The notes below the pieces were generated by a model. It saw only the letters and a list, made by a program, of their open reading frames with translations. It was not told the origin of the DNA and did no database searches. A program made the position numbers and the translations under genes. Positions 1-64,000 of a stretch of 64,000 nucleotides of DNA are shown piece by piece (position 1 is the first letter of the stretch; each line of letters opens with the position of its first letter). Origin of the DNA: Gonapodya prolifera JEL478. Its lineage: Eukaryota; Monoblepharomycota; Monoblepharidomycetes; Monoblepharidales; Gonapodyaceae. The stretch lies in assembly GCA_001574975.1 (NCBI GenBank), contig KQ965859.1:60592-124591 (forward strand), written 5' to 3'.

Positions 1-196
1 CACTCTCCCTCGCTGCATCCGCGTCTGGCAGCGCCTCACTGAAAGTAAAGTGACCACATTCATCCCAGGAGATTCTGGCTTCAGTCCCGGTTCTTTTGGT
101 AACGGTGCAGTAGTGTTCTGCTGGATTGAACTCGGTGCGTGTTGGAGCATCGTTGGTGGCTATCGCCCCGGAGTCCAGTGTGAGAGTAAGGGCCAT
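1..196 (-). CDS. partial hypothetical protein, 5' end only
   Basis: On the reverse strand an ATG at 196-194 opens a frame that stays open to the left edge of the window, about 65 codons. The peptide begins MALTLTLDSG and contains HYCTVTK and WDECGHF. I do not recognise it. The evidence is only an ATG with an uninterrupted frame whose composition (acidic residues, scattered Cys and His) resembles protein. It could be the first exon of a gene that continues beyond the window, or chance. A competing forward frame over 50-283 is glycine- and tryptophan-rich and looks less like protein. Confidence 0.3.
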   Translation of the reverse strand, partial: MALTLTLDSGAIATNDAPTRTEFNPAEHYCTVTKRTGTEARISWDECGHFTFSEALPDADAARES

Positions 197-1069
197 AGTA
201 GTGGTTGGTTTATTGGAACTCGCGCGGAACGGGTGTGCGGGAGAGCGAAAGCGTCGATATGGATTTCCAATAAGAAAGAATAGGCCTCATTTCAATTGAA
301 TTGATGACCCAAGCTCTAAACTACACTTGCTGAGCCTCTATGGATATCACTTACGGCCATGGCCACCGCCCTCTGGAGAGCAATCTGTGGTTGTCTGAAG
401 CCACGATATGGCCTCCGTTCGCTTTAACCGCTTGAGCAGCTACGTGACAGAGGGCGCGATGAAGCAAGTTCACCGTGTGTGGATTTACCAAAAAGGTCAG
501 CACAAATTGGCTCTGCTCGTATGTTCTTGTTACTGACCAGTGTGTGTTTCACTGTTACCCATTCCCCGGGCGGGACAGCAATTGGCTGCGTGGGGCGCGA
601 ACACCCGCCCACCTCTTCGTGGTGCGCTCTAAAAACATTTCGTGTCTACTCGAGACATGGAATGGCTAATAGACGGGTGTGAGACGTGTAATATGACTGA
701 AAAGGCGACCAATAGAGAACACCTGTTTCCATCTCAGATGTCCGAGAGACAACGCCATCTATAGCATGCCATTGCCTTTCAATCAAAACAACACCTACGC
801 GTGTGGAGAGTCCTGGAGCATTCCGTGTTAGACGAAGCACCACATATGCCCATCTCTAACGAAACACAGAAGTATCTAGGCACTATTCCTTAGAATACGG
901 GCACGCCTCTTTTAATTACATGCTCAAACTAAAACAAGTTTCGTGCGTTATTTCAATTTCGAGTCTCATCCTTTGCAGCTTCCCGCCAACACGAAACCTC
1001 AAACACCCCTTGGCCACAGCACTTGTGGAGGCCATTGGGTGTTCCCCCCGCCCCTCTTCGCTACCCCCC
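197..1069. other. intergenic, nothing recognised
   Basis: About 870 bp with no supported gene. Open frames here are short, overlap each other in several frames and show no recognisable domain. It presumably holds the promoters of the left-edge gene and of the CUE gene; no clear TATA box or other motif stands out. Confidence 0.5.
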
Positions 1070-2193
1070 ATGTCCATTTTCTCGGTCGCATTTCTGCTCA
1101 TTGCGCTGGTCGCAGCGTACAAGCTCATCTTTTCCGGTGCGCCTCCACTCGCCGATCCCGCGTCTCTCATTCCTCCAACCACACTTCACCACTCAATCGC
1201 CCACTCGTTCTCACCTCCCTTCCTTCTCTCCATCCTGCAATCCATCGCCCTTCCCACCTTCTCCCTCCTCTCCCTCCCTCCCTCCTTTTCTACCCCGTCC
1301 CCCTCCCACCAGGTCCGGCTTCAAACCGCCCTCCATCCTCACGCACTCCCGCACTCCGGCCAGTCCCCCGCGCCAAAATCGATGCAGTCGCGTCAATGTT
1401 CCCAGACCTGGCGAGGGATGCCATAGAGTACGACCTCGCCCGGTCCGGCAGCGTCGAACGGACTGTCGACAACATTATCAATGGGCGATTACAGGTACGT
1501 GGGGGGGAGGTGGGAGAGGGGCGAGACGGAATGCAGGCGAGTGAAGTGGAGTCTGCGAGGTCTGGAGTGCGAAGCACGGAAGACCGAGCTGTCCAAGCGG
1601 ACCGAGGACACCGAGACGTGAGCGCGATAGCGCTGACCGAGGAGTCCGCCGAGGGCCTCGCGGAGCGTACACCAAGGACGAAGCGAACCACTGACCGAGG
1701 AGTCCACGAGGCGAGAGCCCCGCGGAGCGAGATAACCTTGCTGAGCGATATCAAGGACTAAGCGCGAAGCGCTGACCGAGGCTGTCGAGCGAAGCGAGAC
1801 GTCCGCCCGAGGCGTTTCAACTAGCGGAGCAGATAACTCTCGCAGATAACCGTGTTTTACGAGTGCTCATGTCTCCTCCTTTGACTCTCACCCTCCATCA
1901 TCCGTCACCCGTGCCAGTCCCCGCCGCCCACATTCCAATCCTCCTCGTCCTCCTCGTCCTCCTCCTCCTCTTCCGGCCCCTCCCGCTCCTCGAACTCCAC
2001 ACCAACGCCACCGCCCACCCTCGCCCTCCTCCAGACCGCCAATAAGGAAGAGCTGGACGCGATCGTGGACAACCCCCCTCCCAGAGTCTGGACAGACACG
2101 CCCGAGTCGCGCGCCAAGAATTTGCGCGATAGGAAACTACTCATGATTGAGCAGGCGAGAAGAAAGTTTGCCCAAAAGAGTGCAGAGTCGTAA
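1070..2193 (+). CDS. Cue1-like ER membrane protein with CUE domain
   Basis: A three-exon gene encoding about 174 residues: exon 1 1070-1136, exon 2 1313-1494, exon 3 1918-2193, with matching phases and GT-AG introns. The N-terminus (MSIFSVAFLLIALVAAYKL) is one membrane anchor. Residues near 50-80 form a CUE ubiquitin-binding domain (VASMFPDLARDAIEYDL, then SVERTVDNIING). A serine/proline linker follows, and a basic C-terminal motif (RAKNLRDRKLLMIEQARRKF) resembles the tail of Cue1 proteins. In yeast, Cue1 anchors the E2 enzyme Ubc7 at the ER membrane for ER-associated degradation; the same role is inferred here from the matching domain order. Intron 2 is unusually long (423 bp) and contains the GACCGAGG repeat described separately. 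The gene is tail-to-tail with the dynein gene. Confidence 0.8.
1560..1830 (+). repeat. GACCGAGG-rich intronic repeat, copy 1
   Basis: This lies wholly inside intron 2 (1495-1917) of the CUE gene. The core GCGCTGACCGAGG occurs at 1630-1642 and 1769-1781, with a variant CACTGACCGAGG at 1689-1700. The cores are embedded in GCGGAGCG/GCGAAGCG words. The same cores occur in an intron of the acyl-CoA synthetase gene (49680-49866). Read along the transcribed strand, both copies have the same orientation. Confidence 0.75.
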
Positions 2194-2504
2194 TATACGT
2201 ACCGTTATGTTGCTACGCCCGCCCTCCCGACCTTGTTCCATTTTTCCCACTTCTCTTCGCCCGCTCTCCATCCCCCACCTCCGGAAGCGTGTCTTGTTTA
2301 AAAACGAGTTTGTTCCGTTCTTCACATCATTGCGTTGACCTGAAACTCGTCATTCCATATTTTCGGACACCTTGCTGGTCCCCTATTCCCCTCTGCATTG
2401 AACAGAACATTATTCTTCCAATCAATACAATTTCTTATAGAACTGTCTTTACGACACCAAAAATAATAATAATAAGTCCCCCATATCCCACACTCCCACC
2501 CACA
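2194..2504. other. convergent intergenic region
   Basis: A 311-bp spacer between the stop codon of the CUE gene and that of the dynein gene, presumably holding both 3' ends. It is A/T- and C-rich with short AATAATAAT runs around 2462-2474. No gene is supported. Confidence 0.5.
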
Positions 2505-5500
2505 TCACTCGCTCAACTGACACAGCAACGCTACACAAAACAAATCAAACAATCAGCACTCCACCCACGCTCAGCACACCCCGCACCCGCACATCCACTC
2601 ACCACACCCCTTGGCAATCCAGTACTCTTGCGGTCTGTCCGAAGGCACGTTGATCGAGAGCACAAAGTTGGTCGAGTGGCCTTGTTGTCACGAAATCACC
2701 GAAACGGCACAAGGTCAGTCTACTCCCCCACCACCTTCACCCCTGTTCGCGCCGCCTCACTCACCAGTCGTCGACAATGTGCCCGCCCGCGCGGCCGTCT
2801 TGTACAGCGGCGCGACGTACAGCTTGTTCTGCCCGTCGGCGATTTGGGGCGTTTGCGTCGGGAGGAAGCGTACGAGTGGCATGGTCTGACAACGGTGTTT
2901 GTTGGGACAGTGAGTGAGCTGCCGCCAAAGTGAAAAGCGCAACATCCCACAGCTCAAACTAACCGAATACATCTCCATCGGGAACGAATCCTGCAAAATG
3001 CGCTTCTGCGGGTCCCACCGCGCGCCCTCGAGGAACAACCCGCGGATCAGAACCCCGTCGTCCTCTTTGCCCTCTGTTCGCTGAAGCGACCCAAGCGATC
3101 CCCGGGACCCGGTGCCCCCTCCCGCGGGCGCTTCCCCCTCGGCGTCAAGAAGGATAAATGAGAAAGTGAGCGAGTCGATGGGAATGTTGTATTTACGGGC
3201 GTGGTTTTGGAGGGCGCCGGTGAGGAATCCTGCGGCGTGCGAAAGAACATGGTTGTGATTGGTGAAAGATCCCTACACCACCAATCAAACTCATCAACCC
3301 CTGGGCCTCTTACCTTGTGGGAAAAAGAACCCTGGCAACCAAAACGACGTCGGCTGCCCCTCGTCAATCCACGACCTCATGAACGCAATTCTCGCTTGGA
3401 GATCCTTCACCCAGCCACCGAGGGGTTTCAAGCTCGGGTACGCCACGTTGGCCCACGACGCGGGCACTTCGTTGTTGAGCAGGCTGCGGAACACGGCCTC
3501 TAGCTCTTCGTTCATGACCACGAGCCCCTTGATTGCCTTGACAAGGCTTTCGAGGGATTTCTTCACGGTTGTGAGAAGCTTGTTGAACCTTGCGCACTCT
3601 TGTGATAGGACAATGGAGAGCGAGTTGAGCACACGACCGTCTGCGTCGGTGCGGAACATCTCTTCCAGGATAACCTTGGGGTCCTTGCTTTGTGTCCCTT
3701 TCGAGCTCCCCACCCGAGCAGATCCCGAAGCCGGCCTCTCTCCCTCACCTCCTGTTTTCGCCTTCGCGGTCCCACTGTCCATGCTAGGTGTGTACTCGAG
3801 CACCAGCGGCGATGGCCATTCTTCCAGGATGCTTGATGTCAAATCAGTTACGATTTGCTCTGGTGATTTCCCCCCCCCGGCAACACCTATACGAGGCTGC
3901 ACGTCCAGTACTGTCCTCACCAGCCGTCGAGACTCCTGCACTTGGAAGCTGATGTTGGCGTTCTCATGCATGCCAAAGATGGACGGATCCTCTGTGATCG
4001 GAAGCTTGTCGATGAAGGATCTATACGAGGCAATGTTGCCGTCTCCAGGAGCGTAATATACACCTGACGGAGAAAACTTGTGTCCGTCCTCCAGGATTGC
4101 GGGAGTATAGAACCGCTGTAAGATACTCCGCAATGTTCGCCGGTCCCAATCATCAGTCACTCGACCGCCAAAGGTGATTTCTCCCGTCAGGTACAGCAGC
4201 GCATCCCACGGTATATGGCGGTACTCTTGCAAAAAGTTTTTCATTATCGTGATGGACACTTCCAGGTCCGAGTTGCTCCAGTCGTACAAAATGTTCCACC
4301 CAAGAGGTCCGAACTTCTTTCGTTCATGAATGAGAGCGTTGAAGAAGCACACCCCAAAGAGAAGTTTCTTGAACTTGGTACCCTGGGGTGGATTTACGTC
4401 GAACACGTCTGGGCTGACGTCGGCGAAACTTCTCGCCAAGTTCGCTCGAAGTCCTTTTGGAGGCTCATTCGTTACCTTGACGCCTTCCTGCAAGACCGCT
4501 ATGGGGAACACTCTCGATGGCATCGACGACAAAAACAATCGGAAGCTGGGATTGACTTGTGTTTCTGGGCTCGAAATATCCCTCACGAGCTGGTCCAACC
4601 GTGTCATCCATGACGCTGCCAGGTGACAATTCTGTAAAAACACCCAGTCCCCAGTAGACATAGCTTTCTTTACGAGTTCTTCCGCAATTGGACCCTGTCC
4701 TTGGCCCAGCGAAATCATATGCAGTCGGTCGCCGTAATTGATTTCTTTCGCGAACCTGAGAAGCGAAGCTATTGGGTCCGAGCCGGCTGAAAGAATGAAA
4801 ATAAAGGGAGTCCTTGCGTTGGTATCTTTGTACGCTCGCCCAATCTCCAAAGGTGGAACCTCAATGAAATCTTTACCGATTCCCCGCTTAATGAACTCGA
4901 TGGCCGACGGAATGAGCTTTTCCTCCCGCAAGGTCTTGATAAGGAGGAGCTTTTGGAAATCTGATACCTTATCACCTCCCTCCCCTGGTATTCGTTCCAG
5001 GAACGGATCATCCGACTCGATTATGACCTCCCACTCAGAGGGGTACATGGTCATGTGCTCCACAATGAACTTGAAAGGGGCAACACTTTGAGTGAGTTCC
5101 ACTACATTTCTCCACATTGAATCCGTTAGCCACGGAACTTGGGGTCGTGGCGGAAACGATTCAGGCCGAGTCACGCCACTGCCTCCTCGGAGAAAGTAAT
5201 TCCATTCCGTATCCTCGATGTACTTTCGTTCTCGCATAATCTCTGTACATATCATGAAGCTGAAGATCATTTTGTGTCGCTCGAAAAGCGCTCGAGAAAT
5301 ATTCTGGAAAATGACTGACGTGATGAGACGATTGAGATCTTCTATATGGACATTCAAATTTTCCGTCTTTGGACAGCTTTCGATGCACGAATTGAACATA
5401 TTTTTGAAGTACTTGAGTGAGAACTGGTACATCGGATCGACTTCCGCGAGATCGGCCACTGCAAAATATAGCACAGAGCCTCGAATAGCAACCGGACGAT

Positions 5501-8500
5501 ATTTTTCTCTTGCAATGTTGATCGCTTTTTCAGTTTGCTCCGAGAGCTTGACGCGCTCAAGAATTGCGGCCGAAGTTACTTTAGATTGGTTTAGGGTATT
5601 GATCAACTCTTCATCATCCAAAATGTTCCCTTGGGCATTAAAGAGAAGTTTCAATATCTTTTCTTCAATATCTTTGAGTGCCTTTTTGTCAGCTGATAGC
5701 GAGATAATCAAGTTGTTCCGCTGTTCTTCTAGTTCTGGTCGTTCGAGGCAAACAACGTCTCCGAGCAGCTGATTCTCCAGTCCATTTTTGGTGACAGTGA
5801 AGTTGATGATAGTTGCTTTGATACAAACTTCCGGAAGGTAGTGAGGATTTGGGAGTTTGGAGGTGATGTACAGGCGGAAGTTTTTGTCGTACTCAACAAA
5901 GGTGTCACCGAGCTTCATCATCAGTCGTCCTCCTTGCCGTACAGTTTGCTTCAGGAGTAGTGGTTCGAGGGCGGGATCGAGTTGTTCACCAACATCTTCC
6001 ATGAGCACAGGTGATCCTGTGCGAATTGCGTTCTCCAAAGTTCGTAGGAACTTGGAGTCTGAAAGCTTGACAATTTTAAGGTCCGGGCCTTCCATTTTGC
6101 GTATCCAATTATTTGCTTGACCTTGCGGGTCAATCATAAGGGGCCACCGTCTCCCTCGATGAACTAAAATACCGTTATCGGTGGAGAGCGCATCAGTGGG
6201 AAGGCCTTGAACATTCCACTCCCGAATCACGACGGGATCTCCTAGAATATCCACGAGCGCAAAATTTTCCAGAACAGGAATGCCAAGGCTCTGACATTTT
6301 GATATCCATTGCGAGACCAGATCCTGTCGGAAGTTAAATGTGAAAGCGCCATAATACGCAACGCATGCGGCAGCTAAGAAAACATTTCCAACGAGCGCTT
6401 CAATCTGCTGGCCAAGGCTGGCTACTGATTCAGTCCACCGAATTTGCTCGTCTGCCAACGCTTGTGTGAGTTTGCTAGCTCGCTGGAGTCGTCGGCTGGT
6501 CTCGTCGATTTTATCCGCCAGTTGCTTTTTGCTCGCAATGCTATCTTCGTACTTCTGTTTGAGTTTGTTCAGTTGGCTCTCAACCTACGAGATTGAATCA
6601 AGTCAAAAAAAAAAAAAAACAACAGTGGCACAGACGAAGCTTCTGGGAATACGAACCTCCTGCAAGGCAGCGGTTTTCTCCGCCAACTTTGCACGTGTTG
6701 CTTCCAGAGTTGCTTGGGCATCTTCAAGTCTCTTGCGTTTCGGCTGAACCTCTCGGTAGACACGTCCATAAAGTTCTAACGCGACAACCCACATACAAAT
6801 CGACTTGCATGCTTTCGATACCTTTTCCACCGCATCTGGCGTGAAACTTGGGTTCTCTATGTACTTTCTCAATTTCTTTAGAATGGAATCTGGTATGTTG
6901 TCTTTGTCGAATTCAACCATCTTCTTCATAAACTGAGGATCCGCAAGTAGCTTCTTGGAGCTATCCCAGTCCGCTTTGACTTTGAACAAAATACAGACGG
7001 CTTCCATTACCAACATAACCAGATCTGGCGGCTTCGAGAAAACCTTCAGCTCCGCAATGTCTTTTTTGTCTAGAGCATCCAAAGCCGAGTACGCTGCCGC
7101 AAGAGCAGGTAGGGCTTCATCTAAATCTTTCTGCGCATCGCGTGCTATACCCTCTGTCTGCTCTGCCTTTTCGCGCACGACAGATTCCTCCTCAGCAACG
7201 ACTTTGCGCACACCATCAGCCGTTTCTTGATCTTTGGCGATCTTGGCCATCAATGTTTCGACATCCTTGGCTTTCTGCTTCAGTTCTGGACCAAGGAGCT
7301 CTAGCTCAACTTGCATTTTTGCAACAAGCTCGTTCGTCTCTGCCAGTTTGCTCAATCCGTTCTTCAGACGATCACATGCCAAACCTAGCTCCTTACGCTT
7401 TTCTCCCAGCATCACAGTGTAAAGGTTAATAAGTTCCAAATAGCTCGTGGGTGTGGTATAATACCGACGTTTAATCTCGTTCCAGTAACGCGTGGATATA
7501 TCCGAAACGCTGACGTGAATCTCCACACACATTGATGAGACTTTATCCTTCATTTCGTCGGACCCAAGGTCGACAAACTCCAGGAACCTCCGCGACACAG
7601 ATAACAACGCTTCTCTGGGCCATTCGTTGAACCAATCGATGGTACTACAATTAACCAGAGAAGGAAACATGCGACAACGATTTCGGAACATATCTCCCAC
7701 TGGGCTTGTTGCGAAGACGATGTGAAGATTGTCCTTCACGCGATTGATAAAAAACTGATAAATGGTGTCGCGATCCTCTGAGAAACCTTGTTGGCGAGCC
7801 AATGGCCGGAGATCGCCGAGAATTTTCTCTCGTTCATCCACCTCGAACAAGTTGGGGACTTCACCGGAGTTTAGAATATTGTTTACGTCCTCAAGAAAGG
7901 TTTCCGATTTAATCTGTGTATCTGATAAAAGAAACACGGTGGTTTTGCCTTCAACGCCTGCGAGTTGATACAGCTTTTTGAGGTCCTCGTGCCACTCAGT
8001 TTCCCCATAAGTTCTGGTCAGTTCAATCTGAATGCACTGATACTCCGAAATGTGGCAGGCGAGGCGAGTAAGAGATTGCTTGCCAGTCCCTCCGACCCCT
8101 ACAAGGAGCGCATTGCCTCGGGGTTGTCTTAGAATACGCGCTATTCTCGTGATATGTTGTTTAGCGTCCAAGAAGAAAATCAACCTCATATCTTTTGAAA
8201 GAGTCACATTGTATTCTTCGAGATACTCCTCGAGCATATTACCGAGAGCCTTTGAATCTGTGATTTCAACATAGTTCCGCTCTTCGACTGGCACACCACG
8301 CTTAAGAAAATCTCCAAACAAAATCGGGCTCTCCACAAGCTGTTCTTTCGTGATTGATACGGTGAAGCTCTTTTCAACCACTTCTGAAATCAACTGATTA
8401 AAGTAGAGTCGATCAACGTCATCAATGAGCCTATCATGGAAAACACGCGCAGCTTCATGACAGAAGAGACGTATGACATCATTTTTAACTTGGCAGAAGG

Positions 8501-11500
8501 CGGGTTTAACCTGCAAGACTCCCTGAACCACCTTCGATAAATCCCTAAGGTTGAAGGTGTAATGGGACTTTGCAGGAGTCGGTAACAACTCTGTGCACAT
8601 CCGGCGGTAAATTTCGATCGCAGAGCCAACAATATTGTCGCAACAGCCACGAACGTCAGCAGAAAAAGTCCGGAAGAATCCTTCCATGATGGACTTGAAA
8701 ATCTTGAGCAAGCTGAGCTCTTGCGGCGCAGGAATATTTATCAAGTTAAAGTGTCTCAACAATCTCCCAGTGATGGGATTCCGTCCACCTCCTGGAGGCC
8801 CACATGCTCCAACAAGCGACACGTCTTGAATTTCCTTCCAAAACAATTTCTCCCTGTCATACCATCCGTTCGATGTGAGATACTGACGAAGCAGTTCAAT
8901 AGTTGGTTGTGAACCATAGCGATCTAGTTTGGGCATATTAAGATCGTCCACGAAAAGCACCACTCGGGCGCTACCTTCGGGAGCGCCAAGAATATTTTTT
9001 CGCTTTTTCTCAAGCTTACTTTCGATGATACTTTGAGTTTGTGCGCTCGTGGTTTGAGCGGAAAAATTTAAGGTGATCGGTATGTAGTTCCTCTCCGCAC
9101 CAACTCGATTGAGGAGGTCCTGTACAATGACAGATTTGCCCACCCCAGTGCTCCCTGTGAGTAGCACGGCATGATCGCCTCCAAGTAGTCGATCGAGCAG
9201 AAATGAATATTTGACCGTATCCGTCGTTGGGACAATGAGTTGGAAATAAGGAACATCGCCAGAATATTTAAATTGGGGAACTAGATCTTCCCATGCTGTA
9301 AATGTCCTGTTCTTAACGTCCACGCAATAATTAAACACGTTGCCCGATGGCAATTGCACATCAGGAATGGCATCTTGTTCGAAAAGCTCATGAATGAAGG
9401 AGTCGAAAGCGTCGTGGCTTCCATCTGCAAGATTTCCACCGATAGACCACACGTAACAAAACAAGAATATGTAGCCCGCGACAGGTTTCAAAACTTCCAA
9501 GGCTTGCTTAAAATCCACTTCTTTCGTTTGAACCAAGAATGTCTGTATGAGCTTACACAAGCTCATTACAAGGGTCACATTGTTAGACGCAACATACTCT
9601 TTGCAAGTTTTTCGAACAAACTTCAATCCTTTGTCGACATACGCTTCGAAAAGACCGATCAAGTATTGTTTAAGCTCATCCGAAACATGGCTCGGCAGAG
9701 AGCATGTCCATGTTGCGACAAGTGGTCTCCAGCCGAGAGCTGTTGGATCCATGTAAACCATACCGCATCGACTGACAGTAGCTGGAGATGCAACTGCAAG
9801 ATCAGCAACTTCAAACAGCATATGCATAGTTGGAGTTAGTTTTATACGTTCTCCGTTCGCGAGGCATAAGAGTTTGTTGTCATCCAGGACGGAATTTATG
9901 TTTTCAATCCAAAGCGCATCAACAGGCCCATCAAACACAGTCCACTTTTCGTCTAGCGTGTTGTCAGTTACTTGTGGACGCACAAGTGATCCGATCAAAC
10001 CGTCCCGCCATTCCATAGTTTGGAGATTGAACTCTCCATAGAGCTCCGCCATCGTGATGCACTGGGAAATTGAAATTCGTCAACAAATCACCGGAGTTGA
10101 TATCGTTAAAACGCCTCACCTTTGGATTCAAAACGTAAGATTTAATTTTTTGAAAATCTCCCGCTTGTCCAAGTCCACGATCCTTTAGTCGGCCCATGGC
10201 CTCAGCGAGAATCTGATAGCTGGTCGTCTTGCCGCCACCAGTTGGTCCAACAAGCATCACACCATGTCGAATCTTCATTGTGTCGTAAAGCTGAACAATT
10301 CTGTCAATCATTGCGGGAACGGCGATCAAGTTCTTCTCTTTCATAAGGCCCTGAATCACCGAGGTAAGAGCCCCATAGTCAACTGCAGGGACTTGAATAC
10401 CGGGGAAAAGATCTTGTAATATCCCCTTGAACAATGGAATGTCTTCAGAAATGAACTTTGGCAGATTTGAATCACGCAAACTTCGAATCAGTACAACGTC
10501 CTCTGTCAGTGACGGATTCGCCCGTTTCAAGGAGCCTGCCATGACCAAAACACTCTTCACAGCTCTCATCCCAAAGTCATAATGATCCTGTTGACTCAAT
10601 TGCTCACTGCAAAGCTTGTACAAGTTAACGACCTTTCCAGAAAGCGCTTTCGCATTTTCGAAGCCCTCCGAATAGAGTATAATTTCCGCGATGAGGCCAT
10701 AATCGGGAATCATCATAGCAATTGGTCTATACATGGCTTTAAGATTGTCTGGGAGTTCTGTCCGACCTGCATAGCCCGGGTTCATTGTTATGAACGAAGC
10801 GCATGTATCTATGAGGCGGATCTCACGACCCTCGAACATGAAGCGGGTTGCCCGCGCGTCCTTCGCATTTTTAATAGTGATGACCTGCTGCGCAATGACA
10901 GACAGCACTTCAATGTCAATTCGATTGAACTCATCAAAACATATCCATGCACCGCTTTGAGCCAATCCGGCAAACATTTTCCCCATCATCTTATAGTCCA
11001 AGCCATCTGAGCAGTTAAAAACAATGCACTGGCGTGCCAAAGCTTTTGCGAGGTCCTTAACGGTCTCTGTTTTTCCAGTGCCTGCAGGACCAACAGGAGA
11101 ACCGCCCAAGTTCAACTGAACTGCTCCGGTGAGTGTCAAGTAGCAGCGATCAGTCAGAGGTGTGATGACTAGGCGGGGGGAGCAGCCTAGATACTCATAG
11201 CCATAGATGAATGTGGACGTGCTCATCTTTACGTGGCATGTATCCCCTTCACTGTCCCAATAGTAGCGCATCTGTTTCGTCCATTCAAAGTCACCCGGAC
11301 TCGAACATTTGGCGTTATACAGTGCCTGAATAATGTCACGATTGTGAACATCTATGGTTATCATGGCACCAAGAATAGCGCGCTGAATCTTCGTCAAATC
11401 ACCCCTGACAAGGGCGGCCAACTGGTTCAAATTCTAGGGCCAGAAGAAAACAGAGGTAAGTCCATTCTTGTACCGAGACGGCACCTAACAAACCTGAATG

Positions 11501-14500
11501 CTCGTGTTCTTGAATGCAAGTAACGCTTGAAGTGGGTTCGCTTGCTTCAAACATTCCGACACGTCTTTACACCATATAATCTGGCTTGCAGTCAGTGAAA
11601 CCATGCCAACATGGTCCTTGACCCATTCTGCTCGATTAGCTGGATCATACTCTGCTAAGGCCGCCTTGCACAGTTTGCGCAACACATTGACCATGCTCTC
11701 CTCCACTTGTCCAAGCCAGGCCTCGACATTCCCCCGAGCTTTGAGCGTTTTGCCAAATGGCACTCTCTCCCCTTCAGGAGACACCATTGCAACGATATCA
11801 ACGCTTTTGGATTCTGAGGCAAAGTCAAGCTGCTTGATGGCATCGAAGCACTTTCCAAGATGTGGTTGAACAGCTTGTGGGTTCCTTGTTTGGCTCAGAA
11901 TCTCAAGAAGTTCGTCATTACTCAGGAAATAAAAGCGTGGGAACAATAGACGTTTGCTTTCCAAATAATCTTCCAAGCACTTTTGGATGCGGTCCAGAAG
12001 TGCGTTGTTCTGCTGCATTGTTTCTAGTAAACCTGGCATCGTACCGGACTTCATGGCGTTTGGATTGCGCGATACTTTCCTCATGACTTCTTTCCACGAT
12101 CGGTCGACCTGGGTGAACATTCTTGCTTCGTCGGGAAGCTGCCTTTGAATATCAGGTGCGGAAAAGATGCTTTCTAGATAAAGCCAACTGCGCTGGCACG
12201 TTAACCAAGCATCGAGTGTCTCGGCAAATAACGAAAGTTGTTTATCCCATCTATCCACGTCTGATTTGATGGGCGCAATATATCTCGAAGATTTTATCGT
12301 CGCCAAGGTGACCTGGCTGTCCTCCAGTATTGTTTGGATATCGTCAATACTTCCCAAAATGAACACGTCTTTGCCGTCCCGGTATGGCAAAACGGAAAAC
12401 TCTGTTTCACTCCACTGTTTCACTATCTTTGCCAACATCTCCTCGAGCGAAGCCTCCGAACTGGCTTGCCCACTGATGCCACTGATTTCATCTTTGAAAT
12501 CGAAGAATGAGTCGTCAAGGAGTCTTCCGAGGGTAAAGGTCTCATCGCGGATGATGGACTTTCCGACAGCATCTTGAATTTTGTCCCAATGACGTTGTTT
12601 CAAAGCTGGGTTACGTAGTTCCACGATGCAGGGGTATATCGTGCGGAACTGCTCCACCATTCCTTTAAGTTTTGGTACAACTTCATTTGGTGGAAGGCCC
12701 TTATCGAGAGCGTAGATTGTTTTGATATAGCCCTGAATCTGGGTGTTTATCTCATCGGTGTTTAATTGATCAAACGGAGAACTTCGCCACTTCCTTTGAA
12801 TGTCGGAAAAGGGTAAGGTTATGTTCCAAAACAAAATCAATTAAGAAAATCTTACTCTGTAAGCACTTCCCAATCACGGAGAGAAGCCCACAAAGTCCTT
12901 TTCAAGTCCACTTCTTGCCGTGTTTCCTGTATTTCTCCGGATTGGTCATCGGCAGCTGTAGTCACCGGAGGAGAAGCTCCTTCAGCTTCACTGGAAGCAG
13001 CCACCCCATCTCCGCCCGTCGATGTTGGCACAGTGACGTTCGCAGAGGGTTGTGTCGTTCCTCCAGCTTTGAAAAGTACTGACCATTCCAGGTAGCGCCG
13101 TTTGCGGTCCTCAATAGATGAAAGGCTGTCTCGCATATCATCCAAAAAGCGAAGAACAATTTCAGGATTACCGCTCGGATTCCACACCATGGGGTCTTGC
13201 GCGCGATTACGTATTTCTTGGCACTCAAGCAACAGATCGGTGTTGTTCTTTTCAAGCTCCATGGAGAACTTATTGATGCTTTCGTCCTTCGAATCATTTG
13301 CAATATCCGCCGCATCCTTGAGCTGCCGCATGGTTGGTGTTAGAGTTTGATAAAGAGCGAGATCGGTGGGCTGTATCACGACTTTGTGTTTTTCAACCAA
13401 GGTATAAAGTTGGTTGAGCTCCTCGAATTGCCTCTCTACGCGAGGAAGCGAAAATTTGACTGAAGGGGGACATAATATCAATGGTTATCGCAAAACGAGC
13501 TCAAATGATAGACACGACTCTCACTTTTCTCCATCCATCCAAGATATTCCACAAAGTGCTCGACACTTCCCGGAGAACCATTGAGCTCCCTGACCCAACT
13601 TTGCACTTCCGTCAAGAGCTCCTCGTTGCGGTCCCTTGCATAAATAGGCAACACCTCGGCAACATTTTTGAAGCATTTTTCCGGACTTGGTATCAGCATG
13701 CTCTTCAAATCAGCTGTTTCAATCAGAACATTGTTAACAACTGAGGATGTCGGAACTCGATTGTTGACTATTGCCCGCTGAGATGAGAACCGCTCCAACG
13801 CTCTCGAAAAAAAGTCAACAATATCGCGAGCCGGAAGATCAGTCACTTCACTCGGTGATGGCACACTTTCACCTTCGGGCGGTAGCGCTTCGGGAGTTTC
13901 CTTACGTTTCTCCAACAGAAGAAATTTCTGCGCGGTCAGATGAACGCTTTCCACAGTATGGGTGTTGTTCTCTGCCCACATGGCACGCATACCATCCCAC
14001 CCTTTCATCCAATTTCGAGCATTTGCGAACACACCAACAAGCGTACCACGAATCCTGCCAACACTTTCGCGGAAGAAAGGGTTCTCACTGACAATTTGGG
14101 CAACATTGGGAAGGCCAGCAGCATCTGAGGCTTCTTTAGACGAGGATGCTTGTCCTGTTCCTTTTAGTGCATCCTCGACAACACCATCTTCAGCATTGCC
14201 AGGATGGATAACAATGGATGGATCCAAGTACTTGAACGTTCCTGACAATAAGCTCACTTCCTCAACTGTCGTTACATACAGCTTGATCAATGTGTCGACA
14301 ATCTGGACAAATTCTGGAAGTGACGGTGAGAGTCGGAGAACTTGTTCTCCTTGTGCTTCATCGACTTCCAAAAGCAGCTTCGTTCTGAAAAGTGGTCCAT
14401 TGGTGTGATGGAAGTCTTTGTCCTTTCCAAGGGTACCCCGTGCTTCTTTGGTTTCACTTGATGGTACCAATGAAGGTGGCGGCGCTCTAAACCCTGCTAT

Positions 14501-17500
14501 TTCTTCAAGATCCGGCTCTACTTGGTTGCTTTTGCTTGCGCCATTGACAGTTGGTTCCCCGGAAACGTGTGAAACTCCAGAACCCTCCTCGTCATCTCCA
14601 TAACCTTGATCGATGGCATCATTCTCGCTTGAGCGACTCGTTTGCTTCAATGCCTCATGCGGATGCGACCGGGATTCACTTTTGCCTGCTTTTTCATCCT
14701 CTTCTTCGACAAGTCGACCAATAACCTCGGCAACGGTCTTCTGTACTGCCTGTCTCAATACGTTGCTCACGATATTTGAGAATCCGTCAGGACCAGCTGC
14801 AATTAAGTTACCAGTGCCGACCTCGGAACCAATTACCACCCCACCGACTTGCACTGTCCCAGCTGGCCAGGTGCCAGACCGATCGTCCACTAATTGTTTT
14901 CCTTGGGGTGCCATTGCACCATCTGCAGCGAGCGCGACATCTCCATCACTGCAACCTTGATACATCTCACTCAAAAGTTGTCCAACACTATCGACTGCAA
15001 CCCCAACGAGTGCATCTACGCACATATAGTCCACGACACGAACGAAACGCTCGAGTCTACGACTTTCCGTTCTCCGGGCAGCCTGCTCCGTGAAAGTCAT
15101 TTTCTTGGCTTGAGAACTTCCTAGATTCACTTGTTGCTGACCTTTATCCTTCATCAGCTCGGTGGCCCTGGCATCCACTGTTTTCTTCAGTACCTCTCTG
15201 CACGCTTCGTCGACAACTCTACGAAGGCTATTCCTCCATTCTCCTGCCACACTGTCTCCAACCTCCTCAACGTAGGACTTCTGCTGCTCCGCAAATGCCT
15301 CGACATCCATTCCACGTTCTACAACACGGACCAACCAAGCAGCGCCGGGCTTCGTGAACCACGCACCTCCCATTAAATCCCAGCAGAGTTTGCGAGCTTC
15401 CAACGTCGCTCTCCCGAGTGTTGGATGGCACGCAAAGAGGGTCTGCTCGATTTCTTGTCGTGCCCGTGAAATTTTTGCTGAGCGGACTGTTCGACGCCAC
15501 ATCGAAAACGCTTTACGAGCGCGGTGGAGGCAAAAGTATGGGAGGGTGGTCAAGGATACATAGAGATCTCTCTCCCTGAGCCAAACGGGTAAAGGAGTAA
15601 AGGATGGCGGATCCGAGTTTGCGGGGAACTGTGTTACTCCCTGAAAGCCACCAAAATACCACTTAACTCCTCGCCACAGCATCTTGAAAATACCAGGAAC
15701 TGACCTCACTGCTCACAGTCACAAATCCTCGACCGCCACCCCACTTGTCAACGTCCTCGTAGCGTACAGCTGCAAGATCGTATGGGTTTGTTTCCCCTCC
15801 CTTGCCGTGAAGGGGGACCAAGTCAGCATAGAAGAAACCCCGCGGAACAGGTAAACCGCGGGACTTGTTCCCGACGGAAGTTCGAATCCATTGCAACACT
15901 GATTTGGGAAGGGACCCATCGGATGGATCAACTAAGCCATCAATGATATGTGTGTGTGGAACGAATGAGGGAGAACGTTCAGGCGTTTGAGAAACCTATA
16001 AAATTGGCGTGTCAGCTTCGGTCCGCACCACCCTGCGCCGAATGCGAACTAACTTCATCATTGTTGCCCTTTTCGGTGTTCGCTTGGCTCGTTGTTGACG
16101 GAAATGTCCGTCGAGGTATCATCCCCTTTCCTTTGGGTATGGCTGGGAGGGCTGGAGGAGTAAGCGGTCGAGTTTCCGCTCTTCGCTCGTCCAATTTCCC
16201 CTGAGGCAGATCCGGAGAGAAGGGACTCGGCAGAGAAGGTAAGCCCTTTCCTTGGCCCGCAAGACTAAGCGATGTGTCATTGGGTAGTGTTGCACGGGCT
16301 ACGATAAGCCTTCCCCGCGATGCAGTGCTTTGACCTAGTCCAGATCTTCGAGGGACAGCATCTGTGATGGTCGGGACAAAGCTGACCATCCCTCCTCCAG
16401 CAGACACCCCCTCTTTCAGTGCTTTAACCTCAATTCTCGCTTTTGTTTCGTCCCTTCTAGATTCCGCCCGCCTCGCTTCCTCAAAAGCTCGCGTGGTTTC
16501 TTTACCATATACTCGACTGGCAACAACGGCACTTGCTGAGTAAGGAAAGGGGGGAGGAGGGAGAGGCATGGCATGGGTTCCACGACGATTCGGTGCTTCT
16601 GTGATACCTGAAGGTGGGGTGGAGGGTGTTGCAAACGGGGTTGCGGATATTGTTGGGGTAGGTGATGGAGGCAAGGGTGATGGAGGCAAAGGTGATGCGG
16701 GATGTGGGCTCTTCCCCCGCGAGGAAGGCCGAGGATCTCCTGTTGGTGTGGTAACGTCCGAGGAATCCTCCAAAGTCACCGACACCGGTGATTCGATGGG
16801 TCGATCATCGGGACCGGCAGGTGCGTGAAGCTCCAATGTTGCAGGAACAGCCGGGACTCCTCCAATAACTTGAGGAAAAACCGGAAGAGAATTGTTCGGT
16901 ATTACGGGTGTAGCCACAGGTGAAATATCCACCGTCGAACGGTCTGGACGAGCCGATGAGGCGAGCCGTCGGTTAGATGCCAACCGCCCAATAGAGGAGA
17001 AAGAGGTCTGCGACGGCTCTACAATAACTGTAAATCCGAAAGGAAAGTTTAGAGGAATCGCTCTGGAGAGAACAACTTTCAATTAAAACCGTCGCGCTGT
17101 TTTGCATGGCTTCCCCACACCCTCGTCCTCAGCGGAAACAGGCAATGTAATGTAACGACAATTTGACCGGCAAGCCGGCATTTCGGCAAGACAGACAGAG
17201 CAAACATACATGATCGCTTTTTCGCACTTCCAGCGAGTCCCGTTGGCCGAGCCGTCGGCAGCGCGTACATTGATCCACCAATCTTGGAATCTCCCGCACC
17301 AAGTGATATCCCGTTTCCCGGTGCGTCATCTTTATCAAGAGAAAAGGCGACGAGATTGGCTGTGGAAGGAGCTCGGCTAAAGGCGAGGGCATTGGACGCG
17401 GCATCATTGGGATTCAAAGACTGCATTGTGTTGGGATCCTGGGTAGCCACGCTAACAAAAGTTCTCGCGCCATCTTCATTGTTGATTGACGGAGTCAACC

Positions 17501-17564
17501 CTTCGACGACAGATGAATCCTCCCCATCCGCCGGAGTGGACGTTATTTCTGGGGGCCGGTCCAT
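2505..17564 (-). CDS. axonemal inner-arm dynein heavy chain, DNAH6-like
   Basis: I placed 13 exons: 17564-17210, 17060-16054, 15995-15705, 15640-13525, 13459-12856, 12793-11494, 11433-10120, 10061-6657, 6584-3314, 3229-2964, 2885-2765, 2680-2603 and 2530-2505. All junctions agree in phase and give about 4,717 residues. Domains in order: a Pro/Ser-rich extension (about 1-450), tail, linker, AAA1 P-loop GPAGTGKT (near 2006), AAA2 GPTGGGKT (near 2287), AAA3 GSTGVGKS (near 2632), AAA4 GVGGTGKQ (near 2984), the stalk coiled coil with microtubule-binding tip, AAA5/AAA6 and the C-terminal GHSTNFVLS block. The ending [14 protein letters not shown] is typical of axonemal chains. [14 protein letters not shown] followed by HENANISFQ points to the single-headed DNAH6 group rather than DNAH3/7/12, though this is not certain. 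It drives sliding of flagellar doublets. The start is the first ATG in an open 5' exon; the first acceptor (CCAGAG) is the least certain junction. Confidence 0.9.
6605..6619. repeat. poly(A/T) tract in dynein intron
   Basis: A run of about 14 A on the + strand lies in the intron between dynein exons 8 and 9 (6585-6656). On the transcribed strand it is a T run upstream of the TAG acceptor, so it may serve as the polypyrimidine tract. Confidence 0.6.
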
Positions 17565-17677
17565 CGATTAAGAGGGAAGACACAACCCTCAGCTATTAAA
17601 TTGAGTCTCTGGGTGATGAAGCCGACTGGAAGGAGTGATGGGGAGTCTCGAACGGGGGTGAGTGGAAGATTTCGACT

Positions 17678-17727
17678 TCCCCCACTTTCCCCCCCCACCC
17701 CCCCACCCCCAAACCCCCACCCCCTTT
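17678..17727 (-). repeat. C-rich tract, G-quadruplex-capable on the dynein sense strand
   Basis: The + strand shows repeated C5-C8 blocks separated by A or AAA. On the reverse strand, which is the sense strand of the dynein gene, this gives at least five runs of five or more G with loops of one to three bases. It sits about 115-165 bp upstream of the dynein ATG, in the likely promoter or 5' leader, and downstream of the permease stop codon. Confidence 0.6.
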
Positions 17728-17782
17728 TTATCTCTCTTTCTGTTGAGGAGGGGGTGGTAGTCATTGTAGTTATAAAGTGTAT

Positions 17783-20177
17783 TCACAAAGCGACAAGAAG
17801 TTCACAAACAATTATAGAGAACAATGTCACACAACCTCGATCGAGCCAATAATCCCCCACAGTATCTTTCTGCAAGTCTAATCGAAGCTTCTCTTGTTCC
17901 AGTTCTCCAACTTCTTCTAAAGTGATGTGTTCCTCCGGTCCGACGAACCACTTTTTGGCGCTTTCACTGTTGGAGGAAGATGTCGTGAGGCGAGTGTCCC
18001 TCATTGGACGCGATGTAGCACTCACAACCAGTACACTGTGATCAAAATGGTGAGGCCACCCAGCATAATCTGAGATGTAATTGAATAGATTATGGAGTTT
18101 AGACGGACGAACAAAGCTAACGCATTTGCCAGAACATGAACGTACAGGCGAGTGGTTCAAGTTTACAGCAGTAACCAGCATCGTCTAAATCGAGGGTGGC
18201 ACAGTGAGCTCTGAGATCTCAATACCATTGTTGGGTTTCAACTCACCTGAGGAATACTAAGAATTGCAACAACGTAGAACATCCACGCGACTGATATCAC
18301 GTTGATACGGACAGAGAGTCTTCCCAAGTCTGTTCAGACTGAAGTGTAAAGTGGCCGAACTTGATGGATCAGAAACAGGATACGGGTACTGAAGAAGCTC
18401 TGCTTGAAAGTATCACGAGCCCAGAGGAGCTTGCAAATCGTTGGAATAGTGTATGCAGTGTTTGCTCCAATCTGCAAGGGGAGAGATGATTCGAAAATGT
18501 TGACGTGAACTCTTCGACGAGAAACACTTGCCGTGGAAAAGGCAGAGAAAGCACTGATCGCTACCGAGGAACCGAAATTTACCAAAAGAAGCAAACAGGT
18601 GATTAAAGTAATGAACCAGTCAGCTCGGAGGGGTTGTTGGTTTTTTGGATGCACCTGCATGATAGTGCGATTCGCTTTAGGGTGACGTGATCCACCATGG
18701 CGCACCATCACGAGCCCATGCATCTTACGGCGGGAACATTCAGTATGCAAGAAGTACAGTAGAACAACGAAAGAGGCAAAACTCACATAGTGGCCTAGAT
18801 TCACCGTTTACGGCCGTCTGATTGTTCCAGATGAATTGAAGAATCATCATCACGGTTCTATTTGAGACATTCGTTTGAGGGTGATGTGAAACACCGAACG
18901 CTTGAGGGATCACTTTTCATTGTATCACATAACTTACAAGAAAATGGTCGCCCACTTGCTGCCACCTGTTCCCTATTACCGGAGGGAATGCAATGAGTGA
19001 AACAAAACGGTTTTTCTGATCTCGCACGACGAGACGCACCTGCTCAAATGCGTATCCAGGGATCTGCGACGCCGCAAGCGCAAAAACGATGGACCGCGCG
19101 GGCATCACTGCGGCGTCAACGGTTTCTTCGGAAAGGTGCGAAGACATGTCGTATCCTGCACAACATGTGCGCAGCATGAGCTCTTGCGCAGATGTTGTGG
19201 AGCATAGCAGCGCTCTAAAAACAAAGACCCAAATTGGCATGAGGAGACCCAGTTGCGTGACGGTCGCGGGATTGCACCAGCCCGTGCCATCAATGTACGC
19301 ACCGACTTTTGGAATAAAGGGTGAGGAAGAAGGGTCGTGGCTCTGTGAGAGCGCGCACGTTCATGTTTCGGCGACGGTCGCTTTTACGGGAGACATAACC
19401 AGCATTGGAATGCCAATCACGAAGGCTCCAGTTCCGACTGAGATCAGAGTGAGGTCGTTGGTTGCGCCAAGGTGGTGGGAGATACCAAAGGCGTCGTCTC
19501 ACCTCCAACCAAAGCCGCGTAAGTGGCATAACGGAGAAAACGTTCGCCGAGGGAGTTCTGCAACAGGTGAACACGATGAAAGTCTCTAAGCTTTGGGAAC
19601 GGGAACGGCTTACTGACTGTGATTCCACCAGAGAGGCAAATGCGACACCGATAGTGTTGACAAAGTCGGTGCTTGGTTGGAAGTCAGGGTCGCTGATTTG
19701 AATCAAGGAAGTCTGATAGCGATAATTTATCACTGTGGTGTCTCTCGAGTCGTGAACAAACGCTTTTACTGACAATAAAGGACGCAGTGCTCAACGCAAC
19801 AGATTCTCCACTGACGATCATGCTGCAGATGTTATACCACCCAGTGATCCATGCCATCCAGGGAACCCATTCGGGGGGAGACAACTTTGCACTCCAGTAT
19901 TAGAGACCACCAGCGGTCTGTTACACGACAGAGTGCAGAATTGAAACAAACGTTGGTGAAAGTGTTCAAGCTTGAAGAAAACCGACTTTTTCACGACACC
20001 ATTCCTGACGGTGTTTGAAAGAGACAGGCTTACAGAAATCCCGATGACCTCTTGACTCCTGCCTGTACCCGAGTTTCGCGAGCGCAACCTCGTCTAGAGA
20101 GAAGTCTGGGTTGGCGTTAAAATGCGGTTGTTGCACGATCAGCACTCACCGGCTTCCACTTTGTCTTCCGTCGGCAT
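17783..20177 (-). CDS. amino-acid/choline/GABA permease (APC superfamily)
   Basis: A multi-exon reverse-strand gene. Exon 1 (from the ATG at 20177-20175) joins to DEVALAKLGYRQE, the cytoplasmic motif that opens fungal amino-acid/choline transporters. Next come SPPEWVPWMAWITGWYN (TM3 region), LTLISVGTGAFVIGIPML, GWCNPATVTQLGLLMP, CAGYDMSSHLSEET (the family's GYD-SSHLSEET signature), VNFGSSVAISAFSAFS, IGANTAYTIPTICKLLWARD, LGRLSVRINVISVAWMF and MLGGLTILITVYWL, ending in KKWFVGPEEH. It would import amino acids or related amines at the plasma or vacuolar membrane. Only about 190 bp separate the LGYRQE and PEW motifs, where family members have roughly 80-85 residues holding TM1 and TM2. No reading there shows those helices, so the gene may be N-terminally defective or very divergent. 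Exon borders are partly tentative. It lies upstream of the dynein on the same strand. Confidence 0.65.
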
Positions 20178-22116
20178 AATGCAGTGAAGTTGCAAGACGG
20201 ACGTGGAGTGTGGAGCCGATCGCTCGCCATGATAAAGCTCTCCCAGGGCCTCAGTCAGTGCAACATTTCGGTCCGTCCACCGCCCCAACTTTACTGTTGC
20301 CCCTGCAACCTGCCTTCTCTATACCTTCGATTTAATGGTTGCAAATCAAATACTTCCGGCGATCTCCGGTCGTCAGATCTCTTGGAAGACGCACAAGGAG
20401 CTCAACGATAGGTACTAAACTTGACTTTGTTGATGTCATGACAACAAGCGCTTAAACTTTGCCAGGCCGGGACCCAGAGGAAGCACTACGTAGTCATGAA
20501 AATTCACCCACCAAGCGCCAACAATGTGCCCGACACTCTGGGAAAGTAAGTGGACACCAGCCAAGAAGCGAAGACGAGTGTGCAGAGAGAGATCGATTCC
20601 AGCTAGCCACTTAACGCATCGCCAAGATGTGGCCATCGGACTCAAATCCACACTCTCTTTGCGCATTCGCTCGTGTAAACTGGGTTAAAAGTAAAGAATT
20701 GAAACGATTGGTGCGCTGTGATCATCACTGGCAGAATCATACGGAAGCTCCGTCGCGCCATGTACGCCAATGTTTTCCCCCTCATTTCGGTGAGAAGAGC
20801 TCGAAGAGGCTCACATCTTCAGTGCAAGGCCTCTCGACGTACTTTCCGTGGGTCTCTTTCTCACCCCTCCGTCTGCAGACTTCCGCCGCACATCCCTGGA
20901 CTCTTCGAAGTCGAAACATCACCCTATTGACATGCGGTCAGTGAAGAAGGCAGTTTGCACCACCAAAGGAGAGTGTGCTGTGCAAGGGGCGTGGGCGCCG
21001 CTCCCACGTCGGAGCGGTCGCTCTTTAGTCGCGAGCAAAGAGGGTTGCGAGCGGCACGTCGGATCCCGGCAGTAAAATCCACGCATAGTGTCAGTCCGGG
21101 AGCGGGGGTAACGGACGGGGGAACCCTCTTCGAAAGTTCCAAATGGGTGGCGATGCGGCCTCCTCGAGAACCTCTCTTCGACGTTCCACTTCGAGCGAGT
21201 TTTGGAGACTGTTTGTGGGGAAGCGAGTTCACTTCGAATGGAAGGTAGGCATTTTGAGGTTACAGTGTCCGGAAGCAGGGTTCTCAGTCTTGTTTGCGGA
21301 ACTCAACAGAACCATAAGGTGCAGACAGGTAATGCACTCGCTCGCACCCTCTTGATGGTTCGCTTCGGACCCGGCGAAGAAGATGCAAAGAATGTTTTGG
21401 ACATTTTTTGGGGGGCTTTTGTCCAACATGGTTGTCACGGGTGAGTGGATTGTTGGTTTCCTATCACGTTGCGAATACAAAATAATGGCGGTGTGTGGCC
21501 TGCCAGTCGATAAGAAGCGCCTTACACCACTCGAGAAGATTTTTGCTGACGTTCGACCGCTGTGTGGTGCTCTTGTGTGTGACAAGGAAGGAAGGAGCCG
21601 AGGTACGAGAGTTCTTGATGGGGATATATCTCACTACGAGTTACCTTATGATGTTGGACATTCACAGAAGATCCCACACGACTTGGTCCGCTGGCGTATT
21701 GCCCGCCACGCGTGTACTCCTCGTTGATACAAAGTGGGGGTTTGGTTGGCCTAGTGTGGGAATTAACTGATTGTAATTTCCTTTCTCTACCCATCCATCA
21801 AATTGTAATTCAATATGAAAAAGATGTGCATCGCTTCACATGCTCGTTGACTTCTCCATCCTTGCGCTGTCCAATCGATTCCCATCACATGCTGAATTGT
21901 TTATCCTTTCTGACCATGTCCTCTTTTTTTCTCCGCGCATGTGACATATTCAGCCTTAGCAATTCAGCCCAACGCAAATATGAAAAGTTATGCGACCACA
22001 TGACGACATGCTCCACATGGTCACAGGTTGCACCGCCCCAGATGAAACCTTATATTCGATGAGGATTCAAGGGACACCTTCGCAAACCTCCGCAGCTCTC
22101 ACACTCTTCTCGAACG
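20178..22116. other. 1.9-kb region without a recognised gene
   Basis: No frame here shows a recognisable domain. Open frames of 70-118 codons overlap in both orientations, as expected by chance. A G/C-rich stretch at 20985-21075 has partial inverted symmetry. The last 250 bp are AT-rich and probably include the promoter of the glycosidase gene; TTATAT at about 22051-22056 lies about 60 bp upstream of its ATG. Confidence 0.45.
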
Positions 22117-24049
22117 ATGCAAACCGTTCTCGCCCACGCTTCGTTGATCGCCCTCACCGTGATCGCAGGCGTTTCCCAAGCACAAACTTACTCCTTTGCG
22201 ACCCCGCCGCCCGCTGCAGCCAACTCCCGCACCAATCCTACCAATAACCCAATACCAGTGCCAGCGGATGGGAAAGTGTACATCGGAGCTCACAGTACGT
22301 CCATCTGTGTCTCTGCGCTGTTCCCTTTCTGCAATCTAACACTGTGCACCACCACCGCAAAAGTCGATTGGAACACCGAAGCTCCACGAGCGTACGCCAC
22401 AAACCTGGGATTCGACTTGCTGGGTTACGGCTTCTTCCTTCCCTTCCCGCTCACAACGGGCGACATTGGCTACTTCCAGGATAAAGTTTTGAACCAGCCC
22501 TACCCAGCTGCGAGCGCTGATGGGCAAACGAGATCCCAACTTATGCTCACTTTGGAGCCCTCAGCGCGCGGTTTGGCGGTGGCAGTCAACAATGCGTCGG
22601 CGGTCGCGGACGTCGTGTCGCTCTGCAGGGCCCTCAACGAGCGGGGCGTTGCGGTGTTCCTTCGTTTTGCGCATGAGATGAATGGATGGTGAGCCTTGCG
22701 TAGCAGACGCCTTGAATGCTACATTGAGTGCTATACGTTTGACAACAGTGTTTCGTGATACAGGTGGAGCCAGTGGGCGATGCGACCAATGGCGTACAAA
22801 GCGGCGTTCCGAGCCATTGCGCTCAGAATCCAAGCCTGCAGAACGTGCTCTGCCACGGCCATGGTTTGGGCACCGCAAGTGTAGGTCATGGTTGCGTTTC
22901 TGCGATGCTGCATGAACTAAGCGGTACATTTTCTCGAACCAGCGGGAACGGATACCCGTGGGGGTTAGACATCCCCTTGAACCAACCCTCGTTCTTCACT
23001 TCGAACCCCGGGTATGCGAATCTTGACTTAAATGAGCTGAGAACGCTGGATACGAACGGAGACGGGATGATTGCCGGCGGTGATGAGCCTTGTAAGTTGA
23101 GATCATCATGTTCACTCTTTCACAATTGAGACGTGACCACCGCCTGTGCACTAGATGAGCCATACTATCCAGGTGATGATGTTGTAGATTGGGTCGGGCT
23201 GTCTATCTACTATGCTGGTCGGGAGTGTAAGTTTGTTGCTGCACTCATCATAGCTTCGTTACGCTAATCACTGCATCATCCGAAGATGGCGTCCCTGATC
23301 ACCCCTGGCCAACAATGTTCGTTAACGGCATGCAAGGACTGAACTACGCAGATGGCGTCACGGTCCAGGCGCCAAACTTTTACCAGATTTACAGCGTTGG
23401 TCGGAACAAACCTTTTTGTCTAGCAGAGACCTCTGTCATGAGTCAGTGCTGTCCAGCGGCGGTCTTACTTCCTGTCTTACTTGTCCTAACCTTCTTCAAC
23501 GTCAGGAATTCGATACGACTCCTTGGGATCCGCGGCAAATGCAACAAGATTGGCGTACAAACAAGATTGGTGGCGCCAGACCATCGATAACTCCATCTTC
23601 GATCGGTTCCCGAACTATCGTTCGACCTGGCTGTTTGAGATCATGAAAGTTGACACGATCCCAGGGGTCGTCGAAGATTTCTGTACGTTCAAGTTGAACC
23701 CTCCACGTTCTCTTTCCTGGCTCCTCATTCTCTCGAATAGCTTATTCTTTTGACTTAAACACAAAAAATGCGTTCTTGGCTGATCTTCCTCGATCTCGCC
23801 TTGTTCTTGGAGGGTAAGTGCCCTATCTGTGTCGCTCACTAAAACCTTTGTGTTCAAATTCTGCAATTCCCCAGATCCAATTATGTCACACTCGCGAACC
23901 ACAATGCGAGACTTTCGACAGTTCTTACTTCCACTGGCTCGAATGGCACCACGAGAAATAGCGGTGCCTTTTCTCTTCAGGCAGCGGTGTCCAGCACTGC
24001 TTTTGCAGCAACACTGCTTTCCGTCCTATTCTTTGCTCTCGCAAGATGA
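22117..24049 (+). CDS. secreted, GPI-anchored GH26-like glycoside hydrolase
   Basis: The ATG at 22117 opens a signal peptide (MQTVLAHASLIALTVIAG ending SQA). Six or so short introns interrupt the gene; the first (donor GTACGT near 22294) joins IGAH to DWNTEAPRAY. The GH26-type acid/base motif is FLRFAHEMNGWW, with the Glu of HEMNG as expected donor, followed by WSQWAMAPMAYKAAFR. Later blocks are LDTNGDGM, YPGDDVVDWVGLSIYYAG and KPFCLAETS, whose Glu is the likely nucleophile. The C-terminus is Ser/Thr-rich with a small-residue NSGAF site and a hydrophobic tail (TLLSVLFFALAR), typical of GPI attachment. The family includes beta-mannanases and related endoglycanases; substrate here is unproven. 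A role in wall remodelling or plant-polysaccharide breakdown is inferred. Stop TGA at 24047-24049. Confidence 0.7.
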
Positions 24050-24257
24050 CATCTCTCGCATACACTCTTAAGCATGTGATACAATACTTGGCATTTGCCT
24101 TTAACATTTTGCATGACATTTCCGGCTTTCATCGAAGCTGGGAGTGTCGGATAGGGCAGAAAGGAAATAATTAACTTAAAAGCCTCTTCGTAGAACTATT
24201 TCTGACTGGGAATGAATAGTGTTGGAAGTTGAATACCCCGTGACGGTCAATGGAACA

Positions 24258-27200
24258 ATGCCCCCCAAGGGCGCGAGTCCGTTGCCCCCGCTGCGCGCTC
24301 CGAAACCGCCCATGAAAAGGTCCACAAGCAATGATCGCGCAAGCGCGGCGACCGAAGGAGCTGTCGGGTCCTCGGATCGCCTGTCCAAGGATGGTCGATC
24401 TCTCACGGACGATTCGAAGGGGAAGACGAGCATCGGGCGACGGGACAGCCATATGTCGTCGATATCATCGACGACGAGCGACAGGCGGCCCGTGGAGCCC
24501 GAGCCCCCTCTCCCTCAAGACTTGTTCGAGGTGTACAAATCAGACCTATTTCTTTTGGATGACGCCGTTCCCCTACCCGTATATCCCCCATACCGACTGC
24601 GATGGAACAATGTGGCTACGCGGCGCAAGCCCAAGGTGGCAGACAAAGGGGAGGAGGGCCGACGGAGCTATTATTCGGATTCGGACGACGACGACGAAAA
24701 CGAGCGATCCAACGTGTCCAATTTTCCCGTTTCTGTGAAACCGTACTTCTATGAGAGGCCGTGGCTCAAGGAGCGCGTCCGCGAAGTGACGTCCCAGGTC
24801 ACACCGTATGCCAACCGACCAACCCATTCCCAAATCGAACAGGGCGTCGCTCCCACAGTCAATACCCCTCCGCAGGCCCACGTAGAGTACTTGATACTGG
24901 AGTCACTTCTGTATTGCATCACGGACGCCTGCTTTGTAGCCCACTGGCTGCGTTGGGAGTGCCCGTCAGATATGGCAGAACTTATGGACAGTCTGGATGA
25001 AGATGAGCTCGCACCAGACGCGTTCATGCTGTACTTTCCGAACGTGTTAAAGCTGCTGGAAGGCATCGTTGGACAGATGCTTCAGTGCAAAGCCAATGAG
25101 AAACGTAAACTTGCAGAAGAGGAGGGGGGGGTTGCAGAGGTGACGCAGCAAGAGATTATTGAGGACATTCTGTTTAACGAGCCTGAACTCCTGCCGACGT
25201 TTCGGAACGAGCTCTTTCAGGAGTGGAAGGCCGGGGAGCTGAATAGGCTTGCAAAGCAAATTCAGCTCTGTTGGAATATTGTGGAGAGTGAGTGTTGAAA
25301 AATGTTTCAAGTCGTGTTTTTTACCCCACAGGCAGCCTTTTTCTTCGCCCGCGCCCTCCCCACCTCCGCCTGTCTCGCCGGCCGTCCTATCCCTATCAAG
25401 ATTACATCAATCACAACTCTGGCCCCGATGTACAAGCACCAAACCCCACTTCCAGCCCCGCCCCGGCCGCCGCTCCCTCCACCTTTCTCCGCTCCACGCC
25501 ATCTCACCTGCGCCTCTCCCACCTTCCTGTCCTCTACCAGCTCGCAGACCTGCTCACCATCATCCTGCACCAGCCCATCGCCACGCAACGGCCGCGATGG
25601 TACAGTTCGAGGGTGTTCGACGCCGCGGCGCCTCCTCGACTGGGTCCAGGGACAGGTCAGGACGGGTCTGCGGCGCCCACCAAACCGGCGGTGCTACTCC
25701 CGATGGGTGCCCTGCCGCTCGACTACGAGCTGCGCGACGCGCTGCGGCGATTCGTATTCCTGACGGGCGAAGCGCGCAAATGGATGGCTGTCGGGCGGCC
25801 CAAGGAGGAGCGCGCGAGGGAGCGGAGGCGAGACCGCCGGATGAAGTGGAAAGAAGCCCGCAACCGCAGGGAGCGGGAGCAGGGGAGGGCGGGGACACCT
25901 GTGATGGGGATTGATGTGGATGGGTGGACTGGACTCGACGAAGGAGACACGTGGATGGCGGGCGTGGGGTTGGACGAAGGGAATGTAGATGTGGATGGAG
26001 GCTCGAACGACGAGGAGGATGAAGAGGCCGAGGATGAGGACCCCGCCAAGGAAGGACCCAAGCTGCTGACTCTGTGGTACGACATACTGCTGAGTTTCCA
26101 GACCCAGGTGCGTGGGGTCTCGCGGTGTGTCTATGTTGGGGGCGTCAGCGTTTGGGCGTGGATGACGCTGTGTTGTTTGGCAGGTGGCTCTGATGGACCT
26201 CGTGCATGCGTACATGTCGATCCGGGAGTCCAATTCCGCAGGACTTAACGGCTCGGATGACGCGCACGTGAACGAGCACGACGTAGCTGGTAGCCTGACT
26301 AACGGTTTACGGGGATCGGGAGAGGGCATTTTGCGGCGGATCGTCGCGGAGGCGTTTGCGGGACCGGACCCGGACGACTTGGAGATGCTGGATCGAGCGA
26401 CTGATCGGAGAGTGAAGGCGCATTATAAGTATCAGTGCGCGGAGCGGAAGAAGGTGAGTTGGGAGCACAGCGCAGCCAAAGCCGCAGCCTTTGTACATTA
26501 AATCGCCTGCCCCCCTAATTCCTCCAATGCCGACCCACATCAGGAGATTCTGAGCGAATTTGGGTACGACGTTACCAACTCGGCGGGCCAGCCTGGGCCT
26601 TCCCGCTCTGGCTCTGTACATGCACATGCGCACCCTGCGAGTACAAGTGCAAGCGGTACGTCTCTGTCTCTTCCCTTGGGCCCTATCGTGCGTCTGCGCG
26701 ATCGGCATCCCTACGTCGAGTTCCGCAAGGGCATTGTCGCGTACGCGACGAACCTGTGGGACGAGCTTGGCGGCAGGGCGTTGAAGGAGGACCAGACCAA
26801 GAACAATAGGTTGGTGAGCGAGTCGTTCTTGCTTGAGGTGAGGATCGGGGTGGTGGGGGATGGAAAGGTCTTGTGCTTGGTTCTGCCATCCTTTGCTCAC
26901 AGTCGAACACCCCCCCAACCCATCCAACCCTGCATTGCATCAAACCANCCCTGGGGCCACCCATACGCCTACACACTCCACCTACTCCACCCGATGACAG
27001 TGCTCGTACGATGCAATCAACAGAAAACCGACGCCGTGGTACAAGTTTGGACCACACTCGTTTACTTTGGACGTTTCCCCCGCCATCCGACGGGACCATC
27101 AGAAGTCCATGTTTGGTGACTTGGGGTGGGGCGCTCGGGGGGATGTGGATGGGGATGTGGCCGTCGGAGGAGGACCTCGACGTCGTCTGGTGCCGTTCGA

Positions 27201-27384
27201 GAGGAACGGCGTGAAGAGCGAGCCCGGAGAGAGCGAGGATGGACGTGCGGCGGAGGGCGGGAAGAAGGCCAAGAAGCGAATGTTGGTCGAGTCTTCGGAT
27301 GAGGAAGAGCGGCGGAGAGTTGAGAAGAGGGTAGCTGGCAGCAGTGGCGGTGGGCAGAAGAAGGTCGGTGAGAGGGCGTTGTGA
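24258..27384 (+). CDS. unrecognised acidic, probably nuclear protein
   Basis: A five-exon gene of about 850-900 residues. The introns after WNIVE (about 25289-25331), FQTQ (26109-26183), AERKK (26454-26543) and SFLLE (26838-26999) are GT-AG, and the reading frame continues across each. The start is the ATG at 24258 (MPPKGASPLPPL); the frame is open slightly further upstream but has no other ATG. The N-terminus is Pro/Ser-rich with an acidic patch (SDSDDDDENE). A predicted helical core includes VEYLILESLLYCITDACFVA. The middle is very basic (RARERRRDRRMKWKEARNRR), followed by an acidic run (NDEEDEEAEDED). The tail carries KKAKKR, a plausible nuclear signal. A single N at 26947 falls inside an intron. 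I do not recognise the family. Charge pattern suggests a chromatin or nucleolar scaffold, but that is only an impression. Confidence 0.75.
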
Positions 27385-27747
27385 TGATTGGAATTACGTA
27401 ATTAATTTTGATTGGATTGGATTGGATTGCAATGGATTTGTGATGGTTGCCAACGGAAAGAAAAAGGGGAGCTTCCGTGGTGGAGTTTGTCTGGTGAACC
27501 TTACATTTTGTTCAGAAGCGAAGACTTTGACAAACTCCACCAGATGACCCACTGTGCGAATTCGTCAAACGAAGACAAAACACGCGGAATGCCATGGACA
27601 ACGATGCGGAATTGAACTCACATCACCGCGGAAACAGACGCTGCGTCGCCTCATAAGGATCAACGAGATCATGCGGTGCTCGAGAACTGTCCTGCGATGC
27701 CTTATCTGTCTCACTGATTCGTGTCCCGCCTACACCCTTCCGATTCG
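27385..27747. other. intergenic spacer
   Basis: About 360 bp between two forward genes. It starts with a short GATTG tandem (27409-27428) and otherwise shows nothing recognisable. It presumably contains the 3' end of the acidic gene and the promoter of the oxygenase-family gene. Confidence 0.5.
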
Positions 27748-29543
27748 ATGCACTCGGACGCCGTCTGCTCGCCAGAGGACAAGTCATCCGTCCTCTCAGA
27801 GATCTGGGGCGATGGAGGCGGGGACCGACGGTTTAGCAAGTACCCGAGAATTCCCGTAAAGGAGCTGGAAAAGCTCAGACTGCGATCCGACGACCCGCTC
27901 GATCGCTACCTCGAGGCGTCCAAGGTCGACGCCAGGAAGGATGACGTTGTCGCGAGGCTCAAGGCCGACGCCGAGGCAGGAAGTGTGCCCGCGCAGGAGT
28001 TGTGGAGCCAATACTCAAAGGTGCCGGACTGGGTGGACTGGGAGAGAGTCAAGAGGGGTCAGGTGTGTGCGGAATGAGCGTGGGTCCATTGCACACATGT
28101 GCTGACGCATCGCAGCGTGTTTTCTGGCTCAATGCCCCGCCGATCACTTTTCTGTTGCTCCACTTTACTTTGATTTTCGGTTCGTTGTCGCGGGGGGAGA
28201 TGGAATCGATGCATTCGCCTCAACGTACGCTAACCCACCTAAAACCAACCTGTTCCTTCTCAGGTGTCGCCGCCCCAAAAATTAACAAAGTCCTCACTGC
28301 AACCGGATACCTCTCCCGACCCACCAGAGTCACTTTCCAACGCCTCCTCGAAACGACCCACTGGGTGCTCTCCTGCATGGCCGATGACGGTACGTTGTGC
28401 AGCATGCCCTTCGGCTCTGCGGATTTTGCACCAAACACGTGTCTCGTTTCCCCCATCTAGGCCTGAGAGAAGGAAGCACCGGATGGGAGGGGTGCATCCG
28501 CGTGCGCTTCCTTCACGCCAGTGTCCGCGCACGTCTCCGGAACATCGCCAAGACCAACCCGCAGCTCTACAACGAGGCCAAGCTCGGTATCCCCATCAAT
28601 ATTGTTCGTATCACACTTTCTGTTCTCCCTTGCACCGTGTTTTTCACCACCCCTTGCAGGAGGACATGATCACCACCATCCTCGGATTCGCCGTCGGCCC
28701 GCTAGAACGCCTCCCCAGACTGGGCTTCTACGTCAGCAAGGCCGAGCGCGAGGACTTTTGCCACGCCTGGCGGTACATCGCGTACCTCTCCGGTATTCCC
28801 GAAGACGTAAACCCACTCGCCAAAGGCGCCGACTACTCCGTGTCCTTCGAGGGAAGTATTGTGCTGCAGTGAGTTTACGCTGCGATACATTGTCGGGTGA
28901 CGTGTCGCGCTGACTAGTATTCCCGTCGTGGTGATGGACAATACTAAAACATCCACCGCTTCCCTCCCCACTAGCTCCTGTCACCCCGACGACTCCACGA
29001 TTCGTCTCGCACAAGCTCTTCTCACAGGCATGAGCTACGGCGCCGCGGAGCTCTCGTCCGACCACAAGGCCACATTCGAGCTCATCTCGGGCTCGCGCAG
29101 CACGCTCCCGGCGTCTGTGCCCGTGGACCCCGTGACGTTCGAGCACCGCCGGCTGCGGTTCTACGGGTTCTACTCGCAGCTCACCCGAATCATTCTCAAC
29201 AACAAGTACTGCGATTTCCTCGGGCTGCCGAAGAAGAAGATTGGATGGGTCGAGTGGGCCGGAGCGTATGGCGTGCTCATGTTCTTCGCGGTGTTGACAA
29301 AGATTTGCAGAATGCTGCCATTCATGCGTACCTGTGAGTGCTTGCTACTCATGCTCGTTGGCTCTTCATGCGCGCTTTCTTGTCTGACGTCTCTCGGTGT
29401 ATCGCGCTCGTCATTCGCTCTTAGGGCTCATCAACCGTAACCGCAGCGTGCTCACGCGCGTCATCGCCGCCGTGCTCCGCGAGAAGGACCCCAAGTTCCT
29501 CCTCCGCTACGAACCCACGCCGGAGAAGATGAGGGAGGAGTAA
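27748..29543 (+). CDS. mpaB / rubber oxygenase (DUF2236) family protein
   Basis: The ATG at 27748 (MHSDAVCSPEDK) opens a gene with about six short introns, ending at TAA 29541-29543. The core carries the family pattern in order: RVFWLNAPPITFLLLH, GYLSRPTRVTFQRLLETT, CIRVRFLHASVRARL, a YNEAKLGIPIN-QEDMITTILGF block spliced across an intron, then RYIAYLSGIPEDVNP. The His of LHASVR is the position used as haem axial ligand in latex-clearing protein relatives. The C-terminal third has one hydrophobic segment (AYGVLMFFAVLTKIC), consistent with membrane association, and ends PTPEKMREE. Known members include MpaB, an ER-bound oxygenase that cleaves a sesquiterpenoid chain, and rubber oxygenases. Substrate here is unknown; oxidative cleavage of an isoprenoid or other lipid is inferred. 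Confidence 0.75.
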
Positions 29544-29826
29544 ACCACCCACACGCCAGGCGGCGGTACAGAGGGTCGGGGGAAGCGGGCGAAGGCGGGG
29601 TTTGGTACCCTCAATAGATTGGAAATTTGGACGTACATTGGCCTATGGTGAGGCATGGGATTGTTGGCGTAGATGGGCTTTTGAACACGTCGGGGATGTA
29701 GACTGGGTTTTAAAGTGCTGTTGTGTGGAAGTTTAAAGTTTTTGTAAAGTGATGTCGGAGTCTGATGTGTTTCAATCACAATGACTTCAAGCGGAAACGA
29801 CCGTACATTGAATATACATCCCCCCG

Positions 29827-30895
29827 ATGTCCCTCTCTAACCCACGGACCCGCCGCTATTACGTAACAATCCTCGTAGTGGTAGCGATCCTGGTCCTCGC
29901 CGCGTGGACATTCCGTGGAGCCACCACTCGTTATCCGCTGCAACCAGGGCGGTCCTACTTCAACCCAAAGGGCACGCCAGCAGTCACCGTGGACGTATTT
30001 GCCGCGCGTAGAAACAGGAGCGGGAGGATCGAGGTTCGATGCGGCGTCGGGAGCCCGTGGTGTACCAGCGGAAGTCTTGTAACCGTCACCCGCGACCATC
30101 CTTGCATAGATTTTGCTTGTTCAGAGGAGGTACCGCCCATACATCAATACTTGGGTTGTTCCTGGTGAGCAAATGCGTGCGATGGGGCGAGGATGTCGAA
30201 TGAAATTAACGTCGAGCCATCAGGCGGCTTTGTTGAGGTGATTTGTGACCCCCCATTGCGCGAGGTCCGTACGATGCTGACGGATCGACAATGCACTTTG
30301 TTGGAGAGTATGGAGAGGACCCAATCGTCTCCGTTGCGCGGGAACTCGAGGTATGGGCTCCAACTTTCTCCTCAACTTGATGGCCAAACCACCCAACACA
30401 CGCGATGTCCTTCATCAGGAGGAAACAGGCGCCATTGCATCGTCTAAACGACGTCCGCAAGTGTTTGTGGTGGACGGCGACCCAACCAGGGATCCTCGCG
30501 GGCATGGCGTCACAATAGGGTACGCCGTGCTGGTGGACTCGGCGTCAATGGACAACGTAGCTGGTTCCGATGACGCAAAAACGGCGAAATGGGTGGATCT
30601 CCTTGGTGAGATTGCCGCTTCCATCCGATTTTGCTCACGTTCACGAACTCTCATGTGCTTTTTGTTTCACCTAGACGTGGTCACAAAAGGCGTTGTCGGC
30701 TCGCCGCTCGACGAAAATCCGGCAGAGTTGAAGCTGACCGATTTGCGGGTGGCCCAGGACGACATGACGATGGGATTCGACCACCTGTCGATGATTCGCG
30801 AGTTCCAGACATGGCTCGAGGCGTCAGAGAAAAATCTCGCATGGGTCGTCGGAGGGTACAAGGACATGCTCCTGTTAGAGGAGGAGCAGCCATAG
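29827..30895 (+). CDS. membrane-anchored NUDIX hydrolase
   Basis: The ATG at 29827 starts MSLSNPRTRRYY, followed by one membrane helix (VTILVVVAILVLAAW), then AVTVDVFAARRN, the first strand of a NUDIX fold. Joining GGFVE to YGEDPIVSVARELE and then to EETGA across two short introns gives a complete Nudix box: G, five residues, E, seven residues, then RELEEETG. Downstream DGDPTRDPRGHGVTIGYAV and LRVAQDDMTMGFDH match the ADP-ribose/NAD-type NUDIX subgroup, which has a DPRG motif and a terminal FDH motif. The enzyme would cleave a nucleoside diphosphate linked to another moiety. The N-terminal anchor is unusual for this subgroup and suggests a type II membrane protein. Splicing between the first strand and GGFVE is not fully resolved. 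Stop TAG at 30893-30895. Confidence 0.65.
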
Positions 30896-31130
30896 ACAGG
30901 GCATCATTCAATTCTACATTTGAGTTACAATTAAATTTTTCTTAGAAATTGAGGCGGTGGAATAGTCCGGGAAGTCAGAAGTGACTACAGCCATAGGGTC
31001 CCCAGGTGTTTCAAGCACCAGACTAACCCTCCCAGTGAGAGAGAGAGGTGCAAATGCTTGACCACAGTAGTGCAGGGTCCGAGACCCGAGGCCACTCCAC
31101 AAACCTGGGCTCGCATCCATTTGATTTGCC

Positions 31131-31734
31131 ATGGCAACGGGAAACGAGTCGGACGAGTACGAAGACGAGATGGACGAGGACGATTATATGGACGAGGAGG
31201 AGCAGCCAAAGTTTCCCTGCCCTTCGGGGTACGCCGATTGGCCCACACGAGAGGACTTCGGGGAAGATGATCCGCCTACCCTCCAGCTCGTACTGGAACA
31301 GAGATCTCGCATTGCGAAGGGCCTCAAAGGTGCGTTTCCCCGTCCCCATGCGAACTGCGTCAGAATGCACGTTTGGTGTATCCCAAGAGCTCTCCTAACA
31401 ATTCCCCACTCGATCGTGGGATTTTCTCCTGCCCCACCTAGGTCAATCCAACACCTTGTCCGTGGGGGACTGCCTACTTTGGATTGGATGGTCCCTCAAG
31501 GAGCTTCAGCTGCTTATTGTAATGGGAGAGGATAACGAATTTCTCAGGGAAGCGCTGGAGGCAGTGATGAGGTGGACGGAATACTTGTGCGAATATCTAG
31601 AGTACGTTGAAGATGATTGGTGGGCCCTCTCTGAGCGATTGAATGCGCACGGAGGCTTGGATCGGAGGAGGGAGGGAAACGGGGGACACAGTTGTTTCCT
31701 TAATTTCTGCGCTCTGGACGCGCCTAGCGCTTGA
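31131..31734 (+). CDS. small acidic hypothetical protein
   Basis: Two exons joined by a GT-AG intron (31330-31440), phase 1, giving about 164 residues. The N-terminus is very acidic (SDEYEDEMDEDDYMDEEE); the second exon has a predicted helical region (WIGWSLKELQLLIVMGED, then EYLCEYLEYVEDDWW). I do not recognise it. It ends only 75 bp before the first supported exon of the deubiquitinase, so it could instead be the 5' part of that gene. Against this, no donor near its end has the phase needed to join the next exon. Confidence 0.5.
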
Positions 31735-31809
31735 TAACTTAGCGTCATTCTCTGACCCGCTCATCATGTCGTTCCCCTTGCCAAATTACCCGCGTCGCTG
31801 ACAACAAGA

Positions 31810-34800
31810 ATGAAGACGGTCCCAACCAACGACAGACCCAAAGTCGTTCTCTTTATCCGCCGAGTCATTGTTTTTTGGATTGAGTGCCTCCAGAGCCCGC
31901 GCACCACCATCCCTTTGTGGATGATCAACAAGCTCGGTGGTACTGTCCTGTATGAGCCCGTGCGACCAGGTTCCGAGGTGAGACGTGTGGACTTGTTTGG
32001 TGTCAGTCCGCGTATTGCTGACGCATATCTGTTTGGAAGAACCAGAGTCTAGGACTGCACATTCACTACACGTTGGACATCTTTAACCTCGTGCAGGACA
32101 TCACATTCAAGTTGCCTTTGTGTGTTTCCCAATGTTACGTTTTCTTGTCTCTATTTGCTCACCTGATTCCGGACTTTTGTTGCTTCTGACCCACCATGGA
32201 ACCGCAACCATTCTCTCCAGCCTGCCAGGAATCAAACAGCGTATCGCGAAGGAGTTTGACGATTTTGGAAAGGCAGAAAGCTCTCAACTCCTAGGAAATG
32301 TGTCTGAGCTTATAAACCCGATTTGTGAGTGGTTTCGGTGCGGCTCACCTTACGTGACATGCAGTTGGTTTGACTGACGCTGTCCTGAACATACTCCCTA
32401 CGTAGATTGGCTCAAAGACATGTGGGAGGATTCCTCAAAGGAGACGAAAGATTCGATTCAAGTGAGTGGTGATATCATCGCAAGATTTTGACTTCGATGT
32501 TGCTTCATCCATACCTTCCATAAAAACGCCCCTTTCGTCCCTCCTACCTCCGCTACCCCGTGGTTCCCGAAACCGGCTGACCTGGACACTGCACACAAAT
32601 CTTTCCCAGATTATTTTTCTTAATCAAGTTTTCTCTCTCTTCCTCCACTTCTTCTCCCAACTTCCTGACGAGCTCCTCCGTGACCTCCTTCTCCCGAAAG
32701 AACTTTATGTTCCTGGCCTGCACCGTACCTTTATTTTCTTGCTCAACGTTGCTGATCAAGTGAACCCAATTGGTGCACCCGCCCGAGCGGAACGATCGCT
32801 TGTTCTTGCAGTGCGGGAGTTCAAGTCCTACTCGCACATGGCACTGCGACTTGTTGGATTGCAGGACTTAAAACGATGCATCGACGTGGCTTGCAGAACC
32901 CAGGGGCGGGCATTCGAGGACGTGAAGAGGTAAGGCAGCTCAATATGATCATCATGATAAGATACTCACATAGTATTTTCTTTGCTTGGTTTCCCGTTGA
33001 AGGAAATTGATTATAACTCTTCGAAACGAGCAAGTGGGCAGTTTTATGATTTTTGGAACATATGTTCCACTCTCTTACAGCATTTTTCATGTCACGACAA
33101 AAAGATTGTTGACTCTCTTTTTGGGACAAATTTGCACGTCGAAGTGAGCGCTCTATTGTAGATCTCTCATCTCTCATAGATTCTCAGCGACCGCTAATGC
33201 TTTTCAGTTGGTTGGTCGCTCCTTCGAAGTGCTTGCATTTATGGCCACCCATGGAGGTCTTTCACTCGACGACCTGGATGTCATTTGGCTTCCAGTCGTT
33301 CAGGTTTGTCATTTGCGTTAATACCTCACCGAACCTCTACCAACAAACAACCTCAGCCCAACCAACACCACTCAGTCCGCGAGGCACTCTGGAACCTTAT
33401 CGAGCGCCTGGTTCCCTACTTGAGCGATGATCTGCGCACACATCTGGCCTCAAAGGTGTCCCAACATTTGCGTCGAGCAGGATTAAGTGAGTCACATGCA
33501 GTGCGTATACTAGACGCTTGCACGAACGTGGCGATGCACAAGGGAGTGCAGGTGTGTTTTTGTGTGCATTGAGAAAATTGATGAAGTTCGAAGATGATCG
33601 CGTCGATTTGTCCAGTCTGACACGGTTTCTGCTGGTATCATCATGCTATACGACCTGTACTCGTCTTCTCCGTTAGAGCAAGCCGCCCCAATCTGGGAGA
33701 AACTTACATCACAGATTGCCCGGTCGAGTGAAGCTATGTGAGTGTCGATATGATAATTTTAGTATGTGTAATGTCACAATACGTTGGGTCGGTGTGAAGT
33801 CGTGATGCCGTGATGAATCGTGCTTTGGACGATCTCAAGAAGCGAGAGAAATCGACGACGCCAGTTCTTTATGTCGTGATGCATATCATAAGTGAGCAAA
33901 ATCGAGTTTATTGGCCCACAGGAGCAGCATATTTTGATGCACACGTGTGTGCTTGTATACTACTCGTGCGGCGCAAACTCGACGGAAAGAGTCGGAGATG
34001 AAAGAATCTTCACCATCGTATGCAGACAAGCTGTGTGAAATGCGCAACTTGACCGGTCTGTTGTACGAAGACCTTGCTTTTACCAAGAAGGGGATGAAAC
34101 TTGTCCGAGATTCTTCATGTACGAAACCACATGTTTCCTCATCTTGCAAACTCTCAACCAATGCTTTTACACAGCTTTGGAGTGCGACAGCTACCTTAAT
34201 GAGCTCAAGCAACGTCTGGAAAACCTCGTTGTGCTCATGCAAGCAGGCGAAAAGGCGCGAGACACCATATGTTCCACGACCGCAGTGAACTATCTGTGGC
34301 GGCTCTTTGTGGTAGATGCAATTCTTACGACCGAACGTGACCTAGCGTTCATGCATTTCCGCCAACTGGGGAAGGTACGCAATTTATCGGCGCAAGGTAT
34401 CATTACCGAGTTTCCTGTTGGTGAATTTCTCTGTATGGAACTTATTCCTACGGTTGGTTGTATTCTTGATTACACTTTGAGGCCAAACTCACAGATATAT
34501 TGCCACATGCAGCTTCAAGTCGACTATCTCGGTCATGATGCATTTGCACTGATACGTGATTCAATCAACATCCGATATTCGATGCTCAGTAAACCAGTAA
34601 CCCCGTCGTCACTAAAGCTGATTAGCCCACTGCTTTGGGCTCTCGCATTGAACTACACTGACGAGACTGTTGGACTGGATGCGGTGACGCTCCTCGTCGA
34701 TATCTACATGAGGGAGGTGGGTCTGGTTGCTTCTGGCGTCCAGTCAGGATCACTCAACGTGATCTATATCTCTAGAACTCGGAACAGTTGATGGTTGACT

Positions 34801-37800
34801 TGATCGAAAGTGCTGCCGCCTATGCACTGGCAGGAGTACGTGAAATGGCGAACGGCGAAAGTGCACCGTCGCTCGGAAGAGCAATTGTCATTCTTCAAGT
34901 ATGTATTAGACGGTCGTTCCCCTCTTTGCGTTCAATTTAGCTCCACAAATCTGGATAGACATTCTTGGATCGGGCGGCACTCTTAGAATTCGGACCAGAA
35001 CCCGTGGAAGGGGTTCCCGGCTCAGCGGTCAAGATAAGAGCACAGATTAGCATCGATGGTCAAGAGCAGATTTCTGCAGAATTCACATGCCATCTGAAAT
35101 CCACTATACGTGAGATCATCGCGAAAGTCGCAAGGATTGTTCACACGCACACTCGCATTATCCCACATACGGTGCGGGTATTACGAGGTGGAAAGGAATG
35201 GACAGATTCGAAAGATAAAACGATTGAAGCTCTTGGGTCTGGCCAAATCGAATCCATGTCTTTCATGGTCCGATCCGTACGTGTATTGTGTCAGAGAGGG
35301 TGTTCCCAAGCATTCAATCGCCATTCTTATTGTTTTGTGGGGCTTCCAATAGACGTTGGAAAGTGAAACTACACAACAATTACGCCACGGACAACCTGTT
35401 TCCTATCCTCCAGTCATTCTCAAGACTTTGGTGCCAGTTCGGGATGTTATGTTCACACTTCTTGGCCTCGATGAGCCTTACGCTGGGATGGTGAGTAGTG
35501 ATCTTGTGGGGAAGATGTTTTTTTGACTAATGCTTTTTTTTTTTTTTTTTTTTTGGTGCGAAGATATGGAAGCTTCTTCTTTCGCTACCGGAAATGCCTA
35601 CACAGTTAGAATTACTGGATTCTACCGGAAGGCTGGATGTCTCGCGACTGCTCGATCAAGCAAACTCTTACCAGCTTCTCTACCGACTACGAAGAGTACA
35701 TGGTATCCTGACCGCATCATCGGACTGGCGAGAAGCTTTTCACAAGAGTGGCGGGTTGAAGAAAGTCCTAGTATTGTTCAACAGTCAAAACTTCAACTTA
35801 CCTCTAGATCAGGAATGTCTGGAGATTGCAAGCCTCTTGCTTGCTATTATCGTAGAATTCGAACTTGGTGATGTCGTTTCTACAGCAGTACCCACGAAAG
35901 ACATTTTCTTCAAAGCAGCCGAATGCCTTAAGTATGGACACATGATATCAGATCCAGGAAGCTTATTGAATGCGCTTGAACTGCTCCTTAAAATTGCAAG
36001 TTTTTCGGACGATATTGTGGAGGCATTTCGTGACCACTTCCGAGCTCCCGGTTGCAATGCCCTTCTTGCTACCGTTGGATCAAATTCGATGCCAGAGAAA
36101 GGGAGGACGAAGGCTGGTAAGGCATTTTATAGATGTTTAACAACGTCGATGGAACATATACTTAAACTATTGTCGAATGGTCACAGCTGACACCGTTTCC
36201 TCTTTTCTAAATAGATGGATATCATCTGGACATAAGATTGACCAAGAATGTGTTCCTGTTATTCTTGCAGCCTTAGTAAAGATCGCTCAGTCCCTCCAGC
36301 CATCAACCGAGTGGCCGCGCCTTCCCAGAGAGATCTACCACCTCACCCGCGATGTGTTTGCGTGAGTTAATGATGGTCTCTCGTTGATCTTTCACAGATC
36401 TGAGTTTTTTCTTCAGACGGTCCCTGGAAATTCGCCCTCTGTTCTTAACTGCTTGTGGATTTGAACCAAATACCTTTTTTCAATCCGTTCTTAACGGACT
36501 TTTACAGTATCCGGGAGAGGTCGATGATACGCTATGCGATGAATCTGTGGCAGGATCCCTGGATATCGCATCCACGTTTCTTCAAAAGGATTGCGTGATT
36601 GTTGAAAATGATACGATACAGTCAGTTACATTGTGTTTGACTTCTCCCTCATGTTTCACCATTGATTTCACCAGCAGAATTGTGCTTCGAGCTATGTTTG
36701 AGAAACTTTTTGATCCACAGAAGCTCTGCTTCAAAAATGATTATACACGCTCCAAAGTGACTTTCACCGTTCTTTCCTTCGCCATAATGGCGGACCACCT
36801 ATTTATCCCATTTATCACTCCAGGCATTTGATTTCATGAATGTCACTCTGACGCGCGCGAAGGATACCACTGGATTCGAACTTATTTGTACAATGCTTAA
36901 AGGTTTCGTACAAGGTCAGATGTGAAATATTGTGCGTTACACTAGGACTAACATGAATCTGCACAATTGTAGCATCCACTATTCCAGTGGAGTGGCCTTA
37001 TATTCCCAAAAATTCCAGACGAAATCATTTCGTTGGACTGAGGAATCTGGGGTCCGTAGTTCCATATTGTATTCGCAAATCCTTCTCCACCTGTTGTTAC
37101 TTTGCAGTGCCACTTGCTACCAAAACTCTACGTTGCAGCAGCTGTTCATGGTTCCACAGTTCCGTCAGCTCATCCTCACCGCAGATGTATCTGGGGCTAA
37201 TGTTACCGAATTCTTCTCACAATTGCGCAGCCTTTTCGGTTTCATGCAAGTGGGTGTCTTCATTGTTACTTGACGCACAACCGATAAAGTACATTTGAAT
37301 CCCCGGTTTTAGTTATCTCTTCGTCAATACTGTGATACTCAGCCTTTTTTCGCCACATGTACAGATCCAGACGGACAACCTGCGAATCCCATTATCCAGA
37401 TGGATGTCGACGAGTTTTTCAATCAGACCATGGATCGGCTGGAACACGAGCTCCGAGGCACCCCAATGGTGTGTGATTGGTAGAGGTGAACGTTCAAACC
37501 TCTCTCGCGGTTTATTGATATTGCCTTCAGGCCAGCGAGATAGCTCGTCCATTTGCTGGGAAATTTGTGCAAAAGATTAGGAGCCTCGACTGTGAGCATG
37601 TGTCGGAATCGTTCCAACCATTTCACACTCTTTCAGTCGACGTGAAGAATGCCCATACTTTGGAAAAATCCATTGAGGCATTCTTTGCTGGAGAGCACCT
37701 AGATGGTGATAATAAGTAAGTGAGCTGCGACATGTTCTGTGGTTGAAATTAAATTTACAAGCCTGGTTTACTTTCTTGCATTTAGGTACAAGTGTGACGA

Positions 37801-40800
37801 ATGCAATAAACATGTGGATGCCGTAAAAGTGAGTTGCTTCTAGGCGAATAATATGCAAGTGAACTCATCAAGCGAATGTTTGAATCGCTCAGAGCACTTC
37901 GATACGTCATCTGCCACCAACATTGATCGTTCATTTGAAGCGGTTTGACCTGGTAAGAATATCGATTTTGGTTTTTGTGTTGTGTTCTCATATTTTTTGT
38001 CAGGATTTGGAGACGATGCGCCGTACAAAAATTCACGACCGATTTGAATTTCCCGAATTTATTGATATGATCCCGTATACTTCACGCGGTCCGGATGAAA
38101 CTGGTGATCCGAAGCCACTTGGATACCGGCTCACAGGAGTGCTTGTCCACAGCGGCGGGACTGCAGATGGTTGGTGAAAAGTGTCCTCTCAGTGGTATAG
38201 CATTAACCTACTTTTGATCTGCCAGCTGGTCACTACTATTCCTACATCAGATCCCCAAAACCACCACGCGAAGACTGGTTTGAATTTAATGACCGTTCTA
38301 TCTCCCCGTTCAATATAAACCACCTCGAGGATGCATGTTTTGGCGGGTAAGGCCCCTCATCTTTCATTCAACGATGTGATTCGTTTACTATTTAAGAATC
38401 CTTACAAGATATGATGCTCGAAGAGTTGTCAGAGATGCAAAAGAAGTCGTAGTAAATGTTCCTCGCACTAGAAGTGCCTACATGCTGTTCTATGAGAGGC
38501 ATGATGATCCGATGAAGATGGAATCAGCTGTCCCTGATCCTGACTTGCTTCCGGAGATCATAGCATCAGTCGAAAGCGATAATCTGAACCTCATCGGAGA
38601 TATCCTTCTTTTCGACGAGGGTTTCTGCCTTGCAATGAACCGAATGATTATGGACATGTCAAAAACAATTGCGCGTGATCATCCAACATATTACAATGTT
38701 CTGGATCTTGCCTGGCGCGTTCTCTTCACAGTTGTCATAAGAGGCAAGTTGAGCAGATATCAAGTAACTGTGCTTGTTTTCGTCCTGTCTAATATCTACT
38801 TTCACAGTGAAAACGAAGGACAATGCAACGCTTGAGTATTGGTTCACGTTACTCGAACAACTGGTCAAAAATTCACCACATGTAAGTAGCTACTGTCAGC
38901 ATCATGACATTTCCTAACACGCATTTTTTATATTTAATTTTGTTAAATTTTGGGCGGGGGTTCGCTTTAGTCCGTACCTTTCTTGAAAGAGGCCTTCAAG
39001 GAGGACAACTTTCGCTTTGCTCTTCTACATTGCCCCGAGCAGCATGTGCGAGGTCTCACATCCGAATGTGTTATTAAAGTGCTTGGAGGTGTTGGCGAAT
39101 ATTCTCGTTCAGCTCTCCATTCGGTTCTTGAGGCATCCATTATATCGGTGTCACATTTGGTTCATGTATCTGTAGTTGAACGTGGGACAAATTTCACAGA
39201 TCTTGTTTCTCTCATGTCTCGTGTGAGTATCCCTCTGTATTATCACGAGCTCTCGTATGTATTGCGTTCTTATTTTACCGAACCAACGGCAAAGCTTTTG
39301 GATTCAGGTGGAGAGCTCGCCGCCAACGTGATGTTCTCGAACCACATTATTCGTGAGTTCCATGATTAGAGCATCTGTATCAGTTAACGTATTTCTATCG
39401 CGGTTTTGCCCAGGGTCTCTCGCAATTTACACAAAAGTCGAGCTCGAAAAGCGCATTTATCGCACAAACGAACAAAATAGAGTGGCGGAGCCTGCACCTC
39501 GGCCAACTGAACCTGCGGTTGCTTTGATCCGCAAATTGCTTGACTTCTTGAGTCCGGAAGAGATATTTGCAGGGTCGGATGACCGAGTGGAGGCTTTGGA
39601 AGATGTAGCGGAGCTGGCGGACGTTTCCGATTTGAGCAACGGGCGACTCCAGTTCTGGCGGCTCCAAATTGTACTTTGCCAATCTTCGACGGATATTCTT
39701 CAAATTCTCCAAATTATACGGCGTCTTTCGAACTACGGTGGCTTCTCAGAGGCAATCGTTTATCTGGCATTGCGAGAACTCAGCAAGGGGACGAGTAATC
39801 CAAACAATTTGCCAAACTACATTGATGAGGCGCGCAAATGGAGCCTTGTCGTTATTGCAGCAATGGGGGATGATGTAGACCAGGAGGTAGTCCAAAAGCG
39901 GAACGATTCAATCGTCAATTTGATTGTTCACGTAAGCCCACATGACCCAAAGAGGAGTCACCGTGCACTCACAAATCTGTGATATTCGATTCAGGAGTGG
40001 AATCGATCTGATGCCAAGGAAAGTATGTCAAGTCTTTTCAAGAACCTGGCAGAACGAGCACAGAACAATGACAGGGGCGCTTCCGTATTGCTCGAGAGAC
40101 TCCAATCGCAGGCGGTTACTTTAGTGCGCTGTCGCATAATTGGTTTTGCATACGATACCAAGAGTGGTGTTGCTTTGTTTCAGCAACTATTTCTGTGGAA
40201 GAATGAACACTCGTCGCCAATCGAGAGCCTCCTTTCCACTTCTTCCGAAGTCCTCCATGGTGAGTGCGATTAGTATGGTAACCCTTCTTATCAAGTGACC
40301 AATATTGTTGTGGTTGTCTTGCTTCCAGCTGTCGATGAGGTTGTGCGACTTTCAGAATTGAAGAACAACTCAAATCAACCACAAAAGCAACCTGGTCTCA
40401 CCTCCTACAGTTTTCTTTTGTGGTCATGCACCACTCTTGAATCTGTGGCGAAGGTGAGTTGTGGGGAGGGCTGTCGCTGGCCGTGCTCTGACAAGCTTGA
40501 ATCCTGAAGATGCAGGACGACGATATTGAACGTGTCGCTCAAGCCATCTGCTCAGCCATGCGCGTTCCACATCTTGCTGTGGATGTATATGTAAGTGATG
40601 CCCGATGTCTGTTGATGCGCAACGAAAACAATATAATTTCAATAGTGGAGCATACTTTGGATTTGTCGTCTTATTCCGCTGATGCCACTTTCCAGGGTTC
40701 ACAGTCTTTGTTCGAGGGAAGCGTTCCGACAATGTCTGGAGCAGGGCGGGTATTCGGCGTCTCACTTAGCACTCTGTGAGCGATTGGATTCAGTTTCCAC

Positions 40801-43386
40801 CAATTTCGCACCTTGACTTCTTATCTACACTTCTTCACTTCTAGCTGAGACTCTTTCAATTGAGAATGCTTGTGATCTTGTGACGTCATACTGGACTTTG
40901 CTGGATGGTCGCTGTATCATTCCTGGGGACACACCACAGTTCCAGGTCATTTTGACAGAGGCTATCTTGGTCGTAGCGCGACAGCATGCCCAGGGAGTGA
41001 CCACTGGCAACGTTTCGGTAAGAATTTAATTTTTTTCGATTTCGATGCTGGCATTCAATTTTTGTTGTCACTTTTGGGTACTACAGAAAGAAGTTTCGAA
41101 AACGTTCGTCAAGGCTGAAGCCCTATATAATCGATTTTACGAAGAACAAGCTTGGTCTCATTGGACTTTAACAGCAGCCATTCAAGCCCTCACCAGGCAT
41201 ACTCGTGGAGCAACTTCTAAAGGATTCCGAATGCACGACACTGCCATTAATATGCTTGACGTGGTTTTTATAAAAATTTTGGAGAAAGTTCAAGGGGTGG
41301 AAAACTTTCCAGTGGTAAATTTTGTCCCTTGATTTCGGATGAACTGAGCATCTTGATTGACCTATCCTACCAAAGGGGGACATGCTCCGTAAAATGATAC
41401 CATTGTTGAACCCCCTTTTCTTGGCTCTCATTCACGGAGATGCCACTGAGAGTCGCATCGATTGCGTGTGCAGTTTTGTTATGCATATGCTCAAGCACCC
41501 CGAATGCAAAAAAGAGCGTGAGTATCAATTTTTGCCCCCGAGTAACCTTTCATTTTTTCAAGCATTTGCTGCGTTATGAATACGCTTCAGTGTCCAACAC
41601 GATGAGCATTGGCAAGCCTGTCGATCTTCTTGAACCTTTGTTGATGGTATCCTGGATGTTGCAAAATGATGATGACGAAACAAAGCAATCTTTCGGATAC
41701 GGTAAACAAGCGTTTGTGCTCCCCTTTTTGCTGCAAATTTTGACTCTAGGCGTTCTCTAGACCTGATCGATGCGATTTATGTGCCCAAGGAGGAACGGAA
41801 TGGAGCTAGTGACGAGATTGTCCACCGGTGGTTGCGCATTCTTGGTTTCATTGAGGATGTATACAGCTTCCGAACTTTGAGGAACTTGGATGAAAGCCCG
41901 TTCGCGACAATTACCCGTCAAGCGACTCCCAGCTTACTGATTTATGCCCGCAACTCCAAGGTCCAAGGCATGAAGATTAGAGACAAGATGCAATTGCTTC
42001 ATACGGCACTGAATAATCTTTTCGAACGCGGATTGCAACTTTCGTCGACTCCGCTGTTTGTCGCGAGATTTTCCAATATGGGTAAGACAATAACAACTTC
42101 AAACTCACCGCAATCTAAACTGGAACACAATTGTTCTTTCCCTGAATTCTCCCGCCTTTTCTTTTCCACCGCGGCCTTGAAGCCTTATACATCAGCCTGA
42201 CCATGCTGCCCCACCAATCCCATTTGCTCTGGAGTTATTATGATGAGTGCCGCGAGGGTCAAGCTCTGCATCCCAAGACTGGTATTCTCGACGCAATGCT
42301 GCGACGCAAGGCACTGCACCGCATCGCCCCGAGCGCGCAATATAGTGACGACTTTCTGGATTCGATGTACGGATTGGCGAAAATGAGAGTAGTTCCGGTG
42401 AGTACCTTTTTATGAAATCGACGTTTCGGGTGGGATTGTTGTCTTTCGTGAATGGCGGGTTGAAAAGAGACTGTATCGATGATGCGGGAAGGGAATTGTA
42501 CCTTACGATTCACCTGTTGATTCGTTTCCTTCATTCTAATTTCACTTTTGTGATTTCAGACCCACCGAAAGGAGATCGATGATGAATTCAAACCCAAGCA
42601 AGTTTGCCGCCGGTTCACGCATGGTGTGAAGACTTTGCGTATACATGCAGAAGAAGAGCCGTTTGATGTGGCCTTCTATGAGAGTATGAAAGGCTTTTTA
42701 AACCGGATGATATTTGTGGGTTTCTGTGTGCTTCCCTCGTGGTAACGTGGTGATTGCAGCTTGACATGGACGCCCCATGTTCTTTTTCACAGGACGCTCT
42801 CCTCCTGAACGCGTTTCTCAATTTTTACACTCCATTGAAGGACGACAATGCATTTTTAGATGCGCTGGACATGTTCACGATCACAATGGGGGCATACATT
42901 GCGCGCGTACGCGAAGAAAGGGACAAGGGAACACTGCGTGATATTGTGGGAACAGGGACGCCCGCAGACGTTGCTATGGAGGATGTTCATGGGGAGGGGA
43001 GCGCAGGATCGAACCAAACCGACAATGATGGCCCAGACTTTCACAAGTTGACTACATGGCTACCCCAAGAAAGCGACGTCTGGGGAAAGTGGACGGCTCA
43101 CCCGATCGAAAGACGTGCGACACGGCTCTTGTGCTTCGTTGACCGGGTAAAGAGACTGGTGAAAAAGGAGGTGCCTCCCGATATTGCCCAAAAGGACGAG
43201 ATTAAGAAAAGGGGAGAACCGCCGCTCAACTCGGATGCAGCGGGGCACGATGAGGAGGTGAAACAAGAGGAAGACGAATATGAGAGTGATGAGGAGGTTG
43301 AAGAGGCAGATGAGCAGGGAAAAGAAGAGAAAGCAGAGGGTGCTCAGATGGCGATGAAAGTCGTGGGAAAAGTTTTTCGAATTTAA
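31810..43386 (+). CDS. giant ubiquitin carboxyl-terminal hydrolase, USP9X/USP34-like
   Basis: An 11.6-kb gene with more than 20 short introns and perhaps 3,000 residues. The N-terminal half is a helical-repeat scaffold (e.g. LSDDLRTHLASKVSQHLRRA). A ubiquitin-like fold at about 34990-35270 contains TVRVLRGGKEWTDSKDK. The catalytic USP domain spans about 36990-38490. Its Cys box, GLRNLG joined to ATCYQNSTLQQLFMV, has the Cys codon at 37115-37117. MDVDEFFNQTMDRL follows, then a zinc-type CDECNKH. LPPTLIVHLKRFDL precedes the His box ADAGHYYSYIRS (His codon 38231-38233) and WFEFNDRSISPF. The long C-terminal scaffold ends in an acidic tail (QEEDEYESDEEVEEADEQ). It would remove ubiquitin from protein substrates. 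The start ATG at 31810 is tentative. A run of 21 T (35534-35554) lies in an intron just before an acceptor. Confidence 0.85.
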
Positions 43387-43568
43387 TCAAATATCTTGCA
43401 CGTTTCATCTTGCACGTACATGTTTCAAGCGGGGGCTTTCCTGTTTAGCCGGGTTCTTCCGTTGCAGAAACTGAACGCAAGGCAAGAGGGCGAAGCGCAC
43501 CCGCAGAGATCGCGCGAGGCAGCAGACCGCAGACACACGGTGCAGGGGAGCGGGCGAGCGCTGGTGCG

Positions 43569-45661
43569 ATGATGTCGCGTGAGAATGGCGAGCTGCTCTC
43601 GCTCTTCGATCCACTGGACGCAGGCAGCCGCAGCACTGGACTCCGCGCAGACGAGAAGAGGGCGCATGCGGTGGACAGCGGTGTACTTGATGTGGCGGGC
43701 GTGGTCGCCGCGGGGTCCCCTTCTCCCCGATCAAGTGGTCGTCCCAGGCCAACACCGAACCACAGGAGAGACCATTCGCCAATGCCGGCGCTCATTCCGG
43801 TGACCGCTGCCCAGTTGGCGTATTCTCCGCACACGCGAGCGCAGTCCGCTGCTCCCACCGTCTCCCGCTCACACAAAACACCCCACGCAGTCGCACCACC
43901 TCCTACTGCGGGCCCCCAGCTCCAGTGGCCTCCTCCTGACTCCCAACGGCACCCTACCCTTCAGCCGGACTGGGCTCAGTTTATTCCCTCATCCCCACAC
44001 TCCCAGCACGGTCGCTCCGTGTCCCTCACGCAGCCACCCCACCCCCATTCGTCTCCCGCAGCACCCACGCCGCCTCACTCTCCACCGCTATCATCACCCG
44101 GCGTGAAGCGCTTTGTTGTTCACGAGGTGAAGAAGTCCGACACACTTGCAGGCATTGCCCTTCTCTATGGTGTCAAGGTCAGTACCACCCTTGTGTTTCA
44201 ACTGAGGGCAAAAGCGGCGAGCAAGACAGTGGAAAGTCTGCGGAATGGGCCAAACGCAGAGACACATCGAAAAACCTATACTACATGTGGATACTCCAAA
44301 GAGATTCATTAGCGGTTTTGAAGAAGTTCTGGTTTAAGGCTTGCCCATGAAAGCAACTCGTTCACCTCACGTTCCCAAATTCCCATCCACCCTTTCACGC
44401 CACTCAGATTTCCGACATTCGCTCTTCCAACACCCATCTCTGGCATTCCGATGCCATCCACCACTTCCCCAGCCTCCACGTCCCCCTCGACGCAATCACA
44501 GACCCCACCGTGCGATCTTCTATCCCTCGAAATCTCATCTTCTCCATCGCCGCCGCGGACCGACAACCACTTCGTCGCCTCTCGAGGGATTTGAGCATGG
44601 AGAGACTTCAAGGTCGACTCTCGGGCGAGCGAGAACGAAAAACGTACGGCGTAGATAAAGAGGGCAACGTCCTCGCACTCCGGAGAGAAGGATCGACCGG
44701 AAGTGGCAGTAGCACTGCCACGTCAATCATGCCCCCGTCCCCAACCTCGTTCCGCGCACCACCTGTTGTCCCCTCGCCGCTGTCTCTCCCCTCAAACCCC
44801 TTCTGGGGAGTCTCGGACGATCCAGACCTGGATGCCGCCGTCGTGGTGGTCGTCCCTGGGTCCTCAGAGCCGCACCGCTCGCAGTCGGAGTCGAGTGTCG
44901 CACAAGCAGGATCCAGCGCCGCCAAACCTCCCGCCGCTCTCAGTCGCGGAGCAGCGTCGGCGTCGACAGGATCGCTTTACTCCTCTTCGGCGACCGCGTC
45001 GACTGCCGGCGGCGCCGCCCGAAAGTCCGACTCACGTGCAACCACATCGTCGCTACTCAAGGCGGTGGACGCGGACCTCGAGGAGGCTATGCGGAATCTG
45101 CGGGACGTGTTTGGAGACGGGGTCATGAAGGGAGTGAAGACACGGTCGGGCGATTCTTTGGGTGAGCCTTCAGGAAGGCCCGAGGAAAGGGGCAGGGACA
45201 TGTCCCGGCGCGCAGAGCCGAGCTCTTCGGGCCGTTTTGTGGCCGTGGGGGATCGCAGCCTCGTCTCGGGCTCTGCTTCGCCTGCCTCGCAGACGTCGCC
45301 GTCCGTCCCGTTTGTGGATCCTGCTGCCCTCCCCCGGTTCGTCAGCTCGTTTCAGAACGACCCCGTGCTCCACACGGGTCCGCCCTTACCTACTGCCGTC
45401 GCCACGTCCTCAGCGCGCCGTCGCCACGTCTCCGCGGCGGGTGGGTGGCCTTCGAGTGAGAAATCTGCCAAGCCGCGGCGGAACATGAGTGGGACAGCAC
45501 TCGTAACACTGGGAGGAAAGGGCGCCAGCGTCGGGCGAGCCGCCAGACAATGGCTGGGTGGAGGTGCCAAAGCTGACGATATGAAGGGGTTTGTGGGACT
45601 GGACGAGGAGGACGATTACGGTGGGGAGAGTTTGTTATCGATGGAAGGGAAAAGGAGGTAA
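43569..45661 (+). CDS. intracellular LysM-domain protein, LYSMD-like
   Basis: Two exons; the intron (about 44179-44407) splits the LysM domain. Two ATGs at 43569 and 43572 open the frame; there is no signal peptide. A Pro/Ser-rich N-terminal region leads to the LysM: HEVKKSDTLAGIALLYGVK, then ISDIRSSNTHLWHSDAIHH and LHVPLD. The spacing and the W-x-SD-x-IH pattern match eukaryotic LYSMD1-4 proteins rather than secreted chitin-binding LysM effectors. A long Ser/Ala-rich, disordered tail contains one likely helix (LLKAVDADLEEAMRNLRDVF) and ends DDYGGESLLSMEGKRR. Function of this family is poorly known; a role in membrane-bound compartments has been suggested for animal members. TAA at 45659-45661. 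Confidence 0.75.
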
Positions 45662-46740
45662 TTCTGCGTCTCGAGACGCATGTTAGCATGAGCATGAGAC
45701 CTCATATTTAAAAGTGTGCACTTATACTACAATATAGAAGGATCTATTTTTGCTGCATGAGATGAAGGGTTGGGTGACCAACTGGTTCACCGCCCTCCTC
45801 ATATCGTTGCCTGCGTCATCAGACATAGGACATGGTACGGCTCCGCGCGATCGCCTCCTACCGATTGTTTTACTAGTTGGATAGATTTTGGCAATGTATG
45901 TGAGTTCGAGTAATGATCTCCCATATTCACTGCACGAAAACTACACATATAGCATTATCGTTTCGGTTTGTACAACGCATTGTGTGACATGCTACATACC
46001 TATGAAGAGTTCTGTTTCCATCAAAGTGATTCGATAGCCCCTTCCACCATCTCTCCCTACTTTCCTTCATGACTTCGGTACGACGATGAGGGTTCGTCGA
46101 TCTGGGTTCGTTGATGTTGGTTCGTCGACGTTGCTGTCGGGGCGGGGTCCGCTATAACGGGGACAGGGAGGTCATGAAAACGAAGCCAAAATGTTCAATA
46201 TAACTCTCAGCTCACGAAACACCATGTTGGTCGGCAGGGGCGGTATCGTGCCCATCAGAACTTCAAACGGCACCCCAAGAGCTGCAAGCTTTCGCGAGCT
46301 CGTTGGTTTTCACCGGGACCCAAGAGCTACAAGCTTTCGCGAGCTCATTGGTTCCTGCAAAGAGTGGAAGACGAGTCAGTGATGCGACCACACCTGTTAG
46401 CGGCGGATACACTCACGAAGCACCAGACGGGACAACCACATGAAGATGGAAGCGCAGGAGTGTTGCTGGAGCGAGAAAAGGGAATGATGCGGCGTTTGCT
46501 GACCCGGAAGACTCGAGGAAGGTCATGTTGAAAAGTTGTGCTGCGGTTATTCGGTCCTTCTTGAACGTTCAGAGGAGGCCCGTGCACCGGGCGACATTAA
46601 AATGACGGGATGGTGAATTAAAAGGGAGAGAGGCTGACTCAACTCTGCCACGTCTCTTTTCCTGTCGTTCCACTCAAATCTCTCACAGATAGTTCATCCT
46701 CAGGTGATTGCGACATATTCTATTCTGATATACATTTCAT
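45662..46740. other. 1.1-kb convergent intergenic region
   Basis: A spacer between the LysM stop and the acyl-CoA synthetase stop, larger than expected for convergent genes. It contains a short GGTTCGT/TCGTCGA-rich stretch (46088-46132) and the direct repeat at 46274-46353. No coding region is supported on either strand. Confidence 0.5.
46274..46353. repeat. 35-bp direct repeat, two copies, period 45 bp
   Basis: Copies at 46274-46308 and 46319-46353 begin CCCAAGAGCT and end TTGGTT, sharing AAGCTTTCGCGAGCTC. They differ at two positions by eye. They lie in intergenic DNA between convergent genes. Confidence 0.8.
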
Positions 46741-49700
46741 TCAAGCCTTTTGCTCTCCAAAGAACTTGGTCAAATAGTTCCGGTTCAGTTTTCCGGTGGG
46801 ACCTGGAAGCATCGAGAAAACTTGAGCAAACCCCCTTCCGAGAATTTCAACAAATGGAGATCTTACCTTTTGGAATCTCACTGACGATCCAAATCTTCTT
46901 TGGCACTTTGAACTTCGCCAGAATTTTCGTGGCTTCTTCGCAAAGAACCTTGTCGGTGAGCGTGTCTTTCGCCTCGGGTTTTACAATGACGCAAATTTCA
47001 ATCTCCTGTCCGTACAGCTGCGAAGCGACGGGGAACGTGCAAGCCTCGGCGACACCGGCAATGGTGAGGAAAGCGGCATCGATCTTTGGGGGTGGAGTGG
47101 TGGGAACGAGAGGAATGATAATTTGCAACACACATGCCCCCCATGAATTGCTTACTTCGAGGGGACTGATCTTCTCTCCTCCCCTGTTGATTTGCTCCTT
47201 AATCCGTCCGACGAGGAACAGGAAGCCGTTGTGGTCCTGCAAGGGAGTTTACAAGGTTGTCACAGACACCCGACAGAGCAACATTAGAACCACACGCTCA
47301 CCAAGTAGCCAAGGTCCCCTGTCCGGAAGAACGGCAGCGCATTGGCGTCGTTCGGGTCAGGGAAGAACGACGAGGCGTTAGCGGTGGGGTTCTTCCAGTA
47401 CCCTAACAACAAACCAACCATTGTCACGCGAGGGCGAAACAAAAACTCTCTCCTTCCTTCAAATCTCACCTCCCATAACGTTGACACCCCTGACGCACAC
47501 TTCTCCCGTTTCATCTGCAGCCTTGTACTTGCCCGCGTCGTCCATCACGACGGCGTCTACGCCGCGGCCTTTGCCTACAGAGCCGGCAAAGCGCTGAGCG
47601 GGCGGTAGGAAGTTGGAGCACACCTGGTGCGCGGCTTCCGTCATGGCGTAGGCCTAGCGGAATGGAGTCATCGTTTCAGTAAGAGATGGTCACACAGAAG
47701 GCGTGCGCGTATCATCAAGGACGAGCTTACCTCCAGTACGGGTCCCTTGAACACGCTCTCCAAATCCTTAAGCACCTGCGGCGCTCTGCGTTGGGAAATT
47801 TCACGTGAGATTCAGGGTCGAAGACGACGAGCACCAAGCGACGAGACAAACGCACAAGCTCGAGCTGCAACTCCGGATGAATCGCAGCCGGCCGCTGTGT
47901 CCCGGGTACGTGTCCGCGCGGCGGTTGAGCAGCATCTGGTGGATGGTGGGAACAGCCGAGTACCTGCCAGATGTCAGAGGCAGGGGCACGCCGCGTTCAG
48001 TACCGTCAACAAAACCAGTAGAGCAGAGGAAGAGCAGGGACGCACCAGCTGCAGTCAAAGTCCACAAAGTCCTTCCAGAAGTCGCCCACACTGAAGCGAG
48101 GGGGCACGACTGCCGTACCGCCGGACGTCAGGGTAGAGAGGAACGCGCCGATGAGACCGCTGTGTGAGAACAGAGGAAGTATTGGTTGGTGTTGGTACGC
48201 AACGCAAACGCGGAGTCGATTCAGAGGAAAGGATCACATACTGCACGTGGAAGAGAGGCTAGAAGACGCAATCAATGAGAAGTTTAACCCCGTCTGCGAA
48301 CCACGAAAAGGCCCAAAGCCCACCACCCACCATAACGACAAGCGTGGTGTCTTCGGGTGCGAGCTGGTACGTCGCGCGGATGTTGTGGAGCGAGGTGAGG
48401 ATGTTGCGGTGGGTGAGGGGTACGCCTGACGAAGGGCGAGGGGGGGAAAGAGGTTAGGTTTGTGAATGTGAACCATTGAGACAAGGGGTGGTAGCGTACC
48501 TTTGGGTCGGCCCTGAACATGAACAGCGGTCACGTGGGGCGTCAGTGAATAAGTTTAGCCTGGGTGAGTGGAGAATCAGTACTTACTGTCGTGCCAGAGG
48601 TCTGCAAGTTTAGCAAAAACCACCATGAGCCAACTGCCACACCCTCACACCACACCACAACCCCACCACTCACATGCAAGAACAGCGCCGTCTCGCCCAA
48701 CAAATCCACCTCCTCCTGCGCTCCCGCTCCCACGCCCTTGACACGGACAGCATCCGGGCTGGCGTGGCCAATATTGGCGCCCCCAATGTCAGAGTTGGCG
48801 AGGGGTGTCGTGAAGGCGCTCCATTCGGGGGGTGCGACGGCGGTGCCGGACGAGGGCGTGTCGGAGGCGTGCGGAGCGTAGGCGATTTGTACGGTGGGGA
48901 TGAGCCCGCGGGCGGTTTCGAGGGTGCTGGTGTCATCCGATCAGGCGAGAAGAGGGAGTGCCGGGTCCGGAGAGAAGTGCGATTATAAAAATTGGGAGTG
49001 GGCGGTCCGGAGAAGAGAGCGATTCGAGAAGTGTGAGAAGGAGGTCCACGGAGAAGCAGGATTTGTCAAGTGAGAGTGCCAGATCACAGTACAAACACGA
49101 TTCATCAGCAACGATCACCACACCCAAACCACACCACCACCACCGCGAAAACCGAGCCCACTCACTCGACCCAGACCTCCCACACCGGAATCCCAAGCTT
49201 CTTGGCGACATTGCGGCTGGCCTTAGCCTCACCGCGGGGGACAATGACGACGCGGGCCTCGAGGTCGTTGAAGAAGAAGTCGAGCTCGTCTTCGGTGTAC
49301 TGCAGCGTGCGGTGTCGGTGGGCGTCATCGGCAATGGTGTGGGGTGTGGTGATGTTAGGATGGGAGATAAGGGAGACGAAGACGGACAGTGCAAGGCGGA
49401 CGTACGTTGGGGTTCAGGGGCGCGGCGACGGCGCCTCGGCCCGTGACGGCGAAGAAGACGGCGAGGTACTGGGAGTGGGAGTGGTGGTGAGGTGTTTGGT
49501 TCAGGGGGATGGGGGATGAGGGATGAGGGATGAGGGGTGGGGGATGGGGGATGGGGGATGGGTGTTGAGGTATCAGTGATAAAGGGAGGAGGGACAGACA
49601 GGATCCACGTCAGATCACATGGCATCGTGGGTAAAACGCAACTTAAGGGGGTAAAGAAAGACGATAGAAGTCGCCTAGGCCTTGGTGACAACCTCGGTCA

Positions 49701-50325
49701 TCGCTTCGCACTTCGGCCTCGGTGAGAGTGTTCGCCTCCGGCGGGAATAATAGCCTCGGTCAGCGCCTATCGCGCTTAAGCCTCGATGTCGCTCCGCGGC
49801 GTATGCCTCGGTCAGCGCCTAGCGGCGCTTAGGCCTCGGAGTCGTCGCTCCGTTCGCTGCGCTCACCTCAAGCGAGTTTGGAATTGGGAACGCGACTTTA
49901 TCACCCTTGTTGAGCTTGTTGAAGGGAGGCAGGGAGGTGAAGAGGCCAATGACCAGTCTCAGCTCGCGGTACCTGCGACGCGGGGGCACCAGAAATGAGA
50001 CGAATCGGCACAGAGCGAGTCAGAGTGCCGCATTGGACGCGCAAAAGAATAGACCGAGGTGTTTGGCAACACGAATTGCTCCCGTGGTCTTGGCATGACA
50101 CAACAACCCCGACCTCGCACACGGTTCGCCATCGCGAGGATCGCATCCCTTCCCAGTCCGACGCCAGGGCGATTCGATCGATACGCACGAGACTCTGTAT
50201 GGGCTCGCCTTTCCCGACTTGACTCTGTTAGGGATGATGACAGCCGTGCGGGTCGAGTCTGGGAGGGCATCGTTGAGTGATTTTGGCAGTTTGACAGTTG
50301 TCTCGAATGAGTGATTGGATGCCAT
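46741..50325 (-). CDS. acyl-CoA synthetase / AMP-binding enzyme, Pcs60-like
   Basis: A reverse-strand gene with about ten introns. Exon 1 starts at the ATG 50325-50323 (MASNHSFETTVKLPKSL, then RTAVIIPN); its donor is uncertain. Then come YRELRLVIGLF, KGDKVAFPIPNSLE, YLAVFFAVTGRGA and the AMP-binding loop TSGTTGRPKG, assembled across introns near 48500-48600. PLFHVHGLIGAFLSTL, WYSAVPTIHQMLL, YAMTEAAHQV, TGEVCVRG, FRTGDLGYL, the hinge GRIKEQINRGGEKISP and C-terminal GPTGKLNR complete the fold. The enzyme adenylates a carboxylic acid and transfers it to CoA. The motifs fit fungal Pcs60/Fat2, which act as oxalate- or medium-chain acyl-CoA synthetases in peroxisomes. The terminus FGEQKA is not a clear PTS1 signal. 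An intron at 49469-49866 carries the GACCGAGG repeat and a GGGGGAT minisatellite. Confidence 0.85.
49502..49564. repeat. GGGGGATG-type minisatellite in intron
   Basis: About eight imperfect 7-8-bp units (GGGGGAT, GAGGGAT, GAGGGGT). It is inside the second intron (49469-49866) of the acyl-CoA synthetase gene, near its acceptor. G runs on the + strand mean C runs in the transcript. Confidence 0.75.
49680..49866 (-). repeat. GACCGAGG-rich intronic repeat, copy 2
   Basis: On the transcribed (reverse) strand it starts at the donor (GTGAGCGCAGCG). GCGCTGACCGAGG occurs twice (49806-49818 and 49754-49766) and GCGATGACCGAGG once (49692-49704). They are separated by GCGGAGCG-type words as in the CUE intron. 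The host intron is 398 bp, close to the 423 bp of the other host intron. Confidence 0.75.
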
Positions 50326-50531
50326 GAGGGAGTGTGCGCGGGAGAGTCGCAGAGGAGAAAGAAATGGTAACTTGGCGCCATAACTCAAAGGGAGGCCGAC
50401 CGACCGCAGCACACACTCCCGCCCTCACGGCGCTCCCCCGCCGCATCCTTTGTGTTTCTGACCGCCCAGCGCCAACAGAGCACATCGCCGCGCTACAAGA
50501 CACAGCCGCCTGCCACTCGCACCCCGCAGCA

Positions 50532-51530
50532 ATGCATCCGCACTTCTCGCACCAAATCCACTGGACAGATCTCGCGTGGGCACTCTCCCGCCCTTCGGAG
50601 ACTGGCGTGGCAATCCCAGTGCGCGCGTGCGGCAGAATCCACCCAGACACTTCTCACACGCGACAACTGCTCGCCAATCGCGCCTATCTGGTCAAGTACG
50701 TCTGCCCAGACGCGGACTGCGCGCCATCACCCTCGGACGAGCAGGGGACGTTTTACAAGGACGCCGCAAGGGACGGCGCAAGGGACGACACCTTAGTCTT
50801 GTTCGAGTTTAAGCGCGACGTCAAGAACGGACTGCATCGAGGCGGGCTCCAATCTTGGCAGGACTGGACACCCACCACCGCCGCACACAAGCGCCTACAC
50901 CACTTCCTCGACTCGTTCCTCTCCACGCTCCAGACGCTCGGGGACACCGAGGCCGCCAAGATCTTATCCACCACCACCAACCTCACTCGCACCGCATGCG
51001 AACAACGATGCGCCCAAATCCGCGCGTTACCTACATACTCCGACTTCTGGCACGACTGTGACCTCGTGCTCAACATGCTCATCCGGGGGGAGGTGCTTCT
51101 AGCGATCAGGTGCCACGATGTCGGGATACTGGACTTGCCCGTCGTCAGGGCCCAGACGTTTGGCGGGCAGGCCGTGGGCAACTACTGGAACTTTTTGCTG
51201 TACCACCTCCTGAGAGTATACCTTGGCACAAACGCCATCCTCGCCGCGGGGACTGCGGGGCTGAAAGTGGACGACAAATCTCAAGGCGAATTCATGCGTG
51301 GGATCACGTCGATGCTGTCCGACTGCGACGGTCGAACATTCCTTCCCTCTTTACGACCCGCGCTCGACCCGGGCGTGTTTTTAAAAGACGGCGACGCCAC
51401 GCGCGATATGCTCAAGGCGCTGTTCCGGTTCTTTGCCCTCTTTGGCGTCCTGGAGCGCCGGGGGTTGGCCATGACAGAGGACGAGTGGCGGACGCGATGG
51501 GCCGAACTTGTTTTGGACTTTTATCTGTGA
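50532..51530 (+). CDS. hypothetical protein, single exon
   Basis: About 332 residues from the ATG at 50532 (MHPHFSHQIHWTDLAWAL). The frame is open upstream, with another ATG at 50364, but that would leave under 40 bp to the divergent synthetase start. I do not recognise the family. Visible features: LVLFEFKRDVKNGLHRGG, a helical run LHHFLDSFLSTLQTLGD, LIRGEVLLAIRCHDVGILD, AVGNYWNFLLYHLLRVYLG and the C-terminus EWRTRWAELVLDFYL. There is no signal peptide or clear membrane helix, so it is probably soluble. It is transcribed divergently from the acyl-CoA synthetase and may share a promoter region of about 200 bp. Confidence 0.7.
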   Translation: MHPHFSHQIHWTDLAWALSRPSETGVAIPVRACGRIHPDTSHTRQLLANRAYLVKYVCPDADCAPSPSDEQGTFYKDAARDGARDDTLVLFEFKRDVKNGLHRGGLQSWQDWTPTTAAHKRLHHFLDSFLSTLQTLGDTEAAKILSTTTNLTRTACEQRCAQIRALPTYSDFWHDCDLVLNMLIRGEVLLAIRCHDVGILDLPVVRAQTFGGQAVGNYWNFLLYHLLRVYLGTNAILAAGTAGLKVDDKSQGEFMRGITSMLSDCDGRTFLPSLRPALDPGVFLKDGDATRDMLKALFRFFALFGVLERRGLAMTEDEWRTRWAELVLDFYL

Positions 51531-51659
51531 AAAAGGGTGATACAATGATAGGAAAAAGTATATGAAAATGTATGTGAAAAATAAAATAAAATTGACCCAG
51601 CGCGAGGTCACACCTAATCGCCTCCTCTCTATCCCGCGACAGCGCACCACAATCCGCCC

Positions 51660-51932
51660 CGCTCCCTTGATAAGCTCGTGCGAGCACGGGCATGTCGATG
51701 TTGTGAAACTCCTCGTGGAGCGGGACGAGTACGTGCGCGTCAACATTGGGATCGCGTGTTTGTACACTTGCGCCGGGCGGGGACACGTGGATGTTGCGCG
51801 GTACTTGCTCGCGCACCCGTGTGGGCCGAGGCGGTCGAGTTTCTTTTGGAGCGAAGGGCGGACCCTGATGCGCTGTCGCGGCACGTAACAGAAGCGATTG
51901 CGGAGGTGACGAAACTGTCTTCACTTCTTTAA
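51660..51932 (+). pseudogene. ankyrin-repeat fragment, frameshifted
   Basis: One frame reads SCEHGHVDVVKLLVERDEY and GRGHVDVARYLLAHPC, clear ankyrin repeats. The continuation (AEAVEFLLERRADPDALSR, then EAIAEVTKLSSLL) is in a different frame from about 51820. No intron fits the shift, and a middle section present in the neighbouring copy is missing. It has no convincing start and is related to the reverse-strand copy at 52053-53050, which it faces tail-to-tail. It is interpreted as a decayed ankyrin gene fragment. Confidence 0.65.
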
Positions 51933-52052
51933 TTAAGGGACTGTTCGGATTCTTCACCCTCTTTGGTGTGCAGGAACTCGGCCACGAACGCCGAGAGCAG
52001 CATCTGAATTATAAAACTATGAACCAGCTCAAGGTCATTTACCCGTCCCACT

Positions 52053-53050
52053 TCAGTCCTCACATTCCGACGTCTCACACTCAGACGAGTGGTCTCCAAC
52101 CAGTTCCAAAACCTCGTCATACCGCTCTTTCTTCGCCTCCGCAATCGCCTTTGTTCTGCGCCGCGACGGGGCATCAGGGTCCGCCCCTTGCTCCAAAAGA
52201 AACTCGACGGCCTGGACGCTCCCGTGATACACGTACCACAATAACTCCTCTTCGTTTGCGTGAATATCCGCTCCGTGATCCACCAGGAGCGAGACCATGT
52301 CCGCATGATCGCCTCGAATCGCCGCCTTGAGACTACTGCGAAGATCCAAAACATCTGCGTATGCTGTTTTCGCTAGCAGGTACCGCGCAACATCCAACAT
52401 GTCCATGACCTGAGGCCTCATATAATGAGCGACCAATGTTGATGCCTATATCCTCTTCCCTCTCCATAAGGAGTTTCACAACCTCGAAATGGCCCCGTTC
52501 ACACACGCCATCCTCAGAGGCCTGCGCTAGCTGCGATTCTCGTCACGATGTGCACCCCACTCCCGAAGACATTTCACAACGCCCGCGTTTCCAACCTCTG
52601 CCGCAGCCAACAGCGCAGTGCTTCCTTCCCTGCTCCACTGTCGCGACTCCGCAATAACGTTCACGTCGAACCCCCGAACCCTGGAAAGAAGGTTGCATAT
52701 GGCCTCGACGACCACATCCTGGCCGGACTCCGTTCTGGCCGCCTCTCGCACCAGCGTGTCGGTGTACGATCGGTAGTGCGCGAGTGCACGAATGGCAATA
52801 TTGTCCGGTGCGCGAAGGATACCGACAATGTGGTAGTGGTAGTTGAGAGCTCCGTCGGCAGGCCGAGACGGAAGGGAAGGTACTGTCCGATGCAAAGCAC
52901 GATTTCGGTCGGCAGATCGGTGAGATTGGGTGGCATGATTGGGACCCCCGCGGTTGGAAGCGGTTCTTGAGCGAGGACTGGGTTGCCCAAACTTTCTACC
53001 GTCGCCTCTTCAGGCACAACAAACCAGATCCTCCATTCGAAGGTTGTCAT
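52053..53050 (-). pseudogene. F-box/ankyrin gene with frameshifts
   Basis: Reading right to left: an F-box-like start (PPNLTDLPTEIVLCIGQYLP, in frame with an ATG at 53050 and one at 52936). A different frame then gives DNIAIRALAHYRSYTDTLVR and GSTALLAAAEVGNAGVVKCL, ending in a stop. Further on, CERGHFEVVKLLMEREEDI ends in GHGHVG, and after another shift the text continues DVARYLLAKTAYADVL, KAAIRGDHADMVSLLVDHGA and AVEFLLEQGADPDAPSR to the stop at 52053-52055. At least two breaks cannot be explained by introns of normal size. F-box/ankyrin proteins usually recruit substrates to SCF ubiquitin ligases. This copy is probably inactive, unless the breaks are sequencing errors. Confidence 0.65.
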
Positions 53051-53462
53051 TGAAGCGATGTAAATGTATCAAGTGGTCCTGCAACATGTACCAACATCTG
53101 CTTCTTCAGAGGTATGCTGAATAGTGATTGATATGACTGTCGCATCACTACCAGCCCGAAGTACCTTTCAAAACCTTCCTGGGCTGGAAAAGATATGTAG
53201 CGTGGGGGGTTTGCAATTGTGGAGTGGGTGCGACAATGAATAGACGGAAGACTGAGAGTGCGTCAACAATGGTCATGATAATCCCCGCCAGCCCAAGGCA
53301 GGACACATCTTCGCTGCATCCAATATCCATAGAACGTTTTTTATTATGACGCAATACTGGAGGATCCTCCTCCACCTTGGCATGTCCAAAGTCTGACCAA
53401 CCTCGGCTATTATTTTGCACTCCGGAAGCTCTGTATCCTCTATATTCCCCAGTCTTTTTCCA
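53051..53462. other. intergenic, nothing recognised
   Basis: About 410 bp between the reverse-strand F-box/ankyrin remnant and the forward ketopantoate reductase gene. It presumably holds divergent promoters; no motif or gene is supported. Confidence 0.45.
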
Positions 53463-55108
53463 ATGGCCCAATCCGCACCAGCATTGCCGCCTCTGACGCT
53501 ACCAAACCCTACTCCCATCCACGTGCTTCTGGGTGAGATCCGTCGAAACTTGAGTTGGGTCTCGAGGACACACATCCTAAACGGCCTGCATCTCTCGAAC
53601 ACCGGCCCGATTGCTCTCCTCCTACCACATGGCGGTATGATCCTGTGCCTGCGTCTACATTCCGCATCATTACACAGTCGGGGCTGGAGCGATCGGGGTT
53701 GTATATGTGTCGCGACTCCATTCCCCCGCCAACAACATCTTCTGCTCTGCCGTTCTTCGGTCCGAGTACAATCCCGTCATTAAAAGAGGTGGAACGTTCA
53801 CGATTCTCACCAAGGAGTTCGAGGGCAAGGACTATGACTGGGAGCCCCACCGTATATTCAATAACGGTGAGTTTGCGCAGACCACCCAGCATGTCGGAAG
53901 GAGTGTTGTGGTGCTTGAGTCTGATGAACGTCCCCACCACAGTTGAAGCTGCGGGTGCAGCGGGGATTGATTGGGATTTCATCGTAGTTGGAACGAAGGT
54001 GAGCAAATTCAAATTCCGTTCTAGTTTCTATTTCTGTCTTATGAAGGGACATCAAACGGCAAGGCGATTCCAGAATCGTTCTCCTGCGGGGAATTGGTCA
54101 AGCCTGCTGTCACTTCCACAAAAACTGGCATTATCCTCATCCAAAACGGGGTGGGTGTCGAACGTGACACCGCCTTGCTTTTCCCGAACAACCTGGTATC
54201 ATCAGCGGTAGCGTTTATGGCTGCGACGCGCGAGGGTGAGCCCGGTATCGTGAAACACTTCGGTGTGACAACAATGCCCATTGGGGTATACCGTGGAGAA
54301 GATCTGACGGCGTTGGGGAAGAGCTATACGCCCCCAACTGATGGTGATGAGCGGATTTTGCACCTTAGTAGGCTGTGGAAGGAGGTTGGAGGTGTGAGTG
54401 CAAGATACGTGGAGGACCTCCAACCTGCACGATGGTACAAGCTGCTGTGGTGAGTCATTTGCCTTCTTTTCCTGAATTCAAATAACGAGATCTATTTTTT
54501 TGTGGACCTAGGAATGCTTCTTTTGGTCCAATTTCAGTTCTGACAAACGTACCGAGCCACCCTGCGATTGCTGCAAACCCTGGTCTACTCCAGTTCGCGA
54601 AAGACAACGTGACAGACATCTGGCATGTTGCAGAAAAGGTATGAGGCGATGCAGCATGTCGTGATGACAAAACCACGACGATACCCTGCAGCTATTCCCT
54701 GGACGCTTTCCTCCGAAAATCCGTCTCGGACCCTCACTGGAAGAATGGCCAGGGAAAGGAGTCTCTCGGGTTGGCGTTAGTTTTGCCACTGAAGTTTTTC
54801 TCTCTCGCGGTACAGCTCATGCTCAATCCAACAGGACCACAAAGCATCCATGCTTGTTGATGTAGAAGAGTGTCGGGATGCAGAGATTGAAGTCATTCTT
54901 GGGGAACCTGTGCGAATCGCGAAACGAGCGGGACTGGAATTGCCTCGACGTGAGTGAAAATGGGTTCGTTCAAAATCGTTCTTAGTTCTTATCCCAATCC
55001 CCCCGGCCTTCCCCCTCATTTTACCCCGTGATTAAAGTCGAGACACTGTATTATCTTGTCAAGGCGAATGCTGAACAACGGAAAAAGGATGGTGCGGCAA
55101 ATCATTAG
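53463..55108 (+). CDS. 2-dehydropantoate 2-reductase (ApbA/PanE family)
   Basis: The ATG at 53463 opens exon 1 (53463-53532, ending IHVLL). Intron 53533-53677 is followed by VGAGAIGVVYVSRLHS, a complete NADPH-binding GxGxxG fingerprint formed across the splice. Then AVLRSEYNPVIKRGG, EAAGAAGIDWDFIVVGTK, the conserved LVKPAV and GIILIQNGVGVE, AVAFMAATREGEPG, ARWYKLLWNASFGPIS (Lys and Asn of the catalytic K-xxx-N motif) and DHKASMLVDVEE. The end is LETLYYLVKANAEQR, with stop 55106-55108. It would reduce ketopantoate to pantoate with NADPH in pantothenate and CoA synthesis. Fungi often have several paralogs, some with unknown substrates, so the exact substrate is not certain. Four to six short introns. 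Confidence 0.85.
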
Positions 55109-55209
55109 TTTGTGACGTCAGACGCACAGTCCAACTTTGCGGCAAAAAAAATAGACGTTTATAAATCTCCACTTGTACTTCCTTCACATTCCTCTCTGCT
55201 CCAAGGACA

Positions 55210-56048
55210 ATGCGCGTGTCATACCTTGCGGCTGTCGTGGTTTTATCGTTCGTTCTCACAGTCGTGCACGCCGCCACGTTCAATGTCACTGTCAGTCCCA
55301 CGTAGGTGTTGAAGATCGGTCACACTCGCGGAAATTCTTCTCACCAATAAGGTTGAATCAGTGCGTTTGAACCTTCCAACATCACTGCTGCTGTCGGCGA
55401 TACAGTTGTTTTCACTGGCGCGGTGAGCGAGAAGAATGGGGCCGATGTGTTTGCGTACTAATAGGTTGAGTTGCAGGGAGGACCAGTAAAGTAGGCCCCC
55501 TTTCTTGTTTTGCGATGGACACGTGTGGTTGACAGCTCACCTTAGCATCCAAGAAGTTGTTTCCAACTCGTCCTGCGTCGTTGGACGTGGGAACAGCACC
55601 GCCGCGACTGGAACCTCTGCTGAGAGCACCGCGAGTGCCACCTCCGCTGAAAGTGCCGCTCCGACTGGAGCAGGAAGAGGTGGAGTTGCTGTTTCAAACA
55701 CCACCTACATCAACTCTGGCCTCCTCGAGGTGGGGGGTGTCTACAACATCACTCTGAATCAAACGGTGTGTTCTCCCTTTTGGGTTGAAGTGGGTATCGT
55801 GTCATCTTATAGATGCTTTCTTAAGGGAGTTTTTTACGTCGCAAGCGTGTACCAAAACCAATGCAACGAGGGTGAGAGCGAATACTTCTGTGACGCTTCT
55901 ACCTTTCCCCTCCTCACTAAACACTAAACCGTAACCCCCAGGGTCGCGAGGCACGATTTTTGTTCACGGTGGCGGACAGAATTCGGCGCAGATGAGAAGA
56001 CTCCGTCGGAGACTCCTCCAGCGGCTGGTGCAAATCCCTAACATGTAG
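55210..56048 (+). CDS. secreted cupredoxin-like protein lacking copper ligands
   Basis: A multi-exon gene starting at ATG 55210, with a signal peptide (MRVSYLAAVVVLSFVLTVVH, then AA). The mature part starts with the cupredoxin pattern FNVTVSPT-AFEPSNITAAVGDTVVFTG, then probably GGP-VNIQEVVSNSSC across introns whose junctions are tentative. An inserted Ser/Thr/Ala-rich stretch (STAATGTSAESTASATSAES) is likely O-glycosylated. YNITLNQT, GVFYVASVYQNQCNEG and GTIFVHGGG correspond to the last strands. Where blue-copper proteins have His and then Cys-x-His-x-Met, I see Asn and a YQNQCNEG segment, so a type 1 copper site is not apparent. It is probably an extracellular or wall protein. Stop TAG at 56046-56048. 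Confidence 0.6.
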
Positions 56049-56413
56049 CAAAAGCTGGGAAGAATTTAATCCAGGGCTGTTCTTTGAATACAATTTTGAT
56101 TGAGGGAAGTAAAAGGGTTCTCACAATGAAAGCGGAGCAGTCAGGAATTCAAACACAAACGCGATGAGCATACAGGGGCAGCCGCTTCCCGCGCGAAATA
56201 AAGCGGTGAAAGTACCGATCACACTAGTGCGTGCTTGAGAGCGGAATTTGCTCATTCCCAGTTCGCGGATTGATCCCTCAACGCCTTTCCAACTTGCCGC
56301 CATTTTGATTCAATCCACTTCGTTCTTCGCTCACGTCCGGCACTTCTACTCGCGATAAGGTGTACAATGGCCTCAAACTGGATACAACAATTGATACTTC
56401 TCTCCCCATCGCA

Positions 56414-59400
56414 ATGGTTGTGCGAGGACTTGTTGCGACAGTTGAACTATCCTCTCCTTCCCAAACATCTCCCCAAGTTGCGTCACAAATCGACATTAGA
56501 GCTGCAAATGAAATGTGTCTCAGGATGTTGGAGACCGATGAACTCGTGACGGACGAGGTGTGTGTAGTTTCACGGATGTCTCCTCCTTCTCAGACCAGGA
56601 CTCCAACCGGGGATAAACGCGACCATACACCAAGAGATGGAGGCGCTGCTTGGGATATAAAAATGAAAAACTTCACGAGCACCTACAGGGCGATTTGGGC
56701 TTCGGAGGATGTCTCTCGAAAATGAACTCTTGCAATCCGTGCAAAAGCCTCATCCACCCGAACGTTACTTCTTAATTGACCAACGCCATTCTTTTTAAGA
56801 CGTTGCGCAATCGCGTCAAGGATCAGGACCACCTCAAACTCTGTCCTCACCCCACCATTGAGGCTTCCGATCTTGCCGACCGTCTTCGTTCTCTCACGGG
56901 TACTCCAAATGGAGCCGGCGGACCAGAAGCAAAACGTGTATTATTCGTGTTGCAAAGATATTTGAAAGTGAGTCGTGGCACAAGTGGCGTCGTGTTTTGT
57001 GTTTTGGTGCGAAGCATTCAACGATGGTGTAGAGATGTGAAGAAGCGCACCGAATTATGCAGGAGCTCGTGGAGAATGAGGACTTAGGTCTTCAATCATC
57101 CTTTTGCAGTGCTACCTGTGGAGGATACTCGATTTCTACGAGACGTTGTCACTAACTCATCGAACAACCGCTAAGGAACCCGAATTTTCCTCCGCTTTCG
57201 TCGCAAGAGGCGGCGCTCTTGCCCTCCAACGCTGCGTTTCTGCCTTTGATGGCAACACTCTGGCGTACGCGTTGCAGGCCATGCATAATCTGGTGGAACA
57301 GCGGGGCTGGGAAGGTCTCGATGGAGGGGTTGTCGAAGGGGTGAGCCTGAAAATCCGAATGCAAGACGGAACGCAATCATCTGACCAATCCGTCATAATA
57401 GTTGGTTACAATTCTTGTGCGAGAAGAGCTCACAAACATCTGTCGCCCAGCAACATCTATCCTCGCCAAACTTGTTTCTTCCCTGCCCGCTGCACCAACC
57501 GCCTCCACAGACCCCTCAACACCACAGCAACCTGCTTCCAATCGAGAGCTCACCGGCTTTGAAGCTGTCAACGCCGCGATGGCCACACAACCCGCATTTC
57601 TTCCTACACTCGTCCGGCGACTATCTGCGCCTGATCCATCAATGCAGCTTGCCTCCCTACACCTTCTGAACGTTCTCCTTCGTCATGTCTCGGAGTCGGC
57701 ACGGGACGACTTTGCTCGTCTCCTGGACGTGCTGAGATGTGGGGCATTTGTTGCGCGTATCGCATTATCAGGCTGCTCCGAGGAATTGAAGCCTCATCTC
57801 GCGGAGTACCAGACCCTGGCCGTCCGCGAGCTCCATAGAAAGAAAAAGAGGGCGGTGGTCGGAGACGGTCAAGCCCCAGCACAAGGAATAATGATGCAAG
57901 AAATATTGAATGCGGCGTCACTCAATTCTCCCAATTTCGATGGTGGAAAATGGAAGAGGGTGGGGTTCGCGGTGGGTTTCAACTCAATTATGGCTAAAAA
58001 TCAGCGCACGTGACCACCATTGTGTTGACACGACAAGACGGAGAACCCACGACGAGAACTATCTCGCGTCGGGGAGCTTGGCCTAGAAAACTTCCATAAC
58101 TTTGTTCGGACGTTTGGATCCCAATCTTACGTTGGACCTCCAGGAGTACCTCCGCCTTCGTACCTTCAGGGACCGTCGGGACCACCTGCTTTCTCACGTT
58201 TGCTGGTGGAGCAGCAGCAAAAGGCTGTGGAGAAGAGGTGTCCAGTCGCTAGGGGGAGCATGGAAGTGACGGAGATGTTGAGCGACTACTGGGAAGTTGG
58301 AACGGGCTGTGAGTCAAAAACTGTGCTCAAATTGAACAACAACGTTTACCACACTCTACGACATTTGAGATTCCACATCAACAACTTTCCAGCCTCTCCT
58401 CCTGGCTTTTGACCAAGTCCATGCTACGACTTTGGAGTTATGGGTGCGAACGTGGCGAGACCTCGATGGATCTAACGTTGCTGAGGACTTTCAGAAGGTG
58501 TCTGCGATGGTTAGGTCCCAGTTTAAATACTCTGTCGGTGGTGCTGCGGGGGGCACACCTTCAGCAACGGTTTCAGCCGTGCAACAGGGATCGCAACAGC
58601 CTTCTCAGCAGCAGCATGCTGGGTCTGGGTCGTCCGGACCGAGTGCAGCTGCAGCCGCTCAGCAATCGGCAGTCGCAGCTGTGGCGGGGATGATTGAACG
58701 GTTTCGACGGGACATGCTAGAGGTTCCGTACGTGGTAATACGACAAAGGATGCTAAAAGAGCTTGAAATGGAAGATGGCCTGATGTCGAAAGCTGCAATT
58801 AAGTGAGTTAATTGTTAAAGAGTCACGCTTACACCTCCATTCTGATTTCATTTCGGATAAGAAATCTTCGAGACACCCTCTTCAAAGACTCTTATCAGTT
58901 TGTCAAACAACAACGATTATCATGCCTGCAGGCTGGCTCTTGGTTTCCAGTGGTTACCGCCAAGGGTAGAATGAAAAACACGTTCCGGTTCTATCGACTT
59001 GCTGCGAATAAAAAGGCGATTCATTGGGCGGAGTTTCAGGGAGAAGGGGTTACGGGGAGAAAACCAGATATGACAGAGCTTGGGGAGAAAAGTACGTTGG
59101 TCCACGAATGGTGTGGCTGAATGTCACACTGATTTCATCTAGAATAGTCGATCTCACAAATGCAATTGAGATCCTCACGGGATCATCCATGCCCTTGTTG
59201 TCCTCAAAAAGAATCAACGAGAACCCGGCGCTATGTTTTTCTTTGTCATCGTCGGGCGGCGGTGAAGCGGGAACCGCTGATACTACTACATTTGCGGACT
59301 TTGTTTGCGAGACACCAGCCCAATTTTCGGAGTGGGTTGACGGCTTCAGCATGCTTTTTGAGCGCAACATGTCTTCGAAGGAGACGTCGTCCTTCGTGCA

Positions 59401-60511
59401 GCAGCTTGCGGATACTGGAGTTAAGCTCGCTCTTCTGGATTTAACCGGTGAAAAGGTTGAGATTCCTTCTGCCGAACCAGATGTACCAGAGCTTCCACCA
59501 GATGTAGATTTCCATTACCGCAACGCAACTCATCAGCGAGCAGTTACTGATGTAAAAGATCAGGTCATGAAGGAGGTTCTCCGAGCGGGCATAGGCGCTG
59601 CACTTTTGGGAGGGGGCAAGCCAAAACTTCGTTCTGTGCTGACAGATAAAAAAGAAGCTGGACAAGATGAAAACGCGATGACGGGTTCCTCACCATTCCA
59701 AGGAGAGCTCGCCGCCCGATTGAAACGCATATCGAGGAAAGGAGCAAGTGAAGATCACCAAAGCGACAAACAACCTGCTCTAGTGTCCGAGAACAGCGGG
59801 ATCACAGCAGAAGTATCCAGCCCCAAGGTTCGAAGCAAGCGACCCGTGTCACTTATTTCAGAGAAATCCCCATTGCCCCTGGCAACGGCAGTCAGGAAAC
59901 TCGGCTCAGATTCCTTCCTAAACCAGTCTGATCCCGTGGGCGAGTCACCTGGTCTGGATGCTCCTTTAAGCCATCCTGAGAATACCGCGAAATCAGGTTT
60001 AAGAATGTCCTTGCACGTTTCTGCGCCCAGCACGGAGGATGCACCGCCAAACACTTTGAAAACCAGTGAATCGTCCGACAATCAGGCTTCCGAACGAAAA
60101 AATGACGTTGATATGGCTGCGTCGGTGCCTCATGGCAAGGAAACGACTTTGACTCTCCCACCGCTCCCGCTGTCTTCCGGAACAAAGGAGCCGGATGCAA
60201 TTGTAATGAATGTGGAACCAGTTCCTAACGAGACTCCCACATCTTTGGACAATGTTCGAAACGAATCCTTGGACATTGAAGTAGAAGACCAAACGAAAAT
60301 GCCAACTGAACCTGTAAATGCACCGGTGCCTCAAGATGTTCGAAACGAACGCTTGGGCACAAAAGTAGAAGAACAAACGAAAATGCCAACTGACCCTGTT
60401 CATGCACCGGTGCCTCAAGATTCTCAAGATTCTTCGCCATCGATTCTCGGAGCACCCCAGATGATGGTGGTTCAGGACAAGCTTGCAGATAATCAACTCG
60501 CACCGACCTAA
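56414..60511 (+). CDS. ELMO/CED-12 family protein with PH domain
   Basis: A multi-exon gene. The N-terminal exon (MVVRGLVATVELSS, start tentative, an alternative ATG in another frame lies at 56367) resembles the Ras-binding-like start of ELMO. An armadillo part includes FVARGGALALQRCVSAFDGN and ALQAMHNLVEQRGWEGLDGG. The ELMO domain region (57400-58800) includes AMATQPAFLPTLVRRLS and FDQVHATTLELWVRTWRDL. The PH-like domain starts QRLSCLQAGSWFPVVT, with FRFYRLAANKKAIHWAEF and a later FSEWVDGFSMLFERN. Animal ELMO binds DOCK-family exchange factors to activate Rac and drive actin protrusion and engulfment. A similar Rac/actin role in crawling cells is inferred. A C-terminal extension of about 350 residues is low-complexity and contains an 84-bp tandem duplication. 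Stop 60509-60511. Confidence 0.8.
60251..60418 (+). repeat. 84-bp in-frame tandem duplication in ELMO tail
   Basis: Two adjacent units, 60251-60334 and 60335-60418, each 28 codons. They encode NVRNESLDIEVEDQTKM and then DVRNERLGTKVEEQTKM, both followed by PTxPVxAPVPQ. The units differ at several bases, so the duplication is not brand-new. Confidence 0.85.
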
Positions 60512-60759
60512 AGTAAGTGTGAAGCAGATCTTGGGAACTCACCATCCTAACGCCAGAGTCAGATATCTCAGACTGCACGTCTCCTGAAGAAGGGGCTGTG
60601 ACACCTGTACCGGCATTGGTGGAGTCATGAAAAGAGAGGAGGGCAGGAGGGTGGAAGAGCCGTTGCAATACGAAGAGCCGAATTTAAGATTAAGAGTTTT
60701 ATTTCTGTGAAAGATAATTTCTACTATCATCTTATTCGTGTAAGAATATGTTATGTGCA

Positions 60760-61918
60760 TCACAAGTTGCTTTTCCCCTTTTCAGCGTCTCCAGGTGGCT
60801 TTATCGCGGCCATTCGACCAAATAACTCCCGAAATCCTGGCCCCATGCCAAGATCGTCATCCGGACTTGGTGAACCGAACCCATGGTAAATTGGAAGTTT
60901 GGAGTCTGGAGAAAAGACGGTGTCTATGAAAGCAAAAGAAGCGTCATCCAGGGGGGGGAACACATTGTTTGAAGAAGCAGCGGTCTCTCACCGAAGATTG
61001 GCCCCTGCCGAATAGACTGGCCCCCATCGACGTTAATGCAGGCACCGTTAATGTAGCTTGCACCGGGTGTGAGCAAGAAAACAATGGCGGAAGACACTTC
61101 GGACTTTCAAGGGCCTCATAGTTCAGGAGAAGGGGATCACGTTGGAAAACTGCCCCAACTCACTTCTGTCCCGAGTCTTCCCGAAGGATTTTGGTAGGAG
61201 AAGCTTTCGATAACCTTCTTTTGAACAGAAGGGGGGTAATTCGATTGTCCAGCACCAATGATCGCACCGGGGGCGACGCAATTGATTCGAACCCCGCTGT
61301 GTGGAGTCCATTCCTGTGCCAGCGTCCGAGTAAGATTGTACACACCTGCGCGCGCAGCGGCACTGTGCGCAACCCAGTACCACCCATTCCACATATCCAC
61401 GATCACGTTAACGATGGAACCACCGTTCTCTGCTGGGGTCCATGAGCAAAATGACTTAATAATCGTGAATATAATCACTTGCCTTTCATATAGCCTTCGT
61501 AGGCCGCTTGTGCCATGAAAAAGGTACCTGTGAGATTTAAATCAACGACCGATCGCCATCCCTTGGGAGAAATCTTCTCTGCTGGGGAGGGGAACTGTCC
61601 TCCGGCATTATTCACGAGCCCGTCGAGCCTCCCCCACTTTCGTACGACGTCCTGGATGGCTTTTTTGCATTGTTCGTGATCTCTTATGTCCAACGGGTGG
61701 AGCACATCACATCTGCCTTCATAGCCTGCGGCTCCAATCTCCTCCTGTGTTTTCAGCAGAGGAGAAAGGCGGCGAGCGGCGATGACAACTGTGCACGAGA
61801 GAGAGGCAAGCTCATGTGCGATGCAACGTCCGATTCCAGTTCCTCCGCCTGTGACCAGGACCACCTTCCCGGCGAGAAGCGACGACTTGTAGATTGAGTC
61901 GTAGCGAGAAGGCGCCAT
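60760..61918 (-). CDS. peroxisomal trans-2-enoyl-CoA reductase-like SDR
   Basis: A four-exon reverse-strand gene. The start is ATG 61918-61916 ([17 protein letters not shown]); the frame is open to an ATG near 61978, but the shorter start lies directly before the conserved N-terminus. The Rossmann motif is [13 protein letters not shown], then VIAARR and the [19 protein letters not shown] block that is characteristic of PECR and its relatives. NGGSIVNVI and [20 protein letters not shown], which replaces the usual YxxxK helix, are followed by [12 protein letters not shown] and [13 protein letters not shown] reduces trans-2-enoyl-CoA with NADPH in peroxisomal chain elongation. The terminus GKSNL ends in SNL, a relaxed PTS1 signal, supporting peroxisomal import. 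Stop 60762-60760. It converges with the ELMO gene. Confidence 0.85.
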
Positions 61919-62813
61919 GCGATGGATAGGGGATTGTGTTTGAGGGTGACTACAAGGATTGGCTAAAACTAGCATCACTCATTAACCCCTGTGGACCGCA
62001 GTCAGGACCCAACGCAGGACCGGCAGCTCTGCCGTGCCAACTCGACTCGCATTCACGTCTCAAATACAAAGCTAAATACGTAAATGCTAGTGGTCCGTGC
62101 GCGTGTGGGCAAAAGGTGTAGAATACACTACACCACACTCGGCAAAAACGCCACGTCTCCCCGCCCACGGACACTGGACGTTCATCTGGCACTCATTTTC
62201 AGCAGTCGCTGATAACAGACGCGTCTTAAGATGGGTTGACACAACGTCTCGCAACCATTCAAGACAACAGTGCGACAGTGAAGACGCATTGGGTGGTCCA
62301 TGGGAGGAGACTCTCCTCCAGACATTCTTGGACCAGCTTATCCACCAAATGGAATTCAGAATGGTTCTCACACCAAGAGACGTCACAGCTCACACCGGTC
62401 ACATCCCAAACTTGCACGACAATTTTCCATGGGCTGAGGTTGTTCAATCTAAAGCATGCGCTGAAGGACAAGACATCCTCTGCAACACATTGAAGCAGTC
62501 TCCTACGCCGCCAGACAGGGCGGACAAAGCCCATCACCGTATCACAGATAACAGAGAAGCTGCATCACTACACGAAGACGCAGACTATTCACCCATTCAC
62601 CAAACACATTCCAGGTTCAATGATCAACGTCACTGACTTTGGGAGCCGCAACAGTGAGACAAACACAACAAGCAACTCTATTCAGCATGATTGATTAGCT
62701 GTGGGCGCACACGAACTCCAAGGATTCAGAACCAGAGCAAATTGGTTGTTGTCAACAACCATGCCGCAGCTTGCAGTGCGCAAAAGGAGTGTGTATTTGT
62801 CACAAGTTTTACA
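61919..62813. other. region without a supported gene
   Basis: Follows the 5' end of the reductase gene. A 179-codon forward frame (62097-62636) has no recognisable domain and a poor start, and competing reverse frames are of similar quality. I see no promoter motif beyond the expected upstream region. Composition begins to shift toward AT at the right side. Confidence 0.45.
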
Positions 62814-62861
62814 TACCCCCACCCAGGGGAGTACCCCCACTCAAAGGAGGGATACCCCCAC
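62814..62861. repeat. three TACCCCCAC repeats at an AT-rich boundary
   Basis: TACCCCCAC occurs at 62814-62822, 62832-62840 and 62853-62861. Spacing is 18 and 21 bp, with CAGGGGAG and AAAGGAGG between them. Immediately to the right the sequence becomes strongly AT-rich and runs up to the C48 protease remnant. It could mark the end of a mobile element. Confidence 0.6.
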
Positions 62862-63153
62862 CTCTTAATCTTTTACTTTTGAATAACAGGTTTGATACTT
62901 TTAAATATTTTAGTTATGGATTTTGGTGATTGAATTTTTAAATATCTTACTTATATTTGTTAAACCAGTAACAAGCCCAACATNTTTTCGTATTTCAGAT
63001 CACCAAAAATAAAAAAGCTTGGATTATAAGTAAAATATATTTTACATATAGGAACACATCAAATTTGTATGGTAATCTTCAATTTGTTTCATATAAAAAT
63101 ATTTCTAACATTTATTGCATCGGACATTTTCTTATTTTGATACACTTGTTAGC

Positions 63154-64000
63154 TCATACGATCATCAAGATATCATCAGGTCCACCTCCAATATCAGGTC
63201 TGTGCTTGTTTTGGTAACCCAGTACAGCTGTAAAGGCAAAAAGCTCCCTCCGATAGAATAAAAGGTACCTTTTTAGTTGCTCCTCGTTGGGGCTTTCAAA
63301 ATAAACATTTTCTCCTTGGAACATTCTTTCAATTGTTTGAAAGTTCCGTAGTGCAAAGAGTATTCCCATGCATGTAAAGACACCACAGTTGTAGCCATCT
63401 GGTTGTTCAAACCAATGCTATATGAGTTTAATGTATTAGAACCACAGTAATGCATTTCTTCAATAAAGAAACCCACCTTTGAAATCACTATTCCAACCCG
63501 TTCACCAATGTTCAACTCAACAGCTTCAGTTAAGAAATTATTGCACCTCGCAATATCCTGGCGATATCTGGACCAAGGTTGTCTTAGAGAATCCAGCACC
63601 AGAAATGTATCATGCAACTTGTGGTATAAAACCAGGTACCAATGAGTCTCCCTGATATTAATTGGCATAACAAACCATGCAGCACGTTGCATGAAATGCT
63701 TCCTGACAGAATTTACTTTGTAGACATTTGAAAGAGTGCTACCCTCAGATTTTCAATAATTTTCATCTGTGAAGTGAGATGACACATATCCAACAAGAGG
63801 CACTCCAGCAGGGTGAACACTGTCTTCAATCAGGCGTGTGGCAAATGTTTCTATTATCTCATCAGTGAGATAAGTTCTGTCCTTTAAGCATTGCAATTCC
63901 TTGTAAATCTTTGGGGTTCCAGCAACTAGAATTCCCCTATTATATGCTTCAAGATGCTCATCCCAACTGTGGGTGACAGGGAGAATAACTGTAGAGAGGG
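63154..64000 (-). pseudogene. Ulp1/C48-type cysteine protease domain, partial, with in-frame stop
   Basis: A reverse-strand frame enters from the right edge and ends at 63156-63154. It reads LTDEIIETFATRLIEDS, YVSSHF, AAWFVMPINIRETHWYLVLY (catalytic His) and FLVLDSLRQPW (Asp). A 59-bp GT-AG intron (63476-63418) joins ISK to HWFEQPDGYNCGVFTC, which holds the Gln and catalytic Cys. The whole triad is thus present. A TGA at 63755-63753 interrupts the frame between YVSSHFTDENY and KSEGSTLS, though protein-like sequence continues on both sides. C48 domains of this style are common as protease parts of eukaryotic DNA transposons (e.g. KDZ, CACTA and Mutator-like groups). The region is far richer in AT than the rest of the window. 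It is likely a decaying element; the transposase would lie beyond the window. Confidence 0.75.

Follow-up and report, generated by a model that had tools for sequence, protein, structure and literature searches.

Introners and the introner-like elements (ILEs) of fungi are whole introns that make new intron positions (PMC4457414, PMC9860276). Those of Dothideomycetes number in the hundreds, with related copies spread over unrelated genes, are fixed in sense orientation and restricted to genes, and have no reported terminal inverted repeats or target-site duplications (PMC4457414, PMC9860276). The repeat element of Gonapodya prolifera JEL478 described here is similar in copy number, in the variety of its host genes, in its fixed sense orientation and in its restriction to genes, but its copies have no sequence in common near the splice sites and the host introns that were tested pre-date it. 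MITEs and non-autonomous DNA transposons in introns are, like the element, short, non-coding, dispersed and hairpin-forming; unlike them, the element has no visible fixed ends or terminal inverted repeats, is nearly absent from intergenic DNA and lies in sense at a ratio of about 65:1. Two further systems resemble its building blocks: DNA mini-hairpins with GNA loops, such as d(GCGAAGC), are known from oligonucleotide work, and the Allomyces mitochondrial double-hairpin elements and the GC clusters of yeast mitochondrial DNA are mobile-looking non-coding hairpin modules. One application of mini-hairpin DNA has been described (PMC4686876). Such mini-hairpins have the same stem and loop as the GCGAAGC, GCGGAGC and GCGCAGC units of the element (on the non-template strand), but they were described as oligonucleotides, whereas the element is a dispersed genomic repeat. 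The double-hairpin elements and GC clusters are mitochondrial and not restricted to nuclear introns. A literature text search (incomplete coverage) returned no report of a dispersed genomic repeat built from mini-hairpins, or of a hairpin repeat confined to nuclear introns in chytrids.

We analysed a 64,000-nt stretch of contig KQ965859.1 (the window), in which the 13-base core GCGCTGACCGAGG has eight matches with up to two mismatches, compared with 1.7 expected across the whole window. Six of the eight fall within the introns of a CUE-domain gene and an acyl-CoA synthetase gene, three per intron. The features are as follows.

1495..1917, plus strand: 423-nt spliceosomal intron (GTACGT...CCAG) in the CUE-domain gene, carrying element copy 1
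1502..1846, plus strand: element copy 1, sense; extent from BLAST with other sampled copies
1630..1642, plus strand: core GCGCTGACCGAGG of copy 1
1688..1700, plus strand: core of copy 1 with two mismatches (CCACTGACCGAGG)
1769..1781, plus strand: exact core of copy 1, within the AGCGCGAAGCGCT hairpin (GAA loop)
49469..49866, minus strand: 398-nt spliceosomal intron (GTGAGC...CCCAG) in the acyl-CoA synthetase (AMP-binding) gene, carrying element copy 2
49681..49866, minus strand: element copy 2, sense; 5′ modules start at the donor itself (GTGAGCGCAGCGAACGGAGCG)
49692..49704, minus strand: core of copy 2 with one mismatch (GCGATGACCGAGG)
49754..49766, minus strand: exact core of copy 2
49806..49818, minus strand: exact core of copy 2, within GAGGCCTAAGCGCCGCTAGGCGCTGACCGAGG

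The original prediction, which had read one repeat with three cores in each of these introns and in the same direction relative to transcription despite the opposite strands of the genes, was borne out, as all six cores are in sense, and the family proved larger than it had seen. Both introns are supported by their spliced products. The CUE junction joins MFPDLARDAIEYDLARSGSVERTVDNIINGRLQ to SPPPTFQSS, and the spliced peptide matches Pfam CUE (8.8e-10) in a domain that stops just ahead of the junction; the synthetase junction reads ...VAFPIPNSLE|YLAVFFAVTGRGAVAAPLNP..., and the AMP-binding domain (7.8e-15) crosses it. Also as predicted, the host introns are longer than most, given a median of 99 nt for sampled non-element introns, and copy 2 does begin right at the donor of the synthetase intron (GTGAGCGCAGCGAACGGAGCGACGACTCCGAGGCCTAAGCG). 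Copy 1 consists, in order, of the end of a G-rich leader, 5′ modules (GCGAGACGGAA...GAGTC and GCGAGGTCTGGAGTGCGAAGCACGGAAGACCGAGC; exact 5′ module match at window position 1557, that is, C129:62148) and cores with a mini-hairpin array. BLAST with other sampled copies returned these two elements alone in the window, where there was also no tRNA match and no Rfam family (snoRNA or other known structural RNA) at gathering score.

Across the 47.6-Mb genome, the exact core occurs 441 times (245 on the plus and 196 on the minus strand), compared with four occurrences of a reversed-pattern control (one plus, three minus). A two-part core, GAGGCCTAAGCG-N3..8-CGCTGACCGAGG, was found 158 times and a separate 5′ module, GAGGTCTGGAGTGCGAAGCACGG (up to three mismatches), 163 times, compared with zero in each case. 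A viral or prokaryotic source was considered and rejected, the two-part core having no exact match in IMG/VR or GTDB contigs. We read 3–6 kb of sequence around each of about 65 loci, sampled by exact core and contig order. The sampled copies span about 90–355 nt (10th–90th percentile) and often carry at least two cores, mostly 50–180 nt apart. Where copies from different genes are compared, the best long matches have 76–92% identity, which argues against a very recent burst in the sample; near-identical copies, a sign of recent activity in introners, were not found among the sampled subfamilies.

The element is a non-coding, modular repeat. Its unit comprises a core hairpin (CCGAGGCCTAAGCGCC-loop-GGCGCTGACCGAGG) and, after it, a series of mini-hairpins that have 4-bp stems and G-N-A loops and are separated by short linkers (for example, CGCCGGAGGCG, CCGCGAAGCGG, TCGCGGAGCGA and GCGCGAAGCGC); units sometimes recur in head-to-tail arrangement, and they often follow a 5′ module, of which there are several kinds. 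The order on the sense strand is donor, leader (often G-rich), at least one 5′ module, core hairpin, mini-hairpins and a tail to the acceptor. The hairpins are strand-specific: those with G-N-A loops and stems of at least 4 bp number 124 in sense, compared with one on the other strand and about six in shuffled sequence, and GCGNAGC occurs 227 times against 14 for its complement form.

The family occupies many unrelated genes in a fixed orientation. Among 70 sampled distinct core clusters, located with a self-trained gene finder (about 300 kb of training sequence) and corrected with Pfam and by reading of the sequence, 65 lie in sense introns and a single one is antisense; the other four are a chance match and three undecided clusters, each of the three being preceded by a donor in sense. 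None is clearly intergenic. Gene direction is fixed by conserved Pfam domains for about 30 of the 65 sense-intronic clusters, and Pfam domains flank or run across many of the spliced junctions of element introns; Pfam and inspection placed the element in sense introns at the RRF, uS14, DTD, TUB, CutC, Maf, UBC, TMEM208, NUXM and ABC loci. The sole clear antisense copy is intronic (MAGE/NSE3 gene, L056; ~1915–2160) and full length, with a GAGACGGAACGAACGAGG 5′ module. One apparent copy (L062) was discarded as a chance 17-bp match. The genome encodes NUXM, a fungal complex I subunit, as well as PACRG, a ciliary gene; the two point to a zoosporic fungus as the probable host and make the term chytrid plausible. 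The orientation is also evident independently of gene models: GTGAGT is about 8-fold enriched in sense 50–150 nt upstream of the first core, with the antisense donor near background, and GTGAGT-N25..55-GAGGCCTAAGCG occurs 58 times genome-wide, compared with zero for the same pattern with a reverse-strand donor. About half of the window lies outside gene models, although some genes were missed there, so the near-absence of the element outside introns is, on this approximate comparison, unlike chance placement in non-coding DNA.

Element-bearing introns in the sample have a median length of 348 nt, compared with 99 nt for other introns, and the element lies towards their 5′ end, with a median of 28 nt from donor to element and 113 nt from element to acceptor. 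The repeat does not run from donor to acceptor. Neither donor-side nor acceptor-side intron sequence is common to the copies: leaders vary in length and content, and the tails are C/T-rich, unique to each copy and alike in simple C/A-rich words alone. G5 runs are present in 17 of 39 leaders (about four expected), and one 5′ module begins exactly one base past GTGAGT in 7 of 16 copies. In this genome, G-runs often follow the donor of an intron and C-rich tracts often close it, whether or not it carries an element, and both traits are strongest beside elements (L001–L070).

Paralogs indicate which came first, the intron or the element. All four element introns that could be tested, in three genes (one in a kinase, two in an SDR gene and one in an aldehyde dehydrogenase (ALDH)), have element-free paralog introns at the same position; insertion created no new intron position in any of them. 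The kinase intron (L058; AT|C GAC) has a 76-nt element-free counterpart in the tandem paralog L081, identical in base position and in phase, both SDR introns (introns 1 and 2 of L022) are element-free in L073–L076, and the ALDH intron (L055), which directly follows a 5-nt micro-exon (CTCGC; ~1954–1960), recurs without the element in L090 and L091, where it again follows a correspondingly placed 5-nt micro-exon. The tested paralogs have diverged to 50–76% protein identity, compared with 76–92% between element copies, which suggests that the elements came after the introns. Element-free introns at shared positions, together with flanks that copies do not share, mean that the element invaded existing introns, usually close to the donor and often past a G-run. 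The introner reading is thereby ruled out for the tested introns. Accordingly, one of the two options in the original prediction, a repeat that is tolerated in introns alone, agrees with the data (65 of 70 clusters sense-intronic), and the other, a chytrid introner family, is unsupported.

Some paralogs also differ in the introns themselves. The kinase intron, at amino acid 111 of the L058 fragment, is common to the two tandem C8 paralogs L058 and L081 only; given that six other kinase paralogs have no intron there, it may itself be young, independently of the element. The ALDH micro-exon, which is needed for the ALDH frame, lies between two introns and reads CTCGC in L055 and L090 and ATGGC in L091, and the paralog L088 has neither flanking intron. 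In a distant paralog of the epimerase gene L017, a core match (G000:C10:664510) lies just downstream of an exon (C10:664899-665228) and may belong to an element that sits in another intron of this gene family.

From the intron location of the repeat family, its fixed orientation, its nearness to the donor and the four insertions into existing introns, we infer, with somewhat more confidence than doubt, that the element, which lies almost only in sense, spreads from intron to intron by a transcript-linked route. Fixed orientation and near-absence outside introns both point to such copying, which would account for the strand bias and the intergenic emptiness together. The likeliest mechanisms appear to be of two kinds. 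Intron RNA might be copied by reverse transcription with template switching, the cDNA then recombining with the gene; alternatively, strand exchange might take place shortly after the splice donor, on the single-stranded non-template strand of an R-loop. Further hints are that leaders hold more G-runs than expected, that the G-N-A hairpins are restricted to the non-template strand and that one 5′ module keeps a one-base spacing to GTGAGT, the last being expected if copying begins at the 5′ end of the intron or if GTGAGT serves as microhomology. As for signs of an RNA intermediate, the element has no poly(A), no defined ends and no reverse transcriptase tied to it. More tentatively, the family may represent a class of selfish element that parasitizes introns without making them and that moves via the transcript, or else via the non-template strand once displaced; such movement alone would lead to intronic, sense placement just past the donor.

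Three other explanations were weighed against transcript-linked spread. Transposons in introns commonly show orientation bias in other organisms, and the element could be a MITE-like non-autonomous DNA transposon that inserts in either orientation, with sense-intronic copies alone surviving because copies in antisense bring cryptic 3′ splice sites and those in exons disrupt genes. The antisense strand is indeed about nine times richer in acceptor-like sites (184 scoring at least 4, against 21 in sense; the median of real acceptors is 4.2), so some of the strand bias could result from selection after insertion in random orientation, and selection against antisense copies may add to that bias under transcript-linked spread as well. 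Selection on splicing cannot, however, account for nearly empty intergenic DNA. Shared termini were not seen either: copies differ by whole modules, and terminal inverted repeats or target-site duplications are not apparent by eye at ends too modular and variable to delimit. We regard a MITE-like origin as unlikely.

Less probable still is that selection maintains the element for a function in introns, as an RNA or a splicing module. Its hairpins would then shorten the distance from donor to branch point or bind a splicing factor, and the module would spread by aiding the splicing of longer introns. Branch-point-like CTRAY words are frequent in sense (8.7 per kb, compared with 0.9 antisense), and base pairs of GCGNAGC covary beyond shuffled pairing, both at the third pair (139, compared with a shuffled mean of 117 and maximum of 134) and at the fourth (108, compared with a mean of 62 and maximum of 81). 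This covariation may, however, come from a few inherited subtypes rather than from independent compensation. Total folding energy is no better than that of shuffled sequence, whether folded as RNA or as DNA (z ~0), and so does not support a global RNA structure; Rfam gave no match in the window, the copies are variable and the element is probably in only a small share of introns. That the element is a true introner or ILE, each copy having made its own intron with donor and acceptor included, is very improbable: the fixed orientation and the bias towards genes, which fungal ILEs also show (PMC9860276, PMC4457414), the 5′ module abutting the donor in 7 of 16 copies and the apparent lack of the L017 element intron in three distant paralogs speak for it, but all four paralog tests gave the same intron without the element, and neither leaders nor acceptor-side sequence are shared.

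Introners account for the birth of introns. Repeats that are common to introns and lie in one orientation are not, by themselves, evidence of intron gain, and the family described here would show a second process, in which repeats with a fixed orientation and no intergenic copies colonize existing introns and lengthen them (median 348 nt, compared with 99 nt). If its movement is transcript-linked, the family would offer a natural and tractable system for studying how RNA or R-loops guide the transfer of sequence into genes.
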